Shown here piece by piece: positions 1 to 64,000 of a stretch of DNA of 64,000 nucleotides (the stretch's first letter is position 1; each line of letters starts with the position of its first letter). The DNA is from Morchella semilibera. Taxonomy: Eukaryota > Ascomycota > Pezizomycetes > Pezizales > Morchellaceae. The position numbers were made by a program, and so were the translations under genes. The stretch spans positions 5,825,613 through 5,889,612 of the forward strand of contig CM018603.1 in the NCBI GenBank assembly GCA_009192285.1. The letters are read 5' to 3'. Under the pieces are notes generated by a model. That model worked only from the letters and a program-made list of their open reading frames with translations. It did not search any database and was not told where the DNA came from.

Positions 1-1739
1 CTCTCCCTCACATTCGTCATCTCCTGCTGTTGCTGCACACTTTGTTTGAACCGCTGGTCCATCAGCCTTGATGTCGTCTTTGGGCCCGATTGCTGCTTGC
101 CGACAGACATCCACCCACGCTTGCCCTCCTTTGCGCCACTCTCACCCCACATTGTAAGGCGCTGTGTACGGCGGAGCTTGTGCAGGCCGTAGGCACAGAT
201 GATGGCCGAGAAGACGAATGCCCATCCGGAAACGCCCCAGAAGGCAAGGTCAGACTCTTCTATGAAGTTCTTGAGGTTCATGCCGTAGAGACCGGCAATG
301 AAGGTGCCAGAGCCGATGCCGAGTGTGCCGATGGAAAATTTAAGGTCGAGGAGCATGAGAGAGTTACGGTTGGCGTCGAGGATGATGTTGACACTGGAGT
401 GATAATGTTAGTCCTCAGTGATAGTAGTTGAAGATGGGTGTTCTCACATTTCCTCGGTATTTCGGATACTTGAGACTAAATTGCTGGAGATCTGGACAAT
501 CTCATCACATATCTTGTGATACGACTCAAGCAACATTTCTATTTCAGTGTGCTCCTCCGTCGGCCTAATTTTTCCGTGTAGCTTCTCCGAGAGATACATA
601 TCAGCCAAGTCATCATCAGCCTCAAGGATCTCCTCAATGGCATCTCTAATGAGTTTTGCCTTCTGCTCAAATGTCGACAGCTTCTTGGAGTAAATCAAGA
701 GTTGTCGTAGCTTATCCCTATCAATATCCTCCTCCAAGTCCCCTAGCAACGTAATCACTAGCTCCTGCAGCACCTTCATTTCCGCCTCCAGTGCCGCAGT
801 AACGGAGATTAGTATTGCTTCTAGGGCGCGCATCTCATACGGGAGACCGCCCATAGCCTTTGAGCCTTGCCGCAGCTTGCCGCCAAGGTCGTACATAAAG
901 ATGGATTGGGTGTAAGAGTCAGTCGATCCGTATACATCGAAGAGGAGGACCATGTCAGCTTTAATGAGCGCACGAATGTGTAGTAGGTTCACGAGAATGG
1001 AATTTTTGCGGACAAGTATGTGGGGGACGATGATGCTAGGAACCCAAAGCTTGCGCAGATCGCGGGGCATTAGACCGTGCTATAATCATTGGCCTGTTTA
1101 GTCACTAACCCCATACTAAGACAGGTAGGTATACATACTTTCGTACAGAGCTCTGTCTTCTTGAACTCTCCAAATACAACAGTAACATTTCCTGCAATCC
1201 GCAATCCCCGGTCAGAATCCATTGCTACCAATGACAAATACTGCGTGAAAGGGCATAAGAAACATACCTTCTTTATCAAACTCAGTACACCTCAAGAATT
1301 CATCACCGTTATTCTTGTGTAGCAGGCTCCTCCCCAAAATCGCATCCTCCGGCCCCGAATCTAGGTACCGTGAACTGCCCTTCTCCGGCCGCTGCGCATA
1401 CTTCTTTGACCGCCGTCTAAATAACGTCTCTAAGAACCCACTCAATTTGCGCTTCCCCGCAACTATTGATCCCGCCTCCGACCCGCCATACTGCTGCTGT
1501 AGGAAGCCCGAATTTGCCGTATCTGCATACCGCGATAGTAGCGTGAGGCGGGATTGCGTTTTTGAGGTTGTAAAAGTCCGGCGCTGTGTTGGGGCCGTCG
1601 CTGTTACACCGGCTTCCTTCCCATCGAAGCTGGGGCGAGCTGATGCAGTAATGGAGAGGGCGCAGCAGCGGCGCGGAGTGCGGGTTAGGCGCAGTGCCAG
1701 CGTTCGAGGGCATGTGGAGGGCGCAAGGTGAGCGCGCAT
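1..1739 (-). CDS. MRS2: Mitochondrial inner-membrane Mg2+ channel Mrs2/Lpe10 (CorA family), C-terminus cut by window edge
   Basis: Forms the Mg2+ uptake channel of the mitochondrial inner membrane. Exons on the minus strand are 1268-1739, 1139-1191, 448-1079 and 1-393, and every junction keeps frame. The Arg-rich, acid-free N-terminus looks like a mitochondrial presequence. Seen in order: the family block HGLMPRDLRK spanning the exon 2/3 junction, SILVNLLHIRALIKAD, a long helical region, then the TM1-end signature GMN (LYGMNLKNF, near base 265) followed by an acidic loop and a second hydrophobic segment. The basic Gln-rich tail is still open at base 1. The start at 1739 is the first ATG giving a presequence. 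The match to the family over the core is clear; only the last residues are unseen. Confidence 0.94.
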
Positions 1740-1925
1740 GTGGGCCGTAAGAGATTTTGCCTGTATGTGTGGGTATCAGGATATGTTCACTTTCTGGTGG
1801 CAAGGTGAGAGTTGCCTGTGGATGGTTATGATGGTAGTAGTAGTGGAATTGAGTTATGAAAGAGACGCAATGAGCGAACGGGAATCCTGAATTGAAGGGA
1901 TCGATCCCTCAACGTATGATATCGG

Positions 1926-2021
1926 AAGAGGCTCTGCGGTAGCTGCTGTTAGTCCAAGGAAAACTTTTGAGGTTGTGGCTAGTGGGGGTGGCTAGGCGAG
2001 TAGCTAGCTGCAGAGCCTCTT
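1926..2021. repeat. Small inverted-repeat element, 96 bp, MITE-like
   Basis: The left end AAGAGGCTCTGC is repeated exactly, inverted, at the right end (2010-2021). Similarity continues inward in degraded form around a GTAGCT motif. There is no ORF inside. No clear target duplication is visible, so it could also be a simple hairpin. Confidence 0.5.
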
Positions 2022-2251
2022 GACTAGTACTTATTTAGCAGCCACAGTGAGGTTTTACGGTGCCTTTTTTGCCTTAGATCTAGATTAATTAATATTAATT
2101 TCGTACCAAGCAACAGATGCGACAAACGTTGTGAAAATCAGGAACAGTTGTGCGGCTGAATGGCATTTGACGTCATACATGACCAACCAGGAGAGTTCAA
2201 TTACAAAAAGCAGTGTTCAAAGTGTGGCTGGAGAAGTTGTCTTTCACGGAA

Positions 2252-2260
2252 TATCACTCG
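2252..2260 (+). promoter_or_regulatory. TCAY-N4-TATCACTCG site 1
   Basis: Exact TATCACTCG with TCAC eight bases 5' of it. It lies about 510 bases upstream of the MRS2 start. Confidence 0.5.
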
Positions 2261-2359
2261 GTAGTTTTGTTGGATCGTTGTAGGTTCCTTTATCGTGATG
2301 ATAATAGACCTGATTGATTTATGAATGATAGGAAGAGGAGTAGTCCCGCTTGTCCCAAA

Positions 2360-3588
2360 TACATGTATCTACACGTATCTCTAATGTGTTATTGTCCTCT
2401 TCTTACGGCCTCGTTGTCTACATGTAATCACTCCATATATTGGACCCTAACCCTGTGTGTACCACAGACTTTGATGAAGACGCCCCATCCTATTCGGCGG
2501 GAATATGTTAGCTACATGTAAGTACATGTAAAGTGCATGTAGCTGGATCCTTGAACCTGTCGGTATGTAGATGAGCTTCCTCTTAATTGTCCATCTCGGT
2601 GTTTTACTCTGGCAGCATCACCTATTGCATGCAGACCAGGGCCTTGGCAATAGCACCACCTACATTCATAAAGCCTCGGGTTTCTTTTCGCGTCTTTCTG
2701 TAAAAAGGGTCACACCCAAAGAGCATACATGTAGTATTGGAACTCAAAGAGCATTCTGAATATATGTACACGGGCCCAAATTAGAATATAATTGTGAAGA
2801 GCCAGTGGTCTGAGCCATTCGTCATTCTAAATAATACATGTATATATTGGTTGGTGAAGGTGCGCGGCGCCGAGTCATGAATCATCACCCATCATCATCC
2901 ACTTGGTGTTAATAGCCGATACTCACTTTACTTAGATGACCAGCTACAGGCACTAGATACATGTATCTAGAGTACACTCGATAGAGCGGGAGCGATGGTG
3001 GTAGTCACCATCAACCCATCCCGCTTGACATTTCGTCTGGGTACGTACATACACATGTATGTACGTGTATACATGTATGTTTCAAACCTCCACATCCTGC
3101 CTTAGGCGGGGAACCAAGCAGTATAGCACCCAGAGCCATTGCTCCCGGACCTGGCGGCTACATGCAGTAACTATTTACGAGTACATGTAGCTACATGTAT
3201 GTACATGTACGTTCTTAATAGCCGAGGCCTATCTATTTAGTATATATCCAGGGTTAGGGGTGGGGCGGGTATCTTCCACTCCGGAGGAATTACTCACCGC
3301 TCTTGCCGCAATATAAGCTTTATTTGCAATTTTTTACGCACCACGCCATGTAGGACTTGTTACCCTCTCGGTTTCGTCGTCCCGGCGGTCATTTGGTTAC
3401 ATGTAATGTATCATGGTCTGGATCCACTACGAGGCCAAAATTGCCTCGACCTGTCAAAGTTTAGCTGACTGGTCTACAGAGTCTGGTAGAATTACATGTA
3501 TTAGAAAGTGGGTCTTGCGTGACTCGATAGTCCTATTATATTGGATCTTAAAGGGAGGAAAATAATAAATAAACAAAAGTTACATGTA
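2360..3588. repeat. Cluster of TACATGTA palindromes
   Basis: I count about 14 exact copies in 1.2 kb, several in runs such as the trio at 3182-3208. Copies are dispersed rather than in a regular tandem array. Confidence 0.7.
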
Positions 3589-3912
3589 GCCCTCCGGGGG
3601 TGGGGATCGAATTCACCCCATGCGCGGCTAGGTAACCTCCTCCACGACCACCCCATATATATCCATCCCCCACAACCCCTACAACCTCTCAACACATGAT
3701 AGTAGTGATCTTCTTTGCTGTTCTAAACCTTCTTTGTATACTGGGGGGGAGATGGATTCAATCAGACCCGAGGCGATTGGCCCTTTATAAGTACTCCAGG
3801 TACCCTTAATTACACAGTCTCTTGGTCCATGAAGTTCCTTTAAGAGAAAATAGGACTACCTGTATTGAGTCACGCAAGACCCACATTTGCTATAATTCTA
3901 GCAGACTCTGTA
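3475..3912. mobile_element. Terminal-inverted-repeat element, 438 bp, non-autonomous DNA transposon
   Basis: About 75 bases at each end are inverted copies of each other. Shared blocks include TACAGAGTCTG at the tips, GTGGGTCTTGCGTGACTC, and AGTCCTATT followed by CTTAAAGG. TA lies at both tips, as in Tc1/mariner-type insertions. There is no transposase ORF. The left arm contains a TACATGTA that the right arm lacks. Confidence 0.8.
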
Positions 3913-4286
3913 CGGAACACTTATGAAATACCTCACACGTACGTACGTTCCCATAACCACAAAATAAGAAGTATCATCAAACACCACCACAGGGGTAAAT
4001 TAGTACATGAAGTAGTTACAGGTATGTACCCACTCTTGCATGTTGCATGCGATAGGAATGCCGGCCGCGGCGAAATTAGGGGCGGCCAAGATGGCCTAAG
4101 TTGATCTACGGCTTGTCAAATGCTTACTTTACAGATGAACTATTGTTGCCTTAATTGCTTCCACTCCTACGCATACCTAACCAAGCTGGCTGGCTATATG
4201 CTGGATTGGCCCTCGATTGAGTTACTTACTACCTTTGCTAACTACACGCTAGGCTCCTTAATTCTCCCTAAATCTTATCTGACAGA

Positions 4287-5351
4287 ATGTTTTTCAAAAG
4301 AAAGCCAAGCTTCAAGCCAGATGATCTGCCAGATCTGTCGAACCCGGTGATTCTCGTTATAGGTGGAAATAATGGTATTGGGAAAGAGAATATCCTGGCC
4401 TTCTGTAGGAAGGGCGCAAAGGTCTACATGGCTGCTAGGACAGAATCAAAAACAGTATGTAAATTTGGTCATTATCTATCATATAAATTCTAAAATGTTT
4501 TAAGATACAGCTTGCTGCAATTCAGAATATCAAATCCAAAGTCCCCTCCGCAAGAGTTGAGTTCGTTGAAATGAGCCTTAGTTCCCTTGCCTCTATCAAT
4601 AGGGCTGTTGACGAGTTCATCAGGTATATATACATATACATATATGTATATCTAACAGCGTATAGATCCAAAACTGACATTCTGATAGTAAAGAAAACTC
4701 CCTTAATGTTCTCCCCAATAACGCTGGGGTTATGTGTCTCCATTATTCTAAGACCACTGATGGCTATGAGATCAAGTTGCTCCTCACCATTATCTCGACT
4801 GCAAAAGAAGAAAAAACTGTCCTCCAAATGCGGTGCGGACCGTTAATGTTGCCTCCATCGGACATAAGAGAGCTGGAACTATCACTTTTGATGACATACA
4901 CGACGAGAGCGGGAGTACTTGGCGCCGCTATGGCATTGTAAGCCATGTACGCTCTAGAAAATAAAACCCCTGCCAGTCTAAACTAGCAAGCATCTTGCAT
5001 GCCAAAGAATTAGCAAAGCGACTTAAGGAGCATGGCGCCATCGCGGTTTCGCTTCATCCAGGAACCATCAACTCAGGGCTATGGGAGGCAGCATCCTCTG
5101 GGATTATGGGAGCAGTCTCACGGGGAATTGCTAAGTGCTTTTTCACATCGCTGGAATTAGGCGTTTATAATAACGTTTTTTGCACGACGTCACCAGAAGT
5201 GACAATGGAAGATGCTGGGGGTTATTATGTCTCTGTAGCAGTCAAAGGTACAAGGATGATGCATACACCTAGTCCTGGAGCGATAGACGAAGGGTTTGCG
5301 GAGAAGCTCTGGGGGTGGCCGGAGATAGAAGTAGGGAAGCACGGGTATTAG
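4287..5351 (+). pseudogene. Decayed short-chain dehydrogenase/reductase
   Basis: The pieces follow a classical SDR in order. They are the start MFFKRKPSFKP, the cofactor loop GGNNGIGKE, the NNAGVM block, VNVASIGHKRAG, YGISKLA with the YxxxK pair (split by an intron at 4938-4976), and VSLHPGTI to the end. Introns near 4455-4504 and 4622-4659 still have usable sites. Defects are a frame change between DILIV and NNAGVM near 4690-4720, a one-base frame change near 4805-4835 at an A-run, and loss of about a dozen residues that normally follow GYEI. The intact version would be an NAD(P)-dependent oxidoreductase of the Bli-4/retinol-dehydrogenase-like group. Assembly error is possible, but two frame breaks plus a deletion argue for decay. 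Confidence 0.8.
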
Positions 5352-5890
5352 CTGAAAAGGGGTTTCCCTACTTGCAAGAAATTATTTTGCTGTGGTTGCG
5401 AGTGGTTTGGCCTTCTTATCAAGACTTGATGTGGGTATGATATTTTTCATAGGTTGGATAAGTCATCTGTACGAGTCTGGTTGTCCTGTATTCTCCATGA
5501 TCTCTGCCATAAAGAGCCTTGATCAAGGAAGGAAAAATGTAGGGCCACAGATGGGTGACGGAGGACGAATGTGTTAGCTATGCGCAAAGATCACCCCCTC
5601 TGTTGGAGAAATTCTACAGATAGCAACAGGTGTTTGATATACCAAAATGGATAGGTTACTCACTCACCATGGCCCCTAACAGAGATAACGATTTCTAGTC
5701 ATTGCTAAACTCTCGTAGCTAAGGGGGCGGTCGCTAGGAGGAAGTACTCCTAACTTGGTGGGGGTGAGACAATACCTATGCTATAGCATCAAGGAATTAA
5801 AGTTAAAAGCATCAGTATTCCTCCAATGAATATTTACTGTGGATGAGCCTGGCCTACAGATTAACAGTGGCCTTAAACCGGGTCATGAGA

Positions 5891-5899
5891 TATCACTCG
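5891..5899 (+). promoter_or_regulatory. TCAY-N4-TATCACTCG site 2
   Basis: TCATGAGATATCACTCG. No gene start is close; the nearest gene downstream begins at 7973. Confidence 0.45.
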
Positions 5900-6052
5900 T
5901 AGCAATCGTAGCATGAGGTAAAGTCCAGGGCTAGGAAAAATCAAACGATCTCTTGCCGATACGGGGACTATGCTGCATGCTAGTGTGCCCTCGGCCATGT
6001 GGGTGATGACAAAGGTCCTATGGAGGGGGAAAAAAGGATGAGATACGCAAAT

Positions 6053-6190
6053 AGACCAGCTTGCCCATCAACGAGCACGGCCCATCAGCGAGCGTTGCCT
6101 GCTATTTTTCCCGTCGCAACGGATGCTACCCACCAAACTTTGGGTGTACGCTCGTTGAGGGGCCGCGCTCTCTGGTGGGCAAGCTAGTCT
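6053..6190. mobile_element. MITE-like element, 138 bp, with about 43-bp terminal inverted repeats
   Basis: The left end AGACCAGCTTGCCCATCA matches the inverted right end AGACTAGCTTGCCCACCA. The match continues through GAGC, GGCCC and CGAGCGT to about 43 bases with few mismatches. AAAT flanks both sides, a likely target duplication. The interior is only about 50 bases with no coding. Confidence 0.78.
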
Positions 6191-6846
6191 AAATAAGGAG
6201 AGTGTAGGGTGGTTGTGGAAAAGAGAGAGAGTGGAGGTATGGTTGTACTGGATGCCAAGATCTCCGGCTGGTGGGGTGAGCTGGTGGGGTGGGCTGGGTG
6301 GGCTGGGTGGGCTTAGGGTAAGGGCTTGAGGTGTTCACGTAATATATATTCTGACTCGGCCAGGAATTCTCATGGGTAGTGTGTTTACCCAAGCTTCAAC
6401 GCTGTCCCGCCCTGCGCTCATATTTGTAAGGCCTCTAGTCAGTCAGCATCTCACAACGGTAACCAAGGCCTGATGAATGGGTTATTACACCTATGGGCTT
6501 TCTGAGTGCGGCGACTTCCTGGGTGGGCTAGGTAAGATCAAGAGCGTTCGCCGTTGGGCCAGAGCTTAAAAAAAGGCTTTGGATGAACTGGATGCTGGGT
6601 TGCAATGGAGATTGCATTATGTCGTCGTAAGTTGACGGAAGCTAGAAGGCTGAGTGGATGCGTATAGTGAACGTAAGAGCAGAGGATGTGTGCCCCATCG
6701 TGATGGCATATATGCGTGGCAGCATCTGGGTAGGGGCTTGACATATTCTCATATACCACCCCTTATCCTCTTGCCGCCACACAATCAACTCATATTGATG
6801 CAAGGCATGGATCACAAAAAAAAACGCATCACAAAAGTTCATGGGT

Positions 6847-6855
6847 TATCACTCG
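6847..6855 (+). promoter_or_regulatory. TCAY-N4-TATCACTCG site 3
   Basis: TCATGGGTTATCACTCG, about 1.1 kb upstream of the secreted-protein gene at 7973. Confidence 0.45.
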
Positions 6856-7972
6856 CTACACGATTCCCTCAACGACTCACACAGGAAGTATCGAGAAGCG
6901 AGCGGGTTTCTATTTGTAGTTTTTACCAACACTAATCTATATGTTTCTACTGTCGCACCGTATATAAAAGGTCGATTGGACAAGGCAGCAGTTGACGTGG
7001 AAGTTTCATCAAGCGGATTTTAATTCTTGTGGGATACATGCGCGGTACTGTGCGTTGGCGGGGTACTAACAGACTGAATTTTTGTAACAGACTCTCTTCG
7101 GCAGGGTTTAGACCTCGGGCTCCTGCTCCATGGGTTATAATAGCTGCACTTACCGTGCCAATTGACTTCCCATATGGCACGAGAATTTAGCCAGTTGGCT
7201 GACATGCGATGTATTTACAAGGGCGCGAAATTAACTATTTGCGGACAGTTACATGTAGAAACTCACACCCCATATGCCCATACAAAAGTCACCCCATTAT
7301 TCTCATAGGACGCAAATACATGTAGATTAAACAATTAGTATTAGGTACTAAGAGTTAAGGCTCAACCAATGCGGTTCATACTAAATATATTAACATTCCG
7401 AATATATAGTCCATACTAATTACATGTAGGTATGACCCAATTGAACCAGTGCATAGCTTGTTGGATACATGTAGGAAGTGAGCTCAAGGGGTCGGTCTTC
7501 CGCGTCTTATCAATCTATAACATATAGGCGCGTACCCTTCTAGCTTCACGATGTATCTAGCCGTGGTATGCGGCGTTAGAGCCAGCATACAACACCCTTA
7601 CAACTTCTGTGCATACATGTAACCTAGATGTACGGCGTTAATCAAAACTACATGTATTTTTCTCGATACACCCTTTTTTAACGGAGCTTTTTCTGGCCCT
7701 CTGGTAGTACTTCACATCTTGTGGTAGTCATTGGATCTGTGCAGTAGTATTCACCGTAATAGAATAGGACTCTTTTAACAAACACCAATATCCTCCACAA
7801 TGTTCAGGTTTAATTCTATATAGTTCTCTTATCTATTAACTTATACATGAGAGTGGGTCCTTGATTTGAACCCTTATTTCACTCAACTAATTCACCTTGC
7901 TTTTTGGCATCTGTTTCTTTCGTTTTCTTTCGTTTTCTTTCTTCCTTTTACATTTGTTATCTTTTTTTTACA

Positions 7973-8614
7973 ATGAAGTTCCCACTTATAATTAGCATCA
8001 TAACTTGCGTACTCGCAACCTACATCTCAGCCTCTCCTACTATAGTATTCCGTTATGTCGCGCGTAGCCTATCAGAATGGGGTATTGGACACTACGGCGG
8101 TACCGTCAGTGAAATCTCGAAACAGGAGGCATTAGAGCTAGAAAAATCCGTTGTCCTTTCGTTAGCGGCGTCCAGGACAATCACTACTATTACTTCCGCG
8201 TCTACAATTTCAACTGAGATAACTGAACCATCTTCCAACGGGGGGATTTTTACTAGCTGGAGCAGTACCTACACTACAACCATTACTGTTACCGCCACAA
8301 TAACGGTTATTCCTACCGCCAGAATTTTGGCCAAGCGGGAGGAGGCCTTGATTCCGGAACGTCAGTTGGCGTCTCCACTGGAAAGTAACGGCAAAGGTGA
8401 TACTGTTGCAGAGTTAAATGGGTCTTTTAGGACGCACACAATCGTCCTTGGAGATCCTTGCAACCCACCTTCGGAGAATGAGGAGGTTGATTATAAGATC
8501 TGCGTCGAGGGTATTGTCGCCATATGTAGGGCGAATCGTTTGGTTTGGGAAATCCATACGGATTGTACATGCTCTGGATTGGTCCGCGGCGCTATATATG
8601 CAGGCGCGAGGTGA
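7973..8614 (+). CDS. Small secreted protein, Thr/Ile-rich with Cys-containing C-terminus
   Basis: Predicted 213 residues with no intron. The start is placed at MKFPLIISII because it gives a clean signal peptide (about residues 1-20, ending near SAS). An in-frame ATG-less extension upstream reads as a pyrimidine-rich leader. The middle is rich in Thr, Ile and Ser, with short alternating beta-like runs near residues 65-115. A Lys-Arg pair near residue 124 could be a Kex2 site. The C-terminal 60 residues have a CNP...C.EG....C....DC pattern. That resembles the CBM19-like domain of the next gene (CDP...C.DG....C....QC), so I infer a distant relation. Function is unknown; extracellular or wall localisation is likely. 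Confidence 0.72.
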   Translation: MKFPLIISIITCVLATYISASPTIVFRYVARSLSEWGIGHYGGTVSEISKQEALELEKSVVLSLAASRTITTITSASTISTEITEPSSNGGIFTSWSSTYTTTITVTATITVIPTARILAKREEALIPERQLASPLESNGKGDTVAELNGSFRTHTIVLGDPCNPPSENEEVDYKICVEGIVAICRANRLVWEIHTDCTCSGLVRGAIYAGAR

Positions 8615-10000
8615 CACCAATAAGGCGGACGTACAGTACTTGGGAAGTGTATGTTTCCCCCCTGACGACTGGTTTAATGAGCACGAAAGCTGATAGGAGT
8701 CGACTAGATTTAGTGATTCGCTTATAGCGAACGCTTATTGTTATGGTATATATAAGCGGTTAATCGGATATATTCTCTGCAGCTGGAGTTTAGATTTGGT
8801 ATTGAGTCCTGTGGTGCTTGGCAGGGCCATATTTTATTTCTTTTCTGAATCTTTTTCCTATTCTGCGTGTTCGCCTGGAACAAAATTTTTCCGTAAATTT
8901 CACTTTGCTGCAGCTCAAGTTGTCACTTTCCTGCAATCCGATAGTACGAGTACCTGAGCTCTAATCGAGGTTCAAGATAAAGGAGAGTGGCGTTTCGTTT
9001 AACTCTTTAATTGGAATATCGGCTACATGTCGCTTAGCTCTAATGCATGATGCAAGGAACAGAGTCGATGTGATTGGTCAATTGGCACTTTGGGGCAATT
9101 CGCATTCTCCCATTCCCTCAGGCCTCACTTTTTTTTTTAACCAGTCCCTCTAATTGTTACTATTTATGGGGGCACTTCAAGACTTTTAAGCTCGTGACGC
9201 TTGTGTTTCATGGCGCGCGGTGACGAATGAGGCTCCACGGATCCATCCCCAGTTTCAAACATTGATTGTGATCCCAACAGCATGTGCTATGATTCGCCCA
9301 TGCATTGCATCCTCCATCGTCAACGACAGCCGTTAACTTTTTTGTATGTAGGGCAGACCGATCTCGACCTGTACACTACAGTTACGGACCCCCCCCCCCT
9401 CCCATGTCTCTCTAAAGGATACAACGCGTAACATCTGGCGCCTACACAAGTTTCCTCATCTCCACCGGCGTGCTGGGGGTGCACTTACATCGTCGGACCT
9501 GGAACCCAGTCTCAGAATGTGCGATGGGCTGAATTGGGTGCTGCGTGCCTGATTGGGCGACGGGATGTTTTACTGCATGTTTCTGATTGCCAGCTCGGGG
9601 AAAGTGCAGCTCGACTCATGTACGGATTAACGGTGCAGATTGGACATTTTGCGTACTCGTAGATCAGGATATATAACAGATGAAATTCCCCCAGGGAAGT
9701 TCTGGTTTTAGTTCTACATCATCATACTATCCATCGACGAGCTTGCTTATTGAGAGTCTTTCCTTACTCTTTTTTCCTTTTTTTCCTTTTTTTTTCCTTT
9801 TTCCTATTTTCCATTCTTGTTTTCACAGCTGTGCTGTGAATAATTTTTGATTCTTGACGTCTTGACGTCCTTTTTGGTTTCTTTTACCTTTTCGACTCCT
9901 TTCTTTCGGTCTTTCTCCTCTTCAGTGGTAATCTTGAGTACCAATTCACATTGACGAGTTTCCTAATCACTTCAAATATAATCAACAAACCCATATAAAA
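8615..10000. other. Intergenic region between two secreted-protein genes
   Basis: No gene seen. A TATATAA box lies at 9670-9676. A strongly pyrimidine-rich stretch from about 9755 to 9930, with T-runs, fits the promoter and long 5' leader of the gene starting at 10001. A run of C occurs near 9391. Confidence 0.6.
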
Positions 10001-11403
10001 ATGCAATCCACTCTCCTTCTACTCCTCCTCACCACCCTGGCTCTCTCCAGCCCCATCCCGCTTTAGTAAGCCCCCCCCCCCCCCCCCAATCCTTCATATT
10101 AAAACACTAACAGTCGTCCCCCCCCATCAGCAAACGTCAGGATACCTACGGCAGCGGCAGCGGCGGCGAGGAGGTCTCCCCAGCGGACTTCCTCCCCCCA
10201 CCTCCCTTTGAGGAAATCACAGCGCCCTTCTCCAGAATTGCAACAGTCACGTTGCCCCGGACGTTTGGCTTCGTCGGTGATGGCCAGATCGTGACCCCCA
10301 GGTCGGTCGGTGAGACCTCTGTACCTGTAGCCGATGCCGGCACTGGCGGATATGCAGCAGAACCTACTTCTGCGCCCGCATATGAGGTGTCTAGCACTCC
10401 TGCGGCTGCGGTTTCTACTACTGCCGTTGTGGCTCCTACTACTAGCGCAGAAGTTCCTGTTACCACTGCGGAGGCTCCTACTACCACTGCGGAGGCTCCT
10501 ACCACCATCGATGAAGCTCCTACCACCATCGCCGAGGCTCCTACTACTACTGCGGAGGCTCCTACCACCACCGCCGAGGCTCCTACCACAGTTGTAGAGG
10601 CCCCTACTACAATTGTAGAAGCTCCTACCACCATCGCTGAAGCTCCTACCACCATCGCTGAAGCTCCTACCACCATCGCTGAAGCTCCTACTACTATCGC
10701 CGAGGCTCCTACTACAGCTGTAGAAGCCCCCACTACAGTTGTAGAAGCTCCTACCACCATCGCCGAAGCCCCTTACACCACCACAGCCGCCGCCACAGCA
10801 CCCACCACCACAGCCGCAACATACGCCGCTTCCGCCTCTGCCAACAACAAGGAAGCTGTCCTTGGGTATAACATGCTCTATGCCACTCTCACGACTGCCT
10901 CCAGCTGCGACCCCAATGACCCCGCGTTGCTCAATGTCTGCATCGATGGCGCATTCGCGCAGTGCGAGGCAGGCAAGTATGTGGTGCACAAGCAGTGCGG
11001 GAAGCCACTGGGGTGCTATGCGCTCCCATTGGAGAATGGCGAGGGGTTTAGTGTGGCGTGTACGAGTGCGGATGATGCCGCGTTTAGGATGGGGGTCGGG
11101 AGTGGGGAGGAGCTGGAAAGTATGTTGGGCGGTGGAAGCGGGAGTGCCCCGGCGCCGACGGCAACGCACTCGGTGATGCCAAGTACTAGTGCTGCGGCGC
11201 CGACCTCGATGGCACCAACCTCAATGGCTCCAGTGCCAACTACTACGAATGCGCCAGTGACTAGTTCTACTTCGCCAGCCCCAGTGCCGACTTCGACGAC
11301 TGCGCCGCCGAATAATCAGGCGCCAGTTGTGACGGCGATTCCGATCGGGGAGAGGTATATCACCAGTGCTGGTGTTGTGGTTACTTCTACTATCTACGAA
11401 TAG
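10001..11403 (+). CDS. Secreted mucin-like protein with heptapeptide repeats and a CBM19-like chitin-binding domain
   Basis: Exons 10001-10065 and 10131-11403 give 445 residues. The intron carries a long C-run and a CACTAAC branch point. In order: signal peptide MQSTLLLLLLTTLALSS; a Kex2-type Lys-Arg at about residue 24; a Gly/Pro-rich stretch; 15 copies of a seven-residue unit of the form TTIAEAP (about residues 110-215); a domain with Cys at SSCDP, NVCIDG, AQCEAG, KQCG, GCYALPL and VACTS (about 260-320); and a Ser/Thr/Pro/Ala tail. The Cys spacing plus ALPL and the SVACTS ending match fungal carbohydrate-binding module 19 (chitin). The Thr-rich repeats would be heavily O-mannosylated. I infer a wall-associated chitin-binding glycoprotein. 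No GPI-type hydrophobic end is visible. Confidence 0.85.
10459..10773 (+). repeat. 21-bp coding tandem repeat, 15 units
   Basis: Each unit encodes Thr-Thr-X-X-Glu-Ala-Pro, where X-X is Ile-Ala, Thr-Ala, Val-Val, Ile-Val, Ala-Val or Ile-Asp. The four central units (Ile-Ala) are nearly identical in bases, pointing to recent unit gain. Length variation between strains is expected. Confidence 0.9.
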
Positions 11404-12278
11404 ATAGTTCATCTGTTTGGTGGTAGCTGTATTATGTATTGTATTGGCCCTTTGTATTTATACTATTTGGTTCCTTTGGGAGGTATGGAGGGGAGGCGTC
11501 TATATCAGTATTGTCTGTTGCGTTGGGTGTAAATAACTGTAATTGTATTTCTAAAAGATCAATTTATGAATATGTCCACATCTTTTTGTTTTTGTAAGTT
11601 ATGTTATATAAATCACTACTATTTAGTAGATTGAGCGAGCGAGTGCCCATCTCAATGATTTTAGCAGTGCCTACTTGAGCATGCAGACACATACCGAACG
11701 GGCACATTCCAGTGCCTTCGGTTTCTCGGCCGATAGGTAAAATAAGTTCCCGCGATCATTGGCCCGTGCTGATATGCTGGGGTTGAGATCGAATTAGTAA
11801 CGCGCCAGTTGCTGCTTCATAAGCTTTGGTAAGTTGGTAAAGGGTCCTAAAGCACGTGACCGACCTGCAAATCACAGAACCGCACATGAGAATGTGAATT
11901 AAAACCGCCCATAGCAGTCAGTAAGCTCAATAGCAGTAGAAGAGATAAGTATATAAGCTGAAGCAATCCCTCTTCATATCCCCCAGATATCTCTTCATAT
12001 CCCCCCAGAGACCCCTAAACGCTGTCAAGATTGCACCACTCGCCCCCACACAGCGTCGCCAGGGCACTTTTGTCCGCAACACCGTGATCTTACTGTTCCT
12101 GCTTGTCGTGCCCGTCTATATCGGTGTGACGCTTTCCTCGCCTTCGACTTTGGAGAAGAATAGTTCAGCGGCAGAAGTGGCTTCGCAGCTATTTAGAAGG
12201 ATTGTGGGCGGGATTGCGGGATTCAGTGCGTCGAGAGGTGTTGCTTCTGTTTCGTCAGTTGCACCAGTCGTTGCTACA
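11404..12278. promoter_or_regulatory. Intergenic/5' region of the dioxygenase gene with an unusual in-frame leader
   Basis: The first 500 bases hold the mucin gene 3' end and nothing else recognisable. From 11947 the frame of the downstream gene is open without any ATG, see the dioxygenase entry. Confidence 0.5.
11950..11957 (+). promoter_or_regulatory. TATA box of dioxygenase gene
   Basis: TATATAAG, about 330 bases upstream of the first ATG of the dioxygenase. It lies just before the open leader, so transcripts should begin near 11980. Confidence 0.5.
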
Positions 12279-13362
12279 ATGAGCCCGGAGGGAGAGTTGG
12301 TAAAGAAACTTACGCCGGTGTATTTTGTGTCGCATGGCGGGGTGAGTAATCGATATAAAAGTATTGAATGAGTGAAAAAAAAAAAAAGTACTGATTAGAG
12401 AATATAACAGCCAAATGTCATGTTCGAGACCGAGCACCCGGCATTCTCAAAGCTGCAGGCCATCGGCCGCGAGATAACGCAGAAGGTCAAGCCCAAGGCC
12501 ATCGTCGTCTTCTCGGCGCACTGGCAGGCTGACCGTAGCTCAGTCGAGGTCAACACGGCCGAGTTTACGGACCTGATCTATGAGTTCGTATATCCTCAAT
12601 CTACAAAGATATATATATATATCGGGGGGTAGTAATTAATACTAATTGGCCATTACAGCTACTACGGCTTCCCAAGTCACTACTACAAAGTAAAGTATCC
12701 CAACGTGGGCTCCAAAGAGCTCGGAGAGAAGGTCATCTCCCTCTTTAAGGACGCCGGTATATCCGCCAAAGCCACCAAGCGTGGGCTTGACCATGGCGTC
12801 TTTGCGCCCTTCACTTGCAGTGAGTACCTGCCAGTCCCCCTAACATATACATCTACCTTTCCCAATTCAAGAACCAAATACTGATATTGAGTGCCACCCA
12901 GTGTTCCACCCCGAAGAAAACCCGCTCGGTGTCCCCCTCGTCCAAGTATCCCTCTATGGTAACGAAGACCCCAACAAGCACTACGAGCTCGGCCGCGCCG
13001 TCTCAAAGCTCCGCTCTGAGGGCATCGTCGTCATCGGCTCCGGCATGGCCGTGCACAACCTGAAGGACCTCCGCCGAGCAATGAATTCGCCGGGCCCGCT
13101 CGAGTACGCAAAAACGTTTGATGTGGCGCTCAAGGACTCCGTGGTGTCCGTGGGCTCGGGTGAGGAGCGGAAGCAGAAGCTGGTGGAGCTGTTGAAGAGG
13201 AATGACGCAAGGAAGGCGCACCCCACTTTTGAGCATCTACTGCCAGTTCATATTGCGGCGGGGGCGGCGGGCGATGATAAAGCGACGCAGCTTTGGACCC
13301 TACCGGAGATGAGTATGAGTTGGGCGCAGTATCGGTTTGGGGAGGTTGAGCCTGTGGCGTAG
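12279..13362 (+). CDS. DODA-type extradiol aromatic-ring-opening dioxygenase (LigB superfamily)
   Basis: Cleaves catechol-type rings (4,5-DOPA dioxygenase-like) using a metal held by His. Exons 12279-12341, 12411-12583, 12659-12819 and 12902-13362 give 285 residues. Candidate metal and active-site His are in YFVSHGGP near the start, SAHW (about residue 60), GLDHGVFAPF (about 125) and LLPVHIAAGAA (about 250). ENPLGVPLVQVSL and SGMAVHNL are family blocks. Intron 2 uses a GTTCGT donor. The ATG chosen gives MSPEGELVKKLTPVYF, the usual start for this family. Upstream, the same frame stays open for about 110 codons and encodes a basic stretch plus a hydrophobic segment (VILLFLLVVPVYIGV) but contains no ATG, so a longer anchored form would need a non-AUG start or an unseen exon. 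The physiological substrate is not known. Confidence 0.88.
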
Positions 13363-13628
13363 AGGGTGATGGGAGTTGGTATTCTGTAGTTAGGGTTTTT
13401 TAGCATTGGGTTTTATGGACTGTAGGTGCAGCCTTTACTAAATTTGAGGTTTTTATATTGTTCACAGTACTGTTCTCTTTTATCTGGTCGTCCTTATGAG
13501 AGTGTGCATATTCGTTCCTCTAGTGATCTCGAATCGAGATGTGATTATCGCTCTGTAAAATATGTACTTTTTTGATATTCTTATTTCACATACAGAATAT
13601 CCTCAAAAACCAGTCATCGTGTGATAAC

Positions 13629-14122
13629 CTATGATGAGGCCTTGGCTAAGTTCGTGACCTTCTCCTCAATCTGCTTATCGGTCAATCCTACACCCCCGAC
13701 GCTCACTATTAGTACCTTCTCAATTGGACACCCAAGGGGTAACTAACCAGTAAGCGATTCCTGCTTCTCAACTCCAAACTCTGTATCCCCCCATAAATTA
13801 GCATTCCCTCCCCACACTCGCACGGGGCAAGGGTAAATGATCCACCACGCACCATATCTAGCAAACACCTTTGGCTCAATACCCGTCGCCTCCCTGATAA
13901 GGATGGGGGTGTGCGGGTTGTGTTTCTTCATGACCGGGTACGACTTTTGAAGGAACGACCTGTGTGGGCGTCAATTGCAGTAAGTGAGTGATCAGGCTAT
14001 TTGAAAACTCTCAGGCGGGGAAAGAGTCAAACGAACCTGACAGCAGCACTGTGCTCGCCAGTTTGGCAAAAGAGGAAGCGTAGCTCCTTGAGCTGATTTG
14101 CAAAAGCGTATCGAGTGGCCAT
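13629..14122 (-). CDS. NADH:ubiquinone oxidoreductase 10.5 kDa subunit (B8, NDUFA2 family)
   Basis: Accessory subunit of respiratory complex I with a thioredoxin-like fold, on the matrix side of the mitochondrial inner membrane. Four exons (14037-14122, 13853-13959, 13748-13780, 13629-13687) give 94 residues, the family's usual size. Diagnostic blocks are MATRYAFANQLKELRFLFCQ at the start, PVMKKHNPHTPILIREA in the middle and ARYEFGVEK across a junction. Intron 1 has a GTTCGT donor. Exon 3 is only 33 bases. It is transcribed away from the pyruvate-carrier gene, sharing a 361-base promoter region. Confidence 0.95.
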
Positions 14123-14483
14123 TTTACGGGGAGGTTGTGGTAGAATGCGGTACTGACTGTAGAAGAGTGCGCCGGATGCCCGCAAGTTGAACCGCTCGGT
14201 CAAGCTCCAGCGCTTCTGTGGCTGGTGCGCTCGGAGTAACCAATTCTTTGTCAGCATACACCTAAACTGGCAACACACTATGGCGCATTTTTTTTACCCT
14301 GGAACATTAGCCACCTCGCGACGACGTTGTACCTATCCCCGAACCCCGAGAGACCTTGTCCAGGATTGCCAACGACACTGAGTTATCGCAATAGCCATTT
14401 TTTCTTCTTCTTTCCATCTCCACTCTTCTTCGGTTTCTTTCACTCGCGAAAGAAACTTCACACAAGCACAAACTTCCTGAACC
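14123..14483. promoter_or_regulatory. Bidirectional promoter between two mitochondrial genes
   Basis: Only 361 bases separate the start codons of the complex I subunit (minus) and the pyruvate carrier subunit (plus). A CCAAT box (AACCAATTC near 14239) sits near the middle. A T/C-rich run near 14395-14440 precedes the plus-strand start. Co-regulation of the pair is inferred. Confidence 0.65.
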
Positions 14484-15101
14484 ATGTCGCAAGCAGCTGC
14501 CCAGACGGCCACCAAGGCCTTGAATCCCGCCTTCAATCCTAGGACAGTTCACTTCTGGGTCAGTCATACATTCTCTAGCAATTAACCCTTCTCTCTCTAC
14601 TTCAACCAGCTAACCGTTTTCACAGGCACCCGTCCTCAAGGTATGCACCACAAATCCACAGCTTAGCTTCCCCTCCCCCGCCAAGCTGACGCATATATAC
14701 ATGTAGTGGGGACTCGTTATCGCTGGAATTAGCGACTTCTACAGACCCGTTGAGAGTTTGTCGGTTACACAGAATACAGCCTTGTTCGCGACGGGGTCCA
14801 TCTGGACTAGGTGGTGCTTGATCATCTCGCCCAGGAACATCCCGTATGTAGTCTTTTTGGTGTCATTAAATGGTCACGTGGGCAGTGAGGGCTGACTCTG
14901 AGGGTGCTAGGTTGGCGGCGGTTAACTTCTTTCTGGCGGGTGTGGGGTCGGTCCAGTTGGGAAGGATCTTTTTGTGAGTTTTAATTTGGTTGTTGGGCTT
15001 GGACGAGTGCTAATTGATGGTGATGTCGACTGAATAGTTACAACCAGAGCTTGAAGAAGAACAGCCCGATCCTCAGTAAGCTCGAGGAGGTAAAGAATTG
15101 A
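14484..15101 (+). CDS. Mitochondrial pyruvate carrier subunit (MPC2/MPC3 type)
   Basis: Subunit of the heteromeric pyruvate importer of the mitochondrial inner membrane. Five exons (14484-14558, 14626-14640, 14707-14843, 14911-14973, 15038-15101) give 117 residues; exon 2 is a 15-base micro-exon coding APVLK. Family blocks are HFWAPVLKWGLVIAGISDF, TGSIWTRWCLIISPRN and AAVNFFLAGVG, marking the membrane helices. Intron 2 ends in a TACATGTAG acceptor, so one of the abundant palindromes lies inside a functional splice site. The MPC2-like class is favoured over MPC1 by the ISDFYRP and TRWCLIISPRN stretches. Confidence 0.94.
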
Positions 15102-15805
15102 TCTAGTCCGCGCGCCCATAAGGGTGAAGTTGGTTGTATGTATAGCTTCTTCGAGTTGTGCTGGCCGATACTTGTAGTCAGATCTTTTTTGAGTAGAATT
15201 TGTTGATACCGGGAATCGATTTAGTTGCTTTCTCTTTCTCTTTCTAGAGCGAAGAGTTCGTTGTGTGATTGGGAATCAGAATTAGAGTGGAAATGTCTGC
15301 TACTACATTGTCTTTATAGCTTGGGCACGACACATCTATTTCTAGATTTGACTATATGTTGGTTATTGGGAATGTATGCTTTGCATAATGAAACCTCTCG
15401 GGATATACAGTTCGCCAATGCCGGTTTTGAGCTACGGCCAGCTTTGTCGATGCTATGGTAGCTTTCTTTAGTTATCTACTGCATGAATACCTCTAGGGCG
15501 CATCTATGCAGCAGCTTTCAGTGACAAAAAGTTACATGAACTACTTGAAACATTCTTCTCCCCTTGTCGGTGGGATTTTTAGTGGGCAGTTGAGTTTTTA
15601 TAGTATTACCGGGTGTTTTACGCTGTTGGGGGTTTACCCGGCAGCACAGAGTGGCATACAAAACGAATGAAGCTAGGAACATTCTTAATGTTCTATTCTA
15701 ATAGTAGGAGCGCCCAACCGCCATAAGGACATAAAGCTCAAAGAGACCCAAGAGTCTAGAAACAGGTATCCCACAATATGAAATTCATCACACACACAAA
15801 AATGT
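15102..15805. other. Intergenic, nothing recognised
   Basis: About 700 bases between converging genes. I see only AT-rich 3' flanks and no coding or repeat signal. Confidence 0.6.
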
Positions 15806-17750
15806 CTAGACTTTCTCCACATATTCCACCTCGCGCTGCTCCGTCTTTGAATCTGTATCACTCACTGCTCTCCTCTCAGAACCAGGAATAACCAGCAGCT
15901 CGCCGTTCTTTCCGTGGCGGAGTGGATCCTTCGCGGCAATGCCGACAGTGTCCCAGATGCTCTTGCTCTTCTTGAAGATGTTGTCCATCTCCTCGAGGGA
16001 GCGGTAGGCGGTCTCGGGGTAGAACCAGTAGATGCAGGGGATGATGGCGGCGTTGATGACGGCGAAGATGATGTAGGTGCGGTATTGGATATTTGCGAAA
16101 GCCACAGGAGTAACCATTACCACTAAGGTACAAGTTAGGCATATTACATATAATCAGGAGGTTTTGGTGAGTATACCCATGAAATTGAAGATCCAGTTGG
16201 CACTTGTGGATAGTGAATTGGCTCTGGCGCGGATACGTAGAGGCGTGATCTCAGCTGGATACAGCCATGCCACTCCAAGCCAGCCAATGGCAAAGAAAGT
16301 ATTAAAGACAAACTATGAGAATATGTGTCAGTATTCACGGCCTCAATCCCTAATGATATCTTGGTCAAAGTACCAAAAAGATCGCGGCAACAATTCCATT
16401 TGCATTCCCGCCGATACCGGTCGTGATGGCGAGAATTGCCATAGAGGCGCTCATACCCGCTGTACTCCATAGTAGTAGTTTTCTTCGCCCAGCTTTCTCG
16501 ATGATAAAGACGGAGATCCATGATGCCAAGAAGTACTCAGTCCCGTTACAGGCCGCTAGGACTCTCGAAAGTAATGGGGAAAGGTGGATATATTGTTCGT
16601 ATATACTTCAGAATTGTTCCTATCAGCCATAACGTCTACAATTCTAGGAATTGACTTACGTTGCTGCGTAGTACGTGATCAAATTGATTCCTGAGATTTG
16701 CTGAAACATTTGGATCAAGTATCCAAGAATGGTGCGGTGTAAGTTGCGGTTTTCGTCCATGGTAAATAGGTCTTTAAATGAAGCGGCAGAGGTCTCTTCA
16801 AGAGATGCTTTAATCTCTGCTAGCTCGCCTATAACTTGAGGGTCATCGGCCGGGACATCATCGAGAGCTGTCAAGACCTCTAAGGCTTCGGTCTCACGTC
16901 CTTGTAACAATAACCAACGCGGCGACTCGGGAAGAGGTAGGATAAATATGACAATAACTAATGCAAAAACAATCTGGAACGCGATTGGAAATCGCCAGGA
17001 AACCTCCGAGGGCTCTAGAAATGAGAAGCCAAAGTCGATCCAGTAGGATAACATGATTCCACAAGTTACCAAGGCACCTATCCCCCGAATATATTAATAA
17101 TGATATAGATAAAAATCTCGGATGTTTAGAATACCTTCAATCATAAGAAACCTTCCACGGTCATGAGACTTCGAGCATTCTGATTGCCATACAGGGACCG
17201 TAGCGGTGTTGAGACCATTTCCAAATCCTGTAACAAGTCTTCCGGCGATAAAATGTCCTAAAGAATACGCAGTAGTTTGAAGAATAGCTCCAATAACCAT
17301 GAGCGTCGCCCCAGTAAAAAGGGTCTTCCGTCGGCCAAGCTTGTCCCCAAGGTAAAGACAAGCTAAAGCACCGCAGAAACACCCGATGTTGTACATAGAG
17401 ACCGCAACACCTGAAATACACACCCAAGTAATTAGTGCTGTCCGGTCTATGAGATTAGATAGTGGATTTAATACCTTGAATCTCTGCATTTCGCGACCTG
17501 ACATGTGCAGGAAGACTGCCAGAGGTATCCATCTCAGGGAATACATTAGTAAAGCTCTTAAGGGTTAAGAGCCCGCCCATCACTCCTTGATCATATCCAA
17601 ACAAGAGGAAATCTTGGAGACATGAATTAGCACCACCAATTACTAGATTCGGTGGGAGCTCGTGTAGGTATACGGACCTGTACCAGCGATGAAGCCGATT
17701 GCATAGCTGAGTTTAGGCCCTCTTAGTCCAAAAAACCTCTTTCCGAACAT
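15806..17750 (-). CDS. MFS sugar transporter (hexose/lactose permease-like)
   Basis: Plasma-membrane sugar:proton symporter of the major facilitator superfamily, 529 residues. Seven exons are 17678-17750, 17475-17612, 17135-17410, 16660-17077, 16374-16605, 16177-16312 and 15806-16122, and the total length closes in frame. Sugar-porter signatures are present: FLLFGYDQGVMGG in the first helix, GDKLGRRKT after TM2, PESPRWLL before the central loop, QQISGINLITYYAAT in TM7, EKAGRRKLLLW after TM8, and PETAYRSLEEMD after TM12. The WRFPIAFQIVFA stretch is also typical. Substrate cannot be told from sequence. All motifs are intact. Confidence 0.93.
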
Positions 17751-18395
17751 CTTAAGAGCTACTTTTTCGAGACACTTTCCACAGTAGATAACCACGACGT
17801 TTTGGAATTTCTCGATCAATAGGGTTCTGTTTAAATAGGATTTCCTTCTAATCTTACTTACACTTTATATAAGCCATAATGTAGGCAGCCATGAATCCTC
17901 CGGCCTTAAGAAAGACAAGGTGCCAACCAGCCTAGCCCGAGATTCCCCCGCAATCCTGGCTTGGGATAGGCGTTATAAAGCAGCGAGATCCCATAGAGAC
18001 ACACATGAGATCCGTTTTTCAAAGAACTGATTACTCTTGGATGTTTTATCCAAACAGGTGCATATAAGAGAGACTCCATATAAGCCATGGCGGCCCGCAG
18101 CTGGTGCAAGGTATGTACCTGCATAAGATTTGTGGGGAAGGAGCTTCAAAATGAGGAATAACTTTTCCGGGAGAGCCTGATCCGGCTGCCTCCGAGTCCC
18201 ACATTTGATCTTCGCCACTCGGGGATCTGCAGCCTTATGACGAAATAAAACTGCGGATAGTGGATAAATGGCTAAATAGAATAGACGCCTACGCGTTTAT
18301 TTCGAGATTGTTAGGAATGGTACCTTCTCTTTTTCAGACTGCTTGTAATTGTAATGGAAGGGGAAGTAGGCTGAGTGAAGAAACCTCTTTAACTA

Positions 18396-18514
18396 GTCTC
18401 GTTCCCAGCCCATACGGTGTGATGTTAGTAGTGGTGGTGGTGGTTGTGACCGATACATGTAATTTAGGTATTGAACCATACAACTAAAAAATACCGCTGG
18501 GGTCTGGGAACTTC
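18396..18514. mobile_element. Degenerate copy of the GTCTCG MITE family
   Basis: The left end TAGTCTCGTTCCCAG is identical to the copies at 32933 and 42882. Towards the right there is an AAAAAATAC block as in the 32933 copy and then CTGGGAAC, but the terminal GAGAC is lost. Confidence 0.5.
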
Positions 18515-19521
18515 AATACCGTACTCTTTAACTACATGTGACATAACTTCATAAGGGATTCCAAGATCGAGATCTATCTTGATCTTACATCCGGCAGATG
18601 GACTACAGACGCGGGGGCCTGTCTTGACAAGAAGTTGTGGGGGACACCATACAGCACTTGATGTTCATTAATTAGCCCACCTCAGGAATGGCGTTCAAAA
18701 TTACGGGGGACCGCAGCTGCATGATGATGCCAATATTTCTCCCAATAACCTCGGCCAGACTCTGAAGGGGAGATCCTGAACACACGTATTTTAAAACAGC
18801 TAAATTACAAGGTAACAGGGATCCTAGCTTCTCGCCGCTCCAGTTCAACAAAAATATTCGGGAAAACCTTTCTTATTTGGAATGGGATAAAACAAGAGAG
18901 AATGGAACGATTATGGCTTCATGCTGCTGCATTACCGTGTTCTTAGCCACAGTTGAAGCAGTAACATCATTAGCTAGCACGTAAGGTGCGGGGAATCCTC
19001 GTCTATATAGCAGATAACTTACATATCTGATTCCCACCCCAAAGTAAACGGCTGTAATACAAGTATCGGAAAGTATAACCCCGAAGGTTCGCTTTAACAT
19101 ACATGTGCGAAGTTTTCGAAAGTCCCGAGCACACTGCCTTATTTGTTCAAAGATGGGCGTTTGGTAATTAATAAACAGGAATTCATTTACACTGCTGAAA
19201 GCGATAAGCAACCATTAAACGATCGTGAGAAGCAAGGTTTGGATGAACATCAAATACTCCATCAATATTATGTATGGATCACTGCGTAGAGTTTCGGAAC
19301 GTTTCCTTAATTGCCAAATCTTGAGAACTCCCTAAACCTAGCGGTTGTATGATCATGACTGACCAGAGAAGTCTACATGATTGGGGAGGTAGAAGAAGTC
19401 CTCTAAATCTGCGATGTTATTGGTGGCCTTCATGCAGCGCGGTCCAATGGAGAAAGGATTGTCGACCAAATCAGGTCATGGGCTGTTTCTAAAACTTCAT
19501 GTGCATGTTTTCTTCACCGGA

Positions 19522-19530
19522 TATCACTCG
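19522..19530 (+). promoter_or_regulatory. TCAY-N4-TATCACTCG site 4
   Basis: TCACCGGATATCACTCG, 233 bases upstream of the SDR start codon and in the same orientation. Confidence 0.55.
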
Positions 19531-19762
19531 AGGTAGCTATTATTTGCCAATATAAATTGCTACTTCCCCAATACTTGTAGATTTCTCATCTTGGTTTCGT
19601 CGCCATCGATATCACGATCTACGCCTAGGATCAAGTAAGCTTAAATCCTTACATGACGTCAACACAACCGTGGAGGATTATAGAAATCATTCACTCAGAT
19701 GCCTTCTTCTTCGTTCACACAACCTATTATACTATTCATCAAAATTTAATCTTAATTATAAT

Positions 19763-20584
19763 ATGCCTTTTAATCTCGTATGTCCTTCGTCCCGCGGCCT
19801 CTCCCTGGCGCTGAGCCGCCGTCTCCTTCAGATCTCTCCTTATCCTCTGGTTGCTACAGCAAGGAAAGATGTCGATGCAGTTAAATCGAGTATATTAGAA
19901 GGGCTAGGTGTTGATGAGACTCGTGTCAGCGTGTTAAAAGTCGACGTCACTGGTTTGTTATCGAATCTCCCGAGATCAGGTAAACATCTTGCTAACACGC
20001 ATCACTAAGACGAATCTTTGCTATCTGATGCTGCGTCAGAAATCTCCAAAAAGTTTCCCGAAGACCACATTCAATATGCCTTTTCAACATGTGGAATACT
20101 TCACCCAGAACGTTCACCAGCCGATTTGAAGAAAGAACTTATCATGGAAACACTACAAACGAATATCCTAGGACCGCTTCTTGTCCTTAAGCATTTTTCG
20201 CCCTTTCTCCCAACGAAAAAGACGTCTTCTTGTTCGGATGCTCCTTCGGTTTGGTCAAATATGGCTGCACGAGTTGGGTCTACAGCCGATAATCGTTTGG
20301 GCGGTTGGTACTCCTACCGTGCTACTAAGGCGGGTGTAAACTCAATCACGAAGACGTTTGACATACACCTTGCACGTGTTGCAGGGGACAAGGCATTTTG
20401 TGTCAGTTTGCATCCAGGAACGGTGAAGACTGAATTGAGCAGGGAATTCTGGGGGAGCGTGAATAATGACAAGTTATTTTCTCCAGAGAGATCAGCGGAG
20501 AGGTTAGTTGATGTTGTTTTAGGACTAAAGCTAGATCAGAGAGGTCTGTTTTGGGACTGGGAGGGAAAGAAGATCGAATGGTAA
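19763..20584 (+). CDS. Short-chain dehydrogenase/reductase (C-factor-like SDR)
   Basis: NAD(P)-dependent oxidoreductase of unknown substrate. Exons 19763-19952 and 20010-20584 give 254 residues, typical for a classical SDR. Visible features are an N-terminal strand-turn-helix MPFNLVCPSSRGLSLALSRR (a less Gly-rich cofactor loop, usual in the C-factor group), KVDVTDES spanning the intron, the NILGPLLVLK helix, and the catalytic block with Tyr and Lys in SYRATKAG and a Ser just upstream. The VSLHPGTVKTELS loop follows. The intron donor is GTTTGT. Unlike the SDR at 4287-5351, this copy is intact. An in-frame upstream ATG at 19670 is less likely because it adds a non-family stretch. Confidence 0.88.
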
Positions 20585-21458
20585 AAACTGATAATGTACC
20601 CAAGATATTGCTCGCTTCGGGGTGCTTTTTTTTTCTTTCTTTTTTTTCTTTTTTTTTTTTTAGACATGCTAGATCTTGTGGGGGAATATACATCTGGGAC
20701 CGCATGGCACTCTGCAGTAGGGGAATTAGACAATGAAGATCCGTAAAATCTGTCATGCACCCAACCACATGGGCCAGACATTGTGTGATCTATACATAAG
20801 CGTACGGATGAAGACATAACCCGAATGAAGGGGTATGAGAATGAAGCATGTCTCTACTAAGGAATGGTTATTGGACAATGGAGAAAGACGATAGATGAGC
20901 CAGGCAGATCTTGCTTTTGCTTATTCTTAGGGCTGATGGCGCGCCCTGTTTATGAAAGGTTCCGAGTATATTTTTGGGGCTTTGTGGATCGGCCTGCAGG
21001 ACGGCATGGATGAGGCAACACCCCCTTAACAAACGCAAGTAATCTAAGTAATCTTACAGAAGTAAGGAACTCAACTTCAATTCTTATCTATATATGACAT
21101 TTGTTTGGTTTCCCATCGCCGTTTGCGGTGATGGAATCTTTAGGCCGCCGCGTCGGTTGCTGCAGCAACCAATTTGGAAACACAGAACCCTGGCCCGTTT
21201 CATTCCCCGCTCAGCTCCTACTGTGCAAGAGGAGTGAGTGAGGGAGTGCGAGCGAGGGTGAACTGGAGGGCCTGCGCGTGTGTAGAGGGTACATGTATGT
21301 ATGCATCTACTGCTGGCCCTCATCGTCCACACGTACACATCATCACCGTCCTCTAATAACACCCTCTTTCACCGTCTCTTCCCTGACATCCCTTCTTTCG
21401 AATACCTATCATCAAATACCCCATCAGAGCTCCTTTCCCATAGGCTGCTCAATTCACA
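20585..21458. other. Intergenic region upstream of the kinase
   Basis: Contains a long T-tract near 20627-20660 (a probable 3' processing signal of the SDR), a Gly/Thr-rich GTGAG tract near 21233, and one TACATGTA at 21291. No gene recognised. Confidence 0.6.
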
Positions 21459-23631
21459 ATGGACGTCCCCTCCTCTACCCCGCGACGCCTTCCTCCCAGA
21501 AACCCCCCACAACCAAATTCTCCATCCGCGCCTAAACATATTGCGGATATCTTCCCGCCTACGCAGCCAGCCCCTTTACACATTCGCTCATCCCATAACG
21601 AGAACTGGGATCCTCAGCCAACTAATCAGGAGTTCACTCCCGGAACTCCAGGTGGTGGAAATTCACTGAGCGAGATATTCGATAGATCGCTGCAGCTCAG
21701 TCCCACACCATCAGGCAAGCCCCAAGCTACCCCATCGAAAAGGCAGCTGCAGGCTATCCGCGAAGATAACAATGCCAACAACACCAATAATGCCGGCGAC
21801 AGTAGCATTATAAAGCTGGAGGACCCGGGTGTTCAGAGGAGGCATAACAAGGAGAATGCTCCACCGAAAGGGCAGGATGCCCCGCTACAACCACAGCGCA
21901 CCGGAGGGAATACTGGCGGGTTACATAGAAGTTATGCGCAGAGGAGCGGAAGATCCTACGATCCATTTAGGGACATGACCCTCGATGAGATTGAGAAGCT
22001 TTCGAAGCCACAGGTAAAGAGGTTGAAAGATGTTGCGCATTTATGTGTGTTGCCCTGTAGCTCTTCCAGCTCACACCGCTTCGTTCTGATTATTCGTTTT
22101 AGATTTTTACGACTACTACTATAACCTCGTGACCTATGTTCATACCCGACGGAGTCGTACAGAGGATTGGAAGGAAGCTCATAAGAATCTAACTCCAGAG
22201 GAACACAAAACTTCCTGGACTCGGTTTGCTGGGCGAGAGCGCGTTGCACTGAGGAAGCGCCGCACTAGGTTGCGGAAGGGTGATTTCCAGGTTCTGACCC
22301 AGGTTGGCCAGGGCGGATATGGCCAAGTGTTTCTAGCGGAGCATAAAGAAACAAAGGAGGTGTGCGCGCTGAAGGTCATGAGCAAAAAGCTATTGTTTAA
22401 GCTTGATGAGATCAGGCACGTCTTGACAGAAAGAGATATTTTGACTGCGGCAAAGAGCGACTGGCTTGTCAAGCTGCTGTATGCATTTCAGGATGATCAG
22501 AGCATATATCTTGCAATGGTAATTTCTGCCTGTCTTATCGCGGATGAGAAGGCCTTGCGTTCTGACAATTCAAACAGGAATATGTACCTGGCGGAGATTT
22601 TCGAACCCTACTAAATAACACAGGAGTTCTGCATTTCAACCATGCCAGGTTCTACATCGCGGAGATGTTCGCTTCCGTCAACGCCCTACACGATCTGGGG
22701 TACATACACCGTGATTTGAAACCCGAGAATTTCCTCATCGACTCATCTGGGCACATAAAGCTCACCGATTTTGGTTTGAGCGCGGGGAAGCTGAGCCCCC
22801 ATAGGATGGAGAGTATGAAGATGCGGTTAGATCAGGTGAAGGATATGGACATCCCTGCAAGGTCAACGCTAGAGAGACGGAGGGCTTATAGGACCCTCAG
22901 AGATAGTGACAAGAACTATGTTAGTCGCATCATTTTGTTTCTCGGAACTTAAAACTGACTTATGGGTAATAGGCAAAATCTGTAGTCGGATCCCCAGATT
23001 ATATGGCACCAGAGGTGCTTCGGGGCACGGAAGAATATGATTTCACTGTCGACTATTGGTCACTCGGGTGTATGCTCTACGAAGCATTGGCCGGTTATCC
23101 ACCATTCGCGGGGGCGACGGTCGAAGAAACGTGGCATAATCTTAAACATTGGAAGAAAGTTCTACACAAGCCTGAATACGAGAATCCGAATTATTATCTC
23201 TCGAAACGTACCTGGGATCTGATAATCCATCTTGTTGCAGCGCGGGAATCACGTTTCCAAGACTTCAAATCCGTCCAGGCACACGCATACTTTTCAGAAG
23301 TGAACTGGGCCGATCTTCGTGGAAAAGAGCCACCATTTGTGCCAGAACTCGATAGCGAGACTGATGCAGGCTACTTTGACGACTTTAGCAATGAAGCCGA
23401 TATGGCCAAATACAAGGAAGTGCATGAAAAACAGACGGCACTTGAGAATATGGAGGAGAGGAAAGATGCGATGAGCAAAGTTGCGTTTGTTGGGTTTACC
23501 TTCAAGTATGTGTTCTTCTCTTTCTTCAATCAACCTTGGTTGCTGACAGATGTAGACACAAAAAACCGAACCTCAACAGCTTTGTGGATTATGCAGACGA
23601 GGGAGATGGACAGTTTGGAACCATCTTCTAA
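21459..23631 (+). CDS. DBF2: NDR-family Ser/Thr kinase, Dbf2/Sid2 type (septation/mitotic exit)
   Basis: Terminal kinase of the septation initiation/mitotic exit network; with a Mob1 partner it acts at spindle poles and the septum. Five exons (21459-22044, 22103-22518, 22578-22919, 22973-23505, 23556-23631) give 650 residues. The first 165 are Pro/Ser/Asn-rich and disordered. A Mob-binding segment follows ([14 protein letters not shown] to [11 protein letters not shown], about 168-220). The kinase domain has VGQGGYGQV (about 262), HRDLKPEN (about 378), DFGLS, and an insert before [12 protein letters not shown], which is typical of NDR kinases. The C-terminal hydrophobic motif is VGFTFKHKK (about 625). 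The FYDYYYNL block and the short tail favour Dbf2/Sid2 over Cbk1/Orb6. Confidence 0.94.
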
Positions 23632-24208
23632 GGCTTATGATATAACGGGTGACGAGAGTAATGGATGACAGGTACAAAAAAGGGCGCGTTTTGGCATTAC
23701 ATAGCTATAGGGTTTTAATTCATAGGTCTTGGGCTTGGGTTTAGATGGTTACTGGATGGCTGTTTTATTCTTGTTACTCGTTTGATTCGTCTTTATCCCT
23801 TTACTAACTACTTTACCTTTTGATACCAATTTTTCTTTCTTGATTCTTTCTAGTACTGCGCGTTTACATTAACTACCGGGGAACAGCTGGCGCGTACATG
23901 ATCGAGGATAATAGTTAGTTGTTATCGTTATACATAGCAGATTGGTTGTACTCTCCCTCCTCCTGGAACGAGGGGTATATATTTTGTAAGATAAATAATA
24001 AAAGAGAATCGGATGTGCAATTATGACCGAGTGACAGGTAGTGATGTGGATGAGTCATGCGGGGTTTATTTAGTATGCGTTGCAGGGACTCTCCCCACCC
24101 CTCAAACTAGAATAGGCATTTCTGACTGACCCCACTACTTTACGCTCACCCGCTACCAGCTCTCCCATTCCCTCTTCTCTCACAACCAGTTCTAGGAAAA
24201 CTACAATA
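23632..24208. other. Intergenic, nothing recognised
   Basis: 3' flank of the kinase and promoter of the tRNA synthetase. There is a CT-rich tract near 24140-24190 just before the synthetase start. Confidence 0.55.
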
Positions 24209-25640
24209 ATGACAGCACAAACCCCACAAGAGAAGATCGAACTTATCACTCGAGGACTTCAAGAAGTCCTCAAACTCAACATCATCGAGGATGTAATTAT
24301 AAAAGAGAATAGGCCACTCAAGGTTTACTGGGGTTCGTGGTTATACATCCGCCATTGACTTATAAAACGCTAAACCCTCATGATTCCACAGGAACTGCGC
24401 CAACTGGTCGCCCACACTGCGGCTACTTTGTTCCCATGGTTAAGCTCGCCCACTTCCTACGGGCAGGTTGTGAAGTCAAAGTGCTCCTTGCCGACATCCA
24501 CGCCTTCCTCGACAACCTCAAAGCGCCTCTAGACCTCGTCGCCCTCCGCGCAAAGTACTACGAGTACGTTATCAAGGCGGTTCTGACTGCGATTGGTGTT
24601 CCCATTGACAAGCTCACATTTGTCCTCGGCTCATCTTACCAGGTGACGCCAAAGTACAACATGGACCTGTTGCGCATGACGACCATTGTCTCTGAGCACG
24701 ATGCTAAGAAAGCTGGTGCTGAGGTCGTGAAGCAGGTGGAAAGCCCGCTACTCAGTGGGTTGATCTACCCGCTGATGCAAGCGCTGGATGAGGAGCATTT
24801 GGATGTGGACGCACAGTTTGGTGGTGTTGACCAAAGAAAAATCTTTACATTGGCAGCAGAACAGCTACCTAGCGTTGGATTCAAAGTGCGAGCTCATTTG
24901 ATGAACCCCATGGTTCCGGGACTGGCCGGGGGGTATGCTAAAGACTTTTTTTCTCATTTGTCTACGGTGTATATGCTAATTGAACATCAGAAAGATGTCA
25001 GCGTCAGATCCAAACTCAAAGATCGACCTTCTCGACCCCCCAGATGTCGTCAAATCTAAGCTGAAGAAGGCTCAGTGTGCGCCCCGCGAGGTTGAAGGCA
25101 ATGGGGTCTACAGCTTCGTTGAGTATGTCCTCTTCCCCATTTCGGAGCTCGCCCACCCAGAAGGAAAGGGCAGCTTCGTCGTCAACCGCGACGAGAAATG
25201 GGGTGGTCCCGTCACCTACAACAACATCGAAGAGCTGAAGGCAGACTACGTTGATGACAAGGTATTAGCCCCCCCCCCCACCCCAATGGGTCACATGGCA
25301 CTAACGATAACAGCTCTCCCCGATGGATCTGAAAAACGGAGTCCAGGAAGCGTTGAATGCCATCCTGCAACCAATCCAAGCTGCCTACCAAGCCGACGCA
25401 GAGTGGCAGAAGACTGCCGATCTTGCATACCCCTCTGAGGGTCCCAAGAAGGGCAAGAAGAAGGAGAAGAAGATTGGTACGGGATACGTTCCCAAGGACA
25501 AGAAAAACGCCGCTGTGGCCGAGCAGGTTGCCGATAGTGCGATCAAGGCACAAAATGCAGTTCCTGAGGCATTAGGAACCGATGCCAAGGATGCGCTGGA
25601 TAAATTAAATCTCAATGAGGAGACGGGGAAGAAGGAGTAG
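24209..25640 (+). CDS. TYS1: Cytosolic tyrosyl-tRNA synthetase
   Basis: Charges tRNA-Tyr with tyrosine; class I synthetase. Exons 24209-24332, 24392-24932, 24991-25261 and 25314-25640 give 420 residues. The HIGH-type signature appears as [10 protein letters not shown] (about residue 45), Tyr-pocket blocks as [11 protein letters not shown] and [11 protein letters not shown], and the KMSKS-type loop as [17 protein letters not shown] (about 222), split by an intron exactly before Lys. The C-terminal Lys-rich stretch ([12 protein letters not shown]) is usual in fungal enzymes. The archaeal/eukaryotic type of sequence shows the cytosolic rather than the mitochondrial form. Intron 1 uses a GTTCGT donor. 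Confidence 0.96.
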
Positions 25641-25988
25641 ACCTAGACAATCTGGAGTTTAAATATAGTTTTTCCTGTTCTTGTTTTTGTTTTGACTTGT
25701 GAAATCTTCAAGGTTCCTATTTGTTAGAGGAGAGAGATAATGTAAATACCTTTCTCAATGCCAGACGGCTGGCCTAGGCATGAGTTTGTTAAAACTACTA
25801 TTTTCACAATTCACTTGACCTAACCCATTTCTCTCCATCATTCCTCCATTCTCGTCGTTGTCCTCGGCGAATCTTTCCTTTTAAGGGCCCCAAATCTAGC
25901 CTGCAAACCGTTGATAGTGAGTGATATTGTGTGGAGTTTATTATAAATATCTTCTAGATACTTATTATACGTGACCAAAAACCTAACT
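25641..25988. other. Short convergent intergenic region
   Basis: 3' flanks of the synthetase and the aldo-keto reductase. Only AT-rich processing-type sequence is seen. Confidence 0.55.
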
Positions 25989-26996
25989 CTAAACAAATAA
26001 CAAACCTTCCTGCTCCTTGGTATATCTCAGACCGACAACTTCAATGCTCTTCAATATTTTATCCACCTCCGCCATCTCCTCATCTGTCACCTCAACCTTC
26101 TTCATATTCTCTTCAACCCTTGTATCCTTCACCGCCCCAAACATCGGAATAATCGCTGGTTTACCCCCACGCCCACTCTGGTGCTTCACCCATGCCAGAG
26201 CCAACTGACTAGTCGTAACACCCTTCTTGTCCGAAACCTCCTTCACTGCATCAACAAGCTGTAAGTTCTTCTCAAAGTTGCCTGGCTGGAACCGGTCAAG
26301 GTGCTTTCTGTACTCGCCATCTGGGATGTCGACATGGCTCCTAATCTCCCCTGTGAGGAATCCACGCCCAAGGGGCGAGTAACCAAGAATTGGGATTCCC
26401 AGCTCAGCACACGTTTCCGCAACACCATTATGAAAGATTTCGGTAGACCACAACGAAAACTCTACTTCAACAGCTGCAATGGGATGAACCGCATGAGCAC
26501 GGCGGATTGTCGCCGCACTCGCCTCTGAGAGTCCAATTCCACCGATGGTCCCGTCCTTGACGTACTCTGCGAGCGCGGCGATAGTAGTCTCAATTGGTAC
26601 GTTTCTATCGACACGGGCACACTCGAAGATATCAATCTTCTTCTTTCCGTCAAGGGCAGCGAGACATGCCTCGACACTACGTCTTATGTTCTCTGGGGAG
26701 CCATCGGGTCTGAATGTGGCCATGTTGATGCCACCCTTGACGGAGAGGAGGACCTTATCGGCGTCTTCTGGGTACTTTGTGAAGTAGCGGGCAAGGAGAG
26801 AAAGATTGTCTGTGTGTTTGAGGGGGGCAGTAGTCTGGCCGTAGAATTCAGCGGAGTTCCAGAGGTTGGCACCGCGTGCGAGGGCGGCCTTCATTGCAGG
26901 GAAGGCATCTTTATCGGGGGTCTGGTATGGGCGCCAGGTGAACCCCATGAGGCCATAGCCGGTGTGGCCGATTTCTTTACCAAGGATTGAGGGCAT
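25989..26996 (-). CDS. plr1: Aldo-keto reductase, pyridoxal reductase (Plr1)-like
   Basis: Single-exon gene for 335 residues. The protein follows Schizosaccharomyces pyridoxal reductase along its length. Shared blocks are GLMGFTWRP, the tetrad Tyr in EFYG, the Lys in LLSVKGG, ECARVDRNVPIETT, GLSEASAATIRRAHAV, AAVEVEFSLWS, YSPLGRGFLTG and a VGLRYTKEQEG end. It would reduce pyridoxal to pyridoxine with NADPH (vitamin B6 salvage). At the catalytic Asp position I read Asn (LWNSAEFYG), which I believe occurs in other filamentous-fungal members. Other aldehyde substrates are possible. Confidence 0.87.
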   Translation of the reverse strand: MPSILGKEIGHTGYGLMGFTWRPYQTPDKDAFPAMKAALARGANLWNSAEFYGQTTAPLKHTDNLSLLARYFTKYPEDADKVLLSVKGGINMATFRPDGSPENIRRSVEACLAALDGKKKIDIFECARVDRNVPIETTIAALAEYVKDGTIGGIGLSEASAATIRRAHAVHPIAAVEVEFSLWSTEIFHNGVAETCAELGIPILGYSPLGRGFLTGEIRSHVDIPDGEYRKHLDRFQPGNFEKNLQLVDAVKEVSDKKGVTTSQLALAWVKHQSGRGGKPAIIPMFGAVKDTRVEENMKKVEVTDEEMAEVDKILKSIEVVGLRYTKEQEGLLFV

Positions 26997-28607
26997 TTTT
27001 ATTGATCCTGGAAGGATTTGCCAACTGTTTTTTAAGTATATATAGTTGTGGTTGTAGTTTTAATAAAACTGAGGAACTAATTATTTGCAAGCTGGAGGCC
27101 GATGATGCTAACTAATGGTGGAATTGAAATATCTAGGCACAGCAGGAGGAAGCCCAGGGCTTTTATACTTTCCACTAGTCTATACCATGGTTCCTTTAGG
27201 CGCTCCCGTTACTTCTAGAAGAACTCGGCCAGACCCTCAGAAAGCTCCTTTGCTGTCTGGGGTTTACAGTTCTCCGGCGACTAGACATCTTGCATGGGCC
27301 ATGCGTTTAGACGCGGGATTTTCGGAGTTAATGCTGGCCTGCATTAATGATCGAATTGATCTGATAAGATAACAATCCTGGTAGGGCTTTGAGTTTCCAT
27401 TGACGGAATTAAGAAAGAACTCCAGTAAAGGTTGGTAAAATTTTGATATTGAATTCTGCTCCCACGAACTGATCGGGCTTAACTCCAGAGGTTATCTCCA
27501 TATGGATCGACTAGGAGGTTGGAAGGATGATATAATCAAGCCGTTGGTTGCGGGACACGCCCTAGCAACGATTGATCTAGCCTATTCAGGAAATTAAAAG
27601 CGTACTTAAGTATCTTACTCAACCAAAACATTCGTTAAACATACTTACTTACAGCTCGAGAACATCCCCCGCAGACGGACACTGCTTTGTTAAAGCTAGA
27701 GGTGGCCCGTTCCCAGCCTCCATACAAAAAAAAAGCAAGGTTCGGTTGATATTGGATAAATCATCACTTCTCACTCGGTCCTACCCGAGTGGAGTAAGGA
27801 CAGTGTATACTCTTCTTTATTTTTATTATTTCCTTAATTATATAGATCCTATAGGGATACTGACAACACCCTGTTGTAATATGTGTTGCTTCCGAGAGTT
27901 GTCAACCTTTATGCGTAGGTCTATTTGCCGGGTACACACACACATACATGTATATACATACCGCCATAACCAAAAGATTGGCTATGCATATGAGATCAAG
28001 ATTACTTAGTAGACAAGATCTAGATAATTACTGGCTAGGTAGTTTTTCGGGTTTTTACGGTATATGTCTACAGCTCTCTTGTCCTGTAGTAGTCAAATCA
28101 ATAAAAGCCTCTCTCCAGTCAGATCACAAAATACCCAACATAAAATTTTCCTCGCCATCGTCCCCCTAAAGTAAAGAGAAGGGATAAAATAGGCAAAGAA
28201 AAAAACAATCTTTCCCTCTCCCTTTTTGTATCGTGCCACATGTAATCAAAAGCCTTCTCTCATACCGTATGTAACACACATGTATTCACCTTCAGCCCAA
28301 TGAATCGTTACCCTTCTGTCACCACCCAAAACATTATTTCCCTCGTAACACTGAAACATCGTCCTAGTTTAGACACAGCATTCTTCTACATGAGAACTAA
28401 TTTGAAACGTCCCTCTCCCCCTGATATTTACATTAAATAGACAACTAGCCGTTAAACTGCTATTATCCTCTCCTTTGTGTTACATATAGTTCCGAATTTT
28501 TCTCCCGAAGCAGCTATAAAACCCCCAGCAACTGCCAGCCCGCACCGGATTTACATACTCTAGTCCGCTATCCCCCCTTCGTCTCAGAAAATCAAATAGA
28601 AATAGAA
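26997..28607. other. Intergenic region between the AKR and the isocyanide synthase
   Basis: No gene supported. An 85-codon ORF at 27115-27372 has no recognisable domain. A TATA-like run near 27036-27045 may serve the AKR on the minus strand. One TACATGTA lies at 27946. Confidence 0.55.
28515..28520 (+). promoter_or_regulatory. TATA box of isocyanide synthase gene
   Basis: TATAAA, 93 bases upstream of the start codon in a C-rich context; spacing is right for a short leader. Confidence 0.55.
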
Positions 28608-29645
28608 ATGAGCCCCGAGACCTCCGCAATTCTCAACATCATCGACAGCTACCGCCTCTACCCGCGTGACGGGGCCCCCGACCGCGGTCCTGAAGCACAC
28701 GCAAAATTCGCACCACTTATTCAAAACAAAGTAGATTTAGGCGATCCAATCACCATGGTTTTCCCTGGATTTCCATTCAAATCTCCAAATATGGAAACAA
28801 AGGTATTGGGAGCGCTGCCAGACATGGCGGAGGAGATTGCGCTGAGGTACCTGCACGGGATGTGTGAGAAGATTAGGGATTACCACACAGGAGGTGTAGA
28901 GCTAGTCATTGTATCTGATGGAGCTGTGTATAGTGGTAATAAAGACCGTTCCACGAACTGCTATATGGAGGGAGTAAGATAAATATATTCATACTAATTG
29001 CGTTTAGATATACTTGGTGTTCCAGATAGCACCGTGTGGGCGTATGGTCAGGCCGTGAGGAAAATCGTTCACGAGAAGGGCTTCGGCGACATGATAAAAT
29101 TCGCACGTCTGCATACCATGCTTGATGAGTGGTTTGATGAGAAAAATCTTACAGAGGAGGTTTATCTTGTCAATGCAGCCCGATACCGTGAGAGACTTGA
29201 TGCCATGGCTCCAATAGTACCGGATAACTCGGGAGATATTGCGGAGTATCTGGCCAATAACGATGATGCAAGGACTACACATGATACATACACGAACGAT
29301 ATTCTCACCCACGATCTTGTAAATGCGTACAAAGTCCAGTCAAGCAAGAAAGAGACTGTGGCCAACAGGATGATTTTGCGTGGGAAGGCATACGCTACAG
29401 CCATCGAAAACTATTTTCCGGACTACATTCGCCTCTCTATCCATGCGAGCTCAGGAAGCAACAAGTTCTCCATCAGCCTGTTCCCCAATCGTAGCTCGGC
29501 TATAACCCCATGGCATGCAACTATTGGCTTCGATCTAGACAGAACAGCCATCGCCGGGCCTCGGGAGATGTTCGATAGGAATCCAAAGTATGAATTGATT
29601 AAACGCAACGAAATCCCTTACTACTACCTCGAGAAGCCGACTTAA
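28608..29645 (+). CDS. Isocyanide synthase, PvcA/Dit1 family (single-domain)
   Basis: Enzymes of this family turn the amino group of an amino acid (Tyr, Trp, Val and others) into an isonitrile, using ribulose-5-phosphate in the bacterial members. Exons 28608-28935 and 29008-29645 give 321 residues, the single-domain size. Family blocks are VFPGFPFKSPN, KVLGALPDMAEEIALRYL (a diagnostic stretch), ELVIVSDGAVYSDILGV across the intron, AYGQAVRKI, a late RLSIHASSGSNKFSISL and the WHATIGF block near the C-terminus. No P450, transporter or regulator of a typical Dit1 cluster is beside it. Neighbours are an AKR and TRM44. Product and role (metal binding, defence, or spore wall as in yeast Dit1) cannot be told. 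Confidence 0.88.
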
Positions 29646-30209
29646 TACAAAGCTTTTCTCCGGAGAGGAATTGTGGTAACTACCCTGATGTTAAATCCAC
29701 TCCTGAAGATCTAACCAAGCGGTGTTTCTGTTCCCCCTCTACTACTTGGGCGAATCCCTCTATTCATCAGTTACGACTTCATGTGTTGCTTTTACTTCTA
29801 TCTTAGTGACGAAATTCATGATTTGAGCAATCGTTTTAATCTAATCGGCCTTGGTCAGGGGTTTGGGGGGTTGAGTTTCTTTTTTTTTTTTTTTTTTTTT
29901 TTGATAAATACCAAACTTATCTAACAAAATAAATAAACCAAAATATTTGCTGCTATGAGGACGATACATTGTCAATATCCGAATATTTCCTTACTCCGGG
30001 ATTTTGCAAAGCCCTCTCGACTTTATTTTCTGCCGGGCTTTGGTCATAATCTCGAGGCATAGCGGTGATTGAGCTTTTGATATTGTACCTGCATAGATTC
30101 AGTCCCTTAAGAACGATCCATTGATTCTAATGGGCGGATTGGTAGGCTGGTTTTGGTATATCACAGCTATGCTGTCATCAAGAAAAAGGGTAAGTAAAAT
30201 CGCCAGCCA
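29646..30209. other. Convergent intergenic region with long T-tract
   Basis: A T-run of about 24 bases at 29879-29902 follows the synthase gene; otherwise nothing is recognised. Confidence 0.55.
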
Positions 30210-31841
30210 CTAACCATGTCCTTTCTGTAACCGCATCCTCCTCAATGCAAAAGCTTTGTCCGCCCATCCAACACCACCGCCTTCTCGTGTTAGGACTCCA
30301 CCCACATCCATATCTCCATCATCACATTTTCGACCAATAAGGCCTATGTTCCGAGTGCTTGGGATTCTCATGACTTCTCTTTCAACAGTGTAGCCGATAT
30401 CCTCCGCGATAGATGCAGTCCATTCTACTAGTGATGCGTACTCGCTACTGATTGTTCCAATTCTTGTGCCAGGCTTATCGATATTTTCTGCTGTGCCTGT
30501 CGATGCCTTGGCTATGGTGGACTTGTGGCGGTGCTTGTCTCCTGAAAGATTGTGGGAACAGCACGGAATGATCAAGAATGGAGAGTTTGATGCCTTTGCA
30601 AGGAGAGGTGTCCAGCCTGTCAGCTCGTCGGCATGATTAGAAATAATAAACGTTCCCTCTTGGAACCGCCCATCATGAATTCCTGCCACAGTCCCTCCTT
30701 CCAACTGAAGGTCTTCTGCAGCAATCCTTAACTGCTTAATACCCTCCGCCTCCGCCTCCGCCAAGGCTGCCGCCTTTATCATTTCACCACCTAGTATCCA
30801 TGGGATTAGGACTTTCTCAGAGAGACATTCCTGTGTCTCCTTCTCAAAGATCTTCCACGTCATCCTTCTCCTCGCATCAAACCCATATCCTTTATACCCT
30901 TCTCGCAGCAATATATCTACCAAGACCCCATTGCCACACCCGATATCTACGAATCCTGGAAACTCCTTCTTCCCGGACCCGTACATGTCCTCCCAGAGCT
31001 CGATTAGAAACGCCGCGATTAGGATATCCTCAAAGACATGCTTCTTGGGATCCGTCTTCTCAACCCACGCATCCATCAGCCTTTTGGCATGTCGTACCCG
31101 CAGCTTTAGGTATGTATCCTGTGATCGCTCTCTCGGAACTACGAGGTCATGATGTACCTTCTTTTCATACCCGTGGACGTTGCCGTTGCCGACCTTGATG
31201 ATGCGGTCCATTAGTCGCAAGGCAGTCCTTTCAAGGCGCGTTGTCATTCCTAGGCCTTTGGCAGTTGAGGACGTGAAGAGAAGATAATATATTTCTATCT
31301 TCTGGGTACTTTCTAGCTCCTCAATTGGGTCTGGGGTCTCTTCGTAGAGGAATGCGATGCTTTTGGCAGCGGGGAGGTAGTACGGCAGCTCTTCTATGGA
31401 TGTCGCATGGGCAATATAGACCACTAGGATCCTCACTTTCTCAAGGACTTTGTCCCCTTCTTTCTCCTCAAAGAACAGACAGGTCTGGTTCACAGCCTTG
31501 TCACGTTGCGGATTTCGTGGGACGAACCGTCGCACTACAGTACGAGTGCGTACAAACCCCCGCATCTCGAACTCTGGTGCCAAGACATAGGGTCGTTCTT
31601 CTTCCTTGAGCGAAGAGCAGGAAGAGAGCTCCCCAATGATATCATCGGGGTAGCTATCAAGGAGGATATCCGCCCGCAAGATCCAGGAGGTATTGTAATT
31701 TGGGTTCAGGACCATTTCTTGCATTGTCTCTAGGAAGATTTTGGAATGGAAAGAGCATGGCCGTTGGTGAACTTGAATCCAATTCTGATCTACGCCTGAG
31801 CTTTGGGGCTTTAAGGAGGTAGAAGAGGTGGTTTTGTACAT
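30210..31841 (-). CDS. TRM44: tRNA (uracil-2'-O-)-methyltransferase Trm44
   Basis: Methylates the ribose of U44 in tRNA-Ser in the cytosol, using S-adenosylmethionine. One open exon encodes 543 residues, close to the yeast protein. The N-terminal half holds family-specific blocks (EFEMRGFVRTRTVVRRFVPR, LPYYLPAAKSIAF). The methyltransferase core has FEDILIAAFLIELW then motif I FVDIGCGNGVLVDIL followed by GYGFDARRRMTW. WILGGEMIKA, SNHADELTGWTPLLA and FLIIPCCSH follow. The stop lies in a GTTAGT context that could be a splice donor, so a small extra 3' exon is not excluded. Confidence 0.92.
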   Translation of the reverse strand: MYKTTSSTSLKPQSSGVDQNWIQVHQRPCSFHSKIFLETMQEMVLNPNYNTSWILRADILLDSYPDDIIGELSSCSSLKEEERPYVLAPEFEMRGFVRTRTVVRRFVPRNPQRDKAVNQTCLFFEEKEGDKVLEKVRILVVYIAHATSIEELPYYLPAAKSIAFLYEETPDPIEELESTQKIEIYYLLFTSSTAKGLGMTTRLERTALRLMDRIIKVGNGNVHGYEKKVHHDLVVPRERSQDTYLKLRVRHAKRLMDAWVEKTDPKKHVFEDILIAAFLIELWEDMYGSGKKEFPGFVDIGCGNGVLVDILLREGYKGYGFDARRRMTWKIFEKETQECLSEKVLIPWILGGEMIKAAALAEAEAEGIKQLRIAAEDLQLEGGTVAGIHDGRFQEGTFIISNHADELTGWTPLLAKASNSPFLIIPCCSHNLSGDKHRHKSTIAKASTGTAENIDKPGTRIGTISSEYASLVEWTASIAEDIGYTVEREVMRIPSTRNIGLIGRKCDDGDMDVGGVLTREGGGVGWADKAFALRRMRLQKGHG

Positions 31842-32122
31842 GTTCTGGTGAGGGCGCCGATATTAAGAGTACTATAGTGAGCTGTGTTTAGATGTTGAGA
31901 TTGCATTTAAGGTTGGTCAACGATGTAGAGGTACATGTATGTACATGTATTTTGTAAGCACACGTGACTGAGTTTTGTAATTGAATTATTCTGTATATAC
32001 AAACCCCCCCGAACGGTTTATATCCCCCTTTTATGGCTCGAAAAACTTCTTTTTATTCTATTTGATATTTTTATAGATTTTATGAGTGGTAGGTTTCCAT
32101 GAAGGGCGAGTGAGTCATGAAG

Positions 32123-32131
32123 TATCACTCG
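32123..32131 (+). promoter_or_regulatory. TCAY-N4-TATCACTCG site 5, inside a palindrome
   Basis: TCATGAAGTATCACTCG, 282 bases upstream of the TRM44 start. It forms the right arm of an inverted repeat with GCGAGTGA at 32106-32113. Confidence 0.55.
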
Positions 32132-32932
32132 CAATTTAGCGAAGCGGAGTGAAAAAAAAAGGGTAATAATTATGGGCTCCGGGCTGAAGTTATGGAATTT
32201 TAAGGTCCCAAAGCCAAAGAAACATTCTTTTAGTTGTGGCCATCTACCCTGTGGTGGGGGTAAGCTACAGTACTTAAGTAAGGTCAAGTGCATGATTAAG
32301 AGTTACCTTTCCAACGTTTCATAGTACAAGGCCATACGTACATGTATGTACCTACATGTATACTTGACTGATCCGTCTCCCCCCCGCTCTAAGTCAAATG
32401 GAATTCAAGGTCTCATGGCGAACAATCGTCTACCTGATTTAATATCTACGTACCCTTAGATCGTCCCATTGATCAATTGATTATTTAAGACTAATGGGTG
32501 TTCTCATGATATAGACAGGGGTACTATTTGATGAAGAAAGATACATGTAGGTTCTGTTTGATGGCCCTACGGCCGAGCTCAAGTCTTCCCGCTCGAGTAG
32601 AATCTTACTCTAGAAAGCCAAGAGTTTCAATTTATTGGTGTCACGTATATTTTATTACAATATCATCATGCGGATAAAAGGTAACTTATACCTTTGTATA
32701 TATATCTGGAAAGCACCTATTTCATCCCCAACTCAACGTTCTATCTTTGCCTAACAATATAGGCGAGACGGGAAACCGGGAAGCTAGCGGTGCGGGGCAT
32801 TTAAGCAACACCATAACGTGGGGGCGGCATGATAAACTACATGTAGGCCCTAAGCACCGATAGCTACATGTACTTAGCTACATGTAGTTTCGGTATAGAC
32901 CTACGCTACATGATCATCCATGATACAATCTA

Positions 32933-33041
32933 GTCTCGTTCCCAGACCCAATCGGTATTTTTTTATTGTGGTATACTGGTGTGGATACATAAAAAAATAC
33001 TACATCTCCAACCACACCAAAATAGGGGATGGGCACGAGAC
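32933..33041. mobile_element. MITE, 109 bp, GTCTCG family, best-preserved copy
   Basis: Ends are GTCTCGTTCCCAGACCC and, inverted, GTCTCGTGCCCATCCCC, each bordered by TA. An 11-base direct repeat GATACAATCTA flanks it (32922-32932 and 33044-33054). Inside, GTATTTTTTTAT and ATAAAAAAATAC form a second inverted repeat, so the whole element can fold into one hairpin. Confidence 0.82.
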
Positions 33042-33104
33042 TAGATACAATCTACTTGTAATCTCAGTAGTGATCATCAATCGAAGCGCCACAACGAGGC
33101 CCTT

Positions 33105-33113
33105 CGAGTGATA
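33105..33113 (-). promoter_or_regulatory. TCAY-N4-TATCACTCG site 6
   Basis: On the minus strand TCACGAGGTATCACTCG; 200 bases upstream of the PLAC8 gene and just upstream of its TATA box. Confidence 0.55.
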
Positions 33114-33129
33114 CCTCGTGATCTCTAAA

Positions 33130-33136
33130 TATAAAA
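33130..33136 (+). promoter_or_regulatory. TATA box of PLAC8 gene
   Basis: TATAAAA, 177 bases before the start codon. Confidence 0.45.
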
Positions 33137-33312
33137 CCCTTGGCGAGCCGGGCCAACCGAGTTCCGTCACAGCACAGCCTCACTCGTGTTTCAACGTATA
33201 TCACTACTAGCTGGCATTTAATTATTCTATTCATCTTTCCCTTCTCTTCCCCCATCTTTCTTTCGATACACCTTCGTTTCCACTAAACAAACCGCTAGAA
33301 CAATCATTCAAA

Positions 33313-34153
33313 ATGGCCGATACTACTAAATCAGCACCTCGTGATACTAAGGTCGACCCGATGGTCGTTGAACCACCATCATACACAGACGCCACCGCAA
33401 CCTCTTCGGCAACCCCGTATGGCGATGGAAACGTCTTTACAGACCTCCCTCGCCCGACCATGACCTACTCGGCAGCTCGTTGTGAGCCATACCAGCCCCG
33501 CAAGAAGGGTTGGAGCTACGGTTTCTTCGACTGTCTCCGTGACCCTGGTTCCAGTAAGTTTCCCCTATGATAGCTCCAGAAGCTCTTCAGAGCTTTTGGT
33601 ACCTGCGTTCAAATGATTAATCATTTAAACAGCTGCCAAAGCCATGTTCTGCCCATGTGTCTCCTACGCCCAAACCCGTCACCGTCTACACTCCCCAAAC
33701 ACTCCTGCTCCAGTGTTCTCTGCCCCTTGCCTCGGCTACTGCCTAGTTGCTTCTGCCATCCCCGGTGCTGAGTTCATCTTCGGCTTCCTTCAGCGTGGTG
33801 ACATCCGTAACCGCCTCGCTATCGACCACACACTCCCTATTGGAGCCGTGGCGGCCACCCCTACCCCCACTGGACAAGGAATTAGACTCCCTAGTAGCGA
33901 GTTCCAGGATGATGCCCCTCAGGTGAAGGTTTTTGATACACTAGAGTCTACGGGTGGGTTCATGGATGACGTCTTGAGGCACTTCTTCTGCACCTGCTGC
34001 TCGCTTGCGCAAGAGGACAGAGAAGTGAGGAGGTGGGAGCAGGTCGTAGCTATGGGAGAGGGGCTGGAAGAAGCTCCAGTGAGAAGAGACACTCAGCGCG
34101 AGCAGGGTGAAACGGAGGAGTCTGAGAGGCTCTTGAGAGACGAGAGGGTCTAG
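33313..34153 (+). CDS. PLAC8 (Cys-rich) family protein
   Basis: Exons 33313-33553 and 33633-34153 give 253 residues. After a disordered Thr/Pro N-terminus, the PLAC8 domain starts with WSYGFFDCLRDPGS and continues with KAMFCPCVSYAQTRHRL, a hydrophobic GYCLVASAIPGAEFIFGF stretch, LQRGDIRNRLAI, a variable insert and FMDDVLRHFFCTCCSLAQEDREV. The CPC and CTCC clusters define the family. The C-terminal tail is acidic and charged. Plant and fungal relatives sit in membranes and affect cell size, or Cd or Ca transport; here only the family can be asserted. Confidence 0.9.
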
Positions 34154-35347
34154 AGCTTTCTCCCTTAATAGATAGACAAATATTTCATATCTCTTCCCCT
34201 GATTGCTAATCTTGCTTACCTCTGGTCCCTGTTTTCTGGTTTTATTGATTTGTTTTTTTTTTAAAAAAAAAAACTGAGATGGAATACATGTAGGGAGCCG
34301 TGTATTATTTCTTCCAAAATTTATAAAACATATCTTCCATCTCTAAGCATTTCTCAGTTCGATCACCTTAACATCTTTAAAGCTGTAAACTATAACAAGG
34401 GTATAGATCATAATGGCCTGCAACGAGATGTCTCGAGGCTTGCCTATAAAACTCTTTCCTCGTCTAGAGGCTAACATGGAGGCTTCATTCTGCTTGGCAG
34501 CCTCAGGGGGTTTCATTTTAACAGCCTTTCTTAGTCCACAATCACCACTCGCCAAGAATATCTTTCAAGTGTGCTCTCCAACAGGGAGGGTTGTGCACGC
34601 GCGTACCATGACTCACGGAATTTTCTATGACAGGGAAAATGAAGCTTACGGTGTCATTGGAGCCCTTAAAATAACGGTTATTGGAGGGGAACACCTAGTG
34701 CTACAATGTATGCTGGGAGCCGCTGGTGGTGTGATATGAAACCCGAATCGGTAAAGAGGCGGAAATGTGTAACTTACAGAAGGTGTGATGAACAGTCGTT
34801 GAAATGTTAACTCTCAACCGGGGGCTTCGGCTCTTCGAAAGTAAATAACACCGCAATTATGCGAGTCGGACTGGCTCGAGCCAAAGCCGCTATGGGGAAA
34901 GGAGGGATATGTGGGTGTGGGGGCCATGAGAGTTTTCTACACCTTATAAGGACAGGGTGGGTTTTTCTTTCACCCCCAATTATTCATTGTTATAAAGGCT
35001 CGAGATATATCATGAGCCCCTATGTGGCATGAGCCCGACTCCAACGAGTAGAACCAGGCCATGGGTCGCAATAGACTGCCACCGCTGTTTGAAGCTATTA
35101 GTCTAAGTAAATGTAACCCCTGTTGTGGTGAAAATGCCCATAAGATGCTGGAATGATATAAAAAAGCCCATCAAACAAGCTAGTATTTAAGGGACTTGGC
35201 AAAATCCTAGAGACCCAACCCAAAACTGCTACGCATAACTGAACCTGTAAAGAGCGAAAGCAAGAAAAATACTTCATCACGCCAGAAAACAGAATTAGAG
35301 AGAAACATTACTGCCGCCGACAAACATATCTCATCATGCACAACACC
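34154..35347. other. Intergenic region, nothing firm
   Basis: A T-tract and A-tract near 34250-34273 fit a 3' end. A 108-codon ORF at 34413-34739 has no recognised domain. One TACATGTA at 34286. Confidence 0.55.
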
Positions 35348-41045
<5,698 letters not shown>

Positions 41046-42386
41046 ATGTACGTTAAACAGATTTTTCTGATTGCCTCAGTATTAAGCTCGCAACTTGTAT
41101 CTGCGAATTGTATCCATGGTACATCATTCCACAAGCGCGAGGAACTTCCAGGTGGAAAGATTGCGGTTTCCAATTTTGGATACACTGGGCTTATAGGCCC
41201 CCTGGGCTGGGCGGGGATTGCAGCTGAGAATTCGGCTTGCGTGACTTCGACTGTTCAGTCTCCAATAAATATCGACAACACAATATCATTGGCAACGGAG
41301 GCCCCTGTCATAGTTATTCCTTCAGTGAAAGCAGCAGAATTTGAGAATTTGGGGACCACAATTGAAGTAGTTGTTAATGGCACTACCAGCTTTGCTGGGA
41401 AGGAATTTTCCCTCAAGCAGTTCCACTTCCATACACCTAGCGAGCACAGAATCGCCGAGGAGTACTTCCCATTGGAAATTCACATGGTCCATGAAGCAGC
41501 CGGTATTTTTTAGTTCCCTTTCTTCAGATATTAGAATACGTGAATATGTTTTAATATCAGTACAGATGGCTCTGGCGGGATTGCAGTACTGGCAGTGACC
41601 TTCCAGCTCGCAGAGGACGGGTCAACCACTGAGCTCCTAACAGCTGTCACCGAGAAGATTTCCGAGATTTCTGTTCCTGGAACCATTACAGAGACTGGGC
41701 CCCTCGAATTCGGGCCTCTTATTGACCACCTTCAGACCACGCCTCTGTTCCAATATACTGGTTCCCTCACTACTCCCCCATGTGCTGAGGGGCTGACTTT
41801 CTTGGTCACTCAGCAAGCACTACCACTAGACGTCAAAACCTTCAATATCATCAAGAGTATTGTTAAATTCAACGCTCGGTATACTCAAAACACTCTCGGA
41901 CAGGAAAACCTAGTGGCTGTTGGATCTACACTCCTCAGTGGCGTCGATGCCCCAATTGGAAGTGCCCCAGCTGGATGTGAGTTATCTAAAGTCATTCCCA
42001 TATGCTATAGCTCATTACTAACGCTATGAATAGCCGTTACTGTCACTGAAGATGTTGCTACAACAACCTCAGCCGCTGCATCCACCACTAGCTCGTGCAC
42101 CACCACTGCTACGGCTAAGGCCTCTGCCTCCGCTTCCGCCACCGCCTCCGCCACTGCTTCTGCCACCGCCATTGATTCTGCCACTGCCACTGATTCTGCC
42201 ACTGCTTCCGACACCGCCTCTACGTCTGCCCATGCTTCTGCTTCTAGTACTGCTTCTGCTGCCGCAGGGGCACCGTCTGTTGAGGCAAGTGGGAGTGCTT
42301 CTACATCTGCAACGGCTACGGGCGGTGCGCCAGTTGAAGAGCTTGTCTGTCTCTTTGGGTCTTGCAACGCCCGTACTACTCAATAG
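41046..42386 (+). CDS. Secreted alpha-carbonic anhydrase with Ser/Thr/Ala-rich tail
   Basis: Interconverts CO2 and bicarbonate outside the cell. Exons 41046-41502, 41566-41976 and 42034-42386 give 406 residues. Signal peptide MYVKQIFLIASVLSSQLVSA. The alpha-CA core has QSPINID (about 80), the first two zinc His in QFHFHTPSEH (about 125-134), the third in EIHMVHEA (about 144-150), and the SLTTPPCAEGL block (about 240) that closes the active site. Residues after about 290 are a low-complexity Ser/Ala/Thr tail of short repeats, likely O-glycosylated, ending in a short Cys-containing piece. No GPI-type hydrophobic end, so free or wall-bound. Confidence 0.93.
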
Positions 42387-42784
42387 ACGCGGACTCCTAC
42401 TTCACTCAGTAATGGGGTGTTTTGACCAGATTTGTATTCTTGACGTATCAAGTGAAAAAAAGTGTTTCTAGTAATTAATGACACCGATCATGTTCTATTG
42501 CTGTCCCCTGTTTTATTCGTGGCGGTTATCCATGAGACATGCGAATCTATAAATTAAATACAAGAAGAATGAACAACATGGTGATCCTGGTACGGTGAAG
42601 TGGGAAAGGGGTAAACACATCTTTGTTGGCCTGTTGGATTACGAGTGGCGCACAGGCACTCTGGCTACAATGTAGTATAAACATTTCGGCTGTTTATTTT
42701 TTATATAATTAGCATTTCCAAATTATAAAAGGAAGGGGGAAAAAAACTGATACCCCCAAATATAGTTTGCCAAGAATCACAAAT

Positions 42785-42793
42785 TATCACTCG
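42785..42793 (+). promoter_or_regulatory. TCAY-N4-TATCACTCG site 7
   Basis: TCACAAATTATCACTCG. It lies between two convergent genes, so it is not an obvious promoter element here. Confidence 0.4.
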
Positions 42794-42881
42794 GATAAAG
42801 TAAAGTATGTACATACCTGTGCCTAACCCGATATGGTCAAATTACTTGTCTCAAAAGAAGTTGGCAATGTCCTAATAATTA

Positions 42882-42935
42882 GTCTCGTTCCCAGACTATC
42901 GCGCAGAACCAACCACTACAGGCTGGGCATGAGAC
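42882..42935. mobile_element. MITE, 54 bp, GTCTCG family, short copy
   Basis: Ends GTCTCGTTCCCAG and, inverted, GTCTCATGCCCAG, bordered by TA on both sides. It is an internally deleted relative of the copy at 32933. Confidence 0.75.
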
Positions 42936-42937
42936 TA

Positions 42938-43124
42938 CAGTACCGGAAATGGGCAGAAATTGACTACCGTATTCTAGTCATTACGCTAGTGATTCTGTAA
43001 GAATACGGTATTCATGATGCGGTATCGATAGGATATTCTACTTAGGATACTGGTTCAAACCGGTATCCTTTATAACTGAATACCGTAGCCCCACGGGCAC
43101 ATTTTTACCCCATTTCCGAGACTG
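42938..43124. mobile_element. MITE-like element, 187 bp, CAGTNNCGGAAATGGG ends
   Basis: Ends CAGTACCGGAAATGGG and, inverted, CAGTCTCGGAAATGGG, bordered by TA. The interior is a chain of hairpins: ACCGTATTC pairs with GAATACGGT, and GGATACTGGTT pairs with AACCGGTATCC. Confidence 0.75.
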
Positions 43125-43469
43125 TACCTAATGTATATTATTTAGTCAAGACCAGAGATTTTGGTGGCTGGGTTGAGTCTGCACGCCCCGTTACCTCGGG
43201 TTTTGGTAGTTACTTATATTCACATGATCGCGTAAGCTTAAGACCGATAAATCTCGAAAATCTACCAATAGGCATCTATATTTCATATAAATTGGAAGGA
43301 AATAAAAAGATTAAGAGTGCCCAAATGAAATGAAGTACGACCAATTGTTTTTTAGCCCTCCATTCTACACGTATTGTATTGAGCTCCAAAAAGAAAAAGA
43401 CCTGTCAAGATGTATGAGCACGACTCGATATAGGCCTCATCGAATATTAAGTACTTACCTAACTCGCCT

Positions 43470-46400
43470 TCAAGCCTCTTTCATCTCCACGTCCACATTA
43501 ACAGGGGGGCCAGGATTTTTGGGATTCCCAGGATTTTCAGGGTTTAAATTCCCATCTAATACCTGGACTAGCCTTTCACGCTTTATGGCGTCCCTAATCT
43601 CTTCCTCGGCACCATTACCTTTAAGGACCATTGCCAACTGCTCACGCCTAGCGATTTGGGCAACCTCTAGCGCTGTCCTTCCATTCGCGTCCCGAACTTT
43701 GAAATCTACACGCCCCTCTCCAATGAGATACATGGCAATCGTTCGTTGTCCGTAGATTGCTGCTCGATGAAGTACAGAGTCTCCATCTCTGGTCTTGCCG
43801 TGGACATCAGCACCATGATTAGCTAATACCTCCACAGTGGATTTGTGTCCTCGAGCTGTGGCAATGTGGAGTGCCGTTTGCCCGCTATTATCTTGGAGTA
43901 AAAGGTCATGAGCCCGATTTTCAACGAGGACTTGGACCACGTTATGGTATCCATCATGTGCTGCCAAGTGAATGATCGATCGGCCATCAATGTCAATGAG
44001 ACTGGAGTCGGCGCCTTTATCGAGTAGAAGATTTACTATTCCCCCATGCCCTCCGGAAGCCGCCTCCATTAATGGGTTATGCCCACGTTCGTCAACGACC
44101 GTAAAATCAATATCGCGCTCGAGGAGCATTTTCACTATGCCCTCGTAACCACCCAAAGCTGCATCATGGAGGCAATTTCTACCAAAGGAATCAACGGTTT
44201 TTACTTCTGCTCCTTTATCTAGTAATAACTTGACCATTGTTCCGTTGCCTGCACCGCAAGCTCTTTGGAGGGCAGTTCGGGATTTATGATCAGCAACCAA
44301 AACATCCACATCTCTCTCTAATAAATAACGGAAAACATTCTCGTTCCCGGCCAGAACTGCTTCGTGGATCACAGTCTGTCCCCAGCTATCGAGCTCTAAG
44401 AGATCTGCACCCCTTTCAACCAAATCCTGGATTGCCAGAAAGTGTCCCAAGATAATTGCAACGTGTATTGCAGGCTTCTCTGCAAAGTCAGGGTATTCGA
44501 GGGGCTCCGAGGGGAACTCGGGGATAAGAATATCTCCCCGCATTTTTGCATTACAGAACGAAGCCGCCTGTAAATATGAAAAAATATTTATCGGCATACC
44601 AAGAAACCTTTGAACCACATCGAGGGTGACCGTTTCGGAACAGAGCTTAAGATGGTCATGTATCTGGGTCACGACATAACTCAAGAAAGGTTGTTCTTTG
44701 AGACGGGCCGGCAGGTCATTGTTGTCAATCCTAGTTGAAAGAGATTCGAACCCAAGGTAAGTCATCAAAGCCACAGTAATCGTCTCGTCTGAATGCTCTG
44801 GAACAACATGGCTCTCGATCAAATAATCGTTTACGCTCTGATGAGAGAGGCGGATAGTCCCACTTTGCTCATCAATTGAAACAAGGCTACCACAGACATC
44901 GAACAATGTGGTCCTATCTGGCAGGTCTAGCTCATCAAGCCTTTCTCGCCTTGCTTCAATAGAAACGGCTACTTGAATTTCATCGACCGTAAGTGTTCGC
45001 CTTGTTTTAGAAAGCCAGATAAGGACTTTCATTGCCAAGTCGGAGCAGTTTTTAGGCTGCCGTCGCATGTTTTCCATGGCCCTATCAAAGGATGGGTCTA
45101 ATGGGCCTTCCCTATCAATAACGACCTTTAGTTTAGCTAGGGCGTGTAGAATTTGTTTCGCTGTTGTCTGTTGGCAGATATACTCTAGGTGGAAACGGAC
45201 GAGTAAAATCCTATATATAGAAATTAGGAAGGAAGTTAAATCAAGAATTTAGACCCTTTGCAACTCACATATTCCCGGCACAAACAGCAAGAGCGTTAAC
45301 GATCTTTTCCTTGGATTTTCCCTGCTGAACAAGGCGTTTGGCTCGTGGTGTGTCGTCAATCTTTTCCGAAATGTATTTTTTGATATCCCCCTCATCCACT
45401 AGAAGCTCAATCCTCGCAGCTCTTACTTTATCCATAAAAGCTTTGATATCAGCCGTTCTCTCGTCATTCTGACTTGAGAACCAAAATCGGACTTCGTGTT
45501 TGGATATCCGGTGGCATAGGTCAAGAAATTTCTTTCGCTTCTCCGGATCCGCGATTTCATCCAACCCATCCATTACAAAGTACACCCGATCAAACGACTC
45601 GAAAGTAGATAGCAATGCTGTAAAGAGTTCCTCGTATGTGGGCCTCTTACGGGTAGGGGTCAATCTGTCGTGCAGTTCCTGGATTTCAATTGGCAAACCG
45701 AGGGTTTGGCTACCAAGTTGTTTGATGAGGCTTGCAATGATATGTTCAGGTTCTTGCCTATTTTTCTCTCTGTAATCGAAATAGATATAAGCTAGCCCGT
45801 AGTTGACCGTTTCCGCTAATGGTCCAGATGGAAAATAATCGATAACAACAGAGCTAGAGGGAAATGTAGCTTAGTGAGCATATACCAACAGATATGGCAT
45901 TGGGTGGAGCTACACACCTTAAATATGTCTTGCCAACACCATCTTTATGTAGAAAAGGGTTTTTTTTGTTAGTACTGGATCATTTTTTTCACTAGTGGGG
46001 GATACATACGAATTCCATATCCCCAGATGAAGAGAGAGTCAGGATCGAAACCCAGGAGCCACTCCCTAAACTCAGATCTATCTGTAAGCCATTTACCAGT
46101 TTCTCTTTGCCTTCGATTACTGATTTCATTATGTCTAGCCTCGGGGTCTTCTGGGTATAGCCAATTGAGTACATTCTCTCGTTTCTCCTCTAGAAATTGA
46201 GCCAATTAGCCCAAAGAAGCACGTGTACGTGGGCTAGTGATTTCTATTTGTACAACTTACCCGCCCGAAGAGACTCCTCTCTCTTGTACCAGTTCAACAC
46301 AACTGGATGATCTAGAGGGAGCTTATGGACTTCAAGGCTTTCGTCCTCAGTATAATCCTTCACCAACTTGGCTAATTCATTTCTGATCTCTTCATTCTTA

Positions 46401-46876
46401 CTTTATTATAGTTAGAATAACCTTTAGAAATTGTTTGATTTCACTCACTCGTAATCAGGTTTCAAAGAAAGTTCAAAGATGTCCTTAAGCCTTTTGACAC
46501 GATCAATATATTCTTTGGTTGGCTCTTCGTCCAGGGGCCATTTGAGATTATTCTCCATGACTGATTGAAGGCCTTCTCCATTTTTTGGTTCTAGTTTAGT
46601 CTGCAGTATCTCCAACTCCCGTGCACATCCTTGAAAAGGACCTCTTTCCTCGTTTAATGAATGTATAACTTCAGAAGTCGGGTCCTTATCAGTGTGATCC
46701 TGTATGGCGATAAGGACTTTACTGAGAGCGGCAAGCTCGTCAACAAGCTCCCGAAGGTATTTGGGAGCACGATCCACCCCACCGATGTAGCCATAGCCCA
46801 AAGATGTGACCTTTCCCGCAAGCTGGATGACCCCGACAACGGTCACAGCAACGCTATACTTAGGCATGTCAGGCAT
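43470..46876 (-). CDS. NLR-like STAND protein: fungal N-terminal domain, NACHT NTPase, ankyrin repeats
   Basis: Candidate non-self recognition receptor, 1032 residues. Six exons (46449-46876, 46261-46400, 46010-46189, 45918-45942, 45269-45853, 43470-45210) close in frame. Residues 1-140 match the helical N-terminal domain common in fungal STAND proteins (VTVVGVIQLAGKV then YLRELVDELAALSKVL). A linker holds TGKWLTDRSEFREWL, which normally precedes NACHT. The P-loop GYGIHGVGKTYL (about 246-257) is split by introns, one exon being only 25 bases. Walker B is VYFVMDGLDEI (about 354) and the sensor block is RFWFSSQN. Nine ankyrin repeats run from about 700 to 990. A Pro/Asn-rich tail ends the protein. 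The start at 46876 is preferred to an upstream ATG at 47038. Confidence 0.9.
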
Positions 46877-47647
46877 GCTGATGGGACAGTATAGGAAGCT
46901 GACAAAAATACCGACGATAATTGATGAAAACGGGACGGAATACGTGGGAGAACAGACTTGTTTCAACGAGTGTGGGAATTGAGAACACTTATAAGGAGAT
47001 TCAAACAAGTTATTAACCGGGATAACTAACAAAAACAAATGAGTCTCAGAGCCTCCAGATGTGTAATACCTACTTATGCAGTTGTATATTTCTCAGCCTT
47101 GCCCGACAGCCTTGTTCACAAAGTTTTGTGGTGCGGGGAAGCTCAGTGTTACCCCACCCTGCCCTGTGTACCTGGTACAGGAGGTACATCTTAAATGTGT
47201 TGATCGATGATGATGATGCTGTCCGCCTAAATTCAAACTCTAGCTCTGGATCTGGTGTTTAGAAAAGAAAATGCAGTTTCAATCCTTTTCAGCACTTGGG
47301 GACGGAAACTCGAAGAAAGATAGAGCGCATAGCCGATCAGGTGATACCTTACCTACAAGAAGCTATTATAACATGCGCGCCTGTGCCTTGGCGCAGCGCT
47401 TAATGATGAATACTTCATTACACACGACAAATCATTGGCTTCACGTGCTCATGTGCATTCATACCTGTACCTACTAGGCTCGATAGGCGATAGGTTGAGA
47501 TCTTCATGTAGCTCGATAGCTTGATAGATAGCTCGATTATCGTCGGGATGACCTGGCAACTTAAAAAGCTCGTGAACTCAACAACGATCTTTTTTTGCCT
47601 CTCACAAGTACTATCTTTCACGGCGTACGTATACATCAAACTTCCCA
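46877..47647. promoter_or_regulatory. Shared upstream region of the NLR-like and F-box-ankyrin genes
   Basis: 771 bases between divergent start codons. No clear TATA box or repeat; no coding signal. Confidence 0.45.
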
Positions 47648-48618
47648 ATGCCTCTCCTCGATCTACCAACGGAACTTATCCTCGAAATTTCAAAAAATCT
47701 TGAAACAAGAGATCTCTATTCACTCCTCAGGACCAACCGCTATCTTTCGGTAGTGCTATCTCCAAGCCTGCTCAAGCATGCAATCCAAGTAGATAGACAC
47801 TTTATTACGGCCCTCTTCTTTGCAGCAGCCAACAAAAACGAAGAGATGATTCGGTCACTCCTCGAGAAGTGCGAAGTTAGCATCATGATCGGAAAAGCCC
47901 CAACTCTTTACTCGAGTATTTGCTTGGGTGCCGATCCCATAAGGCCGTTGAATATTTGATGGAGAATGGGGCCGATAGCATCATTCAAGACCTTCTTCGC
48001 GGGGGTACGGCACTCCATTGGGCTGCGGAGTGCGGCCATGAAGCTATATTTGAAAGTCTGCTTAAAAAGGGAGCGAGTACTGAAATATGTGACTCGGAGG
48101 GTGGATCGGTTCTTAGCTGGGCAGCCTATGGAGGAAACAGTAAAATAGTTCGCTTGCTTCTCGAACGGGGAGTTGACATCAATGACCGCAGCTCTCTTGG
48201 GGTCATTCACACAGCCGCTGCCGAGGGCCACGAAGAGCTCGTTCGACTCTTTCTAGATAATGGAGCCTCCATCGATGTTTTAAACAGCCTTGAAGAGACA
48301 CCGCTTCTCGTGGCGGTCTCTGCAAACGAGCAGAATGTAGTCAAATCTCTCTTGACAAGAGGTGCAAACATCAACACGATGGACAGGATGCGGAATTCTG
48401 TACTACATAGAGCGGCCCAGCTCGACGACGATTCGATGACAACATTACTGCTTGAGAATAATGCATTCCCTTACTTCCAGAACCTGTTATTTCAGATGCC
48501 GATCGACATTGCAAAAGAACGCGGATTCTCGGCCGGTGTGAGAGCTTTAGAAGACCCGGGCCCTGGAACACTCACGAACAGCATGGCGTACAGCGAACTC
48601 GTGGACTTGTCTTTTTAA
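47648..48618 (+). pseudogene. F-box-ankyrin repeat gene broken by one frameshift
   Basis: The first frame encodes an N-terminal F-box (LLDLPTELILEISKNLETRD then LYSLLRTNRYLSVVLSP) and the start of an ankyrin array (FITALFFAAANKNEEMIRSL). The second frame, from about 47880, continues it as NSLLEYLLGCRSHKAVEYLM then GGTALHWAAECGHEAIFESL and four to five further repeats to VDLSF. The frames switch between about 47878 and 47935, probably at the GGAAAAGCCCC run. No intron of usable length bridges them. An intact protein would be an SCF-type adaptor of about 320 residues. It is either a recent pseudogene or an assembly error. Confidence 0.78.
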
Positions 48619-49500
48619 GTGAGGAAAGAAAAGGCTCAGGTTGAGGTAACAGCTCAGATAATCTACAGGTTCTGCTGTGATTCTGGATATCTTTTTAACT
48701 TTTGATAATAACTAGTTGGACATCACTCCATGCGTTGCTCTTGCCACAAAAACACTCCTAGTTATGATAATTATGATAATTGTTATGAATTCGAAAAATT
48801 TGTATGCATGTCATATTCACAGAACTACGTTCTATCGTCTTCTAAAGCTCGATTTGGTTTCCATGCATACCGGTGATAAAACTACGATGATTGCTAGGCC
48901 CCTTGGCGAATGACATTATATCCCAAAGAACTCGATTTCGTGCATGCATAAAATCGATTTCTCCCTCTCCAAGTGAGTTTGTGGACAGACTAGTACAGCT
49001 CATAATATCATCAGCGCTATTTCTTTTTTCAACTCCCCGCTATCCCGGTTCGAGCAAACCCTGGCGGTATTGTTTCGATCTCGCTGCGCAGGAAACTGCA
49101 CTTTCTCCCCAGCCTCTCAACCTCACAGGATATCGGCAGGGAACCCCTAAAGGCGCTAATCATATGATCTATGTAGTAAATTTGCGTCAGGTCTTACCGC
49201 CAGATACATATAGATATAAATATATAGGAGCTATAGTTCTATATGCGCGAGGTTAATTAAGGTCTCACTATTCTACCAATGCTAAAAAGGGAACCTACGC
49301 AGACCTCATGTTCATTAATCATAACCTCGCTGGCACCCGCAAGGATTCATAAGATTTGGACTCCCGATCAGCATTCATTTATGTATCGTTGTCACAGATG
49401 ATCACTCGTAAATATGACTGATGGGAATCACTCGAATATCAAATCACAAGGCTTTTAACTCGCTACAGGTAGTATTTGATCTCGATTCTTGATAGCACGC
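48619..49500. other. Intergenic region
   Basis: No gene recognised. Two imperfect relatives of the TATCACTCG motif occur near 49397 and 49429. Confidence 0.5.
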
Positions 49501-50235
49501 CTACTTCAGCTCCACAGCTCCCTCTGGAACTCCCTGCATACTCCTCAACCTCTTCGCGAAAAACTCCATGATTGGCTTCACTTCTTCCATACTTTTCATC
49601 ATCCCATCACCATCCCTACCCTTCCACTTGACAACCTTGACAAAGTCGAACCTCTCCTTCATCTTTTCCTCTGCGGTTTTATCAATCGCCGAGTTCTTCT
49701 CTGCGCCCAACAGCAACACTGGCGTCGCGCTCTTGAGCCCTCCAGCCTCGACCTTCTCCAGATCCGACGGCAGCGCACCTCCGACCGAGATCGCACCCCC
49801 ATACTCCACGCTCCTGTTCCCCGCCGGAATATCCACAGCCACCATCCCGCCCTGTCCAAAGCCAAGGAAAAAGATGCTTCTAGGATTCCACCCACATTTC
49901 TTCACCAGCGCCTCGTCCACAACCTCCCCCAGGAGTTTCCTTGTTCTCTTGAACCCACTGTCGCCGTCGAGCCCGCCGGTAGACTGGTCAAAGATGATAT
50001 CGTCGCCCCAGTGGAACCCATTTATATCGAACGGCAGCGGCGTGGGGCCCTTGATCGCAAGACAGGCGGTCTCGGGGAGGTTCAGGTTTGTGCCTAGGGC
50101 TGCGAAGGGCTCATGGGTGTCACCGAGCCCGTGGAAGAGGAGGAGGATGTTCTGTGCGGCTTTGGCGGGGGTTTTAAGCGTGTAGACAAGGCCGGAGGGG
50201 AAGTCGGAAGATTCGGGGAGGCGGTGAGTAGACAT
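49501..50235 (-). CDS. Alpha/beta hydrolase, phospholipase/carboxylesterase-like, nucleophile serine replaced
   Basis: Single exon, 244 residues from the ATG at 50235; an in-frame ATG at 50295 would add 20. The fold is clear: ILLLFHGLGDTHEPFAALG (strand 3 and oxyanion region), then LPFDINGFHWGDDI and a nucleophile-elbow position FFLGFGQGGM. It matches the acyl-protein thioesterase/carboxylesterase superfamily. In active members the elbow is GxSxG; here it reads Gly-Phe-Gly-Gln-Gly, so serine hydrolase activity is doubtful. I recall the same GFGQGG in related fungal proteins, so it may be a family trait and not damage. Role unknown. Confidence 0.82.
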   Translation of the reverse strand: MSTHRLPESSDFPSGLVYTLKTPAKAAQNILLLFHGLGDTHEPFAALGTNLNLPETACLAIKGPTPLPFDINGFHWGDDIIFDQSTGGLDGDSGFKRTRKLLGEVVDEALVKKCGWNPRSIFFLGFGQGGMVAVDIPAGNRSVEYGGAISVGGALPSDLEKVEAGGLKSATPVLLLGAEKNSAIDKTAEEKMKERFDFVKVVKWKGRDGDGMMKSMEEVKPIMEFFAKRLRSMQGVPEGAVELK

Positions 50236-50786
50236 TGAAGCTGTTTTTGTCCGACGTAATAATGGGGCTCTAGCCGGGGGGTCTTGACTGAGCATCCCCG
50301 CTAATTCAGGGTAACGCCAATGATTAACTAACGAGAAAATAATAATAACAAAAATGATTCAAATAAATCTATTGTTACTAGAAGGTATTTTATTTTATAC
50401 AAAAAAAAGCAATATATAACCAAATACACATAGAAACAATAATTAGTTAAACCTTAGCCCTACAGAAACAGCCTCCACCGTAGCTTCGCGTTTCCTGTTT
50501 AAACGAATTTAAATGTGGGGACTAATTCCAAGTCCATATTGCCACTCCTAAAGGGGTCTAAGAAGCACTAGAGGGAGCTTAGGCCCACCGGCGCTCGGGG
50601 TGCTGCTGAGATCCTAAAGCTATATATATATTAGCTGTCAAACGGGGACCAGAGAACCAAAGGAAGATCGAGATGTCAGGCAAAAAGGAGGGCACAAAGA
50701 ATAAACCAAAACCTATAGGAGGAGAACCTTCCACGACGAAACTGGGTGGGGAGGAGCAATCCAATAAACCCTAACCCTATATATTC

Positions 50787-50795
50787 CGAGTGATA
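50787..50795 (-). promoter_or_regulatory. TCAY-N4-TATCACTCG site 8
   Basis: On the minus strand TCATAGGATATCACTCG, same orientation as the hydrolase gene and 552 bases upstream of its start, next to the telomere-like decamer. Confidence 0.5.
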
Positions 50796-50820
50796 TCCTA
50801 TGAACGCGGTTACGATCAAT

Positions 50821-50844
50821 TATTTATTTATTTATTTATTTATA
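50821..50844 (+). repeat. TTTA microsatellite, six units
   Basis: Perfect tetranucleotide run ending in TATA. Confidence 0.9.
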
Positions 50845-51360
50845 CTCCATACATGCATGCAGCTCTTAGGCTATGGCAGCCATGATCTCCTCCCTCTTCC
50901 GATCAACTGATAAATTGAGCCGTTGAGCTATAATACCACTCGCCTGAACTATTCATTATGGACCTTCGGGGTAACGTCTCCTCCCCCAGCAACATTACAT
51001 TTTACAGGTTCGTCGTAGCTTGAAGGGCTAATTGCTCAAGCCCCCTCCCCCTCCCCCTCCCCCCTCTCCCCATATACATACATGTATCCCGCAAGCACTG
51101 TATGATACCCGGGGCCATCTACGTATACCGGACGTTTTCTTTTTGTTGTTTATCACGATATGATAGCACTATAACTAACTTTGAACCACCCCGCCGTGTC
51201 TTGGTACATCCCACATTCCTGTGACCCCGTCCATTATGAAGGGGAGAGGTACCGCCCGCCAAGCCCCCACAGGGGACGAGGACTCCACACAACCCAGCCA
51301 GGTCACGGCCGGGGGCGCGGCATGACCCCGCGGTCGAACGCTTCGCCACCAGTCATAGAG

Positions 51361-51369
51361 TATCACTCG
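51361..51369 (+). promoter_or_regulatory. TCAY-N4-TATCACTCG site 9
   Basis: TCATAGAGTATCACTCG, 1.1 kb upstream of the hydrolase start and beyond the end of the Sgf11-like gene. Confidence 0.4.
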
Positions 51370-51983
51370 CGCTCACGGCTCTTCCGGACAACAAAAAAAG
51401 CAATATCTCCAACTGCCCACTACACAAACACATGCCCCTCCTGAAAGGATTACAACGCCTGTTATATGTAGTAGTTTATTTACTTTACACAAAAAAAGAA
51501 GGGGAAAGACTCATACGACAAAATTCTCTAGTCCTAGAAAAAGAACAAAAAATAAACACAACAACACACGCAATAAGTATGAGAAGAAGAAGAAAAGCCC
51601 GCTACATAACTACTCTCTCTCAAGAGGAAAGAAAATCAAAGGCTACGGAAGCTTTTCAACCGGAACACATACAGAAGGGGGAAAGGGGGGACGACGATGC
51701 AGGAATTCGAAACGAAAATGAAGATAAACCAAACAAAAAAAGACAATCCGATACAAGATGATATGACTCCGCCACCAGTTGGTTTTATACAAAAAATAAA
51801 AGACAAATCACACAAAAATGAAGAAATAAAGGTTAATATAAAAAGAGTAGGTCCCAAAGAGAACAAAAAGGAAACGCACAAAATGAAACCCATGCCATAA
51901 AGAAGGGAAAGAATAGGAAACTAGATAAAAACAAACAAAGGCACTAAGTATCCCCATTGGCACTTGCACAAATATATATAAAC

Positions 51984-53904
51984 TTACTCCTTCGGTCCCT
52001 TCCTCGCAACGCCAGGCACAGGGACCGTTTTGCCCGGAACCCTAGGCACTGGCACGGTCTTGCCCGCTACACTTACAACTTTCTTGATCTTTGGCTTGGT
52101 AACCTTCTTCACTGGGCTAGCACCGTCACCTACACCGACGGTGCCGGTGCCGGCACCAGCACCAGCCGCGGCTGCGGCTGCGGCTGCGGCTGCTTTCTTG
52201 GCTGACCCGCCCAATGCGCCCGGTTTTGGTTTCCGCTGCTTTGGTGTTGCACCCAACGAGGACGCACCCATAGGGGGCGCGGCAAGCGGGCCTGTAAGTG
52301 GAGCTGGAGGTTTTGGAGGGAGAGACTTATGCGTTATTGGCGGTGATGCGTGTGGTGCGGGCGATGATTTCTGTTTGATTATTAGTATGATATATAAAAA
52401 CAGGACAAAAGCTATTTGACATACCCTAATCGTCTCTCCCTTCTTGCTGCTTCCACCACCAGGACTTGGGCTGTTTGTGCGGTTCTTGAACTTGCTCAGC
52501 TGGCTCTTCTTTACGCTATCCACGCCCGTCGGTTTCTCTCCCAGGGCCAATTTCTGCTTCTTCGGCGGTGGTTTCGACACGGGCAGCGACACCGTAATGG
52601 CGTCCCTGCTTTCCTCCCCGCCCGCCGCCGTTGTCGCTGCAGCCACATCTGCCGTGGCTGCGGCCAAAGTATCTGTTTTTCGCTTCCGCTTCTTCTGTGT
52701 TGGCTCCTTCGCCAGTGCAGGCGGCGGCAGCGGCGGCAGTGACGGAACATCAATCGGCTTCGTGGGCGTCTCCAGCATCGCTAATAGCCCCTTATCGTCT
52801 TCCGGCGGTACCGACGCCGCCTTCGCAGCTGTCGCCGCAGTTACCGCTACAAGAGTCTTCTTCTTTTTCTTTTTCGGTGTCGGCGTACCACCCGCCAGAT
52901 CCGTCACAGACGTCGCAAAGATCGGTTTTGGCGGGAGCACTGGCGTCGCCGGTGGCGGGGCCGCGACCTCCTCGAGCGGAACGGGACTCTTGCTCTTCTT
53001 CTCTGGACTAGGCTTGCGACTCGCCGTCTTGCTGCCCTGAGCGGTAGCGTCCGCGGCACTAAGCATGGGGCTCCCGGCGCCGCTTCCCGAGTTGCTGTTG
53101 TTCATCTTAGCCATTGCCGCGCGAGAGCTCTTCCGGCCGAGGCCAAGACATTTCTCCAGATGCTTTGCAAAGTGACTTGGTGCGACCTTCTCCTTGTCGC
53201 AGCACGTGCACTTAAAGTAGACGGCAGCGCCCTTCTTCCCGTTCCCGGTGGTGATGGTGACCGCGGTGCCCTCCTCAGTGGGCGAGTCACCCGCCTTGTT
53301 GTTGTCGCCCTTCTTACCGGCGGCCTCCTTGACGGTGGGGAACGGGTTCCCGTAGATGTCGTGGAAGGGCGCGTCCTGGAAGGGGAGGCGCGGGCAGAAC
53401 TTTTTCCTTTGCGCGGCGGCGGTGGTGGTCTCGAGCGTGTGCGCAGTGTGCTGCGGGAGGTGACAGCGCGAGCATATTATCTCTGTCGGGACGATCGCGA
53501 GAGGGTTTACATTTGCCGCGGGTGGGGGGAACCATCAGTGGTGGGGGGGAGAAGGTGCAGCTGCTTCGTACGGAGGAGCTTCTCGGAGCGGTGGGATTGC
53601 AAGGCGATGTCGTGCGTGATGTTTGCGAGAAGATCAGAGAAGATCGAGAGGGACTAAAGGTGTAGTATTAATACCTGTGCGCGGAGGAAGGGGGAGGGTG
53701 AGTGTGAGTGTGAGTGTGAGATATATGTGTGTGTGTATGTGATAGAGAATGGAATGAGGCGGGACAAGGGAAGAGGAGGGGGAGGAGGGAGAGGAGGGGG
53801 AGGAGGGAGGGGGGGGTTCCCACCAGGCCAGCGAGGGAATTGGGGGGTACACTGTTGAGGTCAGAATCATCACCACTGGAACCAGACGGGCTTGAGGAAG
53901 TCAT
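51984..53904 (-). CDS. SAGA complex Sgf11-like protein with long basic C-terminal region
   Basis: Sgf11 tethers the Ubp8 deubiquitinase module of SAGA. Proposed exons 53824-53904, 53533-53653, 52425-53482 and 51984-52370 give 548 residues. The start MTSSSPSGSSG leads to an N-terminal helix IFSDLLANITHDIALQSHRS as in Sgf11. EIICSRCHLPQHT and HDIYGNPFP follow, a filamentous-fungal block. The zinc finger is FKCTCCDKEKVAPSHFAKHL then EKCLGLGRKSSRAAM. The remaining 380 residues are Lys/Pro/Ala-rich, disordered, with Ala runs and nuclear-localisation-like KKRKRK and KKKKKK. The first intron is CT-rich and its ends are the least certain. The stop codon overlaps a perfect splice donor (GGAGTAAGT), so another 3' exon may exist. 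Confidence 0.77.
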
Positions 53905-54271
53905 TATTCCAAGTCAATCTATTCCCGGTATTTTATGATGAAAGTTCTGTGTGCTTCCAAATAGATTCGAGTCGAGTCCGAGTAGTGGTGAGGTCTGTCT
54001 ATCTGTCTGTCTGCCTTCTGTAGATCCGTAGTGGGTGGTGTTGAGAAACAGAGCTCCACACGTGACAACGTGGATCTTCAGCCGGAACTTTGTTCCAGGT
54101 GCGCTGATAGCTCACTGAGAGCCCCCGAAGAGCGATTCCAAGTTCATGTATAGGGAGTTTCGAAGCAGGCGATGGCTCTGGGCACGTGTAATTATATATA
54201 ACAATGAAGCTGAAGCACAGAGACCTAGCAGAGCAGCGTTGAAGGCCGAAGAGAGCAAGGACGAGCACGGA

Positions 54272-54354
54272 ATGGGGGGGGGGGGGAAGAGATAGAGAGG
54301 GGGGAGGAGGGGGAGGGAGGGAGGGAGGGAGGGAGGGAGAAAGAAAGAAAGAAG
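54272..54354 (+). repeat. G-run and GGGA/GAAA low-complexity tract
   Basis: Thirteen Gs are followed by GGAGG and then GGGA and AAGA repeats, all purine. It could form G-quadruplex or triplex DNA about 370 bases upstream of the Sgf11-like start. Confidence 0.8.
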
Positions 54355-54744
54355 ATGACTGAGTGAGCGAAGGTGAGATATATTGATTATATTGATTGGC
54401 CAGATTTAACGATGAAGAGACGATCGATTGTGCTGTCAACGGGGAAACGCTCCCTGGAAATTAAAGAGCCTCAAAATTAAATTATGCTTATGTAAGATTG
54501 GCACTGTCGATCTCGATAAAGAGTGCGCAGTAGATAGAGTACATGTACTAGCAGTGGGACTTCACGGTTCTAAGTGGGGAGTGTCGTGGATGATTTCGCG
54601 GGACAGCTCTCCCGGTGTTTGGAAGAGGTGGGGGAGGTGGGGGAGTGGGAGTGGGGGGAGAGAGAGAGAGATCGAACATAGTCTCTAAGCTATATATCCC
54701 CCCATATCCACCGGGTGCTCATTGGTGGTGATGGCTTCATAGAA

Positions 54745-54753
54745 TATCACTCG
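54745..54753 (+). promoter_or_regulatory. TCAY-N4-TATCACTCG site 10
   Basis: TCATAGAATATCACTCG, about 840 bases upstream of the Sgf11-like gene. Confidence 0.45.
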
Positions 54754-55208
54754 GCTACCCGTAATATCAGAATAAAGGACGTATGATCGCCCATGACTCG
54801 GTGCTCGCCCCCCCCCCCCCCAACCTCGTGCTGGCCAAATCAATGGCTACTCACAGAAATGTCCAGAGTATAAAGTTATGTTGCAGTCACACTGCTTTCA
54901 GCGCATGGCTTTACAAACTCACCCCTATAGCAATGTGGTATGCTAGACGTACACGAATATGATTTGTTTAAATTATGATACAATAGGGGATGGATATCCA
55001 CACCTCCCGCTTAAAAAAAAAACCTGGCTAGCTATTACATAACCTAGCCCAGCCAGTTATTACCGCTATGAGTAACTATATATTTATATTCCCTATAGAG
55101 CTGTAAACTAAAGTGAGGGAGGGCGGGAGAGAGGGCGAAAAGAACAAGAAAAAGAAACCAGAAACCAGAAACCAGAAAACCCCTAAAACTCCATCACAAC
55201 CCAAAGAC

Positions 55209-55907
55209 TCACCCCTCGATCTTGCCTGCATCCCCCTGCGCAGCAATTGTATCCCCAACTCCAATACGTCTCCTCACCACCCTCGCCCCCGCAGGCCTCA
55301 ACTTACTATAATACCCTTCCACGACCTCCCCCGTATCCACATCGAACCCGCGCCTCCTATACCACTCCAGCGCCTCCGTGTTCGCCTCCCACACATGCGC
55401 ATACACCTCTCTACATCCCAGCTCCACCGCCGCCCTCAACACGCTCGCAACCAGCCTTGTCCCCACGCCCAGATGCCGATACGGTGACAGCGTGCATAGC
55501 GTCATGATATATATGGCACCGCCCGCCTGGGTCTCTGTGCCCTCCCCACCCTCTCCCCCCTCCTCCCCCTCCGTAGTAGGCGGGAGCTCGAGACGGCAGC
55601 GTACACCCCCGACAGTGACACCCGGGTCTTCGTCCTCTTCCTGCTGCTGCTGGGGGTCTGGCTCGCCCTCGGTGGGTGGTGGAGGAGGAGAAGCCGCAGT
55701 GGGGGCATTGTGTAGCCAGACAGCAAGGCGTGTAAGGCGTGTGGTGGTGGGCGAGCTAAGGATCTCGTTGTAGAAGGATTTGGGGTAGTTTATGGGTAGG
55801 AGAAGGCTGTTGAGGCGGCGGAGGGAGGCGATGTTCTGGGTGGTTGGGGCCCGGAGGACAATGTGCTCGTTGGGGGGGTGGGATGTTGATATTGGCTGTT
55901 GGGCCAT
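55209..55907 (-). CDS. GNAT N-acetyltransferase, NAA50-like
   Basis: Probable N-terminal acetyltransferase (NatE catalytic subunit type), 232 residues, single exon. The N-terminal part has NSLLLPINYPKSFYNEIL, the peptide-binding PVxYPxxFY block of NAA50. The acetyl-CoA motif A is YIMTLCTLSPYRHLGVGTRL, followed by VYAHVWEANTEALEWYRRRG, FDVDTGEVVEGYYSKLRP; these are NAA50-like. Between the first strands and motif A lies a Pro/Gln/Glu/Gly-rich insert of about 60 residues, absent from animal NAA50. The start is the ATG at 55907 (MAQQPISTS). The stop sits in GGGGTGAGT, a splice-donor-like context. Confidence 0.86.
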   Translation of the reverse strand: MAQQPISTSHPPNEHIVLRAPTTQNIASLRRLNSLLLPINYPKSFYNEILSSPTTTRLTRLAVWLHNAPTAASPPPPPTEGEPDPQQQQEEDEDPGVTVGGVRCRLELPPTTEGEEGGEGGEGTETQAGGAIYIMTLCTLSPYRHLGVGTRLVASVLRAAVELGCREVYAHVWEANTEALEWYRRRGFDVDTGEVVEGYYSKLRPAGARVVRRRIGVGDTIAAQGDAGKIEG

Positions 55908-56729
55908 TTCTCTCAGATACTCGGGAGAGGTGGGATTTATAAAAGGTGAGTAGAGAGTCTTTTCTTTTTGTCGTGTAGTTTGATATATTGGCTGAAAGTT
56001 ATAATATAGATTTGATATCACGAAGGAGGAAGTGGGTGGATCAATTGCAGCGGTGTAGAAAGGCCCGCACGTAGAATTAATTAATATAAACTATCATTTC
56101 TTCAGCGGGTAAGTACAGACACATATAAACTCGATATTGTTTCATGGTAATCATATCTGTTTTGTTTATTGCGGGGTCGTTGTTGTCAAGCGGGGTAGAA
56201 ATGAGGCTGAGAGGTTTGAAGTAAGAATTGGGGGGGGGGGGGAGAGGGGGCTTACAATGGAATGTATCCATGACGGTTTTTTTGAATATGTGAACACCAT
56301 GCACACGTGGGTACGTGGTCTGCACTGTATGGACGTGACGCGAATTAATGGGAATCCGAATGTCAACGACAACGGACATGGAGAATATACATAATGGGTA
56401 CATGTATTCCACCCTCTGCAGCTGCAGGGAGAGATATATATGTAGGTACATACAATACCACTCACAGAAGGCACAGGGATATGTTAGTTTCATGTGAAGA
56501 GGATACCCCCCTCAAGTAAGCAAGAGGAGAAATTTAATTCACAAGGCCAAACGCCTGTCCCATCCATCTCTTGAAGTAATAATAACGAGACCACCCTAAT
56601 AGAGATACATTGAAAATGGAAAAAGAGTCAATAAGAGACCCAGAAAAGAAGTAAAGGAAACAACTAATAGCCAATGGACTGTCTAGGCATAATCTAGCTG
56701 AGCATGAGTCTAGGTGCATATTATGTGCA
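55908..56729. other. Intergenic region
   Basis: A TTTATAAAAG box near 55935 probably serves the acetyltransferase on the minus strand. A G-run at 56231-56242 and one TACATGTA near 56399 are present. No gene recognised. Confidence 0.5.
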
Positions 56730-58653
56730 CTATGCTTCAGCATCGGCCTCAGCTGACGAGGAGGTACTTGAAGCGCTCAACAATTCCAACTCGTCAGCTA
56801 TTGAAGATGGAACTTCCATACCCTTTCCTTTCACTTTTCTACGTCTAGCTCCGATAGCAAGCTTCTTGGTCACCGATACACTGATCCACTCCTCCTCTTC
56901 ATCATCCTCCTCCTTCTCCGCATCCTCCACCTCCTTCTCCTGCTTTTCTTTCGGTACCTCCTCACACTTAGAAGACTTAGAGGACTTGGTGGATTCATCG
57001 TCATCCTTCTCGTTTTCGCCAGTCATTTCCTCCTTGACTTCGACGTTTTTCTTCTCTTCGAACATATTCCCGTCTAATTTCTTTTCCGGTACTGGGGTTT
57101 CGGGCAATGGGTCGCCCTCTTCGGTGTAGTGCCACATGAGGCCCAGTTCTCCCCTATATGCAGCCGTTCCCCAGAGAGATCCCAGGACACCAGGTACGAG
57201 GTACAGCAATGCTGGCTGCGCGTGCTTGAAAACGTGCATAACCATTAATGTCGCAATCATACCCGCAATATATCCATAGATACTAGACCAAAAGTATTCT
57301 TTGCCAAACGTGGTTCCCTCAACACCGCCCCAGAAGCGGTCTCCGAAGATACCGGTAACTTTAGTGTATCTTGGTTTCGTTAAGAGAACAAGTTCTTCTT
57401 CGCTCATGGTTTTTCTACGCTTGATATCGTGTCCGTCACTATCGGCAACCTCATCCACAGCTGACTTCTCTGCCGTTTCCAGGTTTGCTTTACGCTTGGC
57501 TTCATAGAATCTCCAAAGATCCCAACGAAGCGCCATAGCAACTACAAGCCCTGGAATTACGATATCGCCAAGGCCGAGCATTGCTAATGCTGGTTTTCCA
57601 TCCTTGGCTGTTCCAGGGCGCGGGAAGAGAAGTTTAATAGGAACATCCAGGTTCGTAGCAACTGTGACCATGAGTGGAGTGTAGAAAACGAAGAAGATAT
57701 CGTAGAAAAACAGGGCTCCAAGGAGGATGCTAGCGGTTTGGAAGGTAGTGGGTGAAATCAACTATGGTAGATGATATTAGTAAAGTTTTGGTGAATAAAA
57801 AGGCCGAGCTAAACCGTACCTGCACAGCTCCATAAGAAAAGGAAGTTCCCATGATATTGGATAAGATCCAATGCTTTCCCCCAAGAGCGTAGACTCCGAC
57901 AACTATCAAACCTGTCACAAAACCGACCAGGTCACCAACCCAAAACCTTTTCTTGACATTTTGGTTCCAGCCTTTAGACTTGATAATCAGACACCACTTC
58001 ATTCCAAGTGTGCGCCTCAGGGCCCATGTTGGTTTCCAGAGGTTTTTGGGTAAAAAACACAACCTTCCACACGGATTCTCAATCTTGGAATCATTATCTT
58101 TAGTCTTGTACGAGCTGTATCCCGCAACATAGAGCTTTCCATCAGCCGAGCGAAAGCGCCGGGGGAAGATATACGAAATGGAAATGCTCAAAAGGTCCGA
58201 AGTAGTCTTTCCAACAGCAAATATACCCATGACCGAAAAATACCACGTCATGATACGCGATAGGATAGCAGGGTCGTTCAAGAACTTAATGATAAGGAAG
58301 AGACCCCCGAGAACAACGCCAGCCGTAACTGGGAACATCAAGGCATCCGTAGCAGTCAGATTCTCGATAGGTGACTCTGAATCCTCGTCATCTTCATCCT
58401 CATCATCTTCTAGGAGGTCGTCATCAGTTTCCTGTCCGTTGCGAGATTTGCGAACCTGGGCAGGGGAAAGTGTATTTGCAGGCCGTTTGAGAGAAGCATG
58501 TGCACCGGTATAGATGGGCAGCACGGCAGCGACGATAAGATGAAGATAGGTTGGGACGAACGGGATAACTGAAGGACCGTTATACAAGATAGCTGCGATG
58601 ACTCGAGCCACCAGTGACCTATCGCTCTCCGGGGAAGCGGGGGGATTATCCAT
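56730..58653 (-). CDS. Signal peptide peptidase (intramembrane aspartyl protease, A22B)
   Basis: Cuts leftover signal peptides within the ER membrane. Exons 57820-58653 and 56730-57761 give 621 residues. Catalytic motifs are intact: FFYDIFFVF (YD, about 299), MLGLGDIVIPG (GLGD, about 341) and QPALLYLVPG (PAL, about 461). Several membrane segments are evident before and between them. Unusual features are an acidic run near residues 75-95, an insert between the GLGD and PAL helices containing KRRKTMSEEEL, and an acidic/Lys-rich cytosolic tail of about 130 residues. The size fits filamentous-fungal SPPs (yeast Ypf1 relatives), which are larger than animal ones. Confidence 0.94.
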
Positions 58654-59218
58654 TGCTTCTAATAGTTCCTAGTATTGTTGTGGTGATTGAAGTTCTAATG
58701 CTTGTTCTTTGAGGTTCTTGTATGTTGTCGAGTCAAGTAGTCGTTGTCGAGCAGGTGTGGAAGATGACACGCGATGGGATAGGCTTTATGGAAATCTAGG
58801 TTTAGGGTTCCTTTATGAGAGAGCTTCAAAGACGTGGGGCTGAGTAGACGGAATTATTTGAAGACTACATGTACATGTAGTTACGTATCACCGGAGAGAG
58901 TGCCCTCATCACATCTTGCCTATGCCGCCGTTTCAAATAAATATCTGCTTTCCTGTTCCTCCTGTGCCCTTCATTCGAAGCTTCTGTGCTCTTGCTTTAT
59001 TTAGTATACAGAGCTTCTCTCTGTGCCCCGATCTGCGCCCCGCCTTTCCCCCATCTAATGTGTATCAGGGACGGCTTGCATCCGAAATGGCGACATTACG
59101 GAAGCCAAACAACCGAGCAGCCTGCTATGATCTTCAGGGCATGCTCTAATCGGGGACTTTTTTTTAGTGCTTTAACATCCCCTGTCCTCCACTGGCGCCC
59201 CAAGTCCCCAATGCTTCT

Positions 59219-59250
59219 ACATGTAAGTACATGTAGGTACATGTAAGTAC
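59219..59250 (+). repeat. Triple tandem of TACATGTA
   Basis: Three exact palindromes spaced by two bases (TACATGTA-AG-TACATGTA-GG-TACATGTA), the tightest array in the window. Confidence 0.85.
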
Positions 59251-59649
59251 ATACAGCAAGCAAAGGGAAGAAATTCAGAATAAAAATATACATACCCAAA
59301 GAGTAGCTATATTACAATGTTACAATGCCACACATCTCCGAGCTCGTGACCCTTCAATAACTACATGTATTTCAAAATATTTAGGGTTAGGGGTTTTAGA
59401 TCTCAGATTTCAAGCTCCAAAGCACGTGCTGCTGTGTGTAAATATTAAAAAGTACTTCACATGTACTTGGGTGTAGGGGTAAGTGAGAAGACACCCTTCA
59501 CGCAACCTTGGCAGATCACTTACCACACCCAAAGTACTTACCAGTATCTTACTACATGTATGTACCTACATGTAGCTCTTTATTTATATTGGGCCAAGTA
59601 CTTGGCTGAAGTCACCAAACAGAAACATTGATTATATACTATAAGCCTA

Positions 59650-59751
59650 CGGGGGGTGAAGTTGGAACGGCCAGGGTATGTATCAGTTGGCGTGACTTTA
59701 CACCATAACTGCTTGGCTGAGCGTCTTGGGCGTTCCAACTTCACCCCCCCG
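59650..59751. mobile_element. MITE-like element, 102 bp, 19-20-bp terminal inverted repeats
   Basis: Ends CGGGGGGTGAAGTTGGAACG and, inverted, the same with one more G, bordered by TA on both sides. The interior of about 60 bases has no ORF. Single visible copy. Confidence 0.8.
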
Positions 59752-60928
59752 TACGCTTGTACACCCATCGTGAATCTCAATCTTCCATGGAGCTGGGGGG
59801 AGGCCCAACGTAAATATCAAACCCAGCACCACTACAGCTGTGCTCTCTAGGCCTCGCGAGTTTTCTAATTTTGAATCTGAGGTCATGGGGAGTGTTGTTG
59901 GAGTCTTGAGGGGTAGCTTCCTCCCTCAAAGAACTAGAGTCTCCTCTGTGTCTTTATTATTATTCGTTTCCAGGTTTGGAGAAATCAAAAAGGATATTGT
60001 ACGGCACTATCAACCCTTATCTGCCTCCTAATAGTCTAGTAGTTATTTGTCTGTAAGGCAGATATCAGGGGGGTTTTGCGTGACAAGGCAACACCACTAT
60101 AATAAATTTGAGCACCTGATACGCGGTGAGCCAAATAATATGAGTGAGACTCACAAAAAGTCACTCGAATTGTGTATCCCTTAGTCAAGAAATGCTGACC
60201 CAAAGAAAAAGAAAAAGTTACTAACAGATAACCCTACTATCTCCTTGTCGAATAATTGATCCTTTATATAAATTCCGACCCTCTATTATAGGGGGTCAGT
60301 ATTGATACCTTAAGGGATACTTAAGTACCACCATGTCGAGCCCATTATATCTAAATTTCGAGTAGACACGAACTATAGTTGCCAATTAATTACTTCCTTG
60401 TCGGCGTATAGCATATTTCCAGTGTTAGCGTAAATCCTTGACCCTCCAGCTTCAGCTAGAAAGAGGTTTCCAGAGACGCCCTTCCGCCGAATTGCTAGTC
60501 CCCTGTTTGTGGTGTGTCTCTGTGATGCTGGACTGCTAAAGGAGAGAGAAAAAAACTGATGATCGGAGGCATTTGATATCGGCTAAGGACGAAGTCGAAA
60601 GAATAATAAACGGAATTGAATGTAAACTCTCATGTGATACAGTAAGTGCACATCTGGAAGAGGCGGCAGGCAGTTCGATTGTAAGCAGCGAAAAAGAGAG
60701 TCTGTAGTAAATGGTTGCGTGACATTTCTAGTTTCCGCCGCAAGAAAGCTCTGAATAGTAAACGGACTATCATGAGACATGTCAGTAAAGATACCGCGAT
60801 CGAAAGCATGTTACACGCTGTCGACCTCAAAACCACTACTCCTTAGAGAGGACCTATCTGGGTTAATTATTCCATTGCGGTTGAAATACGTGTCACTAGG
60901 AAAGAACACCGGTCCAGCCATCGCCAAC

Positions 60929-60988
60929 CCCACTGATATCCCCACCGATATCCCCACCGATATCCCCACCGATATCCCCACTGATACC
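60929..60988 (+). repeat. 12-bp tandem repeat, five units
   Basis: Unit CCCACCGATATC, first and last units with slight changes. In one frame it reads as a Thr-Asp-Ile-Pro repeat within a short ORF that shows no other sign of coding. Confidence 0.9.
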
Positions 60989-61987
60989 GTGAAAACATTA
61001 TAACCACACCTAGTGGAGCCCTTCCTGGGGCTGTATCAGGCGATGAATCTCATCTTGTGTTAGTTGCTATCCAAGGTAAACCTGGAGAAAAAAGGAGCGC
61101 CGCGCGCTCGCCTTTTAACTCCATAAAAGCCAATCCGTGTCACATCCCTCGTGATGTCGTAATAAATAAATTCTCCGTGAAATTCCCCGTGAAGTCCCGA
61201 CTCTGCACAAGTGGGTCCCCACCGGATGATCTGGGGGACCGGAAAATCCCAACTTGAGACCTGCCTGGGCAGCCCTGTTGTGTGCTCTTGGCACCTTTGA
61301 TGGGTGCATGGTGGTGAAAAAGCACTGTTACTTCAAAAAAAAAAAAAACACCATAATATAATATTCTAGCTAGATAGCCAAAAAAAAAAAAAAGTCATTT
61401 GCCCTGCATAGCCGGAATATCGTCAAAGATCACACACAGATGAGGGGTATGTACAATGTACATGTATTAGAGATAAAGCAAATACCCAAGTCATTTTCTG
61501 CAGGAACAATAAAATAAGTAAATTTCCAAAACAATACAAGTACATGTAGTAATAGAGATTTTCCGAGTTTCCGCGCCTGTTCCGTAGTAAAACATGTCAA
61601 AGAAACCGTGACATTATAGATCCCTGCCCCTGCATGTCATGGCATCGATTCCTCTCCTACCGGTACACGCCTCAATCTAGCACACCCTCATCCCATCACA
61701 TCTCAACAACCTCTGCACAGTAACGAACAGTAGGTAAAATCGGAATATCCAAAAGCAAAGTTCGCCCCAGTCAATTAAATCTTCAGATCGAAACTGATAC
61801 CCCCGTCGCGTCCCAACGGCCATTACCCCCTAGAACAACACTTCCCGGCTTCAATTGCTGTTCTTCCGGCCCACTTCACAAATCTTCCGGCACGACCTTG
61901 TTTTAATCTTTGCCCACAATATTCCCAGCTTATCTGAAAATCCCTCGTAGAGCCAGGTTCCAGGAGTAAGTATTAGGGACCCCGCCG

Positions 61988-64000
61988 ATGACGGGTCCTC
62001 CCACGCCTAACGTTGCTGGAACCCCAGCCCGGCTCCGTAGCGCCCCTCACTTACCTCATAACTCGCACAAGATCACAAGCAATACGATTGACTCTGTCAC
62101 TACCCCTCATTGTTCGCCAAGTTCAAGTCCTAAAAACAAGGACAATATAAGAGTGACACCCTTCCCAACCACCATCTCATTTTCTATATCTTTCCCCACA
62201 TTTCTATCTATCCTGCGATTCCTATCATTAGCCCTTCTTCTTATTGCTTTGGGGCTTCAGTTCTCCCACAAACCTTTTCTAGACGTTCTTCCCCGTCCAA
62301 CATCGAGGCTCAAACCCACCCCCACACGGCCTGTCCCCCAAGAGATTTTTGGGAGTAAGAGTACTTCAGCAGCCTCATCAACCCCAGAAACTGCTCCAGA
62401 AAACATATCAGGATTTGCAATTTGCAGACCTCAGAAGAACTATCAGAACGATCTAGACCCCGAAATATATCCAGATATCCCTCATCAAACATTCATCAAA
62501 GGGTTTAAAACTTCAGTAGAAACCAACCACATGGGATCAAACATGACTTTAATTGAGAAAGCTAAGTCTATTGCTGCGGAGTTTGAGTATACTCCAGAGC
62601 AAGCCAGAGCAGGTGTCAAGGAGTATCTTCGATTGATGGGTAAGCTCTGAATTGATGTGTCCCAGGGTTAAAACTAACTGATCTGCTTGAAAGACGTTGG
62701 ATTGAGCAATGATGGCGAGGCTATGACGATGATCCCAACTTATGTTACTAAGGTCCCCAACGGCACGGAAGAGGTAACACTTTCACGTATATTGCGAATA
62801 AGATCTCCTTATCATTGTTTCTAACAATTCTCTAGGGTGTGTATCTTGCTGTTGACCTTGGTGGTACCAATTTCCGTGTTTGTTCCATCACCCTGAAGGG
62901 CGACACAACCTTCAAGATCCAGCAATCCAAGGTCGCCATTCCCAGGTCCTTGATGGTCTCTGACTCCAAATCACTTTTCTCTTTCCTTGCAAAGCACATT
63001 GCCGAGTTTGTCAAAGAGCACCATTCGGACCACTTCGCTGAAGATGCTACCCACCACCTCCACCTTGGGTTCACATTCTCGTTCCCTGTGGATCAGAAAG
63101 CTGTCAACAAAGGATATTTGATCCGCTGGACCAAGGGTTTTGATATTCCTGATGCCATTGGAAAGGATGTTTGCGCACTTCTTCAGGCCGAAATCGATAT
63201 TCTCGGCCTTCCTGTTGTCGTCGCTGCTTTGGTCAATGACACTGTAGGAACTTTGATGGCGCGTTCATACACCTCACCTGGAAAGACTGGAACACTATTG
63301 GGCGCTATTTTCGGCACCGGAACCAACGGAGCCTACGTCGAGAAATTGAGTCGGATAACAAAAATGACCAAGCCTGACGCTAACGTAGGAGAGTATGATA
63401 AGTCTACCGGTGAAATGGTCGTTAACACTGAGTGGGGTAGCTTTGACAATGCCATGAAGGTTCTCCCGGATACCCCATATGACCGTGCTCTTGATAAGAA
63501 CAGTGTCAACCCTGGTATCCAGATGTTTGAGAAGCGTGTTTCCGGTATGTTCTTAGGCGAGATTCTCAGAAATGCAGTTTTGGCGTTGAAGGAAAGCCAC
63601 AACATATTTTCCGCGGCTACTATCAAGAAAGATTCGGCCCTCTACACTCCTTGGTCCCTTGATACTTCTATCCTATCATACATCGAGGCCGACGAAACTC
63701 CAAACTATTTGGTTACTCGTGAGACTATCCAGAAGGAGCTGGGGGTTTATGGAACCACCATCGAGGAGGCCGAAGCAATCAAGATCATCGTACACGCCAT
63801 CGGGAAGCGTTCCGCTCGTCTTTCGGCTGTCCCTATCGCTGCCATTGTTTTAGCAACTGGCAAACTTGGAAGCAATCCCAAACCAAACACCCAAGGCGCC
63901 GAAAACCCGGGTGCGGGTGACCTCTCATTCATTGAACAGGGTATTAATTCCATCGTAACAGCCGTCTTTGGTAAACCGGATTCCGCTCTATTGGTTGATA
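61988..64000 (+). CDS. Hexokinase family protein with N-terminal membrane anchor, 3' end cut by window
   Basis: Exons 61988-62639, 62694-62773 and 62836 onwards give 632 visible residues. The first 150 are a Ser/Pro-rich stretch with a hydrophobic helix (ILRFLSLALLLIALGLQF, about 76-93), not found in soluble hexokinases. The hexokinase fold follows: AVDLGGTNFRVCSI (phosphate-binding), LGFTFSFPV, TKGF, ALVNDTVGTLMA with the catalytic Asp, GAIFGTGTNGAY and NTEWGSFD. The anchor and LGFTFSFP, ALVNDTVG variants resemble the atypical HxkC-type hexokinases of filamentous fungi linked to the mitochondrial outer membrane and regulation; whether it phosphorylates glucose is open. Gene continues past the window. 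Confidence 0.88.

What the first reader, a model, noticed from the sequence alone, without database searches (positions are those of the whole stretch)
2248..54753. A 17-base pattern TCAY-N4-TATCACTCG repeated ten times, all intergenic
Exact TATCACTCG occurs at 2252, 5891, 6847, 19522, 32123, 33105(-), 42785, 50787(-), 51361 and 54745. By chance about 0.5 copies are expected on both strands of 64 kb. Every copy has TCAT or TCAC at the same distance 5', while flanking bases differ, so these are not recent copies of one transposon. Weaker relatives lie near 49397 and 60160. Several lie 200-550 bases upstream of starts (MRS2, SDR, TRM44, PLAC8, hydrolase). This looks like the site of a sequence-specific protein, or the fixed core of an ancient repeat.
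Basis: seen in the sequence. Interest (0 to 1): 0.85.

Follow-up and report, generated by a model that had tools for sequence, protein, structure and literature searches.

The report
Unknown protein's binding site across morel genome
A fixed 17-letter DNA pattern recurs thousands of times, mostly between the genes, in what is very probably a morel mushroom genome, with unrelated DNA around it, which points to the docking site of a DNA-binding protein that has not been identified here.

Summary
In detail: all ten copies of TCAY-N4-TATCACTCG are at the stated places; shuffles gave none. An eleventh TATCACTCG (24244) lacks TCAY and lies in a predicted coding exon. The assembly (56.76 Mb, 23 contigs) matches Morchella crassipes. 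Genome-wide there are 3,424 exact copies against 2 for the reversed pattern, and 8,925 against 88 with one mismatch allowed. Flanks of 34 distinct copies are essentially unrelated. The refined site is (A)TCAY-RRRN-(T)-ATCACTCG: two ATCAY half-sites 10 bp apart in direct repeat, with rigid spacing (6,041 at native spacing). In 278 kb not chosen for sites, 71 of 75 are intergenic (60% expected) and 2 of 75 coding (37% expected). They are not concentrated upstream of genes, show no orientation bias to genes and no long-range orientation domains, but close neighbours tend to point the same way. Best reading: the bipartite site of one abundant sequence-specific DNA-binding protein, acting genome-wide like yeast general regulatory factors or an architectural factor rather than as a promoter-specific activator. 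The protein, its binding and its function are not shown; conservation in other species could not be tested.

The parts
2244..2260 (+). exact site
2875..2891 (+). degenerate site, matrix score 13.9
5883..5899 (+). exact site
6839..6855 (+). exact site
13618..13634 (-). 1-mismatch site, matrix score 21.3
15004..15020 (-). 2-mismatch site, matrix score 14.3
19514..19530 (+). exact site
24028..24044 (-). 1-mismatch site, matrix score 18.5
27761..27777 (+). 1-mismatch site, matrix score 20.2
32115..32131 (+). exact site
33105..33121 (-). exact site
42777..42793 (+). exact site
49392..49408 (+). 1-mismatch site (G at position 9), matrix score 22.0
50787..50803 (-). exact site
51353..51369 (+). exact site
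54737..54753 (+). exact site
60151..60167 (+). 2-mismatch site, matrix score 17.0

Best explanation
Each copy is a binding site for one abundant sequence-specific DNA-binding protein of the fungus. Inferred from the site: the protein has two recognition modules (for example two Myb/homeodomain-like or helix-turn-helix modules, or an array of zinc fingers) that read two ATCAY half-sites exactly one helical turn (10 bp) apart on the same face of the DNA, the second extended to ATCACTCG, across a purine-rich but otherwise free spacer. Inferred function: it occupies thousands of intergenic positions and keeps them open, or acts as a boundary or roadblock between transcription units, as general regulatory or architectural factors do, rather than switching on a set of promoters. 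Shown: the motif, its copy number, its rigid geometry, its intergenic bias. Not shown: the protein, binding, and function.
For: 3,424 exact copies against 2 for the reversed pattern; 8,925 against 88 with one mismatch allowed. Flanks of 34 distinct copies are close to random. Matrix by EM: about 92 sites, high information at TCAY and ATCACTCG and little in between; at score 13 there are 104 hits against 3 for the reversed matrix. Spacing: TCAY-N5-ATCACTCG 6,041 against 7; N0-4 232 against 48 and N6-14 696 against 67, each summed over all those spacings. In held DNA, ATCAY to ATCAC starts 10 bp apart: 38 hits, against 0-9 at each other spacing from 5 to 25. Tolerance is uneven: 2,617 copies differ from the pattern only at position 9, while the other 12 fixed positions together give about 2,884 (differences). 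Spacer position 5 is A or G in 88 of 100 listed exact copies. In 278 kb not chosen for sites 71 of 75 sites are intergenic (expected 60%, p 3e-12) and 2 of 75 coding (expected 37%). TACATGTAG and TATCACTCG lead the ranking of 9-mers by forward against mirrored count in intergenic DNA. Cores pack head to tail; 19 of the 100 listed head-to-tail pairs have period 18, that is nearly abutting sites.
Against: No binding or expression data exist here, and no second species could be searched. Copies are not concentrated upstream of starts (KS p 0.34, 55 distances), so a promoter role is unsupported. The boundary role rests on weak signals: 20 of 51 distances fall 300-750 bp past predicted stop codons against 11.6 expected (p 0.011, five bins tested on each side, uncorrected), while the distribution as a whole does not differ (KS p 0.21). 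Same-orientation bias of close pairs (165 against 66) is partly local duplication, as in L001 and L028, and the gap ranges of the three searches differ. Density is uneven along C1 (variance 5.6, mean 2.7 per 50 kb), not explained. By a Markov z-score the core ranks third among 7-mers (counting a word and its complement once, second) but is not in the top 14 of 8-mers or 9-mers. Two of 27 exact copies in the 278 kb are in predicted genes. No partner motif near sites was convincing.
Confidence: 0.75

Rival explanations
1. A classical promoter element: a transcription factor binds it upstream of target genes and switches a regulon.
For: In the window five of the ten exact copies lie about 190-510 bp upstream of predicted starts (models); 16 of 41 sites between two predicted genes are in divergent spacers.
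Against: Distances to start codons do not differ from intergenic background (55 distances, KS p 0.34; 12 at 100-500 bp, expected 11.0). Divergent/tandem/convergent 16/18/7 is close to what random positions give (1797/2495/1071). No orientation bias where the nearest gene end is a 5' end (14 same, 17 opposite). 8 sites lie in 10 kb with no predicted gene (L028).
Confidence: 0.2
2. Fixed core of an ancient dispersed repeat (transposon end, MITE, SINE).
For: Several sites in L028 sit in diverged local repeat units with similarity extending upstream of the site (BLAST matches of 31-60 bases); some tandem arrays have similar units.
Against: Flanks of 34 distinct copies are nearly flat on both sides (highest of the flank positions 0.41 bits, at position 39), and the spacer inside the motif is nearly free while its neighbours are nearly invariant. 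Single mismatches pile up at position 9 instead of spreading evenly. Near absence from coding sequence also fits selection.
Confidence: 0.05
3. Promoter or processing element of thousands of small non-coding RNA genes (as the Ruby motif marks nematode piRNA genes, recalled), read at a fixed distance from a transcript.
For: Generic intergenic placement, clusters in one orientation such as L028, slight strand asymmetry of composition around sites (97 sites).
Against: No clear conserved element in the 43 bases after the site (34 copies; small signals only, A at position 39 in 19 and T at position 31 in 17); no Rfam family at gathering score in the four sources searched (window, L028, L001, L026). 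No RNA data were available.
Confidence: 0.07
4. Recognition box for a replication-initiation, meiotic-pairing or domesticated-transposase (CENP-B-like, 17-bp box) protein.
For: Length (17 bp), bipartite geometry and dispersed intergenic placement would fit such readers; this is by analogy, recalled.
Against: Nothing tested points specifically to it. Orientation along 2.95 Mb of C1 shows no domains (161 listed exact sites, 77 runs, 81 expected), so no sign of chromosome-scale polarity there.
Confidence: 0.1

Closest known systems
Yeast general regulatory factor sites (Abf1, Reb1, Rap1, Tbf1)
   Same: Long, information-rich sites in intergenic DNA, with nucleosome exclusion or roadblock roles (Reb1 roadblock termination and nucleosome-free regions: passages of PMC9531808). 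Abf1's left half, TATCACT in good sites, equals this motif's TATCACT; Rap1 reads a direct repeat of half-sites (both recalled).
   Different: The ACG that completes an Abf1 site is not enriched downstream here (positions 20-22). Consensus counts (consensus recalled) in intergenic held DNA, forward/mirror: Abf1 6/5, Reb1 20/16, Rap1 0/0, Tbf1 30/17, Cbf1 12/8, against 54/1 for this motif. Promoter enrichment, usual for these factors (recalled), is not seen.
CTCF and other architectural zinc-finger sites of animals (recalled)
   Same: Long site with thousands of copies, mostly intergenic, near neighbours biased to one orientation.
   Different: No long-range orientation domains on the stretch tested; no protein or contact map tested.
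CENP-B box and pogo-type transposase sites (recalled)
   Same: 17 bp, bipartite, plausibly read by two tandem helix-turn-helix modules.
   Different: Letters differ; copies are mostly dispersed, not in satellite arrays; the reader protein was not searched for.

Membership tests
Abf1 binding site | RTCAYT-N4-ACG (recalled) | tested here: not met
   No ACG preference at positions 20-22; Abf1 consensus at mirror level, 6 against 5.
Abf1 binding site | Abf1 protein encoded in the genome | tested here: inconclusive
   PF04684: 0 matches, but the 14 control genomes gave none either.
General regulatory factor site | Many high-information copies in intergenic DNA, avoiding coding sequence | tested here: met
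General regulatory factor site | Enriched in promoters upstream of starts | tested here: not met
   Distances to predicted start codons match intergenic background (55 distances); true transcription starts were not available.
General regulatory factor site | Bound in vivo by a protein that displaces nucleosomes | not testable with these tools
   Needs ChIP, DAP or ATAC data.
CTCF-like architectural site | Orientation domains along the chromosome | tested here: not met
   161 listed exact sites on C1 0-2.97 Mb: 77 runs, 81.2 expected, p 0.28. One chromosome stretch only.
Dispersed repeat / transposon core | Similarity extends into flanks | tested here: not met
   34 distinct copies, nearly flat flanks; exception L028.
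Known non-coding RNA family | Rfam match | tested here: not met
   0 matches at gathering score in window, L028, L001, L026.

The most novel reading that the evidence does not exclude
The motif is the site of an as yet undescribed fungal architectural or boundary factor, a functional counterpart of CTCF or Reb1 in morels, that marks intergenic DNA genome-wide; its close-packed head-to-tail sites would make it a polar element. A second dispersed motif, TACATGTA, may be the site of an independent factor of the same class.
Probability: 0.25. Interest if true: 0.85.

Novelty: new member of a known kind. Interest (0 to 1): 0.62.

Why it matters
Genome-wide organising DNA-binding proteins are known in detail in budding yeast and animals; I recall no well-described counterpart in filamentous ascomycetes (one paper search on this, listed one review on lysine deacetylases, not opened). 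A 17-bp site with over three thousand exact copies, in what is very probably an edible morel, gives a ready bait: one DNA pull-down could name the protein, and one ATAC-seq data set could say whether it opens chromatin.

Tried and rejected
Ancient repeat: rejected on flanks, spacer and mismatch pattern. Promoter element: no positional enrichment. Abf1, Reb1, Rap1, Tbf1, Cbf1 consensus: none stands out as this motif does. GATA-factor site through TGATA: the base following GATA on that strand is a purine in only 42 of 100 listed copies (position 8). Orientation domains: absent on the stretch of C1 tested. Partner words within 150 bp of sites: none convincing. Co-occurrence with TACATGTA: none. 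Haplotype comparison for conservation: L022 and L033 come from two near-equal contigs and are 100% identical over 8 kb, so uninformative. Abf1 protein family: no match, uninformative because the controls gave none. Literature: TATCACTCG (44 papers, 40 listed) and CGAGTGATA (64 papers, 40 listed) gave, by titles and abstract starts, nothing on such a fungal motif; Morchella with cis-regulatory, motif and intergenic 0 papers; ATCACTCG with fungus and binding motif 1 paper (listing only). Gene models come from my own simple exon-intron predictor trained on long ORFs, not from a published annotation; L034 and L035, fetched later, were not run through it.
Full report
Check of the observation. TATCACTCG occurs 11 times in the window; 100 shuffles gave a mean of 0.37 and at most 4. 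With TCAY eight bases upstream there are 10 copies, and no shuffle gave one. It missed 24244, which lacks TCAY and lies in a predicted coding exon. The ten exact copies are all outside predicted genes.

Which genome. The window lies in contig C1 of a 56,756,124-base, 23-contig assembly, with C1 7.34 Mb long. A passage of PMC13208314 says the M. crassipes genome has 23 scaffolds and spans 56.76 Mb; the abstract and passages of PMC7014384 give 23 scaffolds, longest sequence 7.34 Mb, GC 47.3%, 11,565 genes and median intergenic length 1,603 bp. The window is therefore very probably from Morchella crassipes. This is an inference; the tool names no species.

Genome-wide count. The exact pattern has 1,734 forward and 1,690 reverse copies; the reversed (not complemented) pattern has 2 and 0. 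With one mismatch allowed: 4,482 and 4,443 against 51 and 37. Contigs C9 and C10 have nearly equal lengths and are identical over the 8 kb compared, and C12/C13 and C21/C22 share site pairs at nearly the same coordinates, so these counts are inflated, by roughly a tenth (my estimate).

Anatomy. Thirty-four distinct exact copies show little conservation on either side of the 17 bases; the highest flank position has 0.41 bits (A at position 39 in 19 of 34). An EM matrix on about 278 kb held at that time, partly loci chosen for sites, finds about 92 sites: A preferred at position 0; TCAY; purines at 5 and 6; nearly free 7-8; T at 9 in 68%; then ATCACTCG nearly fixed. At score 13 there are 104 sites against 3 for the reversed matrix. 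In the 100 exact copies listed, spacer position 5 is A or G in 88, position 6 in 79, position 7 in 76, position 8 in 58. The site thus holds two ATCAY half-sites in direct repeat, 10 bp apart. The distance is rigid: N5 between TCAY and ATCACTCG 6,041 (control 7), N0-4 232 (control 48), N6-14 696 (control 67). The latter two exceed their controls; many of the listed N6-14 matches contain a natively spaced copy as well. In held DNA ATCAY-ATCAC pairs at 10 bp number 38, and 0 to 9 at each other spacing from 5 to 25; with the known sites and genes masked, 6 remain at 10 bp against 0 mirrored, and 7 at 6 bp against 3.

Selection rather than decay. From,424 copies are exact, 2,617 differ only at position 9, and about 2,884 differ at one of the other twelve fixed positions, on average about 240 each. 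The four spacer positions are nearly free. A decaying repeat would lose its positions more evenly and keep traces in the flanks (inference).

Placement. With my own gene models, in 278 kb not chosen for sites (the window, L009-L027, L030-L032), 71 of 75 sites are intergenic, 2 intronic and 2 coding, where 59.5% and 36.7% of bases are intergenic and coding; of the 27 exact copies among them 25, 1 and 1. All 17 sites of the window are intergenic, so outside it 54 of 58 are. Including loci chosen for sites: 99, 3 and 2 of 104. Distances to starts match background (55 distances, KS p 0.34), and so do distances to stops as a whole (51, KS p 0.21), with a weak excess at 300-750 bp past stops (20, expected 11.6, p 0.011) and a weak lack within 300 bp (4, expected 9.5, p 0.048), uncorrected for the five bins tested on each side. 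Spacer types are as for random positions, and there is no clear orientation bias to genes (nearest 5' end 14 same and 17 opposite, nearest 3' end 24 and 17).

Neighbours. Pairs of the core ATCACTCG with gaps of 5-35 bases: 165 head-to-tail, 40 tail-to-tail with the same gap range, and 26 head-to-head with gaps of 18-48. Nineteen of the 100 listed head-to-tail pairs have period 18, that is nearly abutting sites. On C1 up to 2.97 Mb, 23 of 29 adjacent exact sites less than 2 kb apart share orientation (p 0.002), five of those pairs from the L028 region; beyond 2 kb there is no clear correlation, and the number of runs is as expected. This takes the capped listings as complete up to their last place. 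L028, 10 kb without predicted genes, has eight sites all on one strand, some in diverged local repeats.

Other motifs. Ranking 9-mers of intergenic DNA by forward against mirrored counts gives two families on top: TACATGTAG and TATCACTCG. By a Markov z-score TCACTCG ranks third among 7-mers, but the core is not in the top 14 of 8-mers or 9-mers, probably because its sub-words are themselves enriched. Known general-factor consensus sequences (recalled) are at or moderately above mirror level (Tbf1 30 against 17).

Mechanism. A rigid, 17-bp, two-part site with half-sites one helical turn apart is what a single protein with two linked DNA-reading modules on one face of DNA would need (inference). 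Thousands of intergenic sites without promoter focus suggest a factor that shapes chromatin or bounds transcription units (inference). The reader protein is not identified. PF04684 (Abf1) gave no match, but its controls gave none either. Conservation across species could not be tested because no fungal relative is held (the genome has no relatives here).

Verdict. I found no description of the site in the papers searched, which cover only open-licence PubMed Central and were seen as listings.

Noticed in passing
window and most loci; e.g. G000:C1:83487-83502: A second dispersed intergenic motif, the palindrome TACATGTA, extended TANNTACATGTANNTA: 155 sites in held DNA, 153 intergenic; genome-wide 3,317 sites of the extended form against 251 reversed. 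No association with the first motif. A paper search for TACATGTA with fungi listed 4 papers, two on Phytophthora promoter motifs; none was opened.
   Followed up: partly
contigs C9/C10, C12/C13, C21/C22: Near-duplicate contigs: C9 and C10 have nearly equal length and are identical over the 8 kb compared; the other two pairs share site pairs at nearly the same coordinates. Possible assembly duplication or two haplotypes.
   Followed up: partly
L028 (G000:C1:1433001-1443000): 10 kb without predicted genes, with eight sites in one orientation, several inside diverged local repeat units, some followed by T-rich stretches.
   Followed up: partly
G000:C1 about 0.61-0.79 Mb and 1.86-2.36 Mb: Stretches with few exact sites, although sampled 8-kb pieces (L034, L035) hold long ORFs that look like ordinary genes to me (not tested against a library). 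Unexplained.
   Followed up: partly
window 24244-24252: The only TATCACTCG of the window without TCAY lies inside a predicted coding exon, a natural negative control.
   Followed up: yes
L001 1501-1553; G000:C1:5477752-5477828: Tandem arrays of the motif with periods of 18 and 23 bp.
   Followed up: no
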